A DNA stretch of 64,000 bases, taken from contig NZ_LR880474.1 in NCBI RefSeq assembly GCF_904066215.1, forward strand, positions 2,542,001 to 2,606,000. Reading direction: 5' to 3'. Position numbers and translations under genes: made by a program. Position 1 is the stretch's first letter, and the number at the start of each line of letters is the position of its first letter. Shown here one piece after another: positions 1 through 64,000 of the stretch. Source of the stretch: Microbacterium sp. Nx66. GTDB taxonomy: Bacteria > Actinomycetota > Actinomycetes > Actinomycetales > Microbacteriaceae. Under the pieces are notes generated by a model. It saw only the letters and a program-made list of their open reading frames with translations. It made no database searches and was not told the DNA's origin.

Positions 1-165
1 CAGCCGTTCGACGCTCGCCCCGCTCTCGTCCTCGCGGACGCGGGTCAGCAGCGCGGAGGCGGTGGCGTGCGCGACGCGCGTCTCCTCGGCGGGGTCATGG
101 GCGCCGACGATGTTGTCGAAAGCGCTCGTCGGTCGACGCACGGGACGGTGGTGCTGCTCGGGCAT
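1..165 (-). CDS. Hypothetical protein, N-terminal part only
   Basis: The first 55 codons of a minus-strand gene that runs off the left edge. The ATG is at 165 and the frame stays open to base 1. The visible protein starts MPEQHHRPVRRPTSAF and is hydrophilic, with no signal peptide or recognisable domain. It is co-directional with rskA, 29 bp downstream of its stop, so it may belong to the same transcript. I do not recognise the family. The missing part would decide the call. Confidence 0.5.
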   Translation of the reverse strand, partial: MPEQHHRPVRRPTSAFDNIVGAHDPAEETRVAHATASALLTRVREDESGASVERL

Positions 166-194
166 CCCTCCAGGGTACGCCGGACCGGGGCCTC

Positions 195-968
195 TCAGGC
201 CGTCGGGATGACGATCACCGGGTCGGTCGTGGGCAGTCCGGACGGCGATCCGCCCTCCTGCTCGACCGTCACCGCGATGGCATCGCCGGCCTGCATCTCG
301 CCCTCGAGGAGCGCGGTGGCCTCCCCACCGTCGACATCGAACACGCCGGCGGCGATCGGGTCCTCCCCGCGCACGAACCACAGCTCGTACGTCTTCCCGT
401 CCGCGACCTCGGGCAGCCCATCCGTGACCAGCACGGCCTTGCCGACCGAGCCCGACCAGTGCGCGGTGGCCGTCGCACCGTCGTCGAGCTCCACCGTGGC
501 CTTCTGCGCATCGCCCGCGGATTCGATCTCCTGCAGCGCGACGACGCTCTCCGGCCGGTTCAGCTGATCGTTGAGGGCGACGGCACCGATACCGACACCC
601 ACCAGCAGCGCGAGACATGCGGCGAGCGCGAACGCGAGCCGGGTCCAGCGTCGGGGCGTGCGGGGCGCCGTCTCATCGGCGGGAATCGAACTCGCCGCCG
701 CCGGGACCTCCGGGTCGGCCTCGGGGTCCGTGGCGTCATCCTGCGGAGTCTGGGCGATCTGGGCGAGCAGGGCCGCGCGGATGCCGGCGGGCGGAGCGAC
801 CGGAGCCATGCCGTCAGCGAGGAGAGCAGCAGCCTCGGCGTCGGCGTCGTGCTGCGCCGCCCACTCCGGATGCTCGGCGAGGGCGCGTCGGTACCGACGC
901 TCGTCGTCCGCCGACAGCGCGTGGAGCGCGGCACCTGCCGCGAGCTCTGCGAAGTCCTTCTCGTTCAT
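195..968 (-). CDS. rskA: Anti-sigma-K factor RskA
   Basis: Membrane anti-sigma factor, 257 aa. The N-terminal cytoplasmic part (MNEKDFAELAAGAALHALS) is the zinc-less anti-sigma region typical of RskA. Residues ~110-135 form one transmembrane helix (LACLALLVGVGIGAVAL-like). The extracytoplasmic C-terminus is the RskA domain, with the YELWFVRG and DPVIVIP segments. In the family, RskA binds and silences SigK until it is proteolysed. It overlaps the sigK stop by 4 bp (ATGA), so the two are translationally coupled. Family assignment is from sequence features and gene order. Confidence 0.9.
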   Translation of the reverse strand: MNEKDFAELAAGAALHALSADDERRYRRALAEHPEWAAQHDADAEAAALLADGMAPVAPPAGIRAALLAQIAQTPQDDATDPEADPEVPAAASSIPADETAPRTPRRWTRLAFALAACLALLVGVGIGAVALNDQLNRPESVVALQEIESAGDAQKATVELDDGATATAHWSGSVGKAVLVTDGLPEVADGKTYELWFVRGEDPIAAGVFDVDGGEATALLEGEMQAGDAIAVTVEQEGGSPSGLPTTDPVIVIPTA

Positions 969-1567
969 GCCGTCACCCCCATCGCCGTGCGGAGCCGGGT
1001 CAGCCCGTCTCTCATCCGTGTCTTGATCGTGCCCAGCGGTGCTCCCACGAGCGCCGCGATCTCGTTCTGACTGTAACCGCCGTAGTAGGCGAGGACGAGC
1101 GCCTCCCGCTGCGCCTCGGGAAGCCCCGTCAGCGCTGCGACGACCCGCTCTCCCTCGATCCCCAGTTCGACCCGTTCCGCCACGCTGTCGTGCGCGACAC
1201 CGAGGTCTCGATAGCCCGCACGCACGTCCCGGTCCGCACTCGACTGCGAAGCCCGCACCCGATCCACGGCCCGGCGATGCGCGATCGTCATCACCCAGGT
1301 TCGTCCCTGTCCCTTGTTCGGAGCGAACCGGGAAGCGGATTGCCAGATCTCCAGGAACACCTCCTGCAGCACCTCCTCGCTCTGCGCGCGGTTCACGAGC
1401 ACGCGGAGGATGAGGCCGAACACACGGGAGGAGAGGGAGTCGTACAGCGCGGCGAAGGCAGCCTGATCACCGGAGGCGACGCGGACGAGGAGGTCGGCGA
1501 CAGCATCCTGCGGCGCCGCCCCGTCCTCGGGGACGTCCATCCCATCGATGACCATCTCCATAAGCAT
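965..1567 (-). CDS. sigK: ECF RNA polymerase sigma factor SigK
   Basis: Group IV sigma factor, ~200 aa. Region 2 is visible around VLQEVFLEIWQSASRF and TWVMTIAHRRAVDRVR. Region 4 is around LPEAQREALVLAYYGGYSQ followed by APLGTIKTRMRDG. The start at 1567 (MLMEMVIDG) is chosen because GGAGGAG lies 7-8 nt upstream. An ATG at 1561 is also possible. It follows dipZ by 31 bp and overlaps rskA by 4 bp, so dipZ-sigK-rskA looks like one operon. SigK in mycobacteria drives fasciclin-type MPT70/MPT83 and DipZ, and the same partners are neighbours here. Confidence 0.92.
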   Translation of the reverse strand: MLMEMVIDGMDVPEDGAAPQDAVADLLVRVASGDQAAFAALYDSLSSRVFGLILRVLVNRAQSEEVLQEVFLEIWQSASRFAPNKGQGRTWVMTIAHRRAVDRVRASQSSADRDVRAGYRDLGVAHDSVAERVELGIEGERVVAALTGLPEAQREALVLAYYGGYSQNEIAALVGAPLGTIKTRMRDGLTRLRTAMGVTA

Positions 1568-1598
1568 GCCGCATCTCCTCCCTCTTCCCGTGCAGACG

Positions 1599-3311
1599 TC
1601 ACCCGAATGTGAACGAATACACCTCGACGCCGTTGGGGACCTCGAGCGTGAACGTGCCCTTCTCGATGTCGCCCTCCTCGAGCAGGCCGTACGAACGCGG
1701 CGTTCCGTCGATCCGGATCGTCTGCTCGTTCCCGTCGGCGTCCGTGACCACCACCTCACCCGACCCCGCGACGACCATGCGCACCTCGGCCGCGCGATAC
1801 TGCAGCCGGATCCGCGCGTCGTCAGCCGTCGGCGCCACGTACTGGGTGTCCACTGTCCAGTCCCCGTCCAGCGCGAAGCTGTCGTCGGGCTGGTCATCGG
1901 GGAAGGTGAAGCTGCCGTCGCCGCGGCGGTACTCGTCGCCACCGCCGTAGTTGACGTCCTTCGAGGAGCCGAGGAAGGTCTCCCGGGTCGTGGCCCCCAC
2001 CTCGGGGGTCTCGTCCTTCACGTCCGTGGCGGCGGGAAGCTCGACGTCGGGGTCGGCGTCCTGCAGCAGCTCCCTGATCATCTTCTCGGTCGCGGCGTAG
2101 TTGCCCTCACCGAAGGAGATGTGGCGCACGGTGCCCTCCGCGTCGATGAGGTAGTGCGCGGGCCAGTACCGATTGCGGTAGTTGGTCCAGGTGGAGAGCG
2201 TGTTGTCGAGCGCGACGGGGTACTCGATGCCGAAGTCGCGTGCGCCGGCGGCGACGTTCCCCGGATCCTTCTCGAACGCGTACTCGGGCGAGTGGACGCC
2301 GATCACCTGCAGCCCCGCATCACGGTAGGTCTCATCCCAGGCCACGACGTGCGGGATGGAGCGCTGGCAGTTGATGCAGGAGTACGCCCAGAAGTCGATG
2401 AGGACGACCTGCCCGCGCAGATCCTTCAGATCGATGGCCTCTCCGTCCGGGGTGTTGAGCCACTGCTGGATCCCCTTGATGGACGGCGCCGTGCCGCAGG
2501 ACTCCAGCTCCGTCGCGCCGTTCGTGCACTGGTCGAGGTCCTTGTTCTCCTCGTTGACGAGGCCGCCGAGATCGAGGGCGTCCTGCACCTGCTCGGAGTC
2601 GGCGATCTGCTCCTGCAGCGGCGCGGTGTAGTCCGGGAGCAGCCGCTGCAGGGCCTGGGGGACGTTGAAGACGAGACCCACGGCGAGCGCGATCATCGCC
2701 ACCCCGGCGGCGATCCGGAACGCCCGTTCCTTCGTGCGGAAGGCCCGGATGCGCTCGATGACGCTGCGACCGGCGAGCGCGAAGACCAACAGGGGCACGG
2801 CGACGCCGATCGCGAAGGAGACGGTGAGCAGCACGGTCCCGACGCCGATCTGCCCGGTGGAGCCCGCGACGATGATGGCCGCGAGGACAGGGCCCGCGCA
2901 CGGGACGAAGACCGCCCCGAGGGCGAGACCGACGCCGAACCCGTTACCGCGGTTCTTCACCTCTCGCTGCCCGAAGCGCTGGAACGGCCGCTCCAGGATG
3001 TGCTGGAACCGCGGGACGATGAGTCCCACCCCGATGATGACAAGCACCGCGATGCCGACCCAGCGGATGATGTCCTGCGGCAGGTTCAGCAGGCCGAGGA
3101 GAAGCGACCCGGCGAGCGTCACGAGCGTGAAGCTGAGCACGAGCCCCGCGATGACGAAGTAGGGGCGGCTGCGTTTCGCCGGCACCGCCTCCCCCTCGTA
3201 CGACGCCGACTGGGCTCCGCCGGTGAGGAAGATCACCGGGAGCACGGGCAGGATGCACGGCGAGATGCCGGTGATGAGCCCGCCGAGCAGGCCGATGATG
3301 ATCAGGTCCAT
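1599..3311 (-). CDS. dipZ: DipZ-type thiol:disulfide interchange protein (CcdA-TlpA fusion)
   Basis: A 570-aa membrane protein that moves reducing equivalents across the membrane to a periplasmic thioredoxin domain. Residues 1-240 are the CcdA part, with the paired cysteines in SPCILPVLP and FVPCAGPVL and about six membrane helices. Residues ~270-430 are a TlpA-like thioredoxin fold with the DipZ-type active site SCINCQ. The C-terminal ~140 residues form a beta-rich domain. The start at 3311 (MDLIIIGLLGG) begins directly with the first CcdA helix. It is divergent from the fasciclin gene and upstream of sigK. DipZ is a known SigK-regulon member in Mycobacterium. Confidence 0.9.
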   Translation of the reverse strand: MDLIIIGLLGGLITGISPCILPVLPVIFLTGGAQSASYEGEAVPAKRSRPYFVIAGLVLSFTLVTLAGSLLLGLLNLPQDIIRWVGIAVLVIIGVGLIVPRFQHILERPFQRFGQREVKNRGNGFGVGLALGAVFVPCAGPVLAAIIVAGSTGQIGVGTVLLTVSFAIGVAVPLLVFALAGRSVIERIRAFRTKERAFRIAAGVAMIALAVGLVFNVPQALQRLLPDYTAPLQEQIADSEQVQDALDLGGLVNEENKDLDQCTNGATELESCGTAPSIKGIQQWLNTPDGEAIDLKDLRGQVVLIDFWAYSCINCQRSIPHVVAWDETYRDAGLQVIGVHSPEYAFEKDPGNVAAGARDFGIEYPVALDNTLSTWTNYRNRYWPAHYLIDAEGTVRHISFGEGNYAATEKMIRELLQDADPDVELPAATDVKDETPEVGATTRETFLGSSKDVNYGGGDEYRRGDGSFTFPDDQPDDSFALDGDWTVDTQYVAPTADDARIRLQYRAAEVRMVVAGSGEVVVTDADGNEQTIRIDGTPRSYGLLEEGDIEKGTFTLEVPNGVEVYSFTFG

Positions 3312-3375
3312 GAGGTCCTCGTCTCTGTCGGGTGCTGTTCGCGCCGACCCCCGGCAACGGATTGGATTGGATCCG

Positions 3376-3427
3376 ATTTCGGAGAATCTCGAAATTCCTC
3401 CCATCCGATCCGCGGAGGCTTCCGAAC
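3376..3427. promoter_or_regulatory. Divergent dipZ / fasciclin control region with SigK-like promoter
   Basis: The 167-bp gap between dipZ and the fasciclin gene. On the plus strand CCATCC (3401-3406) and CCGAAC (3422-3427) are 15 nt apart and end ~50 nt before the fasciclin ATG. They resemble the CCATCC / CCGAAT elements I recall for mycobacterial SigK promoters, though the spacer is slightly shorter. Just left is an imperfect dyad, ATTTCG (3376-3381) and CGAAAT (3390-3395) with AGA/TCT inside, a possible second control site for dipZ. Motif matching is by eye. Confidence 0.45.
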
Positions 3428-3478
3428 AGCCCTCGACGCCACGGAGAGGCCGTGGCCGGAGTTTCGAAGGAGCTCGAC

Positions 3479-4138
3479 ATGTTCAGCACCAAGAAGAAGG
3501 TCACCGCAGCAGTCACCCTGGGTCTGGCGAGCGCATTCCTGCTCTCGGCATGTTCCATGGGCAGCGGGACGAGCACGGAGGAGTCGTCGGAGCCGACGAC
3601 GCCGGAGTCGTCGGAGTCGACGCCGATGGAGATGGACCCCGCCGCGAACCTCGTCGGTCCCGGCTGCGCGGCGTACGCCGAAGAGGTCCCGGACGGCGCC
3701 GGTTCCATCCAGGGCATGTCCCAGGACCCGGTGGCGGTCGCCGCCTCGAACAACCCGATGCTGACGACGCTCGTCTCGGCCGTCAGCGGTGAGCTGAACC
3801 CCGACGTGAACCTCGTCGACACGCTCAACGGCGACGAGTTCACCGTGTTCGCACCGGTCGACGACGCCTTCGCGAAGATCGACGCCGCGACGATCGAGAC
3901 TCTGAAGACCGACAGCGACCTGCTGACCTCGATCCTCACGTACCACGTGGTCCCCGGCCAGATCGAGCCGTCCGACATCGAGGGCATGCACACCACCGTC
4001 CAGGGCGCCGACCTCGAGGTGACCGGCAGCGGTGACGAGTGGATGGTCAACGACGCCAACGTCATCTGCGGCGGCGTGCAGACCGCGAACGCGACCGTGT
4101 ACCTCATCGACTCGGTCCTGATGCCCCCGGCTGAGTAA
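3479..4138 (+). CDS. Secreted fasciclin-domain (FAS1) lipoprotein
   Basis: A 219-aa exported protein. Residues 1-24 are a signal peptide ending in the lipobox LLSAC. A Ser/Thr/Glu-rich linker follows, then one FAS1 domain (~residues 80-218) with the H1/H2 motifs [11 protein letters not shown] and [10 protein letters not shown]. It is the counterpart of mycobacterial MPT70/MPT83. FAS1 domains act in extracellular adhesion or matrix interaction, but the ligand is unknown. The start at 3479 has GAAGGAG upstream. It is divergent from dipZ-sigK-rskA, consistent with control by SigK. Confidence 0.92.
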
Positions 4139-4211
4139 GCCAGGGACGGTGCCGGTGACCCGACCGGCACACGGCCTCCCCGGTTGTCAGGAGGGACACG
4201 GGGCAGGTGAA

Positions 4212-4244
4212 GGGGCCGTCGGCGGCTGTGGCGCCGACGGCCCC
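4212..4244 (+). terminator. Strong hairpin downstream of fasciclin gene
   Basis: A 13-bp perfect stem: GGGGCCGTCGGCG (4212-4224) pairs with CGCCGACGGCCCC (4232-4244) around a 7-nt loop. It has no T-tract but lies 74 nt after the fasciclin stop and 30 nt before the tRNA, as expected for an actinobacterial terminator. Confidence 0.6.
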
Positions 4245-4273
4245 TCGTCGTGCGCCCTCTAGACTGGGAGCAC

Positions 4274-4346
4274 GGGCCTCTAGCTCAGTTGGCAGAGCAT
4301 CGGACTTTTAATCCGCGGGTCGTGGGTTCGAGCCCCACGGGGCCCA
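4274..4346 (+). tRNA. tRNA-Lys (anticodon TTT)
   Basis: A 73-nt cloverleaf. The acceptor GGGCCTC pairs with GGGGCCC (one T-G wobble). The D-arm holds AGCTCAGTTGGCAGAGC. The anticodon loop CTTTTAA gives TTT, and the T-arm is GTGGG-TTCGAGC-CCCAC. The discriminator is A, and CCA is not encoded. Confidence 0.95.
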
Positions 4347-4354
4347 CCGCATCC

Positions 4355-4819
4355 TCAGTCGTCGCCGCCGGCGTTCCCGGCGAGCAGGTCGTCGCGGATC
4401 CCGGCGACGCCGTCCGGCAACGTCTCGCCGTGCATCACGAAGTCGGGAGCGTCAGGGCTCCCCCCGATGCCGCAGACGGCGACGTTGTCCTGACCGTCGA
4501 TCGTCTCCGGGACGGCCACGAACCACACCGCCGACTGTTCCAGCCACTCGGTGGTCGCCATGTCGGCGAAGAACGTGGCGTTCGGCGAGATCGTGCGGAT
4601 CTTGTCGGTGCAGAGGGAGACGAGCTGCCCCTTCGTGAAGGCACCGGCGGCCGGCGGCGACGACGTCTCCGCGGGCGTCGCGGTCGGTGTGGGGGCGGGC
4701 GAGGACGACGGCGTCGCCGTGTCGCTGGAGGTCGCGGTCGGCGTCGGTTCCGGGGCCGGCGTGCAGCCGGCGAGGACGACCAGCACCGGCAGGAGGAGGA
4801 GAGCGGGACGGAGGCGCAT
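4355..4819 (-). CDS. Small secreted lipoprotein of unknown function
   Basis: 154 aa. A signal peptide with lipobox VLAGC (residues ~14-18) is followed by a Pro/Thr/Ser-rich linker to about residue 60 and a folded part with two cysteines (LVSLC, NVAVCGIGG). I do not recognise the C-terminal domain. It stands alone, on the strand opposite the tRNA and ending 9 bp from it. The signal peptide argues strongly that the gene is real. Function is unknown. Confidence 0.75.
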   Translation of the reverse strand: MRLRPALLLLPVLVVLAGCTPAPEPTPTATSSDTATPSSSPAPTPTATPAETSSPPAAGAFTKGQLVSLCTDKIRTISPNATFFADMATTEWLEQSAVWFVAVPETIDGQDNVAVCGIGGSPDAPDFVMHGETLPDGVAGIRDDLLAGNAGGDD

Positions 4820-4976
4820 GTCTGGATCGTATCGAGTCGCCGATGCCCTTCCCTCCAGCGCGGCCGCTCTGTATCACCGTCGTCTCCGGCTGGCCACCCC
4901 CTGGCGACGCCCGGAGCCCTGCGAGAGGGTCGAGGAGTGCCCGGAACAGGGCGACTTCCCACCGAAAGGACGGACC

Positions 4977-5522
4977 ATGACTCTCACCGGAAACCGCGTG
5001 GCATTCCTGGCGACGGACGGCTTCGAGGACAGCGAGCTCACGAGCCCCTGGGAGGCGGTGACGACGGAGGGCGCGAGCGCCACTCTCATCGCGCCGGACG
5101 GTGCCGCGATCACCGGCAAGAACGGACATGAGCAGGCTGTCGACCTGAAGGCCGCCGACGCCTCCGCCGACCAGTTCGACGCGCTCGTGCTGCCGGGCGG
5201 CGTGGTGAACGCCGACCACCTCCGCATGGATCAGGCCTCCATCGACCTGGCCCGTGCGTTCTTCGAGCAGCACAAGCCCGTCGGCGTGATCTGCCACGGC
5301 GCCTGGATCCTCATCGAGGCCGGTGTCGTCGACGGTCGGACGATCACGAGCTACCCCAGCCTGAAGACCGACCTCCGCAACGCCGGCGCGAGCTGGGTGG
5401 ACGAGGAGGTCGTGGTCGACGAGGGTCTCGTGTCGAGCCGCACCCCCGACGACCTCCCGGCGTTCAACGCCAAGCTCGTCGAGGAGATCGGCGAGGGCAA
5501 GCACGCGGGGCAGACCGCCTGA
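4977..5522 (+). CDS. DJ-1/PfpI family protein (type 1 glutamine amidotransferase-like)
   Basis: 181 aa, full length for the PfpI/YhbO subgroup. The fold is visible from VAFLATDGFEDSEL (with the conserved Glu) to the nucleophile elbow GVICHGAW, where Cys followed by His is the catalytic pair. Members act as deglycases, proteases or stress-protective proteins; the exact substrate cannot be read from sequence. The start at 4977 has AAAGGA upstream. It is monocistronic. Confidence 0.88.
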   Translation: MTLTGNRVAFLATDGFEDSELTSPWEAVTTEGASATLIAPDGAAITGKNGHEQAVDLKAADASADQFDALVLPGGVVNADHLRMDQASIDLARAFFEQHKPVGVICHGAWILIEAGVVDGRTITSYPSLKTDLRNAGASWVDEEVVVDEGLVSSRTPDDLPAFNAKLVEEIGEGKHAGQTA

Positions 5523-5525
5523 CGC

Positions 5526-6044
5526 TCAGCTGACGCGCGCCCGATGGCGCCGCACGGCCGCCCGGTTCGCGCACCTCACGGAGCAGAACCGCTGGCGGCC
5601 GTTGCGCGTCACATCCGCGACGACGTTCGTGCACGGCGGAGCGTTGCAGCGTCCGAGACGGTTCATCCCCCTCGTCACGAGGTGCAGCGCGGTGCCGAGG
5701 TTGATGATCGCGCGCAGCACGAAGGGCAGCGAGCGCACGTCGTCGCGATAGTGCAGATGCCACCCCTCGTCATCGTGGTTGGTGAGCCGCGGATAGGCCC
5801 CAGCGGCGGCGAGCTGATCGTTGAGCAGAGCGGCCCGCGCATCGGCGTCCGGTTCGTCGACGATGGCCAGCCAGTCGTCGATCACGGCGCGCACCTCCGC
5901 GTGGTCGTCCGGGGCCGGCGGAAACGTCTGCGTCATCCCCAGCGCGAGCGTGCGCTCCTCGATGCCCGCGCGGTCCTCCGGCCAGTCGTTCGCGAGGGAG
6001 GCGGCGAGGAGCACCGCATACTCGCCGTAAGGGTTGAGATGCAT
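5526..6044 (-). CDS. CGNR zinc-finger / ABATE-domain protein
   Basis: 172 aa. The N-terminal ~125 residues are the ABATE (stress-induced DUF1470) region. The C-terminus has a CGNR-type zinc finger with cysteines in GRCNAPPC and RFCSVRCANRAAVRRHR, where CANR replaces the name motif. Such proteins are putative DNA-binding stress regulators. It is convergent with the PfpI gene and stops 4 bp after that gene ends. Confidence 0.85.
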   Translation of the reverse strand: MHLNPYGEYAVLLAASLANDWPEDRAGIEERTLALGMTQTFPPAPDDHAEVRAVIDDWLAIVDEPDADARAALLNDQLAAAGAYPRLTNHDDEGWHLHYRDDVRSLPFVLRAIINLGTALHLVTRGMNRLGRCNAPPCTNVVADVTRNGRQRFCSVRCANRAAVRRHRARVS

Positions 6045-6069
6045 AAGACCATTACATCACGCTGGTCCC

Positions 6070-6288
6070 ATGACCTCCTCCGACACCCTTCCGATCCCCC
6101 GGCTCGCCTCCCCCGCCGACGCCCATGAGCACGCCTGGCTCGTGGAGTCGCGCCATCCCACCAGCGAGGGCGTCGTCGTCTACGTCCGTTGCGTCGGCTG
6201 CGATTCCCGCCGGGTCGACCTGGCCGCGCACGCTCAGGTGCCACCGGCCGCGCTGAGCCGCGCGGTGGTCATGCCGTCAGGGCGATGA
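6070..6288 (+). CDS. Hypothetical small protein
   Basis: 72 aa, starting MTSSDTLPIPRL. A single CVGC pair (YVRCVGCDSRRVDL) hints at half a zinc ribbon. It is divergent from the CGNR gene (25-bp gap), and its 3' end overlaps the convergent DUF1697 gene by 20 bp. No family recognised. Confidence 0.55.
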   Translation: MTSSDTLPIPRLASPADAHEHAWLVESRHPTSEGVVVYVRCVGCDSRRVDLAAHAQVPPAALSRAVVMPSGR

Positions 6289-6802
6289 GCTTCCGCACGG
6301 TGCGCAGGTTACGGGCCGTCCCGGCAGTCCCGAGCGCACGGTCGAGCACCGCCTTCGTGAGTCTGGTCGTGTGCACTCCCCCGGCGGCGTAGTCGATCCA
6401 CAGATCGTGCCCGACCAGGGCGAGACGCTCGCCCGGCACGAGACGTCCCTGCAGGGCATCGAGGGCGCCGGCCGCCGGAGCACCCTCGAGGAACATCGCG
6501 TGCACCAGCTTCAGCTCCCCCTCCGGGAAGGGCTGGGCCGCCTCGGAGTCGGCGAGCTCGGCGTGCGTGCGGTGGATGACCGGGGTGTCGACACCGAACT
6601 CGGCTGCGATCAGCGCGCGCACCGTCGCGCAGGACGCCGCCGGGTCTCGCGGGGTCGCGCAGACGATGTTGCCGCTGGCGATGTAGGTGGAGACGTCCTG
6701 CAGGTCGGTCTCGGTGTCGAGGACTTCCCGCAGCCGGGCCATGGGTACGCTGCTGCGTCCGCTGACGTTGACCGCGCGGAGGAGGAGGACGCTGCGACTC
6801 AC
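6269..6802 (-). CDS. DUF1697 family protein
   Basis: 177 aa. The family hallmarks are the opening LLLRAVNVSGR, the STYIASGNIV block and the C-terminal RNLRTVRKLIAL. DUF1697 proteins are widespread, cytoplasmic and uncharacterised. It overlaps the isochorismatase gene upstream by 4 bp (GTGA), so the two are co-transcribed. Confidence 0.85.
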   Translation of the reverse strand: MSRSVLLLRAVNVSGRSSVPMARLREVLDTETDLQDVSTYIASGNIVCATPRDPAASCATVRALIAAEFGVDTPVIHRTHAELADSEAAQPFPEGELKLVHAMFLEGAPAAGALDALQGRLVPGERLALVGHDLWIDYAAGGVHTTRLTKAVLDRALGTAGTARNLRTVRKLIALTA

Positions 6803-7380
6803 GCCTCCGCGCTCTCGAGGAGTTCGGCACCGGCATGCGCGAGTTCGGCGAGGGCCGCGGCGCTCGATTCGGGGGCGACTCCGGCGATCAGGTCCGTGAG
6901 GATGCGGACGTGGACGCCGTGGGCGATCGCGTCGAGTCCCGAGGCGCGGACGCAGTGGTCTGTGGCGATGCCGACGACGTCCGCCGTGACGACCCCCGCG
7001 GCGCTGAGGACCGCGGCGACCGTCGCGCCGTCGTCGGACACCCCCTCGAACATCGAGTACGCCGGGCGCCCCTGACCCTTGCGCACGTGGTGGGTGACGC
7101 CGTCCGTCACCAGCAGCGGATCGTAGTCCGCCCCCGCGGTGCCGGCGACGCAGTGCACGGGCCAGGAGTCGGTGTAGTCGGGGGTGGAGGAGAAGTGCCC
7201 GCCGTTGTCGCCGTCCGCGTCGTGCCAGTCCCGGGAGGCCACGATGACCTCATAGTCGGCGGCGTGCGACGCGAGGTGGGCGGATATCGCGGCGGCCACC
7301 GCGTCACCACCCTGGACGGCCAGGGCGCCGCCCTCGGTGAAGTCGTTCTGCACGTCGACGATGAGAAGCGCTCTGCTCAT
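6799..7380 (-). CDS. pncA: Isochorismatase-family nicotinamidase
   Basis: 193 aa. It likely deamidates nicotinamide to nicotinate in NAD salvage. The catalytic Asp is in LLIVDVQNDF, the metal-site region is around SRDWHD, the Lys is in VRKGQG, and the nucleophilic Cys is in GIATDHCVRAS. Full-length for PncA. It is the first gene of a two-gene unit with the DUF1697 gene. Confidence 0.88.
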   Translation of the reverse strand: MSRALLIVDVQNDFTEGGALAVQGGDAVAAAISAHLASHAADYEVIVASRDWHDADGDNGGHFSSTPDYTDSWPVHCVAGTAGADYDPLLVTDGVTHHVRKGQGRPAYSMFEGVSDDGATVAAVLSAAGVVTADVVGIATDHCVRASGLDAIAHGVHVRILTDLIAGVAPESSAAALAELAHAGAELLESAEA

Positions 7381-7420
7381 GCTCCGAGCGTACGCCCCAC
7401 GGCCGGGCCCGGAGACGAGG

Positions 7421-7453
7421 AAACCCCCGGGACCACGAGGGTTCCGGGGGTTT
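7421..7453 (-). terminator. Hairpin after tRNA-Thr
   Basis: AAACCCCCGG (7421-7430) pairs with CCGGGGGTTT (7444-7453), a 10-bp stem with a 13-nt loop. It starts 6 nt beyond the 3' end of the minus-strand tRNA-Thr, so it is best read as that gene's terminator. It may also serve the plus strand. Confidence 0.65.
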
Positions 7454-7458
7454 TCCTG

Positions 7459-7531
7459 AGCCGCTTGTCAGAATCGAACTGACGACCTTTTCATTACGAG
7501 TGAAATGCTCTGCCGACTGAGCTAAAGCGGC
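7459..7531 (-). tRNA. tRNA-Thr (anticodon CGT)
   Basis: 73 nt on the minus strand. The acceptor GCCGCTT pairs with AAGCGGC. The D-arm holds AGCTCAGTCGGCAGAGC. The anticodon stem TTTCA/TGAAA carries loop CTCGTAA, giving CGT. The T-loop is TTCGATT. The discriminator is T and CCA is not encoded. Confidence 0.95.
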
Positions 7532-7600
7532 GTGCGACGCGTGAGCGGCGCGATCACCGATATTACCCTGTCTCGCGCTCGCTCGCGAATCGAGGCGCGC

Positions 7601-9154
7601 TCACTCGCAGCGCAGGCCGTCCTCCGGCACCACGTCTTCCAGCAGGAAGGCCTCCACCGCGTCATCCACGCAGACGTTGCCCTTGTTGTAGCCGGTGTGT
7701 CCCTCGCCCACACGGGTGATGAGGACGCCCTCGGAGAGCTGGTCGGCGAGCGACTCCGACCACTCGTACGGGGTCGCGGGATCGTTGGTGGTGCCGACGA
7801 CGACGATGGGACCCGCGCCTTCCGCGGTGATCTTCTCGCGGGTGCCGGTGGGCGGATACGGCCACACCTCGCACGGGTCGGGTCCCGACCAGTACGGAGC
7901 GATGGTCGGCGCCCCCTCCGCGATCTTCTTCTCAGTGGCCGCCTCGGCCGCAGGGTCGTCCTCGACCGGGTAGTCCATGCAGTTGTACGCACGGAAGGCC
8001 TCGGTCGAGTTGTCGATGTAGGTGCCGTTCTCCCGACCGTTGTAGAAGTCGGCGAGGCGGAAGGCCGTCGACGGGTCGCCCTGCAGCGCCTCGTCCAGGG
8101 CCTGGGTCAGGATCTCCCAGCTGTCCTCCGAGTACAGCGCCGCGATGATCGCCGTCATCAGGGCGTCGGCGCCCATGAGCCGGCCGTCGCCGTTCTTCAA
8201 CGGCGTGCGGTCCGCGCTCGCGAGCAGGGCGCCGAGATCGGCCATCGCCTCGTCGACCGTCCCGCTGAAGGGGCAGGAGCCGGAGTCGAGGCAGTTCTGC
8301 ATGTAGGCCCGCAGTGCCGACTCGAAGCCGAATGCCTGCGTGGCGCCGACGTCGAGACCGGGGACGGAGGGGTCGATCGCCCCGTCGAGCACGAGCCGTC
8401 CGGCCTTCTCCGGGTAGAGCTTGGCGTAGGTCGCGCCGAGGAACGTGCCGTACGAGTACCCGAGGTAGTTGAGCTCCTTGTCGCCGAGGACGGCGCGGAG
8501 GAGGTCCATGTCGCGGGCGGCGTTGACCGTGGTGATGTACGGCAGGATCCCCTGGCTGTTCGCGTCGCACGCCTCTCCGAAGGCGCGAGCGGAGTCGAGC
8601 AGCTCGGACTCCCACTCCGGGGTGCCCCGCGGCGCGGCGGGGATGCCGTAGAGGTAGTCGTCCATCTCCTTCGCGTCGTAGCAGGTGACGGCGGTGGAGG
8701 CCCCGACACCGCGGGGGTCGAAGCCGATCACGTCGTAGTTCTCGATGAGCGCCGGGCCGACCGCGTAGTCCAAGCTGCCCTGGATGAGGTCGACGCCGCT
8801 GGAACCGGGTCCTCCGGGGTTCGTGAGCAGCGAGCCGACAGCCTCGCCCTCGGCGCGGTGCCGCACCACGGCGAGCTCGATCTCTCCCACGCTCGGGTCC
8901 TCCCAGTCGAGCGGGGCGGTGACGGTGGTGCAGTCGAAGCCCTGGCCGCACTCGGTCCAGTCCAGCTCCTGGGAGTAGTAAGGCAGGAGATCTTCGGCGA
9001 CGCCCTCGGTGTCCGGGGTCTTCTCCACGGCCGGCTTCGAGGACTGCTCCGGGATCATGGCGTAGAGGCACCCGGAGAGCGCGACCGAGGCGGCGGCAAG
9101 ACCGGCGATGAGCGCCGCGGAGCGACGGAGGCGGGGCAGGGATCGAGTCTTCAC
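7601..9154 (-). CDS. Secreted alpha/beta hydrolase, tripeptidyl-aminopeptidase (TAP) type
   Basis: 517 aa with a GTG start. A lipoprotein signal ends in VALSGC. The hydrolase core has the oxyanion region NPGGPGSSG, the segment YDVIGFDPRGVG and the nucleophile elbow GYSYG (catalytic Ser). A TAP-like C-terminal domain follows, with the acid region VVVGTTNDPATP and the His in GEGHTGYN. Homologues (SlpD/SlpE, Tap) release N-terminal tripeptides outside the cell. It overlaps holB by 4 bp at its start. Confidence 0.9.
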   Translation of the reverse strand: MKTRSLPRLRRSAALIAGLAAASVALSGCLYAMIPEQSSKPAVEKTPDTEGVAEDLLPYYSQELDWTECGQGFDCTTVTAPLDWEDPSVGEIELAVVRHRAEGEAVGSLLTNPGGPGSSGVDLIQGSLDYAVGPALIENYDVIGFDPRGVGASTAVTCYDAKEMDDYLYGIPAAPRGTPEWESELLDSARAFGEACDANSQGILPYITTVNAARDMDLLRAVLGDKELNYLGYSYGTFLGATYAKLYPEKAGRLVLDGAIDPSVPGLDVGATQAFGFESALRAYMQNCLDSGSCPFSGTVDEAMADLGALLASADRTPLKNGDGRLMGADALMTAIIAALYSEDSWEILTQALDEALQGDPSTAFRLADFYNGRENGTYIDNSTEAFRAYNCMDYPVEDDPAAEAATEKKIAEGAPTIAPYWSGPDPCEVWPYPPTGTREKITAEGAGPIVVVGTTNDPATPYEWSESLADQLSEGVLITRVGEGHTGYNKGNVCVDDAVEAFLLEDVVPEDGLRCE

Positions 9155-10308
9155 GGTTTCCTCCCGCTCGTGACGGTCACGAGCAAACTCTCGAGCGCGA
9201 GCAGCGGGGCGACGTTGCGCTCCAGCGCCTCACGGGTCTCGGCCAGGTGGTCGAGCACGACGAGCGTGCGCTCCACGCTCCATGCGGACGCGAGCCCGGC
9301 AAGTTCGGCATGCAGCTCGCGGTTGATGAGGTCGTCTCCGCGACCGTACTGCAGCATCACGACGTCGCGGAAGAGCGACTGGAGGTCGGTGAGGACGCGG
9401 TCGATGCCGTCCCGCAGACTCCGCGTGGCCCGCTTCTTCTGATCGTCCTCCAGTGCCGACACCTGAGCGCGCAGCGCCGGAGGCACCGCCTGACCCTCGG
9501 CGACCCCGACGGTGCGCAGCAGGGCGGCGCGTTCGGCCGCGTCCCGCTCGGCGGTGAGGGCCTTGGCGTCTTCCGTCGCCGCTTGGATGATGCGTCCGGC
9601 GACCTCGACGGCGTCGTTGACCCCGCGCACCCCCATCACGGCACGGAGCGTCTCGTCGCGGCGGCGCCGCGCGGCATCGTCGGTGGCCAGACGCTGAGCC
9701 ATGCCGATGTGCCGCTGCGCGTGTCGGGCGGCCTGCTCGGCGACCGCCTCGTCCACACCCGTGCGGAGGCTGATGAGGCGGGACACGTCCGCCACGTCGG
9801 GCTCGCGGAGGCGGAGCGACCGCACGCGCGACCGGATCGTGGGGAGGAGATCGGCCTCACTCGGCGCGCACAGGATCCAGACGGTCTGCTCCGGCGGCTC
9901 CTCCAGCGCCTTGAGCAGCACGTTGGAGGTGCGCTCCACCATCCGATCGGCGTCTTCCACCACGATGACCCGGTAGCGACCGGCGGACGGGGCGAAGTAG
10001 GAGCGTTCGACGAGGGCGCGCGCCTCGGCGATGGTGATGATCACCTTGTCGGTGCGCAATGCGGTCACATCGGGGTGCGTCCCGGCGAGGACCTGCCGCA
10101 TCGTGGCCTCGTCGTCGGGCCCCTCGGCGATGAGCGCGGCCGCGAAGGCATAGGCGAGGGTCGACCGTCCGGACCCCGGAGGGCCGGTGATCAGCCAGGC
10201 GTGCGAGAGTGCGGCCGGATCGGATGAGGCGGAGCGCAGCGTCTCGACGGCGGCTTCCTGCCCCCAGACGTCTGCCCACGGAAAAGGCGGGGCGAGGGTC
10301 GAGGGCAT
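9151..10308 (-). CDS. holB: DNA polymerase III subunit delta-prime
   Basis: 385 aa clamp-loader subunit. The P-loop is ITGPPGSGRSTLAYAFA and the Walker B region is RVIVVEDADRM. The sensor segment is NVLLKALEEPPEQTVWIL and SRVRSLRL follows. The usual zinc-module cysteines are not evident, as in other actinobacterial versions. It follows tmk (gap ~86 bp) in the conserved topA-tmk-holB order. Confidence 0.92.
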   Translation of the reverse strand: MPSTLAPPFPWADVWGQEAAVETLRSASSDPAALSHAWLITGPPGSGRSTLAYAFAAALIAEGPDDEATMRQVLAGTHPDVTALRTDKVIITIAEARALVERSYFAPSAGRYRVIVVEDADRMVERTSNVLLKALEEPPEQTVWILCAPSEADLLPTIRSRVRSLRLREPDVADVSRLISLRTGVDEAVAEQAARHAQRHIGMAQRLATDDAARRRRDETLRAVMGVRGVNDAVEVAGRIIQAATEDAKALTAERDAAERAALLRTVGVAEGQAVPPALRAQVSALEDDQKKRATRSLRDGIDRVLTDLQSLFRDVVMLQYGRGDDLINRELHAELAGLASAWSVERTLVVLDHLAETREALERNVAPLLALESLLVTVTSGRKP

Positions 10309-10394
10309 GCACTCAGCCTAATCGGCACCGCCGACGCTCCCACCACCCGGCGGCGACTCTGCGTCCGTCCGGATGACGATGTCTCCGGGGAGGA

Positions 10395-11024
10395 TCAGTC
10401 GAAGAGTGCGGAGACCCGGGCGCGGATGCGGTCGGCGATGCGCTCGGGTGCGTCAGCGGCATCGATCACGAGGAACCGCCCAGGCTCCGCGCGGGCCAGG
10501 TCGAGATAGGCCTCGCGCACGCGGGAGTGGAAGGCCTCCTTCTCGGCCTCCAGCCGGTCGAACGGCTTGTCGGCCGAATCGAGGCGCATGCGCGCGGTGG
10601 CCGGATCGAGGTCCAGCAGGACGGTGAGATCCGGAAGAGCCCCTTCGGCGGCCCAGAGCGACAGGTCGCGGATCTCCGTGGCGTCCAGAACACGTCCGGC
10701 GCCCTGGTAGGCCACCGAGGAGTCGAGGTAGCGGTCCTGCAGCACGATCTCACCGCGAGCGAGTGCGGGTCGGACGACCGTGGCGACGTGGTGTGCGCGG
10801 TCGGCGGCGTAGAGCAGCGCCTCCGCACGCGGGGCGATGTCGCCGCGGTGGTGGAGCACGATGTCGCGGATGAGCTGCCCGACCTCGGAACCTCCCGGCT
10901 CCCGAGTGCGCACGACCGTCTGACCGCTCTGCTCCAGCCAGGTGGCCAGGAGGTTCGACTGGGTCGTCTTCCCGGAGCCGTCCCCGCCCTCCAGCGTGAT
11001 CCAGAGGCCGGAGCCTGCGGTCAC
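10395..11024 (-). CDS. tmk: Thymidylate kinase
   Basis: 209 aa. Converts dTMP to dTDP. The P-loop is EGGDGSGKTTQ, the DR(Y) motif is QDRYLDSSVAYQGAGR, and the lid segment is around LDSADKPFDRLE. Normal length. It overlaps the topA stop by 4 bp. Confidence 0.95.
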   Translation of the reverse strand: MTAGSGLWITLEGGDGSGKTTQSNLLATWLEQSGQTVVRTREPGGSEVGQLIRDIVLHHRGDIAPRAEALLYAADRAHHVATVVRPALARGEIVLQDRYLDSSVAYQGAGRVLDATEIRDLSLWAAEGALPDLTVLLDLDPATARMRLDSADKPFDRLEAEKEAFHSRVREAYLDLARAEPGRFLVIDAADAPERIADRIRARVSALFD

Positions 11025-13900
11025 GAGTCCGCCTTCTCTGCCGCCTTCGCCGCCGCGTTCGCCGCCCGGGTCGCCGCCGCCTTCTTCGCCGCCGCCGAGC
11101 GGGCCGCGGAGGTGGTCGACGTCTTCGCCGTGGACTTCTTCGCGGTGGAGGCGGCCGTCTTCGCCGGAGCCTTCTTGGCTGGAGCCTTCTTCGCGGGGGC
11201 CTTCTTGGCCGGTGCCTTCTTGGCCGCTCCACGCTTGGGCGCCGGACCCTTGGCGCGCTTGTCCGCGAGCATCTGCACGGCGATCTCGAACGTGATGTCG
11301 TCCGGGGTCTGTCCGCGCGGGATCGTGACGTTCGTCTCACCATCGGTGACGTACGGCCCGAACCGGCCGTCGCGCACACGGATGGGCTTGCCGCTCACCG
11401 GGTCGGCGTCGAACTCGGCCAGCGCGCTCGACGCCCGGCGGGCGCCGTACTTGGGCTGCTGGTAGATCTCCAGTGCCTGCTCCAGAGTCACGTCGAAGAT
11501 CTGCGACTCGCTCTCCAGCGACCGGGAATCGGCGCCCTTCTTCAGATACGGACCGAAGCGCCCGTTCTGCGCGGTGATCTCGTCACCCGTCTCCGGGTCG
11601 ACGCCGACGACGCGGGGCAGGCTCAGCAGCTGCAGCGCGGTGTCGAGGTCGATCGTGTCCACCGACATCGAGCGGAACAGCGAGGCGGTGCGGGGCTTGG
11701 GCGCCGCTTCCTTCTTCGCGCCGCGCTTCCCCTTCGCGCTGGGTGCCTGAGCCTGTCGGAGGTCGACGACCTCACCGGTGGCCTCGTCGACGGCGGCATC
11801 GTCGGAGACCGGATCGTTCTCCTGCACGTAGGGACCGAAGCGGCCGTCCTTGACGACGACGACCTTGCCGTTCTCCGGGTTCACGCCGAGGACGCGGTCG
11901 CCGGCGACCGGCGCATCGATGAGCTCCTGGGCCTTCTCCGCCGTGAGCTCGTCGGGAGCGAGGTCTTCGGGGACGTTGACGATGCGCGGCTTGGCCTCCG
12001 GATCCTTCGGGTCCGCCACCTCGAGGTAGGGGCCGTACTTGCCGAAGCGCAGCGTCGCAGTGTCGGTGATCCGCGTCGAGTTCAGCGCCCGGGCGTCGAT
12101 CTCCCCGAGGTTGTCGACGACCTGTCGGAGCCCCACGTGCGAGTCGGAGCCGAAGTAGAACGACTTGAGCCACTCCACGCGGTTCTGCTCGCCGCGTGCG
12201 ATGGTGTCGAGATCGTCCTCCAGCGCGGCGGTGAAGTCGTAGTCGACGAGCTCGGCGAAGTGCTCCTCGAGCAGGCGCACCACGCTGAACGCGAGCCATG
12301 TCGGTACGAGGGCCTGTCCGCGCTTGACCGCGTACCCGCGGTCGAGGATGGTCTCCGGGATCGTGGCGAAGGTCGAGGGCCGGCCGATGCCCTTCTCCTC
12401 GAGCACCTTCACCAGCGAGGCCTCGGTGTAGCGCGGCTTCGGCGTGGTGCGGTGCCCCTTCGCCTCCGCGGCGGACACGGCCAGCTCATCCCCGACGGAG
12501 ACCGCGGGCAGGGACTGGTTCTCGGCGGCGTCCGCGTCGCTGCGCTTCTCGTCACGCCCCTCCTCGTACGCCTCCAGGAAGCCCTTGAAGGTGTAGACGG
12601 TGCCCGAGGCAGTGAACTCGGCGGTCTGGCCGTCCGCCTCGACCGCGATGGTGACGGTCGTCGTCTCGTACTTCGCGTCCGACATCTGGCTGGCGACGGT
12701 GCGCTTCCAGATGAGGTCGTAGAGCCGCTGCTCCTCGCGGTCGAGCTCGCCGGACAGCGAGGACGGCGTGCGGAAGTTCTCCCCCGAGGGACGGATCGCC
12801 TCGTGCGCCTCCTGGGCGTTCTTGCTCTTCGACTTGTACACGCGCGGCTTCAGGGGCACCGCGCTGTCGCCGTAGAGAGCCACGGCCTGGCTCCGCGCCG
12901 CCTGCACCGCCTGGGTGCTCAGCGCCGTGGAGTCGGTACGCATATAGGTGATGTACCCCTTCTCGTAGAGGCGCTGGGCGACGCTCATCGCCTGCTTCGC
13001 ACTCATCGAGAGCTTGCGGCCCGCCTCCTGCTGCATCGTGGAGGTGGTGAACGGCGCGTAGGGGCTGCGCGTGCCGGGCTTGGCCTCGACCTTGGTGACG
13101 GTTCCCGCCCCCGCGGCGTCGACGGCTCGCGCCAGGGCAGCCGCCTTGGCCTCGTCGAGGACGACGACCGCCTTCTTGAGCTTCCCGGTGTCGTCGAAGT
13201 CGGACCCCCGGGCGAGCTGTCCGCCGTCCACGCGCACGAGGCGGATGCGGAAGGAGGTGCCGGTCGCCGCGGCGTCGGCATCCACGTCCCAGTACTCCGC
13301 GGACACGAAGGCCATGCGCTCGCGCTCACGGTCGACGATGAGGCGCGTCGCGGCGGACTGCACCCGGCCGGCGGAGATCCCCGTCTTGACCTTGTACCAG
13401 AGCACGGGCGAGACGTCCCACCCGTAGAGGCGGTCGAGGATGCGCCGGGTCTCCTGCGCGTCGACGAGGGCATGGTCGAGCTCGCGGGTGTTGCCGACCG
13501 CGGCCTGGATCGCGTCCTTGGTGATCTCGTGGAACACCATGCGCTTGACCGGCACCTTCGGCTTCAGCGTCTCCAGCAGGTGCCAGGCGATCGCCTCGCC
13601 CTCGCGGTCCTCATCAGTGGCGAGCAGGACCTCGTCGGCGTGCTTGAGCGCGCGCTTGAGTTCGGCGACCGTCTTGGTCTTGCGGTCCGACACCACGTAG
13701 TAGGGGTCGAAGCCGTTGTCGATGTCGATGGAGTACTTGCCGTACGCCTTCTTGTCCTCGGCCGGGATGTCCTTCTTGTCGGCGAGATCGCGGATGTGGC
13801 CGACGGAGCTGAGCACCTCGTAACCGTCGCCGAGGTATCCCTGAATAGACCGCATCTTCGTCGGGGACTCGACGATGACGAGCTTCTTGCCTTCAGCCAA
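11021..13900 (-). CDS. topA: DNA topoisomerase I
   Basis: 959 aa type IA topoisomerase with a TTG start. The Toprim domain opens LVIVESPTKMRSIQGYLG with LLATDEDREGEAIAWHL. The catalytic Tyr is in GYITYMRTDSTAL. The C-terminal third has several FGPY-containing topoisomerase repeats and ends in a Lys/Ala/Pro-rich tail (repeats of KKAPA) typical of actinobacterial TopA. It relaxes negative supercoils. First gene of topA-tmk-holB. Confidence 0.97.
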   Translation of the reverse strand: MAEGKKLVIVESPTKMRSIQGYLGDGYEVLSSVGHIRDLADKKDIPAEDKKAYGKYSIDIDNGFDPYYVVSDRKTKTVAELKRALKHADEVLLATDEDREGEAIAWHLLETLKPKVPVKRMVFHEITKDAIQAAVGNTRELDHALVDAQETRRILDRLYGWDVSPVLWYKVKTGISAGRVQSAATRLIVDRERERMAFVSAEYWDVDADAAATGTSFRIRLVRVDGGQLARGSDFDDTGKLKKAVVVLDEAKAAALARAVDAAGAGTVTKVEAKPGTRSPYAPFTTSTMQQEAGRKLSMSAKQAMSVAQRLYEKGYITYMRTDSTALSTQAVQAARSQAVALYGDSAVPLKPRVYKSKSKNAQEAHEAIRPSGENFRTPSSLSGELDREEQRLYDLIWKRTVASQMSDAKYETTTVTIAVEADGQTAEFTASGTVYTFKGFLEAYEEGRDEKRSDADAAENQSLPAVSVGDELAVSAAEAKGHRTTPKPRYTEASLVKVLEEKGIGRPSTFATIPETILDRGYAVKRGQALVPTWLAFSVVRLLEEHFAELVDYDFTAALEDDLDTIARGEQNRVEWLKSFYFGSDSHVGLRQVVDNLGEIDARALNSTRITDTATLRFGKYGPYLEVADPKDPEAKPRIVNVPEDLAPDELTAEKAQELIDAPVAGDRVLGVNPENGKVVVVKDGRFGPYVQENDPVSDDAAVDEATGEVVDLRQAQAPSAKGKRGAKKEAAPKPRTASLFRSMSVDTIDLDTALQLLSLPRVVGVDPETGDEITAQNGRFGPYLKKGADSRSLESESQIFDVTLEQALEIYQQPKYGARRASSALAEFDADPVSGKPIRVRDGRFGPYVTDGETNVTIPRGQTPDDITFEIAVQMLADKRAKGPAPKRGAAKKAPAKKAPAKKAPAKKAPAKTAASTAKKSTAKTSTTSAARSAAAKKAAATRAANAAAKAAEKADS

Positions 13901-13978
13901 GGGGCGTCCTTTCTTCGAAGCACACCATACACACCGCTATTCGGGGTCGTTCACAGCGGGCGAGGGGTAAGGCCGCCG

Positions 13979-14308
13979 TCATGATTCCTCGGGTGGCCCG
14001 GCGCGGGCTCGGGAGACGGCGGCGAGTCCAGCGTACGCCGCCTCCACAGACACGGTCGCCACATACCCTTCCAGCGAACAGCTCGTCAACGCCGCCCCGC
14101 CTGCCGCGGCGACCCTCGCCGCGAGCGCGCACGGCTCATCCGCCGTCGCCACGGCACCGCTGGCGGCATCGGCCGCGGCGAGTGCGGCGGCGTCGGCCGC
14201 ACCCGCCGCGCGCTGTGCCGTGACCGCCGCACCGCCCACCGCCGCGAGCCCGACGGACAAGGTCGCGCTCACGACGAGGAGGGCGGCCGCGAGCGCCGAG
14301 CCCGCCAT
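13979..14308 (-). CDS. TadE/TadG-like pilus-associated protein (Rv3654c type)
   Basis: 109 aa from MAGSALAAALLV. One N-terminal membrane helix is followed by an Ala-rich helical part (GAADAAALAAADAASG) and a small domain with two cysteines. This matches the TadE/G-like protein found next to tad genes in actinobacteria. The start at 14308 shares one base with the stop of the preceding gene (TGATG), so a longer upstream reading is unnecessary. Probably part of Flp-type pilus assembly. Confidence 0.75.
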   Translation of the reverse strand: MAGSALAAALLVVSATLSVGLAAVGGAAVTAQRAAGAADAAALAAADAASGAVATADEPCALAARVAAAGGAALTSCSLEGYVATVSVEAAYAGLAAVSRARAGPPEES

Positions 14309-14667
14309 CACCGGCCCCCATCGAGAGCGCAGCTCGAGGCGCGCAAGGGGAAGCTGATGACGGCGCCGACCGAGACCCGGACGGTCGCCGTGGCACACAC
14401 CAGGTCCCCGGTGGAGGCGAACGAGGCCCCGGCGCCGGGGACCGCCGCGTGCACGATGCGCGCAGCCGTCGCCGTGTCCTCGCCCCGTCCGAGCAGGCGG
14501 GCTGCGTCCGCTGCCGCATCCTGGAGCGCCACCTGCCGGGACGCGGCCGCGAGAGCCCCGGCCCCGAGCAGCAGCACCAGCGCGACGGCGGGCAGCGCCA
14601 TGGCGAGCTCCGCCGCGACGGCGCCTCGTTCGCTCCCGCCGCGCGGTCGCTCGCGAGGGGCCGTCAC
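14308..14667 (-). CDS. TadE-like pilus assembly protein
   Basis: 119 aa. The TadE signature is GSERGAVAAELAMALPAVALV, a prepilin-like segment leading into a hydrophobic helix, then VALQDAAADAARLL and a C-terminal beta part with a cysteine pair. It is translationally coupled to the next gene, and its start overlaps the end of the truncated DUF4244 remnant. Confidence 0.82.
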   Translation of the reverse strand: MTAPRERPRGGSERGAVAAELAMALPAVALVLLLGAGALAAASRQVALQDAAADAARLLGRGEDTATAARIVHAAVPGAGASFASTGDLVCATATVRVSVGAVISFPLRASSCALDGGR

Positions 14668-14774
14668 GACACGGTCAGGGCGCGGCGGACAAGCCCCGTG
14701 AGGATGCCCCGCACCTCATCCGAGCGCATGATGGCCACCAGCAGTCCCGCGAACGCGACAGCGGCCGCCGTGTT
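14664..14774 (-). pseudogene. DUF4244 (Flp-pilin-like) gene, 3' remnant
   Basis: The last ~34 codons, AAAVAFAGLLVAIMR followed by SDEVRGILTGLVRRALTVS, match the membrane helix and tail of actinobacterial DUF4244 proteins that sit just before tadE. The usual RGAATAEYA-type N-terminus is missing. Upstream of about 14775 the reading frame enters unrelated sequence (HKICFLSN), and no other tad genes follow. The break is taken as the chromosome/accessory junction. Confidence 0.75.
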
Positions 14775-14929
14775 GCTCAGAAAACAGATCTTATGCGCCG
14801 CGTGCCCTTGGTGCACCGTGCTCACGCCTTCGATTCGAAGCGCTGGGGTTGCCTGGCAGTGTGGACCGTATGTATGTCCATGTGCGACACGTTGCACTCC
14901 TTCGAATCGGAGGCTAACGCGGCGTCCCG

Positions 14930-15136
14930 TCAGATCGGTCGAATCTCGCCGGTGAAGGTATGGCTACGCCGGAAGTGATCCTCCGAGTCCCAGCGGACTC
15001 GTCGCAACGAGCGGTGGATCACGTTGCGGTCGCCAACTTCGCCCGGTTCCGGGGTCGAAAGGATGACGCTCTCCCGCTTGCTGATCACGTGGCGCCATAC
15101 TTGAGCGCGCTCAATAGGGTGTTCGTCTCTAGCCAT
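14930..15136 (-). CDS. Possible small hypothetical protein
   Basis: 68 aa starting MARDEHPIERAQVWRHV, charged, with codon choice reasonable for this genome. No ribosome binding site is clear, and an earlier ATG at 15169 is also in frame. It is the first open frame inside the accessory region. No family recognised. Confidence 0.3.
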   Translation of the reverse strand: MARDEHPIERAQVWRHVISKRESVILSTPEPGEVGDRNVIHRSLRRVRWDSEDHFRRSHTFTGEIRPI

Positions 15137-15282
15137 GTCGACGAGTGTATTTCGCGCATGCCCCGTCATCGCGGGTATCGAGATGCGTCACCTCAACCCT
15201 TCGTGTGCATCACACAACGATCACGGGTCGGAGTCGTTCGCGGCCTAGCGCCGCAAGGAGGACGCCGACGCCCGATCGTGAG

Positions 15283-16101
15283 TCACGCGCTACCTTCCGT
15301 TGCCCGGTCCCACCGGTTTATGGCGATAGATGCGCGAGCCTCAGAGAACTGATCTTGCTCGTCCTTCTCTGCGTTCCGAAGTTCATCGACTGCCCGGCTC
15401 AGTTCGATCAAGGCTTTCGCTAGCGGGCGGATCGCGTCGGTGTCACGTTCCATACCATCAAGAACATCCCGCGGGCGATATGTCATCATCCCTCGCGTTC
15501 GGGCCGTGAGGAGCTGTGTCATGCTCTCGACAGCCAGCATTGGTTCGCACTCGGAGAGTAGATGTTCAGTGACCGCATCGAGGTCGTCGATCGCCAGAAC
15601 TGTTTCGGCGCCCTCCCCGAGTCTTGTGGCGAACTCAGCCACGACGCGCTTGTGCTGGCCCGACAACATGAGGTGGACGCCTCGCAAGTCTGCTTCCGAG
15701 AGTGACATCACCGCGTCGACATCGTTCCGAATCAAGGTATCCAAAGATCTGGACACGGACCGTTCATATCGCTCCGAATGCGACTCGCGCCACTCTCTCA
15801 CCTTCGCGAGGTACCTGAGGCGCAGAGCGTCGACCATCTGCTGGAGTTCGACGCACCGTTCCGCTGTGCGGATCAAGCGCACTTCGACCTCGCCGTTTGC
15901 TGATGCCGCCGCGCCGAGTATCTGTTCGATCAAAGCGGAGGCGCCCCCACCCGCTTGCGCAGCGCGGACCTGCTGATGGGTCAGCTGCAGGAGATCTCGC
16001 GAGCTGTCGTGATGACCTGGCGAGGTAGATGCGAGCGCGAGCGTCTGCAACCTCAAGAACACTCGGGGGTCGGTATCGGAGGCGCCGTCGTATTGCCGCA
16101 T
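15283..16101 (-). CDS. Hypothetical helical protein, divergent from AAA-Schlafen gene
   Basis: 272 aa, almost entirely predicted helix, with long charged stretches (VREWRESHSERYERSVSRSL, ALIELSRAVDELRNAEKDEQ) and no membrane segment. The start at 16101 has AAAGGG 8 nt upstream. It is divergent from the AAA-Schlafen gene ~190 bp away, which suggests but does not prove a shared role. No known domain recognised. Confidence 0.65.
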   Translation of the reverse strand: MRQYDGASDTDPRVFLRLQTLALASTSPGHHDSSRDLLQLTHQQVRAAQAGGGASALIEQILGAAASANGEVEVRLIRTAERCVELQQMVDALRLRYLAKVREWRESHSERYERSVSRSLDTLIRNDVDAVMSLSEADLRGVHLMLSGQHKRVVAEFATRLGEGAETVLAIDDLDAVTEHLLSECEPMLAVESMTQLLTARTRGMMTYRPRDVLDGMERDTDAIRPLAKALIELSRAVDELRNAEKDEQDQFSEARASIAINRWDRATEGSA

Positions 16102-16293
16102 GCTCGACCCTTTCAGGATTCGGACGTTCAGAGCTTAGATGACTTGCCCGCACGCAGGATGGTTCTTCAGTGATCCTCCGCGTCGGCAGACTTGGGACCA
16201 CTCTGAGGGCGGGTGAAACTTGCGGGTTCGGCATCGAGTGCCCTCGTGGGGGGTATCGGGCGTTGTGGCACCGCCCAGCTGAAGGCGGTAGGG

Positions 16294-18486
16294 ATGTGGG
16301 CGGTGCGGAAGATGTCAGGCTGGGCGCGTGCTATGAATGAAGCGGATTGGGAGGCGCAAATGGGATTGCAAGAGGTTCGTAGCCGGTTCTTCGGGTATTT
16401 TCCGGCCGCCGAAAGCCTGGACTCGTCACTTCGGACCGCGAGCAACCCGAACCCGATGTTCTTCATGGCGTCGGTCGCAAAGGAAATCGACCTCAAGGGG
16501 TCCGGGCTCGCGTTGCTACGCCTCGGGGAAGACCTTGAGCGTCGCTTCGGGATCAACGGGGAGGTAGCCGCGTATTTTACCCCCTGGCGAGATTTTCAAC
16601 GACGGTCGTTCAATGCGATGACGCTTCGCACAAGTGATCTGATTCGATCGCTGCAGGACCAGATCATGCAGTCGGAGCGCTTCACGCCGTCCCGTCGTGT
16701 CGCCCTCCTCATCTCTACGGACCCTAACGTTCAGACCAAGCTCGACGAATGGCAGAGCGACTCATACAGTGAGCTCACCATCGTCGCCATCGATCCGTTG
16801 CGGCACACCGGTCCGGATCTAGTGGCGGAGATTACGAAGAACCTTCGAGACCGGCTCGGTGAACGAGACCTGTACCGCACCCAGAACCCCGTGAGCGGCG
16901 TCGACTTCTTCGGCCGAGCGGGTCTCATGCGTAACCTCAGCGCGGCCATCGATGGTGATCAAAATATCGCGATCCTTGGTCTCAGGCGGTCCGGGAAAAC
17001 ATCGGTGCTGCGCGAGTTGAGAAGGGTCCTACTACCGCGGCGGGTGGTCATGCCGATCGCGGACTTTCAGATGCTCGAAGAGCACTCCGCAGAGGAGCTC
17101 GCCAGTTCGATCGCGGCGAGCTTGAACGAGGAACTCAAGGTCGTGAAGGCGAAAGGCATCGATGTCTGGATCGGGAACGAGTCCGATCAGTCGGTCGAAG
17201 ATCTGACCCCTTCGGCACTCTCCGATCGGATCAAACGCGTCGCTTCGCGTAACCCAGGTGTACGCATCGTGGTCGCGGTCGACGAGGTCGAGAGCGCTGC
17301 GGCGATCGCGCGCGAGAATCCGATGGCCATCAAAGTCTTGCTGGGCGCCTTACGATCTGCGGCGCAGGCTCGCGAGAATGTATCCCTGGTGTTCAGTGGT
17401 GTTGCGAATCGCATGTTCAGGAGCAGTTCTCTCGGGGATCGCGGGGAGGTTGACAATCCGATGTTCAACCAGGTCTCCAGTGTCTACCTCACTCCGTTTG
17501 AACTCGAGGAAACAACTTCGCTCCTTCGCGATCTCGGGCGCCCGATGCTCCTGGACTGGCAGCCGGACGCTATCGCCGAGGTACAACGCCTAACTGGCGG
17601 CTTCCCTTACTTCGTTCGCGACCTGGCATCCGCGGTTCGTAAGAGCGTTCGGGCAGAGGTGATTGAAGATTCCGCTGACGCTGTCAAAATCAACGCTGAC
17701 CATGTGAGCGTGAGCGCGCCGGAATGGGCCATGGTCGCGGGCGAGGCTTGGAACGGGATAGTTTCGGCGCTCGGAATCCACTACCCATCGGCGGCATCCC
17801 TGCTCGATTCATCGATAACTGAGGCCGAGCTGAATGAGTGGATTGCGGGCGACGCAGAGGCGGAGCAAGCCGCTGAAGATCTAGTTGCGTTGAAGCTACT
17901 GCAGCGCGATGCAAAGGGCATTCTCTACAGCCCAACACTCGCTGCACTCCAATCGCTGTCGCGTCCGTCGATGAGATCTGCAGACCCAGTCGGAGGTGTG
18001 GACCGCGCGTCGACTGTGGACGAGCTCGTACGCCAAGGTGAATCTCATCACCTCGAGTTCAAGGAAACCAGTCGGATCAACCTACGGTCGGGAGCGAAAG
18101 ACACCGCAATCGAGTCAGCAGTGGTGAAAACCGTCGCTGCGTTCCTCAATTCCGATGGCGGTGAGCTGTTGATCGGCGTCGCGGATGATGGATCCGCGAA
18201 GGGCCTCGACCCCGATCTTGTCTTGTTCAAAGACAGTGTGGATCGATTCGAGCGCTGGATCCGTGGGGACCTGCTCGCTAAGCGCATCGACCAGCACTTG
18301 GTCACGGATCATGTGGCGACAGAGTTCGTAAGATTCCGAGGGAAGCTCATTCTCAAGGTCTCTGTGAGCCGGGGCGCGACGCCCGCTTGGGTGGACGACA
18401 AGACACTCTATCGCCGCCAAGGCAATCAGACGATCGAGCTTGTCAGCGGTAGGGATGTGCAGCAGTTCCTGGCGCAACGTTCGTAG
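16294..18486 (+). CDS. AAA ATPase fused to Schlafen-type AlbA_2 domain, candidate defence protein
   Basis: About 730 aa. Residues ~1-200 are an N-terminal domain of unknown type. Residues ~205-500 are a STAND/AAA-like ATPase: FFGRAGLMRNL, P-loop LGLRRSGKTSVLREL, Walker B RIVVAVDEVE and the ArsR-type segment TGGFPYFVRDL. Residues ~580-700 are an AlbA_2/Schlafen domain (HHLEFKETSRIN, FLNSDGGELLIGVADDG). Start 16294 is chosen for GAAGG 8 nt upstream; 16312 and 16333 are alternatives. Schlafen/AlbA_2 domains coupled to ATPases or helicases occur in transcription control and phage defence. Antiviral function is inference. Confidence 0.8.
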   Translation: MWAVRKMSGWARAMNEADWEAQMGLQEVRSRFFGYFPAAESLDSSLRTASNPNPMFFMASVAKEIDLKGSGLALLRLGEDLERRFGINGEVAAYFTPWRDFQRRSFNAMTLRTSDLIRSLQDQIMQSERFTPSRRVALLISTDPNVQTKLDEWQSDSYSELTIVAIDPLRHTGPDLVAEITKNLRDRLGERDLYRTQNPVSGVDFFGRAGLMRNLSAAIDGDQNIAILGLRRSGKTSVLRELRRVLLPRRVVMPIADFQMLEEHSAEELASSIAASLNEELKVVKAKGIDVWIGNESDQSVEDLTPSALSDRIKRVASRNPGVRIVVAVDEVESAAAIARENPMAIKVLLGALRSAAQARENVSLVFSGVANRMFRSSSLGDRGEVDNPMFNQVSSVYLTPFELEETTSLLRDLGRPMLLDWQPDAIAEVQRLTGGFPYFVRDLASAVRKSVRAEVIEDSADAVKINADHVSVSAPEWAMVAGEAWNGIVSALGIHYPSAASLLDSSITEAELNEWIAGDAEAEQAAEDLVALKLLQRDAKGILYSPTLAALQSLSRPSMRSADPVGGVDRASTVDELVRQGESHHLEFKETSRINLRSGAKDTAIESAVVKTVAAFLNSDGGELLIGVADDGSAKGLDPDLVLFKDSVDRFERWIRGDLLAKRIDQHLVTDHVATEFVRFRGKLILKVSVSRGATPAWVDDKTLYRRQGNQTIELVSGRDVQQFLAQRS

Positions 18487-18506
18487 GCGATCCGGGTGTC
18501 TTCGTA

Positions 18507-18992
18507 GTGCCGCCTCGCAGCCTCACCGGCGCTGTTTGTGACCCGAGTACCCCGAAGAACCAACCGCGGTGCTCGACCCAGGCCGTACGGATTAATGGAA
18601 CGAGGTTCGATCTACCGGAGGACCTCCAGCTCGACTGTCACAAGCGTCTAGTGGACGACAAGGGGCACGCAAGAAGGACTGCTACAGGCAGTTACGGACG
18701 CGTGCGGTCGGGCGAACCGGCGCCAACGATGACAACGCGGTGCACAACTCCTGCCTGCGGTGCGTTCATCCATCCGGTACAAGACAGAGGTATCAGCTTG
18801 CGCGAAGCCGCAGCGTTTCAGACGTTTCCCGCTACATACACGTGGTTGGGCAGTTACGGCTCGGTAGAGCGTCAGATAGGCAACGCAGTTCCTGTTTGGA
18901 TGGCTGAATCCCTCGGCCGGTCTGTTCTGGATCTCCTGAACGGCAACATTCGGCCTCAGTCACCGGCGATCGACGCGCGCCTAGCGTCGTGA
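18507..18992 (+). pseudogene. C5-cytosine DNA methyltransferase, C-terminal fragment
   Basis: From about 18588 the frame matches the end of a Dcm-type enzyme: part of the target-recognition region (LPEDLQLDCHKR), then PAPTMTTRC, motif IX around DRGISLREAAAFQTFP and motif X RQIGNAVPVWMAESLG. Motifs I-VIII, including the catalytic PCQ loop and the SAM site, are absent. The first ~27 codons look unrelated. It starts 20 bp after the AAA-Schlafen stop, so it is probably the debris of a modification gene. Confidence 0.75.
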
Positions 18993-19048
18993 ACACTTCT
19001 CGCTCCTGAGCCCTGATGAGTTGCTGCTGTCGGCGCGTCGAACAGCGC

Positions 19049-19075
19049 CGATAGTCCGGATAGGTGGTCTTATCG
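19049..19075 (+). repeat. 27-bp dyad, copy 1
   Basis: CGATAGTCCGGATA followed by GGTGGTC and TTATCG. The ends CGATA/TATCG are inverted. The first 14 bp, the TG two bases further on and the terminal TTATCG are identical and equally spaced in the copy at 20549. It lies in the 354-bp gap 18993-19346, in which I see no convincing gene. Confidence 0.6.
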
Positions 19076-19346
19076 TCGGTCAATAGCCCCACAAGGAGAA
19101 GTGGGATGTGGCTGAGCAAAGGCCAGGGCGTTCGCACTGCTGTCCGAGTTCCTGGTGCGACCCGCCGATTGGACTGTGACGATCTCGAGCGCTGGTCGGG
19201 CTGGGCGTCCAGAGCGCTTCGGTGCGTGAACGGCAACCAGCTGATGCGTTGTTCACGTGGCGCTTGTTGATTGAGCGCCCGCAACTAGAGTGAGTCCGGG
19301 ACCCGCTCGGCGCCAGGCGCGAAGCTTCGCGGCCCTGAGGAGAACA

Positions 19347-19568
19347 ATGGATAAGTATCGGAATCCGCTCACTCCGGTCGAAGTACAACGAGCTCTTGCC
19401 ATGATCGACAAGGCACATCAGCTCGAAGGACAGCAACTGGACGAGGAGACGCTGGATCGCGTACGACGGATACTCGCCCAAGAGATAAGCCCAGAGGAGG
19501 CGCGCGTCGAACTCGAAGAGGCGCTTGAGGCGATCGTCGAAAGCGAGAGGACCGAGGGCGGCGGCTAG
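19347..19568 (+). CDS. VbhA-like orphan antitoxin
   Basis: 73 aa with a clear GAGGAG ribosome site. It resembles the antitoxin_VbhA family that inhibits Fic AMP-transferase toxins. The helix ALAMIDKAHQLEGQQLD carries the inhibitory Glu-Gly, with Ala where Ser/Thr is usual, and is followed by RRILAQEISPEEARVELEEA. No Fic gene is adjacent, so the partner is missing or elsewhere. It ends at a palindromic stop shared with the convergent gene. Confidence 0.55.
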   Translation: MDKYRNPLTPVEVQRALAMIDKAHQLEGQQLDEETLDRVRRILAQEISPEEARVELEEALEAIVESERTEGGG

Positions 19569-19942
19569 CCGCCGAACGAGTCGTCCATGAGAGCTTGCAC
19601 GGCGTCCCGTACTTGCCTGAATCGACCCTCTCGGATTGCCGTGACCGCCGTGTCCTCGTTGAGCCACGGGTTGGCACCGACGAACCAAAGCCGCGCGACG
19701 TCATCGCCCTCGATTGCCGACACTCTTCGCCAGGTCTCCTGTGCACACTCAAGACGCAGGCTCGCTTCCCCGTCGGGCTCGGGACCTTCTTGTCGCGCCC
19801 ACCCGATCGCGGCTCGTGTGTCCTTCGAGCCGGCCAGCGTAGACACGAGGGTAGGGCCGAGAACATCGTTTAGGTGCCGGGCGATTTGTACGGTGCGAGA
19901 GGCGGTGATGAGAATAGTCCTTCCCCGAGAGCTTGATGTCAA
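19565..19942 (-). CDS. MbcA/ParS/Xre-type antitoxin-like protein
   Basis: 125 aa as read from a TTG at 19942; a later start is possible. The C-terminal half (ARLWFVGANPWLNEDTAV, AIREGRFRQVRDAVQAL) resembles the toxin-binding domain of MbcA/Xre antitoxins paired with RES toxins. No RES toxin is adjacent. The gene is convergent with the VbhA-like gene, overlapping 4 bp. Its start lies just left of the 39-bp repeat array. Confidence 0.5.
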   Translation of the reverse strand: MTSSSRGRTILITASRTVQIARHLNDVLGPTLVSTLAGSKDTRAAIGWARQEGPEPDGEASLRLECAQETWRRVSAIEGDDVARLWFVGANPWLNEDTAVTAIREGRFRQVRDAVQALMDDSFGG

Positions 19943-20010
19943 TGATCGTGGCGTGGCAGCTGCAGATCAACCCCGACCTTGCTCTCAGTAAAATCAACGA
20001 GCACGCCGAT

Positions 20011-20200
20011 GAAAGCCCTTCACGTAAGCCTTCCAGGCACGCCTCGAACGAAAGCCTTTCACATAAGCCTTCCAGGCACGCCTCGAACGAAAGCCTTTCA
20101 CGTAAGCCTTCCAGGCACGCCTCAAACGAAAGCCTTTCACATAAGCCTTCCAGGCACGCCTCAAACGAAAGCCTTTCACGTAAGCCTTCCAGGCACGCCT
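20011..20200. repeat. 39-bp tandem repeat array (4.9 copies)
   Basis: Copies begin at 20011, 20050, 20089, 20128 and 20167; the last is cut short. Each unit is GAAAGCCTTTCACRTAAGCC followed by TTCCAGGCACGCCTCRAAC. GTAAG and ATAAG alternate from copy to copy, and CTCGAAC changes to CTCAAAC halfway, so the array probably grew by duplicating a 78-bp pair. Each unit opens with a small palindrome, GAAAG-C-CTTTC. There are no unique spacers and no cas genes. The period of 39 makes frames open in several registers, but I see no real gene. Confidence 0.85.
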
Positions 20201-20230
20201 AACTTACGAGAGTCTTTCTCGTAAGTTAGG
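20198..20230. repeat. Perfect 14-bp inverted repeat at array end
   Basis: CCTAACTTACGAGA (20198-20211) pairs perfectly with TCTCGTAAGTTAGG (20217-20230) across a 5-nt loop. It begins exactly where the fifth 39-bp unit loses its sequence. Confidence 0.85.
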
Positions 20231-20706
20231 CACGAAAGCCCTTCTTAAAGGCCTGGAACGAAGGCCTTTCTTAGAGCCTCGCAGTCCACGACCCGCCCGC
20301 ATGCCCCAGGCGAAGCCGCTCGCAGATGAAAGCCTTTCATGCTCCTACAACCCGCGTCGCCCCACCTGGCTGGCATGAGAGTCGTTGCTAGAGCCGGGTG
20401 GCGCTTGGCCGTGCCCGGCCCGACTCGCGACGGGAACTTCCATCGCATGGAACGAAAGCCTTTCAGTCGCTCCAGCGAAGACTGCCTCCTGGCGGGCGTG
20501 TTCAGGGAATCGCAGGACCTAACGGGAGTCGCCGTCGGAGTCGACACGCGATAGTCCGGATAACTGAAGTTATCGGGGCCTATGAGGCAAGACCTTGAAG
20601 TGAGACGAGGGCCGAGCCATCGAGGGCACAGAAGCCGTCTCTTGGAGTGATGACGCGGGGCGGCGCCGTCGCGGCGCAGGGCCTTTCCAGGGCGGAGGAC
20701 GCCGCT
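20231..20706. other. Non-coding stretch rich in related palindromes
   Basis: The array motif continues as scattered single sites. AAAGGCCT/AGGCCTTT is at 20247-20269, the palindrome ATGAAAG-C-CTTTCAT at 20326-20340, and GAAAGCCTTTC at 20454-20464. The second 27-bp dyad follows at 20549. No open frame here has convincing codon use or a ribosome site. Confidence 0.6.
20549..20575 (+). repeat. 27-bp dyad, copy 2
   Basis: CGATAGTCCGGATA then ACTGAAG and TTATCG. The inner part GATAAC-TGAA-GTTATC is a perfect palindrome. Same orientation as the copy at 19049, 1.5 kb apart. A related half copy is at 36752. Confidence 0.6.
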
Positions 20707-21975
20707 CTATAGACCGATTATTCGTGCCTTCATCGCCGTCGCCTGTTCCGCCGTGATTGCGCCTGAACGTTCTAGGGCCACAATGCGCTCAATCTGACTG
20801 GTGAGGTCGGCATCGTCGCTCAGCGATGGCGTCACCGGGGGCGACGAAGAGATCTGCGACGAGCGAGCGTCTCGCTCCATCCCGTCCGCGATCGCATTGA
20901 TCCGCTGAGCGATCGATCGAGCAGATCCAACGCTCTGGACCGGGATGCTCATTGAGAAAGTCCAATCGCGCGAGCCGACGTGGAACTCGGCTTGTCGAGT
21001 GTCCGTCTTCTCCTTCTTCCCGAACGCCAACGCGGGAAGGAGGGCGGTGCCCGGGAGCACCGACCCGATGAGACCTGCTGTCATCGATGGGCGCGACGTG
21101 ACCTGGACCTGCCCGTCGAGGAACACCTGCGCCTGCGTGAACGCGTCGATCGGGCGCGCCTCCGCACCCCGATGAACGCGGTCATCGAACACCGTCAGAT
21201 TCGGGGAGAAGTTCGCGGAGACGACGATCCCGACCACTGTGGGGACGTGTGCTCCCAGCGATCGGCGCAGTTTGTCGAGCTCACTAGTCGCCAACTCGAC
21301 GCCACCCTTGATCTTCTGGGCTTTGGACCACACCAATAGCGCATGCGACATCGCGACTTCTGCGGAGTGATCGCCGCTCTTAATGACTGTTCCGATCGCT
21401 TCTACCTTGCGAGACAGTGCCCTTCGGAATACGTCCTCTACGGCTGCCGTCTTTTCGGCGCGCGTCACTTTGCCTGTCGAGAGGGTCCGGCCGGTGGCTG
21501 TCTCGAACTCCCGCGCGAGGCGTTCTACAACGAGGGGGGATTGGGCAGTCAACTTGGAGGGCACACCGATTAGCATCGCTTTGCGACCCTCGCGGATGCG
21601 GATTCCGGTGGTCATGACTTCGAGCGTCGAGATGTCATCCCACGGCACAACCCGCGGCTTATCGCCGACGAGCCCGCGGCCAAGCCATGTGGTCCCCTCG
21701 AGGTGTATACCCTCGGGTCGAATATCGATGATTACGCCGGATGCGGCGAACGGGAAGAGTTCGGCCTCTGGTTGAGGTTGCGGTTCTACGAGCGCCTCCA
21801 TCGACTGCGTAGTTGCCGTTGCCGTTGTTGTCGTCGTCGTCGGCTGGTGGATGGGACCTGTGTCGATTTTGTCTGGAGATGCGACCTGTCGGTGCTGATC
21901 AAGCCACTGCGTGCCGTCCCAGTACGTTTCCCACGCTGGCCCATTCGCATACCAGCCCGCTGCAGCTCCACCCAC
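20707..21975 (-). CDS. DUF2510 / SHOCT-domain protein
   Basis: 422 aa from a GTG. It opens with a DUF2510 motif (AGWYANGPAWETYWDGTQWL), then a Thr-rich linker. Residues ~75-360 form a middle region with a PH-like start (GVIIDIRPEGIHLEG), and a C-terminal SHOCT-like helix pair ends the protein (VALERSGAITAEQATAMKAR). Cytoplasmic or membrane-associated; function unknown. Its 5' side abuts the IS3 remnant, so upstream signals may have been lost. Confidence 0.7.
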   Translation of the reverse strand: MGGAAAGWYANGPAWETYWDGTQWLDQHRQVASPDKIDTGPIHQPTTTTTTATATTQSMEALVEPQPQPEAELFPFAASGVIIDIRPEGIHLEGTTWLGRGLVGDKPRVVPWDDISTLEVMTTGIRIREGRKAMLIGVPSKLTAQSPLVVERLAREFETATGRTLSTGKVTRAEKTAAVEDVFRRALSRKVEAIGTVIKSGDHSAEVAMSHALLVWSKAQKIKGGVELATSELDKLRRSLGAHVPTVVGIVVSANFSPNLTVFDDRVHRGAEARPIDAFTQAQVFLDGQVQVTSRPSMTAGLIGSVLPGTALLPALAFGKKEKTDTRQAEFHVGSRDWTFSMSIPVQSVGSARSIAQRINAIADGMERDARSSQISSSPPVTPSLSDDADLTSQIERIVALERSGAITAEQATAMKARIIGL

Positions 21976-22024
21976 GATGCTCCCCTTCGAGACCGCCCCA
22001 GTGACGGCATCCCACAGCGAGAAC

Positions 22025-23080
22025 TTACTACTTCAGCGGTCGCCTGCGCTCAAGATGGCCACCCGGATTGTCGTGTGAAAGAGGGTCGTCGACCGATCTG
22101 GAACAGCAGACAGATAGAGACCCAGTGGCGCGAGGTTGCGGATGGACGGCAGATGGGCACTGTCCAACTCGCCGCTGATGGTGTTCCCGTCGCGGTGGCC
22201 TGCCGGTTCCTGAACGTCTCGACGTCCGGCTACTACGAGTGGGCATCTCGTCCACCATCGCCACGAGCGATCGCGGACGAGGCGCTCACGTTGACGATCC
22301 GAAAGGTTCACCGTGACTCCCGAGGCACCTATGGTGCTCCGCGGGTGCTGGCCGAACTGCGGCTCGGGCTCGGCGTTCACGTCGGCAAGAAACGAGTCGC
22401 CCGGCTCATGCGCCTCGACGGCCTCACCGGCGTCTCCCACCGTCGCAAACGCCGCGGGTGGAAGCCGGACACTGCGACGCACGAGGACCTCGTGAAGCGA
22501 CAGTTCCGCGCGTCCGAGCCGAACAGGCTCTGGTTCTGTGACATCACGCAGCATCGCGCGAAAGACGGGTGGGTCTACTGCGCCGCCGTCATCGACGCGT
22601 TCTCACGTCGTATCGTCGGCTGGTCGATCTCAGACCGGATCACCGCCGAGATCGTCGTCGACGCGCTCGAGATGGCCCGCTGGCGACGCCGCCCCGAGCC
22701 TGGAACCGTGGTCCATGCGGATCGAGGAGCGCAATACACCTCCTGGCTCTTCGGCCACCGGCTCAGGCAAGCCGGCCTGCTCGGCTCGATGGGCCGCGTC
22801 GCCTCCAGCGTCGATAACGCGCTCATCGAGTCGTTCTGGTCGAGCATGCAACGCGAACTTCTCGACCGATCGAGCTGGACCTCGAAAACGGAACTGTCGT
22901 CAGCGATGTTCGAGTGGATCGAGGGCTTCTACAACCCGACCCGTCGGCACACCGCTCTCGGCAACCTCAGCCCCGTGGAGTTCGAGAGACTTCACATCCC
23001 CGCCGCAACCGCGGCATGATCAACACAAAGAAACCGTCCGGGAAACCGGGTCAGGCTCCGGATGGTTGCGCAGGCGCCGG
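22025..23080 (+). mobile_element. IS3-family element, 5'-truncated
   Basis: A complete orfB, but only ~175 bp between the DUF2510 gene and orfB, with no room for orfA and no HTH sequence. The left terminal repeat was not found. The right end probably lies in the ~60 bp after orfB. Boundaries are approximate. Confidence 0.6.
22152..23019 (+). CDS. IS3-family transposase OrfB
   Basis: About 288 aa DDE transposase. The HTH_21 part is YGAPRVLAELRLGLGVHVGK with RVARLMRLDGLTGVS. The rve core has the first Asp in RLWFCDITQH, the second in VVHADRGAQYTS and the Glu in SVDNALIESFWSSMQREL. The ATG at 22152 is used. The frame is open further upstream, as expected for an orfAB frameshift product, but orfA itself is gone. 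Confidence 0.9.
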
Positions 23081-23223
23081 ACGTTACGCGTCGTAGGCTC
23101 GTCGAAAGCGATCTTCCGCCCGACTACGCGCGCGAGCCTCGAACATCCCGCATGAACTGGATCGCCCGAGAGAGCTGCATGCCGCCGTTGCGGGCCCGCC
23201 TGCGCGCATCCGACGGGTGACGC

Positions 23224-23862
23224 TCAGGCCACGATGTCCGGGTTCGACGCGATGAGCGCGGCCTGCTCGGTCCATGACAGGCCGACGATGCTGAGCACGA
23301 CTCGGGCGATGACCGACGGGTTGCTTCCTGTTAGGCGAGTCTGGCGCAATGTGGCGCGGGCTGTCTCTTCGATCAGGATGGCGAGGACTTCGGGCGAAAC
23401 GTCTCGTCGGAAAGCCCCCGCTGCTATGCCGGCATCGGTGAGTTCGCGGACACGTCGTCGAAGAGGCGCGAGTGAACGGACTGTCTCCGAGACATGGGCT
23501 TCGCTGAGGGCGATGTTGGCGGCGGCGCGTACTGCGGAGGCTTCGCGCCAGAGACCTGCGGCGAGGCGGGCCAGAGCGACGCGCGGGTCGATGTCGTCGA
23601 TGATCTCGGCGATTGTATTGAACCGCTCAGCGCCGAGCGCGATGACCTCTCTCAGCAGAGTCTCACGGTCGGCGAAGTGGCCGTAGAGGGCACGTCGTGA
23701 CAGGCCAGCTGCTTGCGCGATGGTGTCGAGGGAGGCCTGGGGATTCTCGGCGAGCACGATCTGCGCTGCGTGGAGGAGTGCTTTGTGGTTGGTTGTGGCG
23801 TCACTTCTGCGCTCGCGTGCAGGAACCGAGTCCGGCCAGGCCATGGACTCTCGTGTAGACAT
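23224..23862 (-). CDS. TetR-family regulator (YhgE/Pip operon)
   Basis: 212 aa. The N-terminal HTH is around TIAQAAGLSRRALYGHFADRE. The C-terminal ligand domain is all-helical. Start 23862 (MSTRESMAW) has GAGAGG 6 nt upstream, preferred over the longer frame. It follows the second YhgE/Pip gene by 19 bp on the same strand, so it probably regulates the export genes it is transcribed with. Confidence 0.88.
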   Translation of the reverse strand: MSTRESMAWPDSVPARERRSDATTNHKALLHAAQIVLAENPQASLDTIAQAAGLSRRALYGHFADRETLLREVIALGAERFNTIAEIIDDIDPRVALARLAAGLWREASAVRAAANIALSEAHVSETVRSLAPLRRRVRELTDAGIAAGAFRRDVSPEVLAILIEETARATLRQTRLTGSNPSVIARVVLSIVGLSWTEQAALIASNPDIVA

Positions 23863-23881
23863 GATCACCTCTCGCGGACGC

Positions 23882-26068
23882 TCACATGAGCTTGGTGGAT
23901 TCAAGCGCTTCCGACAGGCCCCGGTTGTATGCGATCAGGGGCCGCCGCAGCACCAGGCCGAGCAGCAGGGCCGGGACGATGAAGAGGGCGAGCAGGAGGA
24001 GAGAGATCCAGTAGTCCCCTGCGTAGACGCCGGCAATCGCCGATCGCATGGCCTGAATCGCGTAGGTCGCCGGCAGGAATGGACTGATGTTCTGGAACCA
24101 GTCGGGCAGCAGCTGGAGGGGGTACGCGCCGCCGGAGCCGGAGATCTGGATGACGAGTAGGAGCACGGACAGTGCCTTTCCGGCGTTGCCGAACGCGACG
24201 ACCGCGGTGTAGACGATGAGGGTGAAGACGAGGGAGATGATCCATCCGGCGAGGATCATGAGCAGTGGGTGCGCGGGCTCGATCCGGACGAACAGGATGA
24301 GCCCGAGGGTGAGGAGTGTGCTCTGGGCCAGGCCGACGAGGCCGAAGATGCCGTACCGTCCGAGGTACTTCTGGGTCGGGGCAAGTTCGGGGGTGCCGGG
24401 AAGCGTGTTGCTGTTGACGTCGACACGGATCGTGACCGTCATCAGCAACGCTCCGACCCAGAGCGCGAGAATTGTGTAGAGCGGTGCCATGGCCGCGCCG
24501 AATCCGGCGACCGGGAACACTGCGGTGCGGTCGACCCGGACGGGTTCGGCCAGTGAGGTGGCGAGGACGCCGGGGTCGCCTCCGATGATGTCGCGGAGTT
24601 CGCTGAGATCACCCGTGTCGGCTGCGGTTCCGAGCGCCTGATCGAGTTCGTCGAATCGGTCGGCCAGTTCGCGCAGTGAGGTGGACATCCCGTTTGCGAC
24701 GGTCTTGCCCCGGTCGATGACGGCGAGCACGGAGTCCGATGATCCGGACAAGCTCGAGGACAGCCGGGTCAGGTCGCTGCGCACGACGGAGATGTCGGAG
24801 TCGAGCCGCGAGAGCGTCGAAGACAGAAGGTCCAGTTGCGGCTTCAGTCCGTCGGTGTATGCGCTCTGTGCGTTCTGCACGGCAGTCTTCGCTTCGGCGA
24901 TCGTGGCGAGGATCTCCTGGTGGGAGTCCTGAGCGGAGGCGTTGTCGTCCTGGATGTCCTGTGCCGCTTGGACGAGGCTGTCATGCACGGCCTGCTGCCG
25001 GGCGATCGCGTCGTCGAGGGCGGCGATGACGGTGTCCAGGGTGCCTTCCGCGGCCTCGGGCAGCGTGGGCCGGACCTGGGTGTCGAGGGTGTCGCGGATG
25101 GTGTGGTATCGGTCGATCTGGTCTTGCACTCGTGCCGCGAGGTCAGTGAGCACCGTCACGCGGTCGCCGTTGAGGGCGTCGATGTCCGCGTAGAGGTCGT
25201 CGATGCGATCACCGACCGCGTTGTAGCTGTCGGTCGTCGCGGACAGCGCGTCGGAGACTCCTTGGGTGGCGGTGCGCAGAGCGGAGGCGAGGGACTCGAC
25301 CGCGTCGCTTCCGCTGCCGACTGCGTCGGAGGCGTCGCTGAACGCGCTTCCTGCCGTGTCGACGAGTCGGGACGCGCTGTTCACCACGGGGATGCTGGAG
25401 TCGAAGAGGGCGGAGAACATGTCGGCGGTCTGCGCACTCGACCGCAGCTGCGTCGACAGGCTGGCCGCGCGGGCTTGGAGCCGGGTCAGTGCGGCCTGGG
25501 TGTCGTCGTCGGTGAGGTAGTCGGACAGGGAGGAGAGCAGGCTGAGCGCGATCTCGCTGAGGGTCTGGGTGAACGTCTCGGTGATCTGCGCGGACACACC
25601 ATCGGCACCCTGTCCGGTGATCTTGGGAGCGAGGGCGTTCTTCTTCTCATTGGTGTAGAGCGCGATGTCGGTGTGCTCTGCGTCGTCGACGTAGAACGTC
25701 ATCATGTCGGTGCTGAAGGATGGCGGAAGCACGATCGCTGCGTAGTACGCTCCCGACTTCGTGCCGTCGATCGCGTCGTCTTCGGTCGTGATGACCCAGT
25801 CCAGATCGTCGTTGGCGCGCAGCGCGGACAGGACCTGTTCGCCGACGTTGATCCGGACCGGAATCAGGTCGCTTTCGTAGCCGGTGTCGGTGCTGGCGAC
25901 GGCGACCTTCAGGTTGCTGGTGTTCGCGAACGGATCCCAGCTGGCGATCACGTTGAACCAGGTGAACAGCGACGGGATCACGACGAGACCGAAGACGACG
26001 ATGCACGCCATCAGGTTCCGTGTCGCGTGACGTACGTCGCGTCCCACCAGTCGCAGGATGACCCTCAC
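23882..26068 (-). CDS. YhgE/Pip-type membrane protein, copy 2
   Basis: 728 aa. One N-terminal membrane helix (MACIVVFGLVVIPSLFTWFN) is followed by a ~480-residue extracytoplasmic coiled-coil region, then five or six C-terminal helices of ABC-2 type (LVIQISGSGGAYPLQLLPDW is the family block). Pip/YhgE proteins include phage-infection proteins and the EsaA-like T7SS subunits; the role here may be envelope export. Its start overlaps the upstream paralogue by 4 bp. Confidence 0.88.
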   Translation of the reverse strand: MRVILRLVGRDVRHATRNLMACIVVFGLVVIPSLFTWFNVIASWDPFANTSNLKVAVASTDTGYESDLIPVRINVGEQVLSALRANDDLDWVITTEDDAIDGTKSGAYYAAIVLPPSFSTDMMTFYVDDAEHTDIALYTNEKKNALAPKITGQGADGVSAQITETFTQTLSEIALSLLSSLSDYLTDDDTQAALTRLQARAASLSTQLRSSAQTADMFSALFDSSIPVVNSASRLVDTAGSAFSDASDAVGSGSDAVESLASALRTATQGVSDALSATTDSYNAVGDRIDDLYADIDALNGDRVTVLTDLAARVQDQIDRYHTIRDTLDTQVRPTLPEAAEGTLDTVIAALDDAIARQQAVHDSLVQAAQDIQDDNASAQDSHQEILATIAEAKTAVQNAQSAYTDGLKPQLDLLSSTLSRLDSDISVVRSDLTRLSSSLSGSSDSVLAVIDRGKTVANGMSTSLRELADRFDELDQALGTAADTGDLSELRDIIGGDPGVLATSLAEPVRVDRTAVFPVAGFGAAMAPLYTILALWVGALLMTVTIRVDVNSNTLPGTPELAPTQKYLGRYGIFGLVGLAQSTLLTLGLILFVRIEPAHPLLMILAGWIISLVFTLIVYTAVVAFGNAGKALSVLLLVIQISGSGGAYPLQLLPDWFQNISPFLPATYAIQAMRSAIAGVYAGDYWISLLLLALFIVPALLLGLVLRRPLIAYNRGLSEALESTKLM

Positions 26069-28986
26069 GGCTGCTCCCCCTTCTCCGCAGGGCCGTCATC
26101 CTCTTGCTGCGCTACGCCCTCGTTCTCATCCGATTCCGCGGGCTCATCGTGGGGCGCCGCGTCTGTGGTCGTCGGCTCGGGCACGCCAGCGTCCGCGTGG
26201 GCGGAGTCGTGAGCCTCGACCGAGTCGTCGGCTGCGGGCTCGTCCCGGAACCACTTCGCCACGACATCATCCGTGTCGTCAGGGGCGTACTCATCCGCGT
26301 CACCGGTGGCAGCGACGTCCGCGGACGGGCTCCACTCGAGGGGATCACCGGAGCTCAGATCCTCCGCGAGCAGGTGCTGCGCGCCGGGAACGGACTCGTG
26401 TGCCGTGCGCGCCTCTGAGGAGGCGACGGTGGCGTGCGCCTGCGCACCACCGGCGAAGACCGCCTGGCGCAGCTCGGCGTCATCGAGCTCAGCGATCTCT
26501 CCCGCTCGCGCGAAGCTCCATCTGGCGTACTCGATGGCGACGAGGAACCCGATGACCAGAAGGCACCAGAGGGTTCCTATGCCCAGCAGGAGCGCTTTGG
26601 CGTCGGCGAACGTGAGAGCGGCGACGGCGAGCAGCGCCAGCCCCGCCAGTCCGACGATCAGGGACGCTCGCAGCAGCACAGGGTAACGGTGTGTGAACGG
26701 GCGGGCCCGGCGGGTGAGCTCGTCCCGGTAGGCGCTGCGGTTCGAGAGTGCGTGGATGATCTCGCTCAGCCGGTAGCCGCTGCCGGCGACCTGGACGTTC
26801 TCGCCGATCAGCAGGTCGGTTGCGGCGACCTCGCGGTTGAACAGGATGTGGAAGCTGGCGAGTCTGCGCCGCAGGACCAGCCCGACGAGGAACGCGAGGG
26901 CGACGAAGACGGCGAGTGCTCCAAGGAACCGCCAGTAGTGGCCACCGTAGAACCCTGCGATCGTCTCCCGCATTGCGTCGATGCCGTAGGAGAACGGCAG
27001 CAGCGGATAGATCGCGCGGAAGAAGTCGGGCATCAGCTCGATCGGGTACAACCCTGATGCGCCTGGGATCTGCATGATCACCAGCAGGATGCACAGACCT
27101 CTCCCCACATGCCCGAACGCGACGCAGAGCGCGTAGATGATGCTCACGTACGCCAAGGCGATCAGCACAGCGGTCCCCACGAAGGCGACGGCGCTCACGG
27201 TCTGGACACCGATGATGAGGTTCCCGATCGAGACCACCAGCGCCTGCCCGACAGCGAGCAGCGCGAACAGGCCGAAGCGTCCCAGGTAGGCCTCGCGGAC
27301 CGTGACGCCCTCAACACCTTCTGTGTCGACCTCGATCTTGAAGATCACCATCAGCACGAATGCACCGATCCACAGCGACAGGTTCGTGAACAGTGCCGCC
27401 ATCGCGGACCCGTAGGAGGACACCGGGAACATCGTCTGCTCCTCGACGACGACGGGCGAGGCGATGAAGCGGGCGATGTCGTCCGCGTCCAGTTCGGTGA
27501 TCGTGCCGAGCGCACCCCACTCCGCTGCGGCGGCGACCGCTTCGATATCGGTGCGCGCGGCCTGCAGGTTCGACTCGACGCCGGCGATGTCGGCGTCGAA
27601 GCTGTCGAGCGCCGTCGAGGTGGATGCCAACTGCGTATCCGCGCTGCGCAGCAGGCCGCCGACTTGGGTGAGTACTTGCCGCTGTGAGGCGACCGCCGCC
27701 GAGAACTCTCCCGCGCTGGAGGACAGGCGGGCCATCGCGCTGTTCAGCGCCGGAAGGTTCTGGGTGAGCACCGTCCGCAGATCGGATGCCGCAGTCTGGG
27801 TGCCCTGGACCGCCTCGTCGACGGCATCTGCAGCCGCCTGCAGCCCCTGGATGGTGTCGCCGGTGCTGGCGCTCAGTTGCGACAGATCCGCGAGGAGCTG
27901 CTGATCGGCAGCGTTTCGCTCCTGCAGCGCCTCAATCACCCCGGACAGACGCTGCTGCGTCTCAGGATCCAGATCGAAGTCATTCATCAAAGCCTGCACC
28001 TGCGCGATCGCGGCCTCGTTCGCCTTGAGAACGGTCTCGACGTTGTCGATCGCCGCGTCCACCCGCAGCCCTGCAGCAGTCAGAGCCCCCGTCACCTGGG
28101 TGATCGAGGAGTTCGCGGAGGCGGAGGCATCCGCGAGCAGTGTCGTGCCTGTGAGGTACGCGGCCGTTGCGGCATCGGTGAACCCGATCACCTGCTCCTG
28201 TGCGTCGGCGATGGTCGACTGCGCTTCCGCTGTGGCCTGCTGAACGTCCGCCAGCGTCGAATCGACATCCGTGAGCGTGTCCTGGGCGGCCGACAGCGTC
28301 GCGCGAGAACCGGCGATTCCGTCCTGGAGGTCGGTGATACTGCTCCGCGTCGATGCCAGTGACTGCGAGGTACTGTCGAAGGTGTTCAGCGCGTCGTCTT
28401 TCGCGGTCAGCAACCGCGACTCCACGTCATCCCCCGCATCCCTCACCGCGTCTGTCGCAGCCAGGGCGACCTGCTCCGTGAAAGCGGCCGTGATCTGCCG
28501 GCCAAGCTGAGACGCGCCGACATCGGTGATCTTCGGCGCGATCGCGCTGGCCTTCTCGTTGACGTAGTACTGCAGCGCCGGCTGGGTGAACTCGCCGCTG
28601 GTGATGCTGAGGAGGTCCTCGCTGAAGTCTGCGGGGATGACGATGGCGGCGTACACGTCACCGCGCCGGACGGCCTCGGCGGCCTCCTCCTCGCCCATGA
28701 AGACCCAGCCGAGCTGATCGTTCTCCTCGAGCTGCGCACTGACCTGATCACCGACATTCAGCGCCCCGGTCAGCTCCGACGATGCGCCCTCGTCGAGGTT
28801 CGCCACTGCGACGCGAATGCTCTCAGTGTTCGCGTACGGATCCCAGAATGCGTTGATGTTGAACCACGCATACAACGCCGGAGTGATCAACACGCCGATC
28901 ACGATGATCCACGCCTTCCGGACACGGAACAGCCGGGTGACGTCCCTTGTGAAAACCCGCCAGCTCATCCGCACGCCCGCAAGCAT
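26065..28986 (-). CDS. YhgE/Pip-type membrane protein, copy 1
   Basis: 973 aa, same architecture as copy 2: an N-terminal helix ending ITPALYAWFNINAFWDPYAN, a long Ala/Gln/Asp-rich coiled-coil, then ABC-2 type helices with the block MQIPGASGLYPIELMPDFFR. It has an extra C-terminal acidic tail of ~200 residues beginning with a two-helix membrane region. The two paralogues plus TetR form one minus-strand operon. A two-subunit complex is inference. Confidence 0.88.
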   Translation of the reverse strand: MLAGVRMSWRVFTRDVTRLFRVRKAWIIVIGVLITPALYAWFNINAFWDPYANTESIRVAVANLDEGASSELTGALNVGDQVSAQLEENDQLGWVFMGEEEAAEAVRRGDVYAAIVIPADFSEDLLSITSGEFTQPALQYYVNEKASAIAPKITDVGASQLGRQITAAFTEQVALAATDAVRDAGDDVESRLLTAKDDALNTFDSTSQSLASTRSSITDLQDGIAGSRATLSAAQDTLTDVDSTLADVQQATAEAQSTIADAQEQVIGFTDAATAAYLTGTTLLADASASANSSITQVTGALTAAGLRVDAAIDNVETVLKANEAAIAQVQALMNDFDLDPETQQRLSGVIEALQERNAADQQLLADLSQLSASTGDTIQGLQAAADAVDEAVQGTQTAASDLRTVLTQNLPALNSAMARLSSSAGEFSAAVASQRQVLTQVGGLLRSADTQLASTSTALDSFDADIAGVESNLQAARTDIEAVAAAAEWGALGTITELDADDIARFIASPVVVEEQTMFPVSSYGSAMAALFTNLSLWIGAFVLMVIFKIEVDTEGVEGVTVREAYLGRFGLFALLAVGQALVVSIGNLIIGVQTVSAVAFVGTAVLIALAYVSIIYALCVAFGHVGRGLCILLVIMQIPGASGLYPIELMPDFFRAIYPLLPFSYGIDAMRETIAGFYGGHYWRFLGALAVFVALAFLVGLVLRRRLASFHILFNREVAATDLLIGENVQVAGSGYRLSEIIHALSNRSAYRDELTRRARPFTHRYPVLLRASLIVGLAGLALLAVAALTFADAKALLLGIGTLWCLLVIGFLVAIEYARWSFARAGEIAELDDAELRQAVFAGGAQAHATVASSEARTAHESVPGAQHLLAEDLSSGDPLEWSPSADVAATGDADEYAPDDTDDVVAKWFRDEPAADDSVEAHDSAHADAGVPEPTTTDAAPHDEPAESDENEGVAQQEDDGPAEKGEQP

Positions 28987-28994
28987 ACACAGTT

Positions 28995-29086
28995 TGCACA
29001 GCTCTGTGCACGTTACCGAGGTGGCCTATCGCCGATCATGTGCGCACGCCCTCCTTGCGGTCCGCAAGAAAATGAGTACGCTCATT
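28995..29086. promoter_or_regulatory. Three palindromes between divergent TetR operons
   Basis: The gap between the YhgE/Pip start (28986) and the TetR start (29144) holds three inverted repeats. TGCACAG-CT-CTGTGCA is at 28995-29010. CTTGCGG-T-CCGCAAG is at 29054-29068. AATGAG-TACG-CTCATT is at 29071-29086. These are of TetR-operator size; each of the two TetR proteins could own one or more. Confidence 0.6.
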
Positions 29087-29143
29087 CGTGTGAGCGGGAT
29101 GCAGCAGCTGTCAGAGCACGGACGGCGTCCGGGCGTGGGGGGA

Positions 29144-29794
29144 ATGGAGCCGCGCCGCGAGCAGAACATGCGGCTCAAGCGAGAGCGGATCTTCCGCGTC
29201 GCGTCTGACCTGTTGCGTACGCGGGGCTTCTCCGCGGTGACAACGCAGGAGGTGTCCGCTGCGGCCGGGGTCGCCGCGGGGACCCTGTTCCGCTACGCCG
29301 CGACCAAGAGCGAGTTGCTGCTCATGGTCTACAACGAGGCACTCCGGTCGTCGATAGATGAAGGCGCCGCGCGTGCGGCGTCGACGCCGGATCCTTCCGC
29401 CGCGGTCTTCGCCCGCCTGTGCCCGCTCGTCGCCGCCGCCGCACGGGAGCCGGAGAACAGTGCTGCGTACCAGCGGGAGCTGCTGTTCGGGCCTCACGAC
29501 GCGAAGTTCCGAGCCGAGGGCATGGCGTTGATCCTCACGCTCGAGAAGTCGCTCTCTGACACGCTGCGCCGCGCCGCGCCGACCCTCAGCGACGAAGAGG
29601 CACGGGTCGCAGGATCCTCGCTGTTCGCCGTCACTCATCTCGCGATCGCTCGGATGACGGCCTCGGACACCCCCGAGGCTGACGCGATCGACGACCTCAG
29701 ACGTCAGGTCACGCACATCGTGACCGGCGTGCTGCACCACACCCCGGCGGCCCGATCGGCCGCTCGAGAAGAAATGAAGGAGACAAGACAATGA
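29144..29794 (+). CDS. TetR-family regulator (divergent, with 3-hydroxyacyl-CoA dehydrogenase)
   Basis: 216 aa. The HTH is TTQEVSAAAGVAAGTLFRYA, where FRYAATKSELL is the TetR tail of the motif. Start 29144 (MEPRREQNMRLKRERIF) has GGGGGA upstream; the open frame extends further but crosses the palindromes. It overlaps the next gene by 4 bp. Confidence 0.88.
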   Translation: MEPRREQNMRLKRERIFRVASDLLRTRGFSAVTTQEVSAAAGVAAGTLFRYAATKSELLLMVYNEALRSSIDEGAARAASTPDPSAAVFARLCPLVAAAAREPENSAAYQRELLFGPHDAKFRAEGMALILTLEKSLSDTLRRAAPTLSDEEARVAGSSLFAVTHLAIARMTASDTPEADAIDDLRRQVTHIVTGVLHHTPAARSAAREEMKETRQ

Positions 29795-30648
29795 GCAACA
29801 TCACACACGTGACCGTCCTGGGAACCGGGGTCCTCGGCACCCAGATCGCCTTCCAGACCGCCTACCACGGCTTCCAGGTCACCGCATATGACATCAGCAA
29901 CGACGTCATCGAGGCAGCCAAGAAGCGGTTCGATGCTCTCGTCACCACCTACAAGGACGACGGAGTCGCGGGGGCAGCTGAGGGGAAGGCGGACGAGGCG
30001 CTTACCCGCGTCCGGTTCTCCTCCGACCTCGCCGACGCGGTCGCGGACGCGGATCTGGTCATCGAGGCGATCCCCGAGGTGCTGTCCATCAAGCAGGACA
30101 CCTACCGCAAGCTCGGCGAGCTCGCACCGGAGAAGACGATCTTCGCGACCAACTCGTCGACGCTTCTGCCCAGCGACCTCAAAGACTTCACCGGACGCCC
30201 CGCCAAGTTCCTCGCGCTGCACTTCGCGAACCGGGTCTGGAAGTTCAACACCGCCGAGGTGATGGGCACCGCCGACACCGATCCGGCCGTGTTCGACGAT
30301 GTCGTCGCCTTCGCCGGCGATATCGGGATGGTTCCGATCCCCGTGCGCAAGGAGAAGTCGGGCTACGTCCTCAACTCGCTCCTGGTGCCGTTCCTCAATG
30401 CCGGGTACGCACTCGCCGCCGGCGGGTACGCCGAGCCGAAGGACATCGACAACGTGTGGCGGATCGGCACGGGAGCGCCGATGGGACCCTTCCAGATCAC
30501 CGATGTCATCGGCCTGACCACCCCGTATAACATCCTCGCTCACGGCGGAGAGAAGGACCAGGCGCTCGCGGCCTGGCTGAAGAGCGAGTACATCGACCAC
30601 GGCAAGCTCGGCGTCGCCACCGGCGAGGGCTTCTACACCTACAACTGA
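29791..30648 (+). CDS. 3-hydroxyacyl-CoA dehydrogenase
   Basis: 285 aa. NAD-binding GxGxxG is in VTVLGTGVLGTQIAFQ. The catalytic region has ATNSSTLLPSDL and the His in FLALHFANRVWKF, and the C-terminal helical domain ends in GVATGEGFYTYN. It would oxidise a 3-hydroxyacyl-CoA (hydroxybutyryl-CoA type). Why it sits with TetR/YhgE genes is unclear; perhaps envelope lipid or acyl stress. Confidence 0.9.
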   Translation: MSNITHVTVLGTGVLGTQIAFQTAYHGFQVTAYDISNDVIEAAKKRFDALVTTYKDDGVAGAAEGKADEALTRVRFSSDLADAVADADLVIEAIPEVLSIKQDTYRKLGELAPEKTIFATNSSTLLPSDLKDFTGRPAKFLALHFANRVWKFNTAEVMGTADTDPAVFDDVVAFAGDIGMVPIPVRKEKSGYVLNSLLVPFLNAGYALAAGGYAEPKDIDNVWRIGTGAPMGPFQITDVIGLTTPYNILAHGGEKDQALAAWLKSEYIDHGKLGVATGEGFYTYN

Positions 30649-30683
30649 CTCCACGACCGCAGCAGAACACTCCACGAGAGGAC

Positions 30684-31559
30684 GTGCACAACAGGGAATG
30701 GGACTCCGTGTCGGGCCACCTCGAAGGGGTGCGCGCCGAGGGAAATGAGATCATCGTGGGAGAGCACCGTCTGCGAGTTACTTCCGAGCGCGAGCCGGGC
30801 AAGATTCCCTGGGCCGATGCGGGAGTCGATGTCGTCATCGAATCGACCGGAAGGTTCACCGATCGCGCCGGCGCAGCGGCACATCTCGACGCTGGGGCGA
30901 AGAAGGTCGTCATCTCTGCGCCGGCCAGCGAGGATGTCCCTGCGGTTGTCCTTGGCGTGAACGATGATTCCATCGACTGGGCGGAGCCGATCGTCTCGAA
31001 TGGGTCGTGCACTACCAACTGTCTCGCGCCGATGGCCAAGGTTCTGCACGACCATTTCGGCATCGTCTCGGGCCTGATGACCACCGTGCACGCGTATACG
31101 GCCGATCAGCGCCTCCATGACTCGCCCCATAGAGACATGCGACGAGCTCGCGCAGCGGCGCTGTCGACGATTCCCACGTCGTCAGGTGCCGCTCGAACGA
31201 TCGGGAAGATCATTCCCGATCTTGACGGCAAGTTGACGGGCCTTGCGCTTCGAGTTCCGGTGCCTGTGGGGTCGATCACCGATCTCACCGCACATCTCGA
31301 TTCGATGGTTACAGCGGCACAGGTGAACGAGGCGTTCCGCGCCGCAGCTGAGGCAGGCCCGCTCGCCTCGTATGTCCAGTACTCCGATGCGCCGATCGTC
31401 TCAGCTGACATCGTGGGGAATTCGAACTCCGCAATCTTTGACGCTCCGTTGACGCAGGTCATCGGCAACCAGGTGAAGATTTTCGCTTGGTACGACAATG
31501 AGTGGGGCTTCTCGAATCGCGTCGTTGAGCTTGCCAGTCGGATGGGGCGCGGTGCGTAG
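30684..31559 (+). pseudogene. Glyceraldehyde-3-phosphate dehydrogenase lacking the NAD-binding start
   Basis: 291 codons. They align with GAPDH from about residue 50: WDSVSGHLEGV, then VVIESTGRFTD, the catalytic Cys in SNGSCTTNCLAPMAKVL, PTSSGAARTIGKIIP, and WYDNEWGFSNRVVELA. The first ~45-50 residues with the Rossmann GxGRIGR are absent, replaced at ~30684 by the tail of the preceding intergenic sequence. Without them NAD binding is unlikely. The rest is intact, so the truncation may be recent. Confidence 0.85.
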
Positions 31560-31611
31560 CGGACACGAACCGGTAGACGACCCTAAAGTTCCTGACGAGA
31601 GGACGACCCCC

Positions 31612-31827
31612 ATGGTGTTCGACAGCACGATCAAGCCCTTGTTCCGCCAGAAGGACCGAGACGCGATGCGGTTCGCATTCGACCTCTGGTCCTACGATGA
31701 TGTGTCCAAGCACGCAGACGCGATCCTTCAGCGCGTAGAGGACGGCAGCATGCCGTGCGACGGAACGTGGGGCGACGAGCAACGGCAGACTTTCCGCGCC
31801 TGGGTTGACAAGGGGACGTCTGCGTGA
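31612..31827 (+). CDS. Conserved small hypothetical protein
   Basis: 71 aa starting MVFDSTIKPLFRQKDRDAM, with segment FDLWSYDDVSKHADAIL and a C-terminal CDGTWGDEQ. The pattern resembles a small family I recall from actinobacteria, predicted to be soluble. It follows the GAPDH remnant by 52 bp. Function unknown. Confidence 0.6.
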   Translation: MVFDSTIKPLFRQKDRDAMRFAFDLWSYDDVSKHADAILQRVEDGSMPCDGTWGDEQRQTFRAWVDKGTSA

Positions 31828-32033
31828 TTGAGCGCTGTGCTTGTCCGGCCAGGGCCGGAGTTCCTCGTCCGGGATCTAAGGCTCAGCGCGGTGACACGAG
31901 CTGCACAACAAGCGCCGACGTGGCTTCCTAGAGACGTCATGCGCGCGCGTACGTGGTCGCTGCCGTTGAAGTCGTAAGCCACGCTGTGCGTTTGCAGCGA
32001 CGTGATGTCTGTGTCGCCGCGTAGGCTCCGAGC

Positions 32034-32255
32034 ATGCGAACGACTTTCGACGCCGAGGTGGATGCGGCCTACATCACGCTGGTCCCTGAGACTGAGTCCG
32101 GACGCTCTGTGCGCAACGAGGTTGTCGACATCGCCGGCGGCACCGTGGTGCTCGACTTCGACCAGTCAGGCATGCTGCTCGGCCTCGAGATCCTCGGCGC
32201 GACGAAGCTCCTGGACGGAGTGTTCCTCGCCGGCGCCGAGCGGATCGATCGCTAG
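32034..32255 (+). CDS. DUF2283 family protein
   Basis: 73 aa, the complete small DUF2283 fold: TFDAEVDAAYITLVPE followed by VVLDFDQSGMLLGLEILGAT. Many members sit near toxin-antitoxin or accessory genes; biochemical role unknown. The preceding 206 bp hold no visible gene. Confidence 0.85.
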   Translation: MRTTFDAEVDAAYITLVPETESGRSVRNEVVDIAGGTVVLDFDQSGMLLGLEILGATKLLDGVFLAGAERIDR

Positions 32256-32289
32256 AGGCCGGAAGGCACGGGCGCTCATGGCTGACGAG

Positions 32290-33009
32290 TCAAGGCTTGC
32301 CCGCGAGCAAAGCGGGCACTGACGACTGAGCGCCAAGAAACGCATGTAGATCGCGATCAAGCATCGCGGCCAACCTCATAGTGTCTTCGTGGGCTTGCTG
32401 CGCAGTGAGACGTGTGTGCTGGCCTGGGAGCGGCATCCCATTTACGAGCGGTTCGTGGTGAGCCACACGATTCCGCAATTCATTCACACGTGTGACGACA
32501 GCGAGGGCGTACTCCCGGTTCCAGCGAAGGCCGTCGCTCTTCGCCTGGGTTCGGCCTCCTGGAAACGCCTTGTCCAGAACCCCGCGCCAGAGAACTTCGT
32601 AGTCACAACGAACACGTCGCGGTGCCTTGCCAGCGTGGTCGCCCTTATCGAGGAGACCACGCCAGAAGCCGAACATGCATTGAGCAACGAGCTTTCCCGG
32701 TGTCTTTGCGCCGTTGATCCGTGACCAGGCCTGGCTCAGCGTGTTCATGGATCGGTCGTCCAGCGGCATGTTGTTGTTCTCATACCAAGTGGGACCCCAC
32801 TTCGCTTCGAGCTGCGAGCTCATCGCGTTTCGAAGTGCCACCTCCAGGAAAGCCAGATCACCGAGGAACCCGACTGCGAGCTCACGGTCCCACAGATAGA
32901 GGTCCCGAGCACGCGCGTGGTCACCCGCTGCGGTGTTGATGTACGTGGTCATCCGCGCGGGCGTGATGGAACGGTCCAGAGCCGCGAGGTGATGTGCGGG
33001 TATGGTCAC
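32290..33009 (-). CDS. Abi-like protein with HEPN motif, putative abortive infection
   Basis: 239 aa from a GTG at 33009, chosen for GAGGAG 10 nt upstream. It belongs to the Abi_2-like group. The N-terminal part is helical (RARDLYLWDRELAVGFLGDL), and the C-terminal third carries an R-x4-6-H HEPN motif in VNELRNRVAHHEPL, the catalytic signature of HEPN RNases. Such proteins cause abortive infection or act as toxins. No antitoxin partner is obvious. It is divergent from a candidate small RNA that starts ~36 bp away. Confidence 0.7.
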   Translation of the reverse strand: MTIPAHHLAALDRSITPARMTTYINTAAGDHARARDLYLWDRELAVGFLGDLAFLEVALRNAMSSQLEAKWGPTWYENNNMPLDDRSMNTLSQAWSRINGAKTPGKLVAQCMFGFWRGLLDKGDHAGKAPRRVRCDYEVLWRGVLDKAFPGGRTQAKSDGLRWNREYALAVVTRVNELRNRVAHHEPLVNGMPLPGQHTRLTAQQAHEDTMRLAAMLDRDLHAFLGAQSSVPALLAGKP

Positions 33010-33038
33010 TGGACGATCACTCCTCGGCGGGATACACT
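33010..33038 (+). promoter_or_regulatory. Sigma-A-type promoter for candidate small RNA
   Basis: TGGACG (33010-33015), a spacer of exactly 17 nt, then TACACT (33033-33038). The -35 box directly abuts the Abi-like gene's start codon on the other strand, so polymerase here would affect that gene's leader. Confidence 0.5.
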
Positions 33039-33044
33039 GGCAGG

Positions 33045-33100
33045 GAAGTCCCCGGCATAAGCCTCTGTCGAACAAGAGTCGGCATGCAGCCGGGGTTTTT
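33045..33100 (+). ncRNA. Candidate ~55-nt small RNA
   Basis: Starts ~7 nt after the -10 box. CCCCGGC (33050-33056) pairs with GCCGGGG (33089-33095), closing a loop that contains a second hairpin (GCCTCT with AGAGTCGGC), followed by TTTTT. Promoter, compact fold and terminator fit a short stand-alone RNA between the Abi-like gene and the DUF4839 gene. No known RNA family recognised. Confidence 0.4.
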
Positions 33101-33155
33101 CTTTGCCCTGATTCTATGGGCCGAGGCGGCCCTCGCTTCGCTGGACGTCGCGGAG

Positions 33156-33929
33156 TCAACGCACGCTAGTCTGCACCGGCTCGAGAAGGAACAGCTGACC
33201 GTCGAGCGAGCCGACGCGAGCGATGACGTGGACGTTGTCGCCAACGCCGAGCGTGTCGGGGACGTCACCTGTGAGATGCAGGTCGTTCGTGATGTTGACG
33301 TCACGGAACTGGAAGCTGGGGCCGCCGTTCGAGTGGGTCTCGCTGTAGTCGCCGCTGACGATGAGGATGTCGTACCGGGTGGTGTAGCCCTCGTGATTGT
33401 TCATCGCTCCGATGGCGCCATCGAACTCGATCAGCTGGCCGGAGTACTTCTGCGCGAAGGCCTCGACGGTGGGGCCTTCAGCGGGACCTGTGAGCAGAGA
33501 CGCGAGGTCGGCGTTGTTCTCGATCGTGTGCGTCGGTTCCTCGGCAGGAGCACTTGCGACGGGTTCTTCCGCCTCCGTCGACGGTTCGTCACGCGGCGCG
33601 ACGGCTTCCGTGCTCGGAGTGCTCGCCGGCGCAGCGGTGTCGTCCTTGTCTCCGGCGATGGTCGCCATGATGCCGATGAAGACGCCCAGGACCACGAGCA
33701 CGCCGCCGATGATCGCGCACAGCTTCCACGGCAGGGGCGGCTTCGGCCGACGGAACACCAGCTCGGTGCGGAGCTTGCCGGGATTCTGGCTGACCAGCTC
33801 CCAGCCGTCCTTCTCCCACTTGGAGATCATGAGCTTCTCGGTGCCGCGGACGGTCTGGACGGTCTTCGTCTCGTGCTTCACGGTCTCGGATGCGGTGGCA
33901 GCCTGAGGGCGCGCGCCAGTGTTCGTCAT
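33156..33929 (-). CDS. DUF4839 membrane protein
   Basis: 257 aa. The N-terminal ~65 residues are cytoplasmic (MISKWEKDGWELVSQNPGK is DUF4177-like). One membrane helix lies at ~70-90, an acidic Pro/Thr/Glu-rich linker follows, and the C-terminal DUF4839 domain contains YDILIVSGDYSETHSNGGPS and NVHVIARVGSLDGQ. Probably an anchored extracellular OB-like domain. Function unknown. Confidence 0.75.
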   Translation of the reverse strand: MTNTGARPQAATASETVKHETKTVQTVRGTEKLMISKWEKDGWELVSQNPGKLRTELVFRRPKPPLPWKLCAIIGGVLVVLGVFIGIMATIAGDKDDTAAPASTPSTEAVAPRDEPSTEAEEPVASAPAEEPTHTIENNADLASLLTGPAEGPTVEAFAQKYSGQLIEFDGAIGAMNNHEGYTTRYDILIVSGDYSETHSNGGPSFQFRDVNITNDLHLTGDVPDTLGVGDNVHVIARVGSLDGQLFLLEPVQTSVR

Positions 33930-34075
33930 CGGGTCTCCCTCCCAGATCCCCGGGAGGACAGCTCACTGCCGGGTCATCGTGAGCATATCGGCTGGATGGC
34001 CGGTCCAACGACGAACGCGAGCGTGCACAGGGGGTCCGCTAATCTCAGCTGAGGAGACCTGAACATGGAGGAATC

Positions 34076-34759
34076 ATGGGCCTGTTTGACAAGGTGAAGG
34101 ACGCTGCCTCGCAGGCAGCTCAGGCGGGCATAGACAAGGCGCGGTCCGTAGTCCCGGGCGCGGCCCCTGCCGCAGACCCGACTGCTGCTCCGGTCGCTGC
34201 ACCCGCCGCGGCGGAACCGCAGCCGATCATCGAACTGGAGAGCCACATCGACGGCAAGAACGCGAAGGTGCGGCTCTGGCCTGACCGGCTTGAGTGGGAG
34301 CGCCCGCGGGGCGTCTCCGGCGGGAAGATCACCGCCGGCGTCCTGACAGCCGGCGTTTCGCTGCTCGCGACCGGTGTGAAGGGCGGCACGGACGAGCACG
34401 ACATGGTGCTGCTCAAGCACGTCACCAATGTCACCAGCCGCAAGGACGGACTGATGTACTACGCGGTCGACGTGCAGACGTCTTCCGGCGCTGTGGTGAA
34501 CACGATCACCTTCCGAGTGAGCAAGGACGAGGCGGCGCAATTCCGCTCGGCGATCCTCGGAGCGATGCAGGAGCAGGAAGCGAAAGCCTCGGCGCCGGTC
34601 GTCGTCCAGGCAGCGGCGCCCGCCGCTGCTCCCGCACCGGCGGCCGCTGCTCCGGACCTCACCGCTCAGCTGCAGCAACTCGCAGCGTTGCGAGATGCCG
34701 GCGTGCTGACGGAGGAGGAGTTCGTGGCGAAGAAGGCGGACATCCTCGCGAGGATCTGA
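34076..34759 (+). CDS. PH-like / SHOCT domain protein
   Basis: 227 aa. An N-terminal amphipathic helix (MGLFDKVKDAASQAAQAGID) leads to an Ala/Pro linker. A PH-like beta domain (~55-170) follows, then a second Ala/Pro linker and a SHOCT motif at the end (LAALRDAGVLTEEEFVAKKA). Similar layout to the DUF2510 protein at 20707. Function unknown. Confidence 0.75.
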   Translation: MGLFDKVKDAASQAAQAGIDKARSVVPGAAPAADPTAAPVAAPAAAEPQPIIELESHIDGKNAKVRLWPDRLEWERPRGVSGGKITAGVLTAGVSLLATGVKGGTDEHDMVLLKHVTNVTSRKDGLMYYAVDVQTSSGAVVNTITFRVSKDEAAQFRSAILGAMQEQEAKASAPVVVQAAAPAAAPAPAAAAPDLTAQLQQLAALRDAGVLTEEEFVAKKADILARI

Positions 34760-34777
34760 CTTCATCTACGACACGAG

Positions 34778-34810
34778 GAGCCGCCCGGGCAATGAAGCCG
34801 CGGGCGGCTC
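34778..34810 (+). terminator. Intrinsic terminator
   Basis: GAGCCGCCCG (34778-34787) pairs with CGGGCGGCTC (34801-34810), followed by TTTCGTTT. It lies 19 bp after the SHOCT gene. Confidence 0.85.
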
Positions 34811-34951
34811 TTTCGTTTCTGGCGTCAGGGGTTGCCAGGGTCGAGCGCTTGCGCCGGATGTATGGGTGGTGGATCCTGATGGGGCCGGATGGCGTCGGGT
34901 CTCCGTCGCTGACCGGCTTCTGAGGATGAGGCTGGGGAGACCTCATGCGGG

Positions 34952-35320
34952 ATGCCCCACTCCGTCGCCCCCCCGGCGGCGCGTGAGGCATCCCGCAATC
35001 CCGTCGCCCTGCTTGTGACCCTGGGGAACTTCATGGCCGAGGCCGAGCGGGAGCCGGGCCTGCTCGAGCAGATGAGAGCGCAAGGAAACCAACCTCGGTG
35101 CCAGGAACTCACCGACGTGCTCCAGGACCTGCAGCAGCGCGGAGCTGTGCGTGCGGACATCGATGTCGACACCATCGTCAGCCTGTGTTTCGGCAGCTAC
35201 TTCGCCGACTTCAACCGATTCGGCGGCGACGTCCCCGCCGACCTCCCCGAACGAGTGGCGTCCGCCCTGTGGCCGGCCATCGCCGCCTTCCGGATTCAGC
35301 GCAGATGGAACCCTCGGCTG
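34952..35320 (+). pseudogene. TetR-type regulator, C-terminal remnant
   Basis: The translated stretch ALLVTLGNFMAEAEREPGLL, ELTDVLQDLQQRGAVRADID and IVSLCFGSYFADFNRFGG is a TetR C-terminal domain. No HTH is present upstream, and the frame runs on past the expected end into sequence shadowing the XRE gene. Decayed regulator. Confidence 0.6.
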
Positions 35321-35325
35321 GTCAG

Positions 35326-35580
35326 CTATAGGCGCGACTCCTCCATGAGTTGTGCGACAGACAGACCGAACGATGCGGTGATACCAGTCAGTGTGGACAT
35401 GCGTGGATTCGACGGTGCCGTAGAGTCCTTCGCGCTACTCGAGCGACCGACTTCGATGAGTTGGAGCTGGTTCTTGGTGATGCCCACGCGGCTCGCGAGC
35501 ATTTCCTGAGTCACTCCGAGCGCCTTTCGGCGCGCGCGGACGACGCCACCGAAACTCTGGGCTGCTTCCGGACTCCACAT
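35326..35580 (-). CDS. XRE-family HTH protein
   Basis: 84 aa from the ATG at 35580. The HTH_XRE domain runs VVRARRKALGVTQEMLASRV then GITKNQLQLIEVGRSS; LTGITASFGLSVAQLMEES completes the fold. Little beyond the DNA-binding domain, as in phage-type or antitoxin regulators. It is convergent with the TetR remnant. Confidence 0.8.
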   Translation of the reverse strand: MWSPEAAQSFGGVVRARRKALGVTQEMLASRVGITKNQLQLIEVGRSSSAKDSTAPSNPRMSTLTGITASFGLSVAQLMEESRL

Positions 35581-35713
35581 CACACACCACGATCTACAGG
35601 AGGGGCGGCGCGACTCATCTATGGACCCGCCCGTTGGACATGTCCAACGGTACAAGCCGAGATCATCATTTTCGGGCATACCGCTTGAAAGCCATTTAAA
35701 AAATGACTACGTG

Positions 35714-36319
35714 CTAGGTCGTGTCTCCTAAGCGTTTGAGCCAGAGGGTGATGGCTCGTAGGACGGCGCCGCCGCGGTAGCTGAGGGCGAGTTTGTCGTA
35801 GCGGGTCGCGAGGCCGCGCCACTGTTTGCCTTCGTTGAAGCCGCGTTCGACGACATTGCGGCCCTTGTAGTCCGCGATGTCGTAGCTGACCGGCCGTCCG
35901 CCTCGGGAGCCGCGCCGCACGCGATGCCCTCGCTGGTCGGCCGGTTCGGGGATCACCGCGACGATCCCGCGTTCACGCAGGTGCGTGCGGATCGCGCGTG
36001 ACGAGTAGGCCTTGTCGCCACGAACCCGGTCGGGACGAGTGCGCGGTCGACCTGGTCCGCGGCGGGCGACGCGGAGATGCTCCATCAGGACCGGGAACAT
36101 CGGCGCATCACCGGCCTGACCGGGACCGACCAGCACCACCAGGGGGAGACCGTGACCATCGACGAGGTGATGGATCTTCGTACTCAAACCGCCCCGTGAC
36201 CGGCCGATTGCATGGTCAGGTGGCTCCTTACGCAGATTCTTGTAACTCGATAGATCCCCCTGTGTCGCGCGGGAGGTTCGTCGCGTGCTGATGAGCACGG
36301 TTGATCGTCGAATCCACAC
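35714..36319 (-). CDS. IS5-family transposase, OrfB part
   Basis: DDE catalytic half: IGRSRGGLSTKIHHLVDGHG, then VRGDKAYSSRAIRTHL and GRNVVERGFNEGKQWRGLA with the Glu. It overlaps OrfA by 92 bp, as expected for programmed frameshifting, and has no sensible start of its own. It ends GDTT-stop where the stop is in the flanking CTAG. Confidence 0.85.
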   Translation of the reverse strand: MWIRRSTVLISTRRTSRATQGDLSSYKNLRKEPPDHAIGRSRGGLSTKIHHLVDGHGLPLVVLVGPGQAGDAPMFPVLMEHLRVARRGPGRPRTRPDRVRGDKAYSSRAIRTHLRERGIVAVIPEPADQRGHRVRRGSRGGRPVSYDIADYKGRNVVERGFNEGKQWRGLATRYDKLALSYRGGAVLRAITLWLKRLGDTT

Positions 36320-36657
36320 TCACAGCCCAGTCGATCTCGCCCGCAGCGTCCGCGGCGGCAAGGATCGCCGCGTAGATCTGGTCCCATGTCCCGTCACCAC
36401 TGAATCGGCGGTGACGTTTCCACGCCGTCTGCCACGGCCCGAACTCTGCCGGCAGATCCCGCCACGGCGATCCCGTCCGGAACGGCCAAACGATGCCCTC
36501 GACCACCCGCCGATGATCCTGGAACGGCCGGCCACCCTTCGCCGACGCGGCCGGCATCATTGGCTCGATCTGAGCCCACTCGGCATCCGAGAGAGAAGAG
36601 GTACGCGACACGCCCTCAACCCTGCCCCAACCACACCCAAGGGTTAGGAGACACGCC
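35718..36657 (-). mobile_element. IS5-family element, complete
   Basis: 940 bp flanked by the target duplication CTAG (35714-35717 and 36658-36661). Terminal repeats start GTCGTGTCTCCTAA and, read inward from the right end, GGCGTGTCTCCTAA. It carries two overlapping ORFs as in the IS427 group. The transposase stop is supplied by the TAG of the target duplication. Confidence 0.88.
36228..36611 (-). CDS. IS5-family transposase, OrfA part
   Basis: 127 aa from a GTG at 36611: VSRTSSLSDAEWAQIEPMMP, RVVEGIVWPFRTGSPWRDLP and the first catalytic Asp in WAVSVDSTINRAHQHA. Translation probably shifts into OrfB near RDTGG. Confidence 0.82.
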   Translation of the reverse strand: MSRTSSLSDAEWAQIEPMMPAASAKGGRPFQDHRRVVEGIVWPFRTGSPWRDLPAEFGPWQTAWKRHRRFSGDGTWDQIYAAILAAADAAGEIDWAVSVDSTINRAHQHATNLPRDTGGSIELQESA

Positions 36658-36751
36658 CTAGCTGAAAGCAGCGCAAGTCCCGCAGTGTCCGGGGGCAGGA
36701 CCGACGCGCGCGCCGGTGACACCCTTCAACCTGAACCCTCGTCACTTACGC

Positions 36752-36768
36752 CGATAGCCCGGATAAGG
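36752..36768 (+). repeat. Half copy of the 27-bp dyad
   Basis: CGATAGCCCGGATA (one change from the copies at 19049 and 20549) is followed by a G-run that joins the IS30 left end. The TTATCG half is missing. Confidence 0.45.
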
Positions 36769-36771
36769 GGG

Positions 36772-38099
36772 GGGCGGTCTCAACCCACCAACGCACCACG
36801 AGGGTCGATGATGCGTTGTCGTGGAGGCTGGGATGAGTGTGGTGACGTCGCTGCCAGCGGCAGTACAGGACGTCGTGTGGCAGGCATGGGGCGAGGGCGA
36901 GTCACTGCGGCGGATCGCCGATCGGGCCGGCGTCCCGTCGCATCACGTGCGCCGGTACTTGCTGCGTCATGGTGGGGTGCGACCCGCGTTGCCGAGACGC
37001 TCCCCACGGCATCTGAGTCCAGGTGAGCGGGAAGAGATCTCGCGTGGGATCGCTGCTGGTCTTTCTGCCCGGGCGATCGCCGAAGGGTTGGGGCGGTCGG
37101 CGTCGACGGTCTCGCGCGAGATCGCCCGCAACGGCGGCCGTGACGCCTACCGTGCGACGGTCGCCGATGAGCGTGCCCGCGTCGAAGCCCGGCGGTCGCG
37201 GGTGCCGCGTCTCGCGAGCGACGAGCGGCTGCGGGCGGTGGTGCTCTCGCGGCTCGAGCTGGACTGGTCCCCGCAGCAGATCGCGGCGTGGCTGCGCCGC
37301 GAACATCCCCACGAGCCGGGCATGTGGGTCTCGCACGAGACGATCTACCGCGCTGTCTATCTGCCGGCATCGCGGAACCTGCCGAAGAGCACGTACCAGC
37401 GGCTGCGGTCCGGTCGCACGATGCGCCGGCCCCGGCTCGTGAAGCGATCGCACGGGCGAGGGCATCTGCGCGACATGGTCTCCATCCACCACCGCCCCGC
37501 CACCGTGACCGACCGGCTCGAGCCGGGTCATTGGGAAGGTGACCTCGTCATGGGCAAGCGCCCGAGCGCGGTCGCGACCCTCGTCGAGCGCACCACCCGC
37601 TACCTGAAGATCGTGCCGCTGCCCGACGGGATCAAGGCCAAGGACGTCAGCATCGCGGTCGCCCGCGCCCTGTTCAACGTCCCACCCGGCATGTGCAAGT
37701 CCCTGACCTGGGACCGCGGCCGCGAGATGGCCGACCACGCCTTCCTCAGCGCACTCATCGACGCCCCGGTCTACTTCTGCGACCCCCGCAGCCCGTGGCA
37801 GCGCGGCACCAACGAGAACACTAACCGCCTCCTGCGCCAGTACCTCCCGCGGCGCACGAACATGAACGCGACGAGTAACGACGAGCTCGAACGCATCGAG
37901 AGGCTCCTCAACGAACGGCCTCGGCAGGTCCTTGAATGGGCGGCGCCGACGGAGAGGTTTCTTGAGACCGCAGCGGCGGCTCGAGAATTGCGCCGGTCGA
38001 TGAGCAGATCCGACGCAGGCGTGCGAGCTGTAGCTGAGGAATGAAGCCGGGGCAGGCAATGAGAATCGGCGACTGTGATGTGTCTCTGCGAGACCGCCC
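36772..38099 (+). mobile_element. IS30-family element
   Basis: About 1.33 kb between the inverted repeats GGGCGGTCTC (36772-36781) and GAGACCGCCC (38090-38099). No clear target duplication is visible; G-rich flanks hide it. One intact transposase. Confidence 0.82.
36833..38044 (+). CDS. IS30-family transposase
   Basis: 403 aa. The ATG at 36833 has GGAGG 6 nt upstream. It has a HTH_38 domain (LSPGEREEISRGIAAGLSAR then GRSASTVSREIARNGG) and a DDE core with LEPGHWEGDLVMG, SLTWDRGREMADH and the Glu in PWQRGTNENTNRLLRQYLPR. Complete and probably active. Confidence 0.93.
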   Translation: MSVVTSLPAAVQDVVWQAWGEGESLRRIADRAGVPSHHVRRYLLRHGGVRPALPRRSPRHLSPGEREEISRGIAAGLSARAIAEGLGRSASTVSREIARNGGRDAYRATVADERARVEARRSRVPRLASDERLRAVVLSRLELDWSPQQIAAWLRREHPHEPGMWVSHETIYRAVYLPASRNLPKSTYQRLRSGRTMRRPRLVKRSHGRGHLRDMVSIHHRPATVTDRLEPGHWEGDLVMGKRPSAVATLVERTTRYLKIVPLPDGIKAKDVSIAVARALFNVPPGMCKSLTWDRGREMADHAFLSALIDAPVYFCDPRSPWQRGTNENTNRLLRQYLPRRTNMNATSNDELERIERLLNERPRQVLEWAAPTERFLETAAAARELRRSMSRSDAGVRAVAEE

Positions 38100-38169
38100 A
38101 CCGGGGATACCCCTTCGAGTCAGGAGGGCGACCAGCGTGGGCGTGGCGCCGGTCTGGGCGCAGCCACGA

Positions 38170-38646
38170 TCACATCGGGCTTGTCACGTGGACGATCCTG
38201 AGTGGGCCTTCTTCAGGTGTGGGCGTCTCGAACCCGTCGATGTACGCGATCGCTCGCTCGCGCGACACAGCGATGTCGTCCGGGCCGGAGTTCTCGCGCT
38301 GGGCCAACCTGTCCAGGAGGATCGACCGCCTGGTGTCCAGGTAGTAGACGACCGGGACGACGCCGAGGGGGGCGCAGAGCCGCCTGAACTCATCGCGCGA
38401 GGCACGGGACCAGAACGAGGAGTCCACGACGACGCCCTTCCCCTGCTTCACACAGTCGACGAGCTTGTCCTGGAGCGTTCCGTTGACGACCTGGCGCGCG
38501 TCGTCGCCGATCGGGTGGGTCCGGTGCCCGAGGGCCCACGCCTCGCCGTCGAACGAGACCCTGACATAGCCCCGGGCCTCCAGGCCACGCGCGTAGGTCG
38601 ACTTCCCCGATCCAGCCGGACCGCACATGAGGATGACCTGGTCCAC
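38170..38646 (-). CDS. P-loop kinase-like ATPase (zeta-toxin / polynucleotide-kinase type)
   Basis: 158 aa from a GTG at 38646. The P-loop is MCGPAGSGKSTYARGLEARG, followed by VRVSFDGEAW, the second acidic strand VVVDSSFWSRASRDEFRRL and a lid region with basic residues. The AAA_33 family phosphorylates small molecules or nucleic acids. No partner gene. It stands between IS30 and the recombinase. Confidence 0.78.
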   Translation of the reverse strand: MDQVILMCGPAGSGKSTYARGLEARGYVRVSFDGEAWALGHRTHPIGDDARQVVNGTLQDKLVDCVKQGKGVVVDSSFWSRASRDEFRRLCAPLGVVPVVYYLDTRRSILLDRLAQRENSGPDDIAVSRERAIAYIDGFETPTPEEGPLRIVHVTSPM

Positions 38647-38904
38647 GTAGCCAACCCTATGCGGGCTCAACGCAGGTGAGGGACAAAGGCGGTGACGCCC
38701 GGGTAGGAGTCGAGGGCTGCATGACCACCTACGGCCGACATCACCCGGAAATCCGCTTGACCATACCGCCGTGCCGTAAGCCGATCCCCTACCGAGACAC
38801 CCCGCGCACGCCCACGCGGCGAGGCAGCACCTTGATGTCGACTGTCTCGATAGACCCGCTCGAAAATCTGCCGGTGAGGGCTGCCTATCTGCGACACTCA
38901 CGGC

Positions 38905-39504
38905 ATGACCGCGACGCTCATCGGGTACGCACGCTGCTCGACCGCCGAACAAGACCTCACCGCCCAACGCCAAGCGCTCGAGACGATGGGAGTCGACCCG
39001 AGACGCGTCTACGTCGACCAGGGCGCGACCGGCACCCACCGCGACCGGCCCGGGCTCCGCGAGGCCCTGGCCGCGACCCGGTCCGGGGACACGCTCGTGG
39101 TGACCAAGCTCGATCGCCTCGCCCGCTCGATCCGCGACGCGCGCGACATCGTCGACGAGCTCACCACCCACGGCGTCCGGCTGCAGATCGGAGGCACCGT
39201 CCACGACCCCAACGACCCGGTTGGCCGGCTGCTGCTCAACGTGCTCGCGATGGTCGCCGAGTTCGAGGCTGACCTGATCCGCGCCCGCACCCGCGAAGGC
39301 ATGGCCATCGCGAAGGCAAAGGGCAAGCTCAAGGGCCGCAAGCCCAAGCTCACTCCTGCCCAGGAGCGTCACCTCGTCGACCTCCACCACGCCGGCAACC
39401 ACACCTCCGCCGAGATCGCCGAGCTCTTCGGGGTCTCCCGCGCGACCGTCTACCGCGCCGTCGGACGTGCTCGACCTCTGGCAGCACGCTCGGGCGAGGC
39501 CTAG
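38905..39504 (+). CDS. Serine recombinase (resolvase/invertase)
   Basis: 199 aa. The catalytic Ser is in IGYARCSTAEQDL, with the downstream motifs LVVTKLDRLARSIRD and EFEADLIRARTREGM. The C-terminal HTH is HTSAEIAELFGVSRATVYRA. A small Tn3/Hin-type enzyme. It could act on the 27-bp dyads described at 19049 and 20549, whose size fits serine-recombinase crossover sites; that link is inference. Confidence 0.92.
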   Translation: MTATLIGYARCSTAEQDLTAQRQALETMGVDPRRVYVDQGATGTHRDRPGLREALAATRSGDTLVVTKLDRLARSIRDARDIVDELTTHGVRLQIGGTVHDPNDPVGRLLLNVLAMVAEFEADLIRARTREGMAIAKAKGKLKGRKPKLTPAQERHLVDLHHAGNHTSAEIAELFGVSRATVYRAVGRARPLAARSGEA

Positions 39505-39513
39505 CCTCGATCC

Positions 39514-39780
39514 ATGTGGAGACGTCATAAGCCGAAGCCGCTGAATGAGGTCGATCGCTGGATCAACGAGGGCCAGTCTGCCACCGTCGAGGACCGGCTC
39601 AACACCATCGCGCACCAGCACGCCGGACACTCGGAAGACGAGGTCCGAACCGCGCTGCAGTCCGCGAGGATCCCAGCTCCCGCGTCGGTGATCGACGGGC
39701 TCGCGTCCCGGATCTCTGTCCTCGAGCCCGCCCAAGGGACACGGGCCACGGTGCGCATGCGCACCCACGATCCCCGCTGA
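39514..39780 (+). CDS. Hypothetical protein downstream of recombinase
   Basis: 88 aa starting MWRRHKPKPLNEVDRWINEG, nine bp after the recombinase stop and probably co-transcribed. Basic N-terminus, helical middle (QHAGHSEDEVRTALQSARIP). No family recognised. Confidence 0.5.
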   Translation: MWRRHKPKPLNEVDRWINEGQSATVEDRLNTIAHQHAGHSEDEVRTALQSARIPAPASVIDGLASRISVLEPAQGTRATVRMRTHDPR

Positions 39781-39984
39781 GCTCGACGCTAGAGTTCCTC
39801 GGAGTGAAGGTGGTGCGTTGATCGGTTGAGACCGCCGGGTCTTATCGTGCCCAATGGGCCAGACGTTGAAGTGAGGTGGGGCTGAGTTGCTGATCGGCGT
39901 CTGAGCAGTGCTCGAGCGGGATCGCGAGGGGTCGATCGTCTGCAAAGTAGATTCGGGCAGCAACCGGACCGATACGCTTCGACC

Positions 39985-40368
39985 GTGAACATGAAGTCGC
40001 TCGCCGCCGTCGCTGTCCTCGCTACCCTCCTCCTGAGTGGATGCTCAGCAACGACGAAGCCGTCGTTGCTCGACGCCCCCGAGGGGTACCAGAACATTGA
40101 GAATGAACTCGCAATTCGCGAGGCCCCGGACGGTACCGCGTGCTCTATCTCGAGCGTCGGATGCCGTGTTGTGGAGGCGTTCGCGATCCAGGACTGCCCG
40201 AATGGCGCCTACATCGAGGCGAGGGTGCTGGACGGGGGTGGCGTCGTCATCGGTATGACGAACGCCACGCTCCCCGCTCTTAAGGCTGGTGACTATGGCA
40301 GGTTCGAGATGCTGATCTCGGAAGCCGGAGCTGCGAGCACGGAGCTATCGACCCTGAGGTGCAACTAA
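39985..40368 (+). CDS. Small secreted lipoprotein
   Basis: About 127 aa; GTG at 39985 or ATG two codons later. Signal peptide with lipobox LLLSGC. The mature part has cysteines at CSISSVGC and a terminal LRCN, suggesting disulfides. Unknown function. The preceding 204 bp have no visible gene. Confidence 0.7.
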   Translation: MNMKSLAAVAVLATLLLSGCSATTKPSLLDAPEGYQNIENELAIREAPDGTACSISSVGCRVVEAFAIQDCPNGAYIEARVLDGGGVVIGMTNATLPALKAGDYGRFEMLISEAGAASTELSTLRCN

Positions 40369-40525
40369 GCGAGGGCGACGGCGGGCTTCACGTGATCTCG
40401 CCAGCCTTCAGGGCGCGCTTGATCTCCTTCAGCGATCGCCAGGGGCGACTGCTCCCGTAGTGACGTTTCTGGAGTCGGAAGCCGCCTGCCCCCGCAACCG
40501 GGCGATCCAGGGCGGCGCTGTATAG

Positions 40526-40636
40526 CTCGCCGCGACCGGTGGCGCACCGCTCTTTGCGCTGGGCCTGATCTGGGGCAGCGTGATCGTTGCAGGAATCCTG
40601 CTCCTGCGCGCCCGCGGCCGAGCGCATACCACCTGA
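40526..40636 (+). pseudogene. Sortase sorting-signal remnant of a surface protein
   Basis: An open stretch without a start reads LAATGGAPLFALGLIWGSVI, then VAGILLLRARGRAHTT and stop. This is a typical actinobacterial LAATG-type sorting signal: motif, membrane helix, basic tail. A TAG immediately upstream ends the frame, so the rest of the protein is gone. It lies in the 409-bp gap 40369-40777, which otherwise holds only the next terminator. Confidence 0.6.
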
Positions 40637-40645
40637 CGCACACCA

Positions 40646-40681
40646 AAGAGCGGTGCAGACCGGGTGGGTGTGCCCGCTCTT
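40646..40681 (+). terminator. Hairpin after the surface-protein remnant
   Basis: AAGAGCGG (40646-40653) pairs with CCGCTCTT (40674-40681). It sits 10 nt after the remnant's stop, consistent with the lost gene's own terminator. Confidence 0.55.
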
Positions 40682-40777
40682 CGATTAGGCGGTGAGGAAC
40701 GCGCAATGTCGCCCTGTCGCTTGTAGCGCGCAGCCGCTAATCATCGTAGGACGGGTCGGGTCGATAGGATTCGGCTC

Positions 40778-41683
40778 ATGAACGAGCAATCCGCGGCGTC
40801 GGAGCCAGGGTCGGCGGGGCACCGTAAACGGAACCTGATCATCGCGGCTGTCGCCGTGGTGGCTCTTGTTGCTGCAGGCATCACGACGAGTGTCGTTGTA
40901 GCGGATGCGAATGCTCGCGCCGAGGCCCAGGCTGCAGCCGATGCGCAAGCCGAGGCTGAGCGCGTCCAGGCGGAACAGGACCATGCAGACGCACTCGAAG
41001 AGGCGCAGACCGCGTTGGAAGCGGGCGAGTCTCGCTACGCCGAGTCAGAACCCTACGGCGACGCTGCGAAGCGGGAAGAGCTTCGGACGGAGATCGACGC
41101 CCTCATCAAGTTGCTCGACTCGTCGGAGCCGACGACCGGGGAGTTGAAGGACGCGGCGACCTCTGTGGACATCGCAATCCTGTTGGTTGGTTCGAAAGAG
41201 CAACGCGATGCAGAGCTGGCAGCTGCGGCGGAGAAGGCGCTCGACAATCAGTACGAGACCATGGCGGCGTCATTCGAGGGGAACGGGACGTCCTCTCCAT
41301 TCGACGGCCGCGAGTACTGCGAGTACCTGCATGAGTACTACACCCCAGACAACGTGTATCCGATGTTGTGGGGAGACCAGACCGAGTCACGTCAGATTGA
41401 TATCGCCGCGGTGCGCGTGTATTGCCCGGAGTTTGCTCCGAAAATGGACATGGTGCTCGGTGGCTTTTACGACGGTGATCACATCGTCGGTCAGACGATC
41501 CAGCCGGGGACGTACCGAACGGCGGCGGGAGTGAAGGACTGCTATTGGGAGCGCAACGACGGCTCCGGTGACATCCTCGACAACAACTTCGTCGGAGCAG
41601 CGCACAACGGCGTCACAGTGACCGTGAACGCGGGCGAGGGCTTCACGACGAACGGCTGCGGCCTCTGGATTCCTGTGGGGTAG
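40778..41683 (+). CDS. Hypothetical membrane-anchored protein
   Basis: 301 aa. Membrane helix at ~20-42 (LIIAAVAVVALVAAGITTSV), an Ala/Glu-rich coiled-coil to ~150, then a Cys-containing extracellular domain ending GTYRTAAGVKDCYWERNDGS and TVTVNAGEGFTTNGCGLW. This ending is like repeats in actinobacterial excreted proteins of unknown function. It lies just upstream of structured element copy 1. Confidence 0.7.
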   Translation: MNEQSAASEPGSAGHRKRNLIIAAVAVVALVAAGITTSVVVADANARAEAQAAADAQAEAERVQAEQDHADALEEAQTALEAGESRYAESEPYGDAAKREELRTEIDALIKLLDSSEPTTGELKDAATSVDIAILLVGSKEQRDAELAAAAEKALDNQYETMAASFEGNGTSSPFDGREYCEYLHEYYTPDNVYPMLWGDQTESRQIDIAAVRVYCPEFAPKMDMVLGGFYDGDHIVGQTIQPGTYRTAAGVKDCYWERNDGSGDILDNNFVGAAHNGVTVTVNAGEGFTTNGCGLWIPVG

Positions 41684-41696
41684 TAGGAGACCCTGG

Positions 41697-41843
41697 CGAC
41701 CGCTCCCTTCCGCTCGATTGCTGGGAAGCGTTGACGAACTGCCCCAGCAATCGAGCACAGCAGAGCGGTGAGAATCCGCGTGATTCTGGAGAAGCCGCGT
41801 GCGGGGTCATAAGGGGTGGCGACCCGTCGGGGCTTATGACCCC
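41697..41843 (+). repeat. Three-hairpin structured element, copy 1
   Basis: Hairpin 1: GCTCGATTGCTGGG (41712-41725) with CCCAGCAATCGAGC (41743-41756); an outer CCGCTC/GAGCGG alternative also pairs. Hairpin 2: AGAATC/GATTCT. Hairpin 3: GGGGTCATAAG (41803-41813) with CTTATGACCCC (41833-41843). Begins CGACCGCTC like the other copies. It fills the 236-bp gap after the membrane protein, and no coding sequence is evident. Confidence 0.8.
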
Positions 41844-41919
41844 GAGCTAGATCGCGTAATAGCATGCACGTTGTTGAGCTCAGAGGAGTGGTCAGCGCGG
41901 AGTGCGATACGTTCGGGGC

Positions 41920-42144
41920 ATGGTGAAGCAGTTCGATGACCTCTCTTCGGCGCTCCGAGAGTTCAGGATGCCCATGGAGAACCACACCGCGATCTACCAG
42001 ATCAAGAACGTGGTCGGGGGATTCGCGCCCGGGATCAAGGTGCGCAAAGACCTGATCATCGCTCAGCGCCTCGACGGCAAGCCTGAGATCAGATCGGGTT
42101 GGGATCCGTTAGCGGCTTCATCTCTGAGGAGGAAGCCGCGGTAG
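41920..42144 (+). CDS. Hypothetical small protein
   Basis: 74 aa starting MVKQFDDLSSALREFRMPME, with HTAIYQIKNVVGGFAPGIKV. Located 76 bp after structured element copy 1. No domain recognised; moderately convincing coding pattern. Confidence 0.4.
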   Translation: MVKQFDDLSSALREFRMPMENHTAIYQIKNVVGGFAPGIKVRKDLIIAQRLDGKPEIRSGWDPLAASSLRRKPR

Positions 42145-42213
42145 CTGCGGGCGGGCGTTCGAAGCGCCCGAGCGATCGCGGTAACGGCTTGTGGCGTGTG
42201 GACCTGCCTGTGC

Positions 42214-43026
42214 TCAGCCGCGGTTGAGTCCGTGGGTGATGCTGTCCAGCGCTCGCTTGAAGTGACTCTCAGCGGCGTTGATATCCCGGAGTGGCGTCGA
42301 GGGGTCGAAGACCCGAAGTAGCGAGTATCGGAAGGTCGATGGATCGCGCTCCCTCAGCGCGACGTTGCCGCCGTGTCCGTTGGCGGCGTAGGTGCGCCAG
42401 CGCTGCAGGATATTCTCGGCGCCGTCTGCCTTGCCGACGTAGTGACGTCCGTCGCGAGTGTCGGTGATCAGATAAATGCCGACAATCGATGAGAGCGCCG
42501 TCTGCCAGGCGGCGTACCGGCGCTCCTTCACGACTGCCTTCAGCATCTCGTACGAGACGATCAGTCGGTCAAAGCCCGGGAACCGAGGAGGCTGAGCGTC
42601 CGCGACCTCGAGCACCGGGTATGTTGCTGCCGTAGCGCCGTAGACGCGCCATACCCGTCCAGCTTTCCACCCGATCACGAGTCGGCCGAGCAAGTCGCGC
42701 AAGTGATCAGTCTCCGCGAGGTCAAACTCGCGGAGCTCGCCGTCGTTGGAGATCTCCCCACGGTTTTCGACGACGCGCCAGAGGCGCCCACGATCACCCC
42801 CTTCGGGCACGAGCACAACCCACACTCGCGGAGGGGTCACGGGGAAGATCTGCGACTTAGCTGACTGACGGCGCGTGTACGCGAGAATCTCGTCGTCCGT
42901 GGAGCCTGCATGTACGCCGGCGAGGCGGCTCGATGTCGGCTCGGCGTTGTAGGCGTGCCTGATGACCAGCACGTCCTGGATAGGCAGAGACTCCGAGTCG
43001 AGGACCGTTCCGAGCGTCAAGGACAT
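42214..43026 (-). CDS. GIY-YIG domain protein
   Basis: 270 aa from MSLTLGTVLDSESLP. The C-terminal ~90 residues are a GIY-YIG nuclease fold: SSIVGIYLITDTRDGRHYVG with KADGAENILQRWRTYAANGH. The N-terminal ~170 residues are uncharacterised. In phage and mobile DNA such nucleases act in restriction or homing. Target unknown. Confidence 0.8.
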   Translation of the reverse strand: MSLTLGTVLDSESLPIQDVLVIRHAYNAEPTSSRLAGVHAGSTDDEILAYTRRQSAKSQIFPVTPPRVWVVLVPEGGDRGRLWRVVENRGEISNDGELREFDLAETDHLRDLLGRLVIGWKAGRVWRVYGATAATYPVLEVADAQPPRFPGFDRLIVSYEMLKAVVKERRYAAWQTALSSIVGIYLITDTRDGRHYVGKADGAENILQRWRTYAANGHGGNVALRERDPSTFRYSLLRVFDPSTPLRDINAAESHFKRALDSITHGLNRG

Positions 43027-43163
43027 GCATCCGAGACTATCGACCACGTGAGATGGGTTGCGTTACGACCCAGCGTCTGGCCAGTCGGCGAGAAAGACCG
43101 CACTGTTCTGGCCCTCGCAAGATACTGGACCTCTTTTCGCGGTCCGTTGAAACCTCGACTCGG

Positions 43164-43832
43164 ATGCAGTGGACTGACGCCATGCGATCTGCGATCCCAA
43201 TGCCCGATAACCCGTGGCCTCACGACATGACGATCACCGTCGAGGATCGCCCCCATGCGCTGCTCGAGCTGCTGTGGCTTCGAGAAGCTCACTCTCTGAA
43301 CCCGGACGGCGAAGACCTGCCGCCGCATCTGGTCCGCACGCCCGTCCCGGCCGCAACCGCGGTTTATCAGGCGACACGCGCTCGATGGTCGCGGGGATGG
43401 TCGGGAGTCTGGGACGAAGTCCTGGCACATGCCGGTACCGAGCCCGACCGAGCTCTGGTCGACAACGTCTTCAGCGCCGAGGCGAGCGACCCCGACCGTG
43501 CGAGGCTTCTTCGGCAGCTGACCGGACCGAGTGTGAGTGACCAGTTCGGCGCTGAGGTGTTCGATGACGCGACGTACCAGGAGTGGGACCGACTCGGTTT
43601 CGAATCCCACGTGGCATCACGACCGACGGTGCTGGCGAACAGCCCCGAGCGTCGGAGCGTGGCGGTGTTGGCCGACGCATGGCGACGGGGCCTGACCAAG
43701 GTGGTGACCGTGCCCTGTGTTGGAACGCACGTGAGGCAGATTGGACCGCACGCACTTCTCGTAACCGAAGAGGTGCGCGGCGACAGGGCAGCATACGAGA
43801 ACGCTCTCAGATCCTTTGCCCCTGCGGTGTAG
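43164..43832 (+). CDS. Hypothetical protein
   Basis: 222 aa from MQWTDAMRSAIPMPDNPWPH. Soluble, mixed alpha/beta, with LLELLWLREAHSLNPDGEDL. It ends just before the truncated IS481 copy. No family recognised. Divergent from the GIY-YIG gene. Confidence 0.6.
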   Translation: MQWTDAMRSAIPMPDNPWPHDMTITVEDRPHALLELLWLREAHSLNPDGEDLPPHLVRTPVPAATAVYQATRARWSRGWSGVWDEVLAHAGTEPDRALVDNVFSAEASDPDRARLLRQLTGPSVSDQFGAEVFDDATYQEWDRLGFESHVASRPTVLANSPERRSVAVLADAWRRGLTKVVTVPCVGTHVRQIGPHALLVTEEVRGDRAAYENALRSFAPAV

Positions 43833-43844
43833 CCGTACAGCTAG

Positions 43845-44020
43845 GTGTACTGATCGGGGACGTTGGTCAATCGAGACATGGGCGGTTGGTTCCCGCAAGC
43901 TGTGTGCGGGCGATGCTGGTTGTAGTGGTGGAGCCACCCGGACAACGCGTTCCGGCGTTCCTGCTCGCTGCGGTAGCAGCGGGCATAGGCCCACCCGTCG
44001 GTCATCGTGCGGTGGAACCG
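43845..44020 (-). pseudogene. IS481 transposase 3' fragment with terminal repeat
   Basis: Nearly identical to 46966-47141: same terminal repeat TGTACTGATCGGGGACGTTG, again next to CTAG (43841-43844), and the same C-terminal codons (NALSGWLHHYNQHRPHTACG). It breaks off at 44020, in the middle of the transposase. Left end of a decayed transposon copy. Confidence 0.9.
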
Positions 44021-44050
44021 GCGAGCTGGCGATAGGGAGAGGCGCAGCAG

Positions 44051-44538
44051 ATGACTGAACGACACACGTATGAGGCCACCGCGCGCCGCGACGGGCGCTG
44101 GTGGCTCGTGGAAGTGCCCGAGCTCGACACCGTCGGTCAGGCACGCAGTACCGCGAGGTCGAGGAGGTCGCCCGCGAGGTTATCGGGCTCTTCCTCGACG
44201 TCGAGCCCGACGCCTTCGACGTCAACGTCTCGATCGAGATCCCCGAGAACGCCCGCGCGGCGTGGGAGGAATCCAAGAAGCGCGAAGCACTAGCTCGCAC
44301 CGAGAGCGAAGCGGCCGCTGCCCTCGCTCGTCGCGCCATCGCCACCCTCCGCGCGGACGGCCTCACCTTCCGCGACGCCGGAGCCGTACTCGGCCTCTCC
44401 CCGCAGCGCGTCCAACAGCTCGCCGCAGACATTGCTGTGCACAAGGACGGGTCCTTCACTGCCAAATTCAAGGTCAAGGAACGCCGCGGAGCCAGCGCTG
44501 TGGAGTCGCATCGCCGTACTGGCGCAGCGAGCAGATAG
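44051..44538 (+). pseudogene. HicB-type antitoxin gene with single-base deletion
   Basis: The frame opens MTERHTYEATARRDGRWWLV then EVPELDTVGQAR, a HicB-like start. The natural continuation YREVEEVAREVIGLFLDVEP is in another frame. One extra G at about 44144 (GCACGGCAGTAC instead of GCACGCAGTAC) would restore VGQARQYREVEEVAREV. The rest includes a C-terminal HTH-like stretch FRDAGAVLGLSPQRVQQLA. No HicA toxin is nearby. Confidence 0.7.
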
Positions 44539-44551
44539 AGGAGTGGCACCG

Positions 44552-44995
44552 ATGGACGACCACTACATCGACATCGGCGATGGCGATACCTTCACCCTCG
44601 CGCCGGACCCTGCGCCGATGGTTCCGCAGCATCTGTTGAAGCCTTCGTCTGGTCGGTATCTGAGCCCGATGGAGCGGGCGACGATCATGGTCGCCGACCG
44701 TCAGGGGCAATCCGTCTGGTCGATCGCGGCGATGCTCGGCCGGGCCCCATCGACGATCAGTCGTGAGCTGCGGCGCAAGCGGCGGCACTGGATGCCGCGT
44801 TACCACGCCTGGCAGCCGCAGTTATGGGCCGAGTCCCGAACGATACGGCCGCAGCCGCGGAAGCTGGAGCAGAACGAGCGGTTACTGGACGCTGTGTGGG
44901 CGATCTGTCAGCTCGACATCGATGCGCAGGCCGTCACGCCCGACACCCTCCGTCAGGCCCTGTCCGAGCGAGCGCAACGGGTGGCCGCCCTGTAA
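44552..44995 (+). pseudogene. Chimeric ORF: IS30 transposase start joined to WYL-regulator end
   Basis: 147 codons, open and with a good GAGGAG site. The first ~110 residues are the IS30 HTH part (LSPMERATIMVADRQGQSVW, GRAPSTISRELRRKRR). From ~44885 it is the last ~35 residues of a WYL regulator (AVWAICQLDIDAQAVTPDTL). Sequence similar to 49395-49507 continues past the stop. A fusion of debris; expression possible but function doubtful. Confidence 0.75.
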
Positions 44996-45028
44996 CAGTC
45001 GCAACCGGGACGTATTCGGCACGTCGCG

Positions 45029-45736
45029 TCAGGAGACGCCGCTGATCCCATTGATGGTCGTCTGATCGACTCCGCGGTCGAGAAGTGAGCGGACCAGCTC
45101 CGGCCGACGCTCAGCCGCGCCGGCCGCCTCAGCGAGTTCGAGCATCCACATGAGGGCAGTCACGGTGTCTGCGTCGGTGTCACTGGACTTCGGTCGTCTC
45201 AGAGCGGAGTCGAGTGCTCGGAACGCCGCCCGCGCGTCCTCGCGGAAGTCGCGTAGTATGCGCGCACTGTCGAGGGCCTTCGCCAGCCCGACGAGATCAG
45301 GCGAGCCGCCATACTCGAGGGCACGAGGTTCGCCCCGCTGCACGAAGATGATGTTGTTGCCATCGGGATCCACGAGCGTGAATCGGGAGGCGCCAGGGCG
45401 CAGTCTGGTGATCCGCGGGCGCCCCATGGCCGGCACACGACCGAGCACTCGCTTCAGCGCCGCGGCGAAGTGAGCGTGGTACGGAACGACATCGTCCACC
45501 GCAACGAGACACGCGAAGTCCTCGCGATCAGGATCGGCGCCCTCGGGGCGGCGGGTGAAATGCACATCAAGGTTGCGCCAGGACAGCGCGAGGTAGGGGT
45601 AGGGCTTCGCCTGACGGTGGAGCAAAAGGAACCCCAAGTCGGTGTAGAACTCGACGGTCCGCTCGGCATCGTCGCTGGGAAGCATTGGCACCGCCAGCTC
45701 ATTGACGGGCAGGGTGATGCTGTCGGCTGTGGTCAT
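45029..45736 (-). CDS. VOC-family (glyoxalase/bleomycin resistance-like) protein
   Basis: 235 aa from MTTADSITLPVNELAVPMLP. The first ~125 residues are one VOC module (AERTVEFYTDLGFLLLHRQA, FTLVDPDGNNIIFVQRGEP with the metal-site Glu). The C-terminal ~100 residues are helical and partly ankyrin-like (ALMWMLELAEAAGAAERRPE). Could bind or modify a small hydrophobic compound. Convergent with the WYL-regulator fragment. Confidence 0.78.
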   Translation of the reverse strand: MTTADSITLPVNELAVPMLPSDDAERTVEFYTDLGFLLLHRQAKPYPYLALSWRNLDVHFTRRPEGADPDREDFACLVAVDDVVPYHAHFAAALKRVLGRVPAMGRPRITRLRPGASRFTLVDPDGNNIIFVQRGEPRALEYGGSPDLVGLAKALDSARILRDFREDARAAFRALDSALRRPKSSDTDADTVTALMWMLELAEAAGAAERRPELVRSLLDRGVDQTTINGISGVS

Positions 45737-45962
45737 GGGCAATCTCCTTCGGTGGAAGCTGCGACGGCATGAGCGAGTAGTCAACAATAGTGACGGGCCC
45801 CGACACGTGCGCCTCGTGTTCCGCGCCGGCGCCCGGTCGCCCCGGCGCGGAGCGCTACAGTCCTTTCGGGCAGGGCGATACCGTGCGGCTGCCGGGCGCC
45901 TTGAATGCGGGAAAGTTCATTTTGGTGAACGAGGGGCGACCTTCGGCCTAGCCTGTTGGCCA

Positions 45963-46965
45963 GTGAGCGCCGCAGGCAAGGGCCGCTACGTCGTCGGGAT
46001 CGCCGTCGCGATCCCCGCCGGCGTCGTCGCCAGCCTACTGAGCTTCGTCCTGTTCATCGCCTCCCCCAGCTGCGCCAGCAGCGGCGTCTCGGTCGACGGG
46101 ACGAACCTGCCCGCCGTCGACGGCTTCGACGCCGAACAGCTCGGCAACGCCGCGGCGATCGCCAACGCCGGCGCCGCGCTCGGCGTCAGCCAGCAGGGGC
46201 AGACCATCGCGATCATGACCGCGATCGGCGAATCCAGCCTCCACGTCCTCGACTACGGCGACCAGGCCGGCCCGACTCCCGCGGCCTGTTCCAGCAGCGC
46301 GACAGCTGGGGCAGCCTCGCTGACCGAATGGACCCCGCGAAGTCGGCCACGTTCTTCTACGAGCGGCTCCTGCAGGTCCCCAACTGGGAGACGCTCGAGC
46401 CGACCATCGCCGCGCACCGCGTCCAGATCAACGCCGACCCGTCCACTACGAGCGCTTCTACCCGGCCGCTCAGAAGATCATGGCGGCCTTCGGAGGATCG
46501 GTCTCGTCCTGCCAGGCCAGGCCCGCCGGCGTCGTGAACGCCCAAGGATGGGCGAAGCCCGCCGAGGGCCCACTCACAGACGGCTACGGCCCCCGAGAGA
46601 CCCTCTGCGGCCCTGGAGGCTGCTCAGGAGGCTTCCACTACGGCACCGACATCGGCGCCGCCTGCGACGCCCCCATCTACGCCGCCCGCGCCGGCACCGT
46701 CGTCTACGCCGCGCCCCTCGGCACCTACGGGCACTGGATCCTCATCGACCACGGCAACGGCCTCTCCAGCGGCTACGCGCACATGTTCGCTGATGGGGTC
46801 CTCGTGAAGGCCGGCGACACCGTGAAGGCCGGCCAGAACATCGGCAAGGTCGGCACCGATGGCGCATCCACCGGCTGCCACCTCCACTTCGAGCTCCGCG
46901 TCGACGGCCAGCGGGTCGACCCCGACCCGCTCCCCTACCTCGCCAACGTCGGGATCACCTTCTAG
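45963..46965 (+). pseudogene. Peptidoglycan hydrolase (M23 peptidase) gene with two frameshifts
   Basis: Starts at a GTG: a membrane helix (IAVAIPAGVVASLLSFVLFI), then a lytic-transglycosylase-like region AIMTAIGESSLHVLDYGD. The frame shifts near 46280 into DSRGLFQQRDSWGSLADRMD and again near 46443 into YERFYPAAQKIMAAF. The final frame is an M23 domain with FHYGTDIGAACDAP and GCHLHFELRVDG. This layout is that of conjugation-associated wall hydrolases of actinobacterial plasmids and ICEs. Two shifts make it inactive unless they are sequencing errors. Confidence 0.8.
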
Positions 46966-47948
46966 ATGTACTGATCGGGGACGTTGGTCAATCGAGACAT
47001 GGGCGGTTGGTTCCCGCAAGCTGTGTGCGGGCGATGCTGGTTGTAGTGGTGGAGCCACCCGGACAACGCGTTCCGGCGTTCCTGCTCGCTGCGGTAGCAG
47101 CGGGCATAGGCCCACCCGTCGGCCATCGTGCGGTGGAACCGCTCCACCTTGCCGTTCGTTCGCGGCCGATACGGGCGTGTTCGTTTCGGGACGATCGAGA
47201 GTGTCCCGCACGTATCGCGCCATAGGCCGGACCGGTACGCGCCGCCGTTGTCTGACAGCACCCGCTCGATGGTGACTCCGCGGCTGGCGAACCACGTCAC
47301 GGCGCGCTGCAATACGTCGACGGCAGTCACCGTTGATTCATCGTCTCTGATCTCCGTGCACGCCACTCGGGAGTGGTCATCGATAACGGTGTGCACGAAG
47401 GCATACCCGAGCTTCGGACCGCCGTACCGATTGCGCGGCTTGTCCGGGGTGGCGGCGCGGTTCTTCTCGCCTTGCTGGCGGCCGACGTAGCGCCAGCCTC
47501 CACCGTCGGGAACGTTACCGATCTTCTTCACGTCTACGCGCACCAGCGATCCTGGGTGAGGGTGCCCGTACCTGCGGATCGGCTCTCCGGTCGCGCGGTC
47601 GACGTAGGAGAGCCTATTCAAGCGCGCGCTGGTCAGGATGCGGTGCACGGTTGACGGCGCAATTCCAAGCCGCGCAGCGAGCTGGATCGGACCCTCCCGC
47701 AATCTCATTCGGAGACTCAGGCACCGCTTCGTCACCTTCTGGCTCGTCTTGCCGGGTGAGTTTCTCGGCCGCGAGGATCGATCCTGCATCGTCTCGCCGG
47801 CACGGTAGCGATCGGCCCACCGCTTGACGGTAGGCCAGGCGACCTGGAAACGCGCGGCAACTTCACTGATCGGCCAGCCATCATCAACGACCAGGCGAGC
47901 AACTTTCAATCGGTGACGGGGCGTCAGCGCCGCGTTCGCGTGGGGCAC
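46962..47948 (-). CDS. IS481-family transposase
   Basis: About 328 aa from a GTG at 47948. N-terminal HTHs are HRLKVARLVVDDGWPISEVA and QLAARLGIAPSTVHRILT. The DDE core has LVRVDVKKIG, FVHTVIDDHSRVACTE, VLSDNGGAY and the Glu in GKVERFHRTMADG. Its stop codon is the TAG of the flanking CTAG target duplication. Confidence 0.92.
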   Translation of the reverse strand: MPHANAALTPRHRLKVARLVVDDGWPISEVAARFQVAWPTVKRWADRYRAGETMQDRSSRPRNSPGKTSQKVTKRCLSLRMRLREGPIQLAARLGIAPSTVHRILTSARLNRLSYVDRATGEPIRRYGHPHPGSLVRVDVKKIGNVPDGGGWRYVGRQQGEKNRAATPDKPRNRYGGPKLGYAFVHTVIDDHSRVACTEIRDDESTVTAVDVLQRAVTWFASRGVTIERVLSDNGGAYRSGLWRDTCGTLSIVPKRTRPYRPRTNGKVERFHRTMADGWAYARCYRSEQERRNALSGWLHHYNQHRPHTACGNQPPMSRLTNVPDQYI

Positions 47949-47968
47949 TTTTCTCCTTCCGTTGTTAA

Positions 47969-47998
47969 GACGGCCAGCGGCGTTCGCCACTGGCCGTC
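47969..47998 (-). terminator. Hairpin between ridA and transposase
   Basis: GACGGCCAG (47969-47977) pairs with CTGGCCGTC (47990-47998), a 9-bp perfect stem with a 12-nt loop, 24 bp after the ridA stop. Confidence 0.65.
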
Positions 47999-48021
47999 TC
48001 TTGGTGAGGGTGCTGGTGCCG

Positions 48022-48417
48022 CTACGCGACGGCTGTTCCTTCGAGTTCGATCAGCTGGCCCGGGATAGCAAGGCGGGTGACCTCAAGCATCGTGGTGGTC
48101 GGCGCGACTCCAGCAGCTCCGAGCCTCCCCGCGAGCACCCCGTAGTGCGGGAATAGTGCGTCGACGTCGGTGGTGTACACGTTGAGGCGGACCAGGTTGG
48201 ACAGAGACATCTCGGCCCCCGTGAGGACTGCTTCGAGGTTGTCGACCGCCAGAGCGAGTTGTGCGGCCATGTCGCCGTCGTGTTCGGGTCGGCCGGCCGC
48301 ACTCATCGCGGTCTGACCCGAGATGTACAGCGTGCGCGTCTCCCCAGATACGACCTCGCCCTGGTTGAAACCCATCTCCTGAGACCACGTCACCGGGTTG
48401 ACTGCTGTCCGTTCCAT
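48022..48417 (-). CDS. RidA-family protein
   Basis: 131 aa from the ATG at 48417. Family blocks are TLYISGQTAMSAAGRPEHDG, LAVDNLEAVLTGAEMSLSNL, RLNVYTTDVDALF and the end TTTMLEVTRLAIPGQLIELE. The usual arginine that binds the imine carboxylate seems replaced, so it may belong to a non-deaminase RidA subgroup. Divergent from the WYL regulator; the pair is the cargo of the transposon. Confidence 0.85.
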   Translation of the reverse strand: MERTAVNPVTWSQEMGFNQGEVVSGETRTLYISGQTAMSAAGRPEHDGDMAAQLALAVDNLEAVLTGAEMSLSNLVRLNVYTTDVDALFPHYGVLAGRLGAAGVAPTTTMLEVTRLAIPGQLIELEGTAVA

Positions 48418-48541
48418 TGCCACTCCATTCGGTTCTCCCGCCGACGTCCGTCGGCGTACGAGCGCCATGACCGACGCTCGAATACAACTCTCTCGACGAA
48501 TCACGACACCCTGTGTCGTGTATTTCGGCAAGGATGTCCGT

Positions 48542-49507
48542 ATGCGTGCAGATCGGCTTGTGTCGCTGGTGCTCCTCCTGCGCCAGAGGGGCCGCATGAC
48601 AGCGGACGAGATCTCGGCAGAGTTGGAGGTGTCCACGCGAACGGTGCTGCGCGACATGGATGCCCTCTCAACCGCAGGCGTCCCGATCTACGTCGACCGA
48701 GGCCGCCACGGCGGCTTCTCGCTGCTGGCCGGGTTCCGAACCGAATTGACCGGCCTCAACCACGACGAAGCGCTTGCATTACTTACCGCCGGCTCGGGAC
48801 GCGGTGAGAAGATTTTCGGGCTCAGCGCACCACTCGCCTCCGCTATGCGCAAAGTCGTCGACGCATTACCTGAGGCGCACCGAGAGAAGGTGGGCGATGC
48901 AGCCCGACGATTTCTCGTGGAACCCGAGATCGACCTGCTTTCACGGCGGCTGATCTCTGAGGACATGGCCGAGGGGGTGATGAACGACGTCCGCCGAGCC
49001 GTGCTCTCCGGCAGAAAACTCCGCTTCGACTACGCGCCCCCCGACAAACCACCACGCTCGCACACTGTCGATCCGATCGGCCTCGTCACCGTCCGCGGCC
49101 GCATCTATCTCCTCGCCGCGAAGTCAGGCGAGGACCGAACCTACCGAGTGTCGCGGATGCTGAGCGCCGAACAGCTTCCCCAGGCAGCGGATCGTCTCAC
49201 CCAAGTCGACCTCGACCGTATCTGGGCTGAACGGAGCGCGCAGTTCCTTTCCGAGAACCACCTACCCGTGATCGTCAGAGTCCGATCGTCACGACGAGAA
49301 GAACTGCTGAATACCGCACGCGCGCTCCGGGTCGAAGAACCAGAACCCGACGGCTGGCTTCGCCTCGACGTGGCATTCGAGGACCTACGCCACGCGGTCT
49401 GGGCGATATGGCAGCTCGACATCGATGCGCAAGTCATCTCTCCAGAAACCCTTCGCGAGGCTCTCACCGAACGAGCTCGGCAAGTGTCCGCCCTCTATCA
49501 GTCGTGA
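48542..49507 (+). CDS. WYL-domain transcriptional regulator
   Basis: 321 aa. N-terminal DeoR-type HTH (MTADEISAELEVSTRTVLRD), WYL domain in the middle (LRFDYAPPDKPPRSHTVDPI, GRIYLLAAKSG) and a WCX C-terminal extension. It is divergent from ridA (125-bp gap) and probably regulates it. The C-terminal part recurs as a fragment at 44890. Confidence 0.9.
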   Translation: MRADRLVSLVLLLRQRGRMTADEISAELEVSTRTVLRDMDALSTAGVPIYVDRGRHGGFSLLAGFRTELTGLNHDEALALLTAGSGRGEKIFGLSAPLASAMRKVVDALPEAHREKVGDAARRFLVEPEIDLLSRRLISEDMAEGVMNDVRRAVLSGRKLRFDYAPPDKPPRSHTVDPIGLVTVRGRIYLLAAKSGEDRTYRVSRMLSAEQLPQAADRLTQVDLDRIWAERSAQFLSENHLPVIVRVRSSRREELLNTARALRVEEPEPDGWLRLDVAFEDLRHAVWAIWQLDIDAQVISPETLREALTERARQVSALYQS

Positions 49508-49630
49508 CCGTCGCTCGTCCGATTCACCGCGCACCGTCCCCGTTCGATCAACGTCCCCGGTCAGTACAGCTAGGGACGTCCAGAGTGATCGAACCGTCAC
49601 CTACGGGGATCCCCTGATCGAAACGACGAC

Positions 49631-49666
49631 GAAGAGACGCCCGTTGGTGCGTACGGGCGTCTCTTC
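49631..49666. terminator. Strong bidirectional hairpin
   Basis: GAAGAGACGCCCG (49631-49643) pairs with CGGGCGTCTCTTC (49654-49666), a perfect 13-bp stem between the transposon end and the convergent gene at 49679. Confidence 0.8.
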
Positions 49667-49678
49667 GGATGTCGACGA

Positions 49679-50584
49679 TCAGCCACGCGAGCTGGTCACC
49701 TCGTACTCAGCGACCAGCGCCTTCGCCGCGGCGAGGAACTCGGGGTCGATGCGGACGTCGCGAAGGATCTCCAGCAGGTCCTTGCCGGATGCCGCCGGGC
49801 GGTGGTCGCTGGCGTTGACGCCGGCGAGGTAGTCGCTGGCGAATCGTCCCTCGAAGCCGTCGCGGCCGCTCTGTTCGGAGAGCCAGACGTGGAAGGGCGA
49901 CCACGCAGGGCGTGCCTGCACGGGGATTGTCAGCTCGTCGTCGAACGGATCGCCGTTGCTGGCTCGCTCGATCACCGCGGTGAGGCGCGCGTGGCCGGGA
50001 GGCTGGAAGTGGGCGCCGTTGCGGCGTCCGATGCGCACGGGGTGGCCGGCGCGCATGAAGTCGACTTCCTCGCGCAGCAGGTAGACCGTGACGTTGCGGC
50101 TCTCGCCGGCGTCGCCGCTCTCGCGAATGGGGAGGCCGAGTACAGCGGCAGCCCAGATCAGTGCGCCGTTGGGCAGGTAGCCGCCCACGGTGCGCCCGAG
50201 CAGCTCCTCAGCCATGTGCTTGAGGGTGTAGCTGCCGACTTCGTTCCTCTCGTGCTGGTCGGAGGCGCTGACCGGGGTGAACATCCGGAGGAACTCGACG
50301 GCGAGCAGAGTCTCACGCAGAAGGTCGGCCGAGAGCTCGTGGACCATCGGCTCGTCGTCCATGAGACCTCGGCGGCCGAAGACGGTCGAGGAGTGCCTCG
50401 AGCCGATGATCGGGTGCTCCTCGAGCACCCGAAGCAGGTCGCGCACGACGATGCGGTCGCCGAGGATGCCCTGGTGGAGCGGATCCTCGATTAGGCGCAG
50501 CGCCTCGGTGTGCTTCACGCCGGCGGCATCGCGCCAGGCCTTCGCGTCGCGGGAGATCGCCGGGTGACGGTCGGTGTTGGTCAT
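49679..50584 (-). CDS. Hypothetical protein with YozE/SAM-like end
   Basis: 301 aa from MTNTDRHPAISRDAKAWRDA. The central part is uncharacterised (ALIWAAAVLGLPIRESGD). The C-terminal ~65 residues look like a YozE SAM-like helical domain: PFHVWLSEQSGRDGFEGRFA. Segment KAWRDAAGVKHTEALRLI occurs in other actinobacterial accessory proteins as I recall. Function unknown. Confidence 0.6.
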   Translation of the reverse strand: MTNTDRHPAISRDAKAWRDAAGVKHTEALRLIEDPLHQGILGDRIVVRDLLRVLEEHPIIGSRHSSTVFGRRGLMDDEPMVHELSADLLRETLLAVEFLRMFTPVSASDQHERNEVGSYTLKHMAEELLGRTVGGYLPNGALIWAAAVLGLPIRESGDAGESRNVTVYLLREEVDFMRAGHPVRIGRRNGAHFQPPGHARLTAVIERASNGDPFDDELTIPVQARPAWSPFHVWLSEQSGRDGFEGRFASDYLAGVNASDHRPAASGKDLLEILRDVRIDPEFLAAAKALVAEYEVTSSRG

Positions 50585-50836
50585 CTCGTACTCATTTCTG
50601 GACGTCGCATCCCACGCCTGCGAGGTCCTCATGAGGAGGTGACTCGGCAGGTACTGCAGCTCTGGATCCGCCTTGGTTGTCCTCTGCGTTCGACCCGCGT
50701 GGGGGATCGGACTTGGAGCGTGGCGGTCCAGACCGCCGAAGTATCAGTGTAGCTTCGGGATCCGACGTCCGGGGTTAGCGGACCCTGACGATCAGGGACG
50801 ACGAGGAGACCGCCTGGGTGAGCGGCGCTGCTCAGG

Positions 50837-50981
50837 CGACCGCTCATGCGCTTGATTGCTGGGGGGCTTCGTCGGAGTGCCCCAGCAATCGAGCACTCGG
50901 GAGCGCATGAAAACCGCGGAATCATGCGGAAGTTCATCACGGGGTCATAAGCACTCACGGCACCGCCGGGCTTATGACCCC
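50837..50981 (+). repeat. Three-hairpin structured element, copy 2
   Basis: Hairpin 1 outer TCATGCGCT (50844-50852) with AGCGCATGA (50902-50910); inner TTGATTGCTGGGG with CCCCAGCAATCGA (50880-50892). Hairpin 2: CCGC/GCGG. Hairpin 3: GGGGTCATAAGC (50941-50952) with GCTTATGACCCC (50970-50981). It lies in the 507-bp gap 50585-51091; the rest of that gap shows no gene. Confidence 0.8.
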
Positions 50982-51091
50982 GCGCGTCCGACCTCGTCAG
51001 TAGGCCCGCGACATGGGACAGGCGCAGCACTTCGAGAAGAGCTCGAACTGGAAGGCGAAGAGTATCTTCGTGGCTACGCCATAATGACGCC

Positions 51092-51757
51092 ATGGGTTTC
51101 GGTGCAGATGTCGAGCGAATCCGCCTCGAGCGGGCTGAGGCGGAGTCTCGGGAGGGCAATGAGGCACGGGCCTTCATTGCCGAACTCGAGGAGTTGTGGC
51201 GCGACGCGCACGAGTATTGGTCGTCGAAGACGAAGCGATTCACAGCGGACGAGGTCGGATGGATACTGCACGGAAGTAGGTATGTGCCGGTCGGCGGCGA
51301 CGAGCTCGTACCTCTCCCCATTTTTCCGCAGCGTGTGGTGAAGGGTGCTCGCACGCGCACTGATTTTGATCGGGGGTACGCGCCCGAAACGATCTCAGCG
51401 CCTGGCTTCGTGGTCCTGGACGGGATCGCGATCTGCGACCCGGGACAGCTTCGTCCCATGGCTCCTCGGATCGATCTCGGCATGGCTCGCCAGCACGCAG
51501 AACAGGTGTTCCGTACGGGCGGCTTCTTCGATCTGCCTATCCACGAACTTCCTACGCCATCCCCGTTTGCGGAGTCGGCTCAGCAGGTCGCTTTTGCCGA
51601 ATTTACGACCGGGACGCACGTGATCTTCGGGCGGGGGGCTGAGTCTTCGATCGATGCGTACGTCCTGGCACCCTCCGCCAGTGGATGGGCGCACAAGGGC
51701 ACCTTGAGAAATCTGGTTGCAGGAGCCCTCGCAGACGCGATCGACAAGCACGGCTGA
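51092..51757 (+). CDS. Hypothetical protein
   Basis: 221 aa from MGFGADVERIRLERAEAESR. A helical N-terminus is followed by a mixed domain with FVVLDGIAICDPGQLRPMAP and TGTHVIFGRGAESSIDAYVL. It begins 110 bp after structured element copy 2. No family recognised. Confidence 0.55.
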   Translation: MGFGADVERIRLERAEAESREGNEARAFIAELEELWRDAHEYWSSKTKRFTADEVGWILHGSRYVPVGGDELVPLPIFPQRVVKGARTRTDFDRGYAPETISAPGFVVLDGIAICDPGQLRPMAPRIDLGMARQHAEQVFRTGGFFDLPIHELPTPSPFAESAQQVAFAEFTTGTHVIFGRGAESSIDAYVLAPSASGWAHKGTLRNLVAGALADAIDKHG

Positions 51758-51907
51758 ACGAAGCCATCGCTTCGCGCGAGCGGTGCTGGAGCCGAAGGAT
51801 CGTCGATGAAGCCGGACGAGCGAGCTCAAGCTGAAGCCCGGTCATTCACGGGAGAAGTCGGTCGAGATGCGAGCTGCAGTAGGGGCGCTCGTCGCGCGGC
51901 CGCCGCG

Positions 51908-52072
51908 TCACGAGCTCTGCGGTTGAGGGGAGTTGATGTCGCCGCATGTCCAGCACTGCCAGAGGTATCCCGGTTCGACTCGAATCCAATCCATCGAGCG
52001 GTCACACCGCGAACAGAGCTCCCGGTCGGTGGGAGGCTCAGGGTCCGGGGAGGCGTACACGTGCGGGACCAT
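51908..52072 (-). CDS. Small zinc-ribbon protein
   Basis: 54 aa: MVPHVYASPDPEPPTDREL then CSRCDRSMDWIRVEPGYLWQ and CWTCGDINSPQ. Two CxxC pairs ~20 residues apart form a zinc ribbon, probably for DNA or protein contact. Only the ATG at 52072 is available; no strong ribosome site. It stops 71 bp before reaching the divergent debris around 51830. Confidence 0.5.
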   Translation of the reverse strand: MVPHVYASPDPEPPTDRELCSRCDRSMDWIRVEPGYLWQCWTCGDINSPQPQSS

Positions 52073-52143
52073 GCTCGAACTGTAGACGCCTGGGATCTCG
52101 CGCCCGATATATCCTCCACAGGCGGATCCGCCAGGAGCGAGGG

Positions 52144-53223
52144 CTAGGTCAGCTCAGTGGGACGCTCGAACACGCGAGTTCGCATGACGGCGCCGACTCC
52201 GAGGAAGCCGGCGAGGTGGACGACGTCGTTGCCGCCCATGACGCGGTTCAGCGTGAACTTCCTCGGGAACTGCTCGAGGAGCGGGTTCTCGCCTGCGAAG
52301 AAGCGCTCGGTCTTCATGGCGAAGATGCGGGTGGTGTCCAGGGCACGGAAGCTGTCGATCGAGAGGATCGATTCGTCCACGGCACCCCAGATGAGACGGT
52401 CGAACTCCTTCTGGTGGGTCCAGTGCTGCCGGATGCGCTTCGCGATGCCCGTCGACGAGTTCGCGACGCCGACGTACACCTGGGCGTACTCGTCGAGCAC
52501 CATGATGTATAGCCCGGGAACGCCGTCCCACTTCGTCAGGTCGGTGACTTCTCGCATGCCGCGCCGGGTGGCGACAGCCGACTGCAGTGCGCTCTCGAAC
52601 TCCTCGCGATCGAGGGAGGCGAAGTGGGCCATGTTCAGGTCGAAGTTCAGCAGCGCGTCCGCGCGCTGCGCTTCGCACCAGGCGTCCGAACGGATGCGGT
52701 GCTCCGCGTCGTCGTAGTCCTCGTCGACCGCGTCCCAGAACGCGGGGTTGTCCTCGCGGTACATGCGCGACAGGGACGAGCGCTTGTTGATCCGGGCGTA
52801 TGTCTCGCGAGAGATTCGGAGGCCGAGGCCTCGGGTGCTGCGCACGGTCGTGCCGAAGTGCGTGGCGCTCTCCGTTGAGCCAGGTCGTGGTGCGCCCTTG
52901 CGGGGGATCGCGACGGGGACACCCCAGACCTTGCGGGCGAGTCTGGTCTGCCAAGGGTGCCAGACGAGCACGTAACCTGAGTCGGTCAGCGCGTGCAGCG
53001 TCGCGTTCGCATCCGAGCCGATCGAGACGTTGAAGATCCGTGCCGGGTCAAACTCGAGGTGCTCGCCCGCGGGGATGAGACCGGAGCTGGCGAGCTCATG
53101 CGGGTCTGCGTCGAGTACGAGGTAACCGTCTTCAGAGAGATCCCGCCGCAGCTCCTGCGCAGCCTGCACGGTCGGCGCCCACACGAGGGTTTCGCGCGTG
53201 GTTGCAGTGATCTCGAGGTGCAT
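52144..53223 (-). CDS. GIY-YIG domain protein, second copy type
   Basis: 359 aa. The GIY-YIG fold lies at ~residues 228-275: VPGLYIMVLDEYAQVYVGVA and GIAKRIRQHWTHQKEF. The N-terminal ~220 residues contain an uncharacterised domain with HALTDSGYVLVWHPWQTRLA. Not obviously a close paralogue of the gene at 42214. Probably a nuclease of mobile-DNA origin. Confidence 0.72.
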   Translation of the reverse strand: MHLEITATTRETLVWAPTVQAAQELRRDLSEDGYLVLDADPHELASSGLIPAGEHLEFDPARIFNVSIGSDANATLHALTDSGYVLVWHPWQTRLARKVWGVPVAIPRKGAPRPGSTESATHFGTTVRSTRGLGLRISRETYARINKRSSLSRMYREDNPAFWDAVDEDYDDAEHRIRSDAWCEAQRADALLNFDLNMAHFASLDREEFESALQSAVATRRGMREVTDLTKWDGVPGLYIMVLDEYAQVYVGVANSSTGIAKRIRQHWTHQKEFDRLIWGAVDESILSIDSFRALDTTRIFAMKTERFFAGENPLLEQFPRKFTLNRVMGGNDVVHLAGFLGVGAVMRTRVFERPTELT

Positions 53224-53244
53224 GCGAGTCGCTGTCTTCGACCT

Positions 53245-53904
53245 TCAGAGAGTGACCCAGCCGACAAGCCAGCTGAGGACTAACCAGACGCTGGCGACCA
53301 GTCCGATGGTTCCCCAGGTGATTGCTGCGAAACGTCTTGGCGTACCGATCTTGGACCGAAGACCCTGGTGGATCGACTTGATGCCGAAGACTATCCCGAG
53401 GATCCCCAGGATGATCGCGAAGAAGTACCCTACTCCTGTCCAGTAGATCGCCGCCTGCGGGCCGAGGTTGCGATCGTTACTACGGGCGAGCGCGATGGCG
53501 AGGATGAGGGTGAGCCCGACCATGACGAGGCTCGCCGCCGGCCAGACAACGGCATGCACTGCGAGGCGAAGATCGAGTGGTCGGAGGCTGGATGCTGCGT
53601 CAGTGGATGTCGGTCGTGCTGTGTCGACGTGATGCACGACGTGCGGCGCAGCGAGACGCGGTGATGTGGTGAGGTCTCTGGTCAGGGCATGAGTGGTCTC
53701 AGGGACCACGGCTGGCTCTGCTGCCCGGGCGCCAGCTGCCCACTGGTTGTAGTAGTGCGCGGTCAGTCCTGGCGACGCCGCGACGGTGTCTGCCGTTGTG
53801 GCAGAGATGTTCATGCCGAGGAGAGGTCTCAGCTCGGGATCGATGAGCATCCGAGCGAAGACCTCTGGACTGACGTTGTCAGGCGTGAGAGACATGACGC
53901 TCAT
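53245..53904 (-). CDS. Membrane protein with DUF4190-like C-terminus
   Basis: 219 aa. A soluble N-terminal ~115 residues (VSPEVFARMLIDPELRPLLG resembles variant leucine-rich-repeat openings) is followed by three membrane helices: VWPAASLVMVGLTLILAIAL, YWTGVGYFFAIILGILGIVF and TWGTIGLVASVWLVLSWLVG. Unknown role. 21 bp separate its stop from the start of the GIY-YIG gene on the same strand. Confidence 0.7.
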   Translation of the reverse strand: MSVMSLTPDNVSPEVFARMLIDPELRPLLGMNISATTADTVAASPGLTAHYYNQWAAGARAAEPAVVPETTHALTRDLTTSPRLAAPHVVHHVDTARPTSTDAASSLRPLDLRLAVHAVVWPAASLVMVGLTLILAIALARSNDRNLGPQAAIYWTGVGYFFAIILGILGIVFGIKSIHQGLRSKIGTPRRFAAITWGTIGLVASVWLVLSWLVGWVTL

Positions 53905-53942
53905 TCTGGCAGTAGAGCTGTACGGATCGCGGCGATGATTGG

Positions 53943-54638
53943 TCAGCTGACCGGCTCCAGCAGAGTCGGGTCGGTCGGATCGACGGTGCGGCTGTTGCTG
54001 ATCTTGCGGTCGACGATGTGCTCACGGATCGTGGAGGCGACGTCGCTCGAGGTGTGCTCGAGCATCGCCAGGGTCTCAGCCTTGCGGTCGCCGGTGAGTT
54101 TCTCCGGTGTCAGCCAGGCGTCCCAGGTGTCGGGCGTGAGGAATGCGGGCATCCGGTCGTGCACCTCGCCGCTGGCATCGCGTGCTTCGCGGGTGATGAC
54201 GACGAAGCAGCGGGACTTCTCACCATTGGGTAGTTCCATGGACCAGGTCAGTCCCGCGGCCGAGAGCAGTCCATCGCCATGGAGAAAATGCGGTGTCTTC
54301 GGAATCTTCTCGCCGGTCCACTCGAAGTAGCCCCGCATCGGAACAATGCACCTGGCGGCCGAGAACGCCGGCGCCCAGAAGCCCTGCGCAAGCTTCTCCA
54401 TGCGCGCGTTGATGATCGGGGCGCCCTTGGGGCGGTTCGCTGGCTTCTGCCAGTCCCAGCGCACGAGCTCGAGGATGCGTGCCTCGCCGCGGTCGCGGAC
54501 GATCGGTGTACCCTGGGTCGGGGCGATCGAGTATGCGCCGGCCCACGTCTTCCACCAGTCCTCGGGCTTGCCGCCCTCCGCGACATACTCTCGGATCAGC
54601 TCGTCAGTCTTGGCGTCGTTCGCGAATCGGCCGCACAT
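53943..54638 (-). CDS. yedK: SOS response-associated peptidase (SRAP / YedK / HMCES type)
   Basis: 231 aa. It covalently protects abasic sites in single-stranded DNA. The nucleophile is Cys2 (MCGRF). Asn is in INARMEKL, Glu in GYFEWTG and His in VHDRMPAFL. Start 54638 is fixed by the need for Cys at position 2. Confidence 0.93.
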   Translation of the reverse strand: MCGRFANDAKTDELIREYVAEGGKPEDWWKTWAGAYSIAPTQGTPIVRDRGEARILELVRWDWQKPANRPKGAPIINARMEKLAQGFWAPAFSAARCIVPMRGYFEWTGEKIPKTPHFLHGDGLLSAAGLTWSMELPNGEKSRCFVVITREARDASGEVHDRMPAFLTPDTWDAWLTPEKLTGDRKAETLAMLEHTSSDVASTIREHIVDRKISNSRTVDPTDPTLLEPVS

Positions 54639-54673
54639 ACGAGCGACTCTACGCGGGGTTGGCATAGGGCGGG

Positions 54674-54907
54674 CTAGATATCGTCGGACGCGGTAACTGC
54701 GTTCCCCCATACCCAGCAACGGAAGACCCGGTCGCCTGCCCGGAACTCAATGCCAGCGGCAGTGGGCGTTGAGCGAGCGAGTTTGGCGTCTACACGTATC
54801 GCCTCGGGACCAAAGCGGACCCATGCTCGCACCCGTCGGTACGGCTGCGGGTACATCGTCAGGGGCTGTTCCCGAAGTGCCAGTTCCCGATCGGAGAGCG
54901 ACTGCAA
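54674..54907 (-). CDS. Conserved hypothetical protein, possibly N-terminally short
   Basis: 77 aa, with MYPQPYRRVRAWVRFGPEAI and GIEFRAGDRVFRCWVWGNAV. This matches a small Microbacteriaceae-type family as I recall it, in which ~40 more N-terminal residues precede this block, so it may be truncated. It lies upstream of yedK on the same strand. Confidence 0.6.
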   Translation of the reverse strand: MQSLSDRELALREQPLTMYPQPYRRVRAWVRFGPEAIRVDAKLARSTPTAAGIEFRAGDRVFRCWVWGNAVTASDDI

Positions 54908-55097
54908 CGGTCCGACTCGAGCCGCCGCCAGTACGGCCTAGTGCTGAGCTTGCATGTCGTAGTAGGGGGCTAACCTTTTACTCGTCCCCATCCGGCGTCC
55001 TTTCTCCCGCCGAGAGTACGATACCAACATTCGAAGATTTGTTCTATACTGGCTGCCTCGCGTCTGCGCTATCCACTCATAAATGAGCAAATTTGTG

Positions 55098-55126
55098 TTG
55101 ACGCGAGCGCTCGTGAACGTTACGTT
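55098..55126 (+). promoter_or_regulatory. Promoter for the polymerase-mob operon
   Basis: TTGACG (55098-55103), 17-nt spacer, TACGTT (55121-55126). The spacer begins with the 10-bp palindrome CGAGCGCTCG (55104-55113), an ideal repressor site. It lies in the 451-bp gap 54908-55358, which is unusually AT-rich around 55010-55100 and contains no convincing gene. The leader to the first gene would be ~225 nt. Confidence 0.55.
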
Positions 55127-55358
55127 TATCTCGGTTCGAAAAAGTTTCGGGCTGCACCAGACGGAACCGGGGATGGCCGCCCGCCCGTCTTATAGAAGAG
55201 GCCAAAGCCCAAGGCGAATGCGATCACCAGTGCATGCTTGAACCTTGGGTCAACGCTCTGGTGAACAACGGATCGTAAAGGCGCGATCCTGGCGGGGTGG
55301 CACTGGCAGGTGTCCCGTGAGACATGCAGGTGCTCCTTCTCGAAAGAGAGGAGCGGGC

Positions 55359-55664
55359 TTGCCTGCTCACGCCGTAACCCAATCCCGGCCACTACTCACC
55401 CTTCAGGAAGCTGCCAACGCTCGACGGATCGGATATTCGACACTTCGCAAGTGGATCGCTGACGGCACGCTGCCAGCGGAACGAATCGGCCGACGAATCT
55501 ACGTGCAGTCCGCACATCTCGATGCGATGGCTACCACTGCCATCGGTCGCCCGCGTGCAGCCGAAGAGATTGACTCCGCGGTCGCGCGTGTCGTCGCGGC
55601 TGCTCCCCGCCTCACCGCGGAGCAGCGCGAGCGGCTCGCCGTGATCATCGGGGGTGCCTCGTGA
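55359..55664 (+). CDS. Excisionase/MerR-type HTH_17 protein
   Basis: 101 aa from a TTG at 55359, chosen for GAGAGGAG 7 nt upstream. The HTH_17 core is LLTLQEAANARRIGYSTLRK with WIADGTLPAERIGRRIYVQS. The C-terminal helix is RLTAEQRERLAVIIGG. First gene of the plasmid-like operon; it overlaps the polymerase ORF by 4 bp (GTGA). Probably a replication or copy-number regulator or excision factor. Confidence 0.78.
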   Translation: MPAHAVTQSRPLLTLQEAANARRIGYSTLRKWIADGTLPAERIGRRIYVQSAHLDAMATTAIGRPRAAEEIDSAVARVVAAAPRLTAEQRERLAVIIGGAS

Positions 55665-58621
55665 ACACCCCCTTTGACACAGGCTGGAAAGCGAAAGAGC
55701 TGACGGACGCAGGCGGTCGGTTCGAGGTACTAAGCCGCCGGGTGCCGCGCCAAGTTCCGACCGCTCAGATGCGCTCAATTGGCGGGGGTCTTCAGACAAG
55801 ACCCCCAGCAATCGAGCGCAAGCGAGCGCATGAAACCCTTGATTTTCCGCGGATCCCGCGGCGGGGTCATAAGCCGCCTATGGGTCCCCGTGCTTATGAC
55901 CCCGTGTCCGCCGGCCGCGCGAGCTCCGGTGTTCTCGCCACCGCGGGCGCTAACTTCGGCGATCTTGTCTCGGTCCGTTCGATGGGGACTGAGCGCCGGG
56001 CGATCATCGTGGGCTTCGACACGGAGTTCACGACCCTCGGAGGGGTGCGGAACGTTGACAGTTGGCAGTTCGCGACGCCCGATCTGAGTGATCCGACGCT
56101 GATGGTTCAGGTCGTCATCCTGCCGCTCAACGGGCGACGCGTCGGTATGCACACTGCCCTCTGGGAGGTCGTTCGAGCTGCGTCTCTGTGGCAGTCGCCT
56201 CTGGTTCGGGACGGTGTGGACGACCGTGGCGTGCGCCGAAGTACTGTTCTTGAGCGCGCCGGCGCCGGGCCTTCCGGGGACGCCGCTCGCGCCTGGGCCG
56301 CGGATCCTCGAGATTGGGAGGCGCGCGCGTCTGCGCTCGCACCCTGGCGGGTTCCCATCGTGCTCGCCTGTCACTTCGGCGCGGCAGACCTCACGACATT
56401 CCGGGGCGGCGGTCGGGTCACGGATCACCTCACGCGGCTGACGTCCGCTGCGGGCGGGCTCGTCACGCTTCTGCCCTTCCGCCTTCAGAACGGCGATCAG
56501 CGAGGCGACGACTACGGCTGGTGGCGGTCGCTGAGCGTCACTGTGCGCGACACGATGACCCACGCTCCGGCAGGGCAGAGGACACTCGCGGCCATTGGCG
56601 CGGCCGCTGGCATCGAGAAGCTCGAAGTGCCCGGCGACTGGATCTCGCGGATGACTGAGTACCGCCAGCATCATCTCAGCGAATTTCTCGACTACGGCGT
56701 GAACGACGCGGAGATCGTCGTGGAGTTCCTTGCGCGAATCTGGGGCGAAGGCGTGCTCCCTCCCGTAACTCTCGGCGGTGGCGCCGCCGCGTCCCTTGTT
56801 GCCTCGGGGTCGGACTACTTCGGGGTTACTACGCCAAAAGAGTTCAGGCTCGCATTCTCGGGGCTCGTGGAGGAGGAAGCGGTGGATGTGGTCGAGGAAG
56901 GCGACGAGCTGACGTTTTACGCGAAGCGGGGTCGGGCGCCTGTCGATGGCGCCGCGGCTCAGCTCAGCAAAGCCTTCGCTTCTGCGTATCACGGGGGCTT
57001 GAACGCCTGTCCCTCCCCGGGGTACTACCCAATCCGCACCATCGATATTGATGCGAAGAACGCGTACCCCACAGCCATGGCGCTTGTACCCGATCTCGAC
57101 TGGGAGACGGGGTGCATCGAGAACGTCATCCATGAACGGCAGCTGACTCCCGATGACGTGCCGGAGCCGACCTCATCATTCGTCGGGTTTGTGTCGTTCG
57201 ACTTCCCCGAGAGCGTCACCTATCCGACGCTCCCGATCGTGGGGGACGGAACACTCATTTATCCGCGCACGAGCGAAGGGGTAGCAGGGACCTGGGTCTG
57301 CGGTCCTGAACTCTGGCTCGCTCTCAAGCTCGGCGCGACCGTCTTCTGCCAGATCGGGTTCGCCGGGCGAGCCGCTCGCCGCTTCGATGGCTCGTTGAGC
57401 CTTTCGTTGCGTCATGGTGTGCGTCAGCTGATTGAGGACCGAGCGACCGCCAAACGTCTCTTCGGGAAGGGGTCGCTTGAAGAGCAGACACTAAAGACGA
57501 GTGTCAACACGATCTACGGGAAGACCGCCCAGGACGTCGCTGAACAGCGCTCGTGGGACGCTTACAAGCAGGAAATGGACAACGTGGGTGGGTCCGCGAT
57601 CTCGAGCCCTTCCCACGCTGCGACCACCACCAGCCTCGTCCGGGCCCAGCTGTTGGCAACGATGAATCAGATCGCTGAACGAGGCGGTCAGGTGTTCTCG
57701 GTCACGACAGATGGCTTTATCACCGATTGGACAGTCAGTGATGTCGAGGCACTTGATCTCTACGGTCTCGCTGGCCACCTCAGGGAAGCGCGGACAGCGC
57801 TCACTGGTGACCCGACCATCTGGGAGGCCAAGCACGAACAAGACGACCTGGTGAACTTCACCACCCGCGGTAACGTCTCGCTCCTTCCGAACGGAGTATG
57901 TGCGCACAACGGGCTGAAGCGTTCCGACGGTATCGCCGCCGATAGTCGCGAGGATCGTGAGGAGCTTCTGGCGAACGTCGTCACTCGCGAAGGCCGAGTC
58001 GAGAACGCGTACCGTCGATTTCCGAGTTTCCAGGAGCTTTCGAAAAAAGAACGACGCAAGGACTTCATTCCATCCACCGTCGAACGAGCCGTCAGCATGG
58101 ACTTCGATCTCAAGCGTCGGCCTTTGATGGCATCGATGGTTCCGGAGGCAGTGCCTCTGCCGGACGGATCGACGCACGAGATGGCGACCTTCCCGACGGC
58201 TCCATGGGAAAGCATCGAGGATTGCCTTCGCGCGCGAGCCATCGCGCGAGAGATTGCGAACACTGGATGCCTGCGGATCGTCGATGAATGGAGGGAGTGG
58301 CACGTCCGGTTCGCCCATGGGAGGGGCCACAGGATAGTCACCCCTCGCCGCGCAGTGTTGATGTCGATCGTCATGGCGCACCGACAGGGCATCGTCACGA
58401 TTCCAACGCTGGCGGCTCGCGAGCTCAGCGTCGCCGAGCGTCTCGAGTGGCTCGCGCGATGGGGGCTCGGCACGGTGAGCGAAGGTGACTGGAAGAACGC
58501 TCGTCGACCGGAGCGAACGTCTCAGATGCTGCCTCTCTCAGAGCTTGAGCCTTGGCTCTCGCAGATGATGACCTCGGGCATCGGCAGTCTCAACCTGCCG
58601 GCCTCGGGAGGTGCGTCATGA
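55661..58621 (+). CDS. Plasmid-type family B DNA polymerase
   Basis: 986 aa from a GTG overlapping the HTH stop; ATG at 55982 is the conservative alternative. The exonuclease motif is VGFDTEFTT (~residue 120). Polymerase motif A is IDIDAKNAYPTAM (~461), motif B KTSVNTIYGK (~611), and motif C reads VTTDGFIT (~680) where DTD is standard, so the first Asp is Thr. This belongs to the DNA_pol_B_2 group of plasmid and organelle polymerases. Structured element copy 3 occupies codons ~33-81. Relaxase and HTH partners suggest replication of a mobilizable element. Confidence 0.85.
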   Translation: MNTPFDTGWKAKELTDAGGRFEVLSRRVPRQVPTAQMRSIGGGLQTRPPAIERKRAHETLDFPRIPRRGHKPPMGPRAYDPVSAGRASSGVLATAGANFGDLVSVRSMGTERRAIIVGFDTEFTTLGGVRNVDSWQFATPDLSDPTLMVQVVILPLNGRRVGMHTALWEVVRAASLWQSPLVRDGVDDRGVRRSTVLERAGAGPSGDAARAWAADPRDWEARASALAPWRVPIVLACHFGAADLTTFRGGGRVTDHLTRLTSAAGGLVTLLPFRLQNGDQRGDDYGWWRSLSVTVRDTMTHAPAGQRTLAAIGAAAGIEKLEVPGDWISRMTEYRQHHLSEFLDYGVNDAEIVVEFLARIWGEGVLPPVTLGGGAAASLVASGSDYFGVTTPKEFRLAFSGLVEEEAVDVVEEGDELTFYAKRGRAPVDGAAAQLSKAFASAYHGGLNACPSPGYYPIRTIDIDAKNAYPTAMALVPDLDWETGCIENVIHERQLTPDDVPEPTSSFVGFVSFDFPESVTYPTLPIVGDGTLIYPRTSEGVAGTWVCGPELWLALKLGATVFCQIGFAGRAARRFDGSLSLSLRHGVRQLIEDRATAKRLFGKGSLEEQTLKTSVNTIYGKTAQDVAEQRSWDAYKQEMDNVGGSAISSPSHAATTTSLVRAQLLATMNQIAERGGQVFSVTTDGFITDWTVSDVEALDLYGLAGHLREARTALTGDPTIWEAKHEQDDLVNFTTRGNVSLLPNGVCAHNGLKRSDGIAADSREDREELLANVVTREGRVENAYRRFPSFQELSKKERRKDFIPSTVERAVSMDFDLKRRPLMASMVPEAVPLPDGSTHEMATFPTAPWESIEDCLRARAIAREIANTGCLRIVDEWREWHVRFAHGRGHRIVTPRRAVLMSIVMAHRQGIVTIPTLAARELSVAERLEWLARWGLGTVSEGDWKNARRPERTSQMLPLSELEPWLSQMMTSGIGSLNLPASGGAS
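55758..55903 (+). repeat. Three-hairpin structured element, copy 3 (inside polymerase ORF)
   Basis: Hairpin 1 outer ATGCGCTC (55769-55776) with GAGCGCAT (55824-55831); inner GGGGGTCTT (55784-55792) with AAGACCCCC (55798-55806). Hairpin 2: CCGCGG-ATC-CCGCGG. Hairpin 3: GGGGTCATAAGC (55863-55874) with GCTTATGACCCC (55892-55903). It is readable without stops in the polymerase frame. Confidence 0.8.
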
Positions 58622-58887
58622 GCGCTCGTCGACACTGTTGCTGCCTCACCCGCGCAGCGGCCCCCGGAGGGCACCAGGAGCTTCTGACGAGCGAAGCGGG
58701 CTCAGAAGTGTATGGGGCTACACCTTCTTCTGACGCGAAGGAGAACACCACCCACCGAAGGAAGCACAGGGGTGGTGTTCGGATGAGCGACAGGAGAAGC
58801 CCCTCGGGAGAGCCGCCGGAGGCTCCGTGGTCTGTTGCGTCGAGGACGGAACAGACCACGGAAGAGGTCGAGAGGAGCGAAGCATGA
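58618..58887 (+). CDS. Possible small ORF linking polymerase and relaxase
   Basis: 89 codons with ATGA overlaps at both ends (polymerase stop and relaxase start). The product MSARRHCCCLTRAAAPGGHQ has odd composition, and its DNA consists largely of inverted repeats. It may be an accidental open frame over a cis-acting site, or a short coupling peptide. Confidence 0.3.
   Translation: MSARRHCCCLTRAAAPGGHQELLTSEAGSEVYGATPSSDAKENTTHRRKHRGGVRMSDRRSPSGEPPEAPWSVASRTEQTTEEVERSEA
58681..58861 (+). other. Candidate oriT: hairpin cluster upstream of relaxase
   Basis: Four inverted repeats lie in 180 bp. CTTCTGA/TCAGAAG is at 58681-58708. AAGTGTA-TGGGGC-TACACCTT is at 58706-58726. GAACACCACCC/GGGTGGTGTTC is at 58743-58780. 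CCGTGGTCTGTT/AACAGACCACGG is at 58825-58861. MobV-type oriTs usually lie just upstream of mob and contain such repeats around the nick. The nick position is not determined. Confidence 0.5.
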
Positions 58888-60038
58888 GCTACACGATGAC
58901 CTACGACGTGTCCCACAAGGTGGGGCGCGGAGGGCACGCGAAGGCCTTCTTCCGACACATCGCGAGAGACGTGGATCAAGCGGCCGGCTTCTCATTCCCT
59001 CAGGCCAATCGCAACATCGTGCCCGACCGGACGAAGCTCAACAGCACCTTCGTGAACGACGGCAACGGCGGCTACAGGCGTCCCCAGTCTGTCGACGGTC
59101 GGCCGCCGAGCGACGAGTTCGATGACTATCTTCAGCAGCGTCTCAGCACGGTTACGCGTGCGCTGCGGAAGGATGCTGTGCTCATCCGAGGTGTGGTACT
59201 CCAGCTCGATCCGAAGTGGTTTGAAGAACACAACCCCGACTGGCGCGAAGAGGGGTTGAATCGGCAAGCCGCCGAGTACACGCATGCTGCGATCCGCTGG
59301 GCGCGTGGCGAGTTCGGAGAAGAGAACATCATCGGCATGTCGATGCACCTAGATGAGGTGTCTCCCGGCCTGCAGGTCATGATTACTCCCATCACGCCGG
59401 ACGGACGGCTCGCCCAGAAGGATTTCTTCAAGGGGCCGGCGGATCTCAAACGGCAGCACCGGGGAGTTCGGGACGCCGTGGCCGCTGCAGGCTACGACGT
59501 CGAGTATCGGGTTACCGAACGATCGCGCGAGCACCTCAGCAGCAGTGAGTTCCAGTCGAAGGCGGACCGGCTACGTGATGCGACGAGCGCGCTCGAGTTC
59601 GAGCTCGACGTGAGCTTGCAGAGAAACAAGAGCCTGGCTAAGCGCTCCACCGCGCTGGATGAGCGAGAGAAGGAGCTCGAGGCACGAGAGGCGCAGACTG
59701 CTGAGCGCGAAAGGGAAGCCGCTGCCGCGCGCGCGAGAGCGGCGGATGAAGCCGCGGCGGCGAGAACCACATCATTGCGCGCTCGTGAGGTGCATCTGAC
59801 GGCAGAACGTGCTCGCGAAGAAGCCGCGGCCGAGCGCGAACGCCTGGCACTGAACAATCAGCGGCTCGAAAGCCTCCCGCCGTTCTTCGAGCGCTGGCTA
59901 GATAAGACGACGATCAATGGGAAGCCGATTCGGAAGCGGTTTGAAGAGGATCGGATCAGGATGCGTAGCGAGATCAAAGCCAAGCTCGGGCCAGCTCCGA
60001 CTCACGTCGAAAAGCCCCGAGACGCGCTCGAGCTCTAG
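58884..60038 (+). CDS. MobV/Pre-like plasmid mobilization relaxase
   Basis: 384 aa, GAGAGGAG ribosome site. Mob_Pre features are NRNIVPDRTKLNSTF near the start and MSMHLDEVSPGLQVMITPIT, equivalent to the HxDE-x-x-PHxH motif, followed by DGRLAQKDFFKGP. The two histidines of PHxH are replaced by Gly and Gln. The C-terminal ~150 residues are a Glu/Arg/Ala coiled-coil. Last gene of the HTH-polymerase-mob operon. The changed metal site may mean lost or altered nicking. Confidence 0.78.
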   Translation: MSYTMTYDVSHKVGRGGHAKAFFRHIARDVDQAAGFSFPQANRNIVPDRTKLNSTFVNDGNGGYRRPQSVDGRPPSDEFDDYLQQRLSTVTRALRKDAVLIRGVVLQLDPKWFEEHNPDWREEGLNRQAAEYTHAAIRWARGEFGEENIIGMSMHLDEVSPGLQVMITPITPDGRLAQKDFFKGPADLKRQHRGVRDAVAAAGYDVEYRVTERSREHLSSSEFQSKADRLRDATSALEFELDVSLQRNKSLAKRSTALDEREKELEAREAQTAEREREAAAARARAADEAAAARTTSLRAREVHLTAERAREEAAAERERLALNNQRLESLPPFFERWLDKTTINGKPIRKRFEEDRIRMRSEIKAKLGPAPTHVEKPRDALEL

Positions 60039-60112
60039 AGCTCGCGAAGAGGAGGGGCAGGCGAGAGCGACTGCTCCTCCTCTACGTCCGCGGCTACTCT
60101 TACGCTGGCCGT

Positions 60113-60766
60113 ATGACCGCTGATGAATCGCAACCGAAAGCTACCGTTCGCCTGCAGCCTCGCCCCTCAAAGGAGGCCATGCACGCCCTCGAGGATGCAA
60201 TCGCTCGCGTCAATGGGGACGGTGACTACATCGCCCGGGCGTTGGCCGAGTCGCTCCTTGCCGAGCGTCCAATGACGGACGAGCCATCTCTTACCCCGGA
60301 GGAGGCCGAGTACTTGATCTCATCTGGTGACTTCACTCGCGAAGAGTTCGAAGACATCGCCTCACGAGTCCGACGGGGCGCGTTGCCGGCGGGTGCGGCG
60401 AACGCCCTGGTCGCGGGCCTTCACCGCACTATGTCGGACGACGACGTCCGTGGCTTCTTGGATCTCAATGACCCGGAACTCAACGACTTCGTGACCGAGG
60501 GGAGGCTATACGCAGTCGAGGTCGCGGGTCAGCGTCGCTTCCCGTGGTGGCAGTTCAGCCTGTCGTCGCCCGGCAAACTCTTGCCGCGTCTGACCGAGAT
60601 TATCGCGCTCCTCGAAGAGGAGCACTGGATCTCCGTATCCGGGCTGATGTCCACGCCCCAGGACACTATGGTGATCGAGGGCAAGCACACGCCAGTCGAA
60701 TGGTTCCGTGCTGGCGGCGGGATTGACGAGCTCGAGGAGATCCTCGAGACGCAGCGGTGGCGTTGA
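60113..60766 (+). CDS. MbcA/Xre-antitoxin-like protein
   Basis: 217 aa from MTADESQPKATVRLQPRPSK. The middle resembles a HTH (EEAEYLISSGDFTREEFEDI). The C-terminal ~75 residues (RRFPWWQFSLSSPGKLLPRL, TMVIEGKHTPVEWFRAGGGI) resemble the toxin-binding end of actinobacterial MbcA-type antitoxins. No RES toxin gene follows. Could also be a plasmid partition accessory. Confidence 0.5.
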   Translation: MTADESQPKATVRLQPRPSKEAMHALEDAIARVNGDGDYIARALAESLLAERPMTDEPSLTPEEAEYLISSGDFTREEFEDIASRVRRGALPAGAANALVAGLHRTMSDDDVRGFLDLNDPELNDFVTEGRLYAVEVAGQRRFPWWQFSLSSPGKLLPRLTEIIALLEEEHWISVSGLMSTPQDTMVIEGKHTPVEWFRAGGGIDELEEILETQRWR

Positions 60767-60843
60767 CGCATCCGACTGCTCGGCGGGGCATTCGCGCGAA
60801 CGCGGACCGCGTGCTGCGGCAACCTAGCCTGGTGGTCTTCCCG

Positions 60844-61005
60844 TGGCCACTATGAGGCCACCGGTGACCACATAGTGGCCACCTGATGACCCGCAAAGAG
60901 GAGGACCTATAGGTGACCCTGAGCTGGCCTTCTAATGGCTCCAAGGTGACCATGTGCTGGCCACCGCAAGTGTCGTGCTCGCCGTTGTGGCCACATAGTG
61001 GTCAC
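60844..61005. repeat. IS21-type terminal repeat cluster (remnant)
   Basis: Five sites of GTGACC-N6-TGGCCA type: 60844-60861 (inverted, degenerate), 60864-60881, 60913-60930, 60946-60963, and 60988-61005 (inverted). Multiple 18-20 bp repeats are typical of IS21-family ends. No istA/istB gene remains. The gap 60767-61143 holds nothing else I can support. Confidence 0.5.
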
Positions 61006-61440
61006 GTCGGGTCCAGCCGGAGGCCACCTCGCATCATCGGCTCGTTCGCTGCAGTCGAACCCTTGGCATGTCGGAAGGGCGCGGTCAACGTCGCTCGTAT
61101 CGCCGGCCCTCCGACGCCTCTACCGAGGCTCGCGGAGAGTTGGCTACGGCCAGAATGCGTGGGAATCCAGGACGCGTGCTGGGTGCGTAACGTGAAGGCT
61201 GGGCGTCGCTGCTATCAGGCGGTCAAGAGCTGAACGAACTCGTTCGAATCCTGGGGCTGTTGGTATCCACGGAGCGAAGCCGCCACGCTTCGGTAAACCG
61301 TTGAACGGCGAAATGATGCCAAGCCGGATAAACGCGTTGTCGTAGACGATGGTTCCGAAGATGCGCGCGAGTCCAGGGCCGTTTTCCCACCAAGGTATTT
61401 TCCTCGCTAGAAGCACCTCCTCTAGTGCGATGCCGTCTAG

Positions 61441-63085
61441 GCCGTGTTGATCAAGAGGGTTCACTCTCCGCTGGGCGAGTCTTGAACGGTGACGCGGCAG
61501 GAGATCTCGGACGAGGTGTGGGCCGTGCTGGAGCCGTTGATGCCGACGGTGACCGGGAGGTCGAGGCCGTGGACGGATCATCGCCTCGCGGTCGAGGGTA
61601 TGGCGTGGAAGTACCGCACCGGGGCGCCGTGGCGGGACGTGCCGGAGCGGTTCGGTAAGTGGAACTCGATCTACAAGCGGTTCAACCGGTGGCCGAGGAC
61701 GGCACCTGGGAGAAGCTGCTGGCCGAGGTGCAGAAGCAGGCCGACGCCGCCGGGAAGATCGACTGGGTCGTCTCGATCGACTCCACGATTGCACGTGTGC
61801 ATCAGCACGGCGCGACACTGAAGCGTGACACAGGGGGCCCTGCCGAATCACAAGAATCCGTGGTTCGAGCCGCCTGATCACGGGATCGGACGCTCCCGTG
61901 GCGGCCTGACGACCAAGCTGCACCTGGTCTGCGACGGCCGCGGAAGGCCGCTGGGCATGGTCATCACCGGTGGGAATGTCAACGACACCACGATGATGCC
62001 CGCCGTGCTTGAGGACATCCGCGTGCCCCGCGACGGGAAGGGCCGGCCGCGCACCCGCCCCGACCGGGTGCTCGCCGACAAGGGCTACCCGTCGAAGGCG
62101 AACCGTGCATGGCTGCGCACGAGAGGGATCGCGGCCACGATCCCCGAGAGGGACGATCAGATCGCGCACCGCCGCAAGAAGCCAGGCCGACCGATCGACT
62201 TCGGCGATCAGCAGCAGGAACGCTACAAGGGCCGCAACGTCGTCGAACGCTGCTTCAACAAGCTCAAGCAGTGGCGCGGCATCGCGATGCGTTCGGACAA
62301 GCTCGCTCGCAACTATCGTGCCGCGATCAGCCTCGCTGCGACGCTGATCTGGATGAAGACGGACCTGTCCCGTCCGGCCTGGCCATAGGCCGGCCGGCGC
62401 CGCGCCGATGCGGCAGGATGACGGGATGAGTTCCTACGTTCGCCCTTTGATCGAAGCGCCGGTGTTCCGCGATGCTGACGGCGCGGTGATCAACTACGGG
62501 AGTCGGTGGCACGGGTCACCTCCGGAAGACACCTACTCGGTCGACACGCATCCCGAGCGGTTCGCACCGCTGCACGTTGTCGCTGACGCCCTTATCGCCC
62601 ACCTCCGAGAGACGTATGACGTCGAGGTCGATGAGGGTGTTGAGGTGGCAGCGGATCTGCTGCGTCCCGCGTTTCATGATGTGGTGCGCGCGGTGCGGAT
62701 ACGTCCTAATGATCCGAAGTGCGCGTCCTTGACGTTGGTCTTCACCGCTTATCCGGGGATCTACATGCACGCGGGACTATTGCACGACTTCCACTACCCA
62801 GTCTGCGGTTGCGACGCTTGCGACTCGAACTGGGAGGCCGAAGCCGATGAACTCGAGCAGCAAGTGTTCGCGACCGTCAGCGGCAACTACCGAGAGACGA
62901 TCGAACGCGGACTTCGCCCCTGGGTCGATTACGCCTTCACCTATCCCGACGGCGCGAGCTCCGGGAAATCCCGCTCCCAAGATCTTCCTGCCCAGCGCCT
63001 CAAAGACGCCAAGCCCGTCCTCCGCGACCTTCCCGTCGGATGGAATCACTGGCCGCGCCCGGCCCCGCCTCTTGATCAACACGGC
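61441..63085 (+). mobile_element. IS5-family transposon with DUF6226 passenger
   Basis: Perfect 18-bp inverted repeats GCCGTGTTGATCAAGAGG (61441-61458; complement at 63068-63085) flanked by CTAG (61437-61440 and 63086-63089). 1645 bp, longer than a simple IS5 because of the passenger gene after the transposase. Confidence 0.85.
61489..62388 (+). pseudogene. IS5-family transposase, frameshifted
   Basis: OrfA starts at a GTG (VTRQEISDEVWAVLEPLMPT, MAWKYRTGAPWRDVPERFGK). At about 61693 a missing G breaks FNRW-AEDGTWEKLLAEVQK; the continuation is in another frame through VVSIDSTIARVHQHGATLKR. A second shift near RDTGG leads into OrfB (IGRSRGGLTTKLHLVCDGRG, RNVVERCFNKLKQWRGIAMR). The second shift is the normal IS427-type programmed one; the first looks like a mutation. 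Confidence 0.82.
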
Positions 63086-63154
63086 CTAGGTCCACCCGAG
63101 ATGGATAAGACATCGCTCAGGCTCTCACGGCGTCGCGCTACCTTGGGGACTTAG
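62426..63154 (+). CDS. DUF6226-like protein, transposon passenger
   Basis: 242 aa from MSSYVRPLIEAPVFRDADGA. Contains THPERFAPLHVVADALIAHL and the cysteine block YPVCGCDACDSNWEAEADEL, which I recall from DUF6226 proteins. The frame runs through the right inverted repeat and ends outside the element, overlapping the convergent dld stop by 4 bp, so its last ~23 residues come from the target site. Confidence 0.65.
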   Translation: MSSYVRPLIEAPVFRDADGAVINYGSRWHGSPPEDTYSVDTHPERFAPLHVVADALIAHLRETYDVEVDEGVEVAADLLRPAFHDVVRAVRIRPNDPKCASLTLVFTAYPGIYMHAGLLHDFHYPVCGCDACDSNWEAEADELEQQVFATVSGNYRETIERGLRPWVDYAFTYPDGASSGKSRSQDLPAQRLKDAKPVLRDLPVGWNHWPRPAPPLDQHGLGPPEMDKTSLRLSRRRATLGT

Positions 63155-64000
63155 GCCCAGTCCTTGTGCGGCGACGTGCCGCCGATACCGGCGTTGAACG
63201 TATTCGTCGGATCGAGCTCCTTGAAGTGCTCTTCCATGGACTCCGGCAGCTTGTAGATGCGACCGTAGTTGTGCTCGGCGGGCAGCTTCGCGCCGCGCTC
63301 CTCCAGCAGGTGCTGGATGCGGTCGTGCAGCGCCTCGGGATCCACGCCCTGCTTGGCGACATAGTCCTGGTGCATCACATGGCAGAAGAAGTGCCCGTAA
63401 TACGCCTTGACCTCAAGCTGGTCGTCGATCTCCTCCGGCAGCACCTCGAGCCAGTTCCAATCGTCGCGACGCAGGGCCACATCGATGGGGATGAGCCCTG
63501 CGATGTGCCGGCGCTTCAACGCGGCGTAGCGAGTGGCGGCACTGGCCGCGCCGAACCGGTTGAGCGACGCGCTCTTTTCTTCATCAGACGTGCAGATGAA
63601 GAACTCACCAGTGTGCTCGGGCTCTGCGAAGAACTCCTTGAGCATCTTCTCGCTCGCGGCCTTCTGCGACTCGCTGACGGTGAGCAGCAGGTGATGCTCG
63701 AAACGGTTGCGGTACTCCATCATGCGCTTGGGCAGCTGGTTGGGCAGCACGCTGAACATGGCTTGCGATACCGTGTCGGCGAAGGTCGGACCAATGCCGG
63801 GAATCTTCGAGAACAAGCCGTTGGCCCACGTCTTGAACGAGAACATGCGCGTCTGCAGCGCTGGACTCATGAACTTCAGGAAGACGAAGGTGTCTTTGCC
63901 GTACTTCTCGGCCAAGTCGAAGGCACTGCGGCCCATGTACTCACCAGAGATAGGCAGCGGCATGTCCGCTTCGAGGAACAACCGACGGATCTCTTCGAGC
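63151..64000 (-). CDS. dld: Quinone-dependent D-lactate dehydrogenase, C-terminal part
   Basis: The last 283 codons of a gene entering from the right edge. The membrane-binding LDH domain shows MEYRNRFEHHLLLTVSESQK, AASATRYAALKRRHIAGLIP, KAYYGHFFCHVMHQDYVAKQ and the ending LDPTNTFNAGIGGTSPHKDW. In Dld enzymes this part follows an FAD-binding domain that would lie beyond 64000. Oxidises D-lactate at the inner membrane and passes electrons to quinone. Confidence 0.9.
   Translation of the reverse strand, partial: LEEIRRLFLEADMPLPISGEYMGRSAFDLAEKYGKDTFVFLKFMSPALQTRMFSFKTWANGLFSKIPGIGPTFADTVSQAMFSVLPNQLPKRMMEYRNRFEHHLLLTVSESQKAASEKMLKEFFAEPEHTGEFFICTSDEEKSASLNRFGAASAATRYAALKRRHIAGLIPIDVALRRDDWNWLEVLPEEIDDQLEVKAYYGHFFCHVMHQDYVAKQGVDPEALHDRIQHLLEERGAKLPAEHNYGRIYKLPESMEEHFKELDPTNTFNAGIGGTSPHKDWA

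Follow-up and report, generated by a model that had tools for sequence, protein, structure and literature searches.

Pipolins, mobile elements that encode piPolB, are among the closest comparisons for the locus described here. Integrated pipolins combine a tyrosine recombinase with att repeats at a tRNA; plasmidic forms have a relaxase and a resolvase instead (PMC9710591), and the present locus carries a MobV-type relaxase and a serine resolvase. The word 'hairpin' is absent from the two pipolin papers searched. PiPolB, the primer-independent polymerase of pipolins, has a motif C that lacks the first Asp. The polymerase fold and a TTDG motif C are common to pipolins and the present locus, which differs in a hairpin element that also has two stand-alone copies.

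Phage G4 has a complementary-strand origin with three hairpins and RSF1010 has ssi sites, both of them folded stretches of ∼140 nt of single-stranded DNA at which a priming enzyme starts. These sites serve primases; here a self-priming polymerase is presumed to be the user, with the site inside that polymerase's own gene. A cis site is likewise embedded in the coding sequence of a replication protein in lambda, with its ori inside O, and in phiX174, with its ori inside A. Unlike these, the element described here consists of paired hairpins whose pairing is kept more than their sequence, in several phyla.

The window (the whole stretch of 64,000 nucleotides analysed) contains a pipolin-like mobile region with three copies of the element (Table 1). 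The preliminary description gave the copies no host gene; it missed both that copy 3 sits inside the polymerase gene and that the copies lie inside this region. We provisionally assign the polymerase to the piPolB branch, which it resembles, because it matches a PHROG DNA polymerase (E 2.3e-6), has phi29 polymerase as its nearest fold, carries TTDG as motif C, with the first Asp missing, and is homologous to the polymerase of the Staphylococcus epidermidis plasmid pSE-12228-03 (E 5e-37, 30%). Primer-independent synthesis is predicted. The polymerase is the only window gene common to all compared loci, which were themselves found by the polymerase. Among genomes of the family, the polymerase occurs in two of 398 (this genome and that of L073) and the H3 pattern in one of 299 (this genome). 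We found no DNA match to 55700-58621 among plasmids, no tyrosine integrase or recombinase among the part of the window's ORFs that was scanned, and no clean empty site in flank searches for the ends of the mobile element.

Table 1. Features of the pipolin-like region, in window positions
Feature	Position	Strand	Details
Serine resolvase	38905..39504	+	
Element copy 1, stand-alone	41697..41845	+	H1 41712-41756, H3 41802-41844; directly 3′ of the stop of ORF 40778-41683
UzuA-family protein (GIY-YIG domain)	42214..43047	-	Downstream of copy 1, facing copy 1
Element copy 2, stand-alone	50837..50983	+	H1 50848-50896, H3 50938-50984
UzuA-family protein	52144..53223	-	Downstream of copy 2, facing copy 2
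HTH_17 (excisionase/MerR-like) gene	55245..55664	+	Directly upstream of polymerase gene
Family-B DNA polymerase resembling piPolB	55661..58621	+	986 aa; domain start for searches 55982
Element copy 3	55758..55905	+	H1 55770-55820, H3 55862-55904, loop CGCCTATGGG; within 5′ coding part of polymerase ORF
MobV-type relaxase	58827..60038	+	Passes the Pfam Mob_Pre cut-off; falls short of that of NCBIfam MobV

The three copies in the window all lie on the + strand and are 147–149 nt long, which confirms the three copies of shared orientation and ∼147 nt first reported, with ends agreeing within 2 nt. The sequence GGGGTCATAAG, searched with at most one mismatch, occurs six times in the window, every time exactly, against 0.37 expected. 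An exact-pattern search of the whole 3.46-Mb genome returned the three known copies only, as did a covariance-model search that scored 150 of its 729 initial candidates (nine matches, six of them minus-strand matches at these positions). Microbacteriaceae bacterium PS02344 has a stand-alone copy (L082:4242-4391) in synteny with copy 2. L082 is the one locus among 26 actinobacterial loci in which blastn found a second full copy (flanks ≤10 kb, several shorter), and among five relatives' genomes searched with the covariance model it was again the only one with a second copy.

For every copy, all 200 dinucleotide shuffles fold less well than the native sequence, both as RNA (z −5.2 to −7.8) and as single-stranded DNA (z −6.4 to −7.8). 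The preliminary description had seen compensatory changes in these stems. The stems do pair, but three copies alone are thin evidence: the covariation term from RNAalifold is +2.34, and both sides change in five of 49 pairs, four of these in the weak middle helix. The differing outer-stem strings that had been read as compensation partly reflect an altered pairing register, and the H1 outer stem CGCTC/GAGCG is unchanged in all three copies. In a nine-sequence alignment, two of five covariation measures are unexceptional, being equalled in 28 and 351 of 500 shuffles. As for the three hairpins proposed, H1 and H3 are fixed in relatives, whereas the middle one can be drawn for each copy but was not found fixed in relatives. 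The strong evidence for conserved hairpins is from other genera, rather than from the three copies here.

Relatives of the polymerase, ∼30–86% identical, are found in Actinobacteria, Clostridia and staphylococcal plasmids, and the hairpins recur there at the 5′ part of the polymerase gene, as H1 and/or H3 near the polymerase start at the thresholds used. The compared set does not include the Escherichia coli pipolins. Across these relatives the stem sequences change and pairing is retained: H3 often has the stem core GG(N)GTCA and, in copies within polymerase genes, often TATGGG in its loop, and H1 has a variable stem. In the interval −280 to −60 from the polymerase domain start, set after inspection of the loci, a hairpin scoring at least 22 is present in 25 of 27 actinobacterial loci, counting the analysed window among them, and in 25 of the 29 remaining loci, most of which are from Firmicutes and two (L102 and L107) from Coriobacteria. 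Five control intervals in the same gene have one in 6–13 and 2–5 of these loci, respectively. At least two hairpins are present in 18/27 and 7/29, against 0–2/27 and 0/29 in the controls; at a threshold of 20, at least two occur in 19 of the 29, controls existing for scores of at least 22 only. A hairpin position profile was also run with shuffles. Six of the 56 loci (L083, L087, L104, L107, L123 and L132) have no hairpin at threshold, and the staphylococcal loci L165 and L201 were left out of the test, an IS adjoining a shortened polymerase gene in each.

Further loci (L163, L164, L202, L073, L200 and ten more distant ones) were examined once the pattern was known. Both hairpins are present in all three staphylococcal plasmids with a complete 5′ end and in the family member L073, where two further hairpins also reach threshold. 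In Fusobacterium pSB006B (L200) the hairpins lie upstream of the ORF, and five of the ten more distant loci have some hairpin at −400 to +700 of the ORF start and five have none. On the coding strand, covariance-model matches to the element at E < 0.05 are confined to the window, L074-L077, L082, L085, L088 and L095, with weak matches in L105 and L109 and none in the three staphylococcal loci searched; the distant cases therefore rest on hairpins and position.

Selection acts on the nucleic acid at the element, since synonymous divergence collapses over it and TATGGG is read in all three frames. Within the element pS is 0.13–0.20, against 0.60–0.68 beside it; three groups show a dip over H3 and two a dip over H1. 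TATGGG is translated as PMG (20 loci), PLW (L125) and PYG (two staphylococcal plasmids and L073). Together with the hairpins of relatives, this synonymous constraint carries the earlier suggestion of selection on structure well beyond the three copies on which it was based.

The selected molecule could be RNA. The hairpins would then work within the polymerase mRNA, for instance as an operator that the polymerase binds to regulate its own expression, and the stand-alone copies would serve as regulatory RNAs or decoys; phage T4 gp43 reportedly binds such an operator. The 5′ position of copy 3 in the mRNA, the good folding of each copy as RNA and the presence of all copies on the coding strand are consistent with this. 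However, the stems hold as many A.C as G.T mismatches (G.T:A.C 19:21, counted over every hairpin scoring at least 22 at −280 to −60, some of which may be neither H1 nor H3; 36:38 in a looser count). The 19:21 count leaves out the near-duplicates L080, L093 and L098, too-short loci and any hairpin that carries at least two further mismatches of other kinds. At the same loci, G.T prevails in tRNA stems (14:0 in ten genes, Fisher 3e-4, from ARAGORN, itself biased against A.C) and in terminator-like hairpins (48:14, Fisher 3e-3, with the element's pair scores in a search of their own). The mismatch pattern is strand-symmetric, unlike either control and as expected of DNA, which favours DNA over RNA and tells against the cis-regulatory RNA initially suggested. 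Rfam likewise offers no match: at gathering score it returned two tRNAs only, with merely sub-threshold microRNA-like matches in one relative, and the earlier statement that no named family fits thus holds for that database. We consider an RNA element unlikely.

Strand symmetry would also suit a double-stranded operator, in which the H1 and H3 palindromes bind a dimeric regulator such as the HTH_17 protein and control the polymerase gene, or titrate the regulator through the extra copies. Of the 26 actinobacterial loci (L074-L098 and L125), 17 have an HTH_17 homologue upstream, and some H1s are near-perfect palindromes with 3-nt centres. Yet the HTH gene has no tblastn match in the Firmicutes loci, which retain the hairpins, the H3 centres of about 15 to >30 nt suit pairing better than a rigid dimer site, and the site is within a coding region. 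An operator is improbable on these grounds.

It is improbable, too, that the element is a transfer site, that is, an oriT or a single-strand conversion origin used after relaxase-mediated mobilisation. The MobV relaxase gene lies 3 kb downstream, all copies share one orientation, and the staphylococcal plasmids carry relaxases too; but the hairpins remain while relaxase types differ (MobV here, MOBP on pSE-12228-03) and where the MobV query, the type searched, is unmatched (L099-L132). Very improbable is a recombination or cargo-boundary site at which defence cargo is exchanged: a UzuA-type gene lies downstream of and faces each of the three known stand-alone copies (copies 1 and 2 and that of L082, whose homologue is 68% identical to the 52144..53223 protein), but nothing disrupts the N-terminal coding part and the HTH gene on the upstream side of copy 3, no recombinase is seen in all loci, and we dropped the UzuA link because no element occurs in the stretches fetched around the UzuA genes of six other family genomes or the second UzuA here.

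Two other identities were rejected. Single-stranded DNA hairpins mark mobile DNA at IS200/IS605 ends, REP and attC sites; unlike these, the element has no cognate transposase or integrase in view and three copies only in 3.46 Mb, one fixed inside a gene where relatives also have hairpins, which leaves the very small mobile element once offered, like an IS end or MITE, unsupported. Viral relatives were also sought: the H3 pattern occurs on 15 viral contigs and CCCCAGCAATCGAGC on 47, and reading their contexts gave no companion hairpin. Polymerase scans of viral sequences found none, and nothing in phages matched copy 1.

We favour a start site for the polymerase. In this reading H1 and H3 make up a DNA site that a pipolin-like mobile element uses in cis and that lies within the 5′ coding part of its polymerase gene. 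When this stretch becomes single-stranded or extruded, the hairpins would form and mark a defined start for the polymerase that this gene encodes, so that the site may be a replication origin or a single-strand initiation site, with copies 1 and 2 as additional initiation sites on the same strand. The existence of a conserved site is well supported; the origin role is something we infer, at roughly balanced odds. Sequence comparison gives about even chances that the element acts in cis as the DNA site at which its own polymerase initiates replication, and that copies 1 and 2 are additional stand-alone versions of it. In three staphylococcal plasmids (∼8–9 kb) no other replication protein is named among the features seen (8/8, 6/7 and 8/8), some of which are hypothetical proteins. 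Several observations count against an origin, among them these: the GC skew of pSE-12228-03 has no switch at 455-573 and detrended extremes at 3633 and 4882 (a weak test, with 8/8 annotated genes on one strand), stand-alone copies 1 and 2 lack the TATGGG loop, and distant copies are missed by the covariance model. Of all the roles first offered, a replication site fits best; a transfer site is the rival weighed above.

How a primer-independent polymerase avoids random starts, and where pipolin replication begins, are to our knowledge open questions. Being conserved, structured and located within the polymerase gene, the element is a concrete candidate for the pipolin start site. Slightly short of even odds, we would propose that H1-H3 is the pipolin replication origin: ancient, located in the gene of the primer-independent polymerase, preserved in its pairing more than in its sequence among different host phyla, and multiplied in some elements into extra stand-alone origins. 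The element might also serve as a marker in searches for pipolins and offers a route to a minimal piPolB replicon, and it provides a clear case of nucleic-acid structure kept within coding sequence by synonymous constraint, across reading frames. If the proposal is true, the polymerase would be told where to begin by a structure within its own gene.

The hairpin element is present in three copies of 147–149 nt in one orientation on the same strand, as the preliminary description had it. Each copy starts with CGACCGCTC, ends with GACCCCG plus one base, and folds better than 200 of 200 shuffled sequences, both as RNA and as DNA. Neither an exact-string search nor a covariance model (scored on 150 of 729 first-look candidates) found any other match in the 3.46-Mb genome. 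Compensatory change, also proposed from these copies, stands only in part on the three alone: covariation is weak, the stem of the 3′ hairpin (H3) is nearly invariant, and part of the difference between outer stems is a register shift. The proposed middle hairpin does occur in the copies, at differing positions, and was not found as a fixed part elsewhere.

Window coordinates of the element copies and the polymerase gene
Feature	Position	Strand	Description
Copy 1	41697-41845	+	stand-alone
Copy 2	50837-50983	+	stand-alone
Copy 3	55758-55905	+	within 5′ coding part of polymerase ORF
Polymerase ORF	55661-58621	+	986 aa, family-B DNA polymerase

The ORF that holds copy 3 is a family-B DNA polymerase. 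It has no Pfam match; it matches a PHROG DNA polymerase (2.3e-6), and its AlphaFold model (mean pLDDT 90) has phi29 DNA polymerase as its best PDB matches (E 1.8e-12). Motif C reads SVTTDG, and TTDG also occurs in inspected relatives from Actinobacillus, Solimonas, Trichococcus, Rhizobiales and Ruminococcus. The S. epidermidis plasmid pSE-12228-03, reportedly one of the pipolins in the 2017 paper on piPolB, the primer-independent PolB, encodes a homologue (30%, E 5e-37). Published accounts describe primer-independent PolBs without the first Asp of motif C (PMC7544198) and place S. epidermidis among the hosts of plasmidic pipolins, which carry relaxases and resolvases (PMC9710591). From ∼36.8 to 62 kb the window carries a MobV-type relaxase, a serine resolvase, IS30 and IS481 transposases, an SRAP protein and an HTH_17 protein. 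Because of the motif C trait, the plasmid homologue and this description of plasmidic pipolins, we regard the polymerase-bearing element as pipolin-like, with putative primer independence of its polymerase.

Several repeats occur in the window. Diverged inverted repeats on either side of the mobile region (35770–35870 with 62223–62323, 80% complementary; 36432–36529 with 61565–61662, 71% complementary), whose first arm falls within a DDE transposase ORF, are possible old boundaries. Inverted repeats of 27 nt (93%; 36773–36799 and 39810–39836) enclose the IS30 transposase and the resolvase and are possibly the ends of a 3-kb transposon. A 180-nt direct repeat (99% identical) lies at 43841–44020 and 46962–47141; because the second coincides with the end of the IS481 transposase gene, the first appears to be left over from an IS. 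Additional small hairpins, located at the MobV gene or immediately before it (58700–58840) and listed for relative loci L074 and L082, are a candidate oriT. Tandem repeats of 39 nt, with a 13-nt sub-period, occupy 20011–20205.

A single scan of genome contigs, with 35 aligned homologues as the query, yielded 71 relative loci. Most actinobacterial loci have the first hairpin (H1) and H3 upstream of the polymerase domain start, with CCCCTATGGGG or a variant in the H3 loop. H1 stems differ entirely among groups (e.g., GCTCGATTGCTCCGGGCAC in Sinomonas and GTGTGACAGTT in Kocuria, each with its complement), and clostridial homologues (∼33% identity) share the hairpin layout in less GC-rich sequence. 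Under one scoring, at least one hairpin lies at −280 to −60 from the domain start in 25 of 27 actinobacterial loci and 25 of 29 mostly Firmicutes loci, whereas five windows placed in the polymerase part give 6–13 and 2–5; at least two hairpins occur in 18 and 7 of these loci, compared with 0–2 and 0 in those windows. The hairpin best-score profile has its sole peak in this interval, and shuffled sequence has none. Six of the 56 loci lack a hairpin there (L083, L087, L104, L107, L123 and L132), and the 5′ end is broken or truncated in L083 and L087. L083 is a rearranged locus: its polymerase gene is shortened at the 5′ end, and an inverted piece like the 3′ part of H3 (8984–9015) lies ∼1 kb upstream of that gene.

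Both hairpins are likewise present in plasmids pSE-12228-03, p3GD01 and pHD104-2_2 (H3 arms GGGGGTCAT/ATGACCCCC) and in L073, a 42% relative from the same family that has them upstream of the conserved N-terminal motif instead of after it; these four were inspected once the pattern was known. Fusobacterium pSB006B has two hairpins and a Rhizobiales locus an H3-like hairpin with GTATGGG, in each case upstream of the ORF. Some hairpin lies close to the ORF start in five of ten distant loci; the other five have none there. Beyond the nine close sequences on which it was built, the covariance model finds L088 and L085 (E 5e-4) and L095 (0.02), and matches L105 and L109 weakly at the right place; it finds none of three staphylococcal loci and does not reach most hairpin-bearing relatives. 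A separate 49-nt palindromic stretch, GGTCATAAG...CTTATGACC, flanked by GATCCC and unrelated to the element, recurs among the 15 viral-collection contigs that show the H3 pattern (in 11 of them: L012, L013, L015, L017–L024) and resembles a small palindromic repeat.

Copies 1 and 2 and a copy in L082 (Microbacteriaceae bacterium PS02344) lie outside any polymerase ORF. They are alike in the middle segment (CCGCG..AT....GGAAG, with an imperfect match in copy 1) and lack the TATGGG loop. Copy 2 is syntenic with the L082 copy, and one stand-alone copy has therefore been kept since the two elements diverged. A second copy was found in one of 26 actinobacterial loci by blastn and one of five relatives' genomes by the model, the same one in both. 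An opposite-strand UzuA-type gene follows all three stand-alone copies (PADLOC; in L082 by 68% identity to 52144–53223). The genome has three genes for UzuA, the Uzume defence protein (42214–43047, 52144–53223 and C1:624144–625055), the first two adjoining stand-alone copies. In the stretches examined, no element was found around the UzuA genes of six other genomes of the family (one match weak) or around a second UzuA gene of the window's own genome.

Copy 3 spans approximately codons 33–82. The protein is conserved N-terminal to it (GW..HEI.D...FQVLVRR), this part evolves as coding sequence (Ka/Ks 0.16–0.20), and in 22 of the 25 loci inspected, counting the window, the reading frame stays open over 128 or more codons before the domain start (exceptions L083, L095 and L098); copy 3 is therefore most likely translated in the window. 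L095 (Gordonia hydrophobica, 9822–9924) keeps H1 and H3 despite a stop codon inside H3 in the polymerase frame, so this frame need not pass through the hairpins.

Synonymous divergence and the reading frames of the loop motif indicate selection on the nucleic acid itself. Between the window and L082/L074, pS is 0.60/0.68 over codons 1–32, 0.13/0.20 within the element, 0.68/0.65 after it and 0.62/0.60 over the 60 codons that open the polymerase part. In sliding windows this group has its minimum, 0.00, at H3; the Kocuria group reaches 0.01 at H3 and 0.17 at H1, and the Arthrobacter/Sinomonas group 0.14 at H3, with 0.24 in another window elsewhere and no clear dip at H1. In its searched form, the H3 loop motif occurs in 31 of 56 loci: 20 read it as PMG, ten use a second frame (L125 with TATGGG, PLW; nine clostridial loci with TATGC, PLC), and L098 has a disrupted frame. 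L125 and L094 have near-identical DNA at the motif in different frames, and two staphylococcal plasmids and L073 carry TATGGG in a third (PYG). The nine sequences that could be aligned have 94.0% of cells paired, compared with 90.7% for shuffles, and 12 cells are doubly changed against 4.9, values reached by 0 of 500 shuffles; slid partners pair at 37–44%. Pairs changed on both sides (6 against 3.6, reached by 28 of 500) and further pair types (13 against 13.0, reached by 351 of 500) are unremarkable in these nine.

The 82 element hairpins contain 951 Watson-Crick, 19 G.T and 21 A.C pairs, compared with 14 G.T and 0 A.C in ten tRNA genes of the same loci (Fisher 3e-4) and, under the same pair scores, 48 G.T and 14 A.C in 81 terminator-like hairpins (Fisher 3e-3). 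Stems functional as RNA should retain G.U and lose A.C; because the element stems do not, we favor a DNA palindrome or hairpin over RNA for H1 and H3, though numbers are small and coding constraint may blur the comparison.

Because the polymerase alone of the window genes is common to all loci, which were themselves selected by polymerase, the likely user of the element is the polymerase or a host factor. The gene list of pSE-12228-03 contains no other named replication protein. We infer that the hairpins may define the start point of a putatively self-priming polymerase. A G4-type or ssi site does likewise for a primase, a different user. More speculatively, the H3 loop motif could serve as the start template. 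Two weak points of this start-site reading are that the stand-alone copies lack the loop motif and that a GC-skew test on pSE-12228-03 pointed away from the hairpin site. Neither PMC9710591 nor PMC7385651 contains the word ‘hairpin’, and the latter also lacks ‘origin of replication’ and ‘inverted repeat’; an earlier description may exist in the 2017 piPolB paper or a 2024 pipolin survey. A start site inside the gene would couple replication to an intact polymerase gene.
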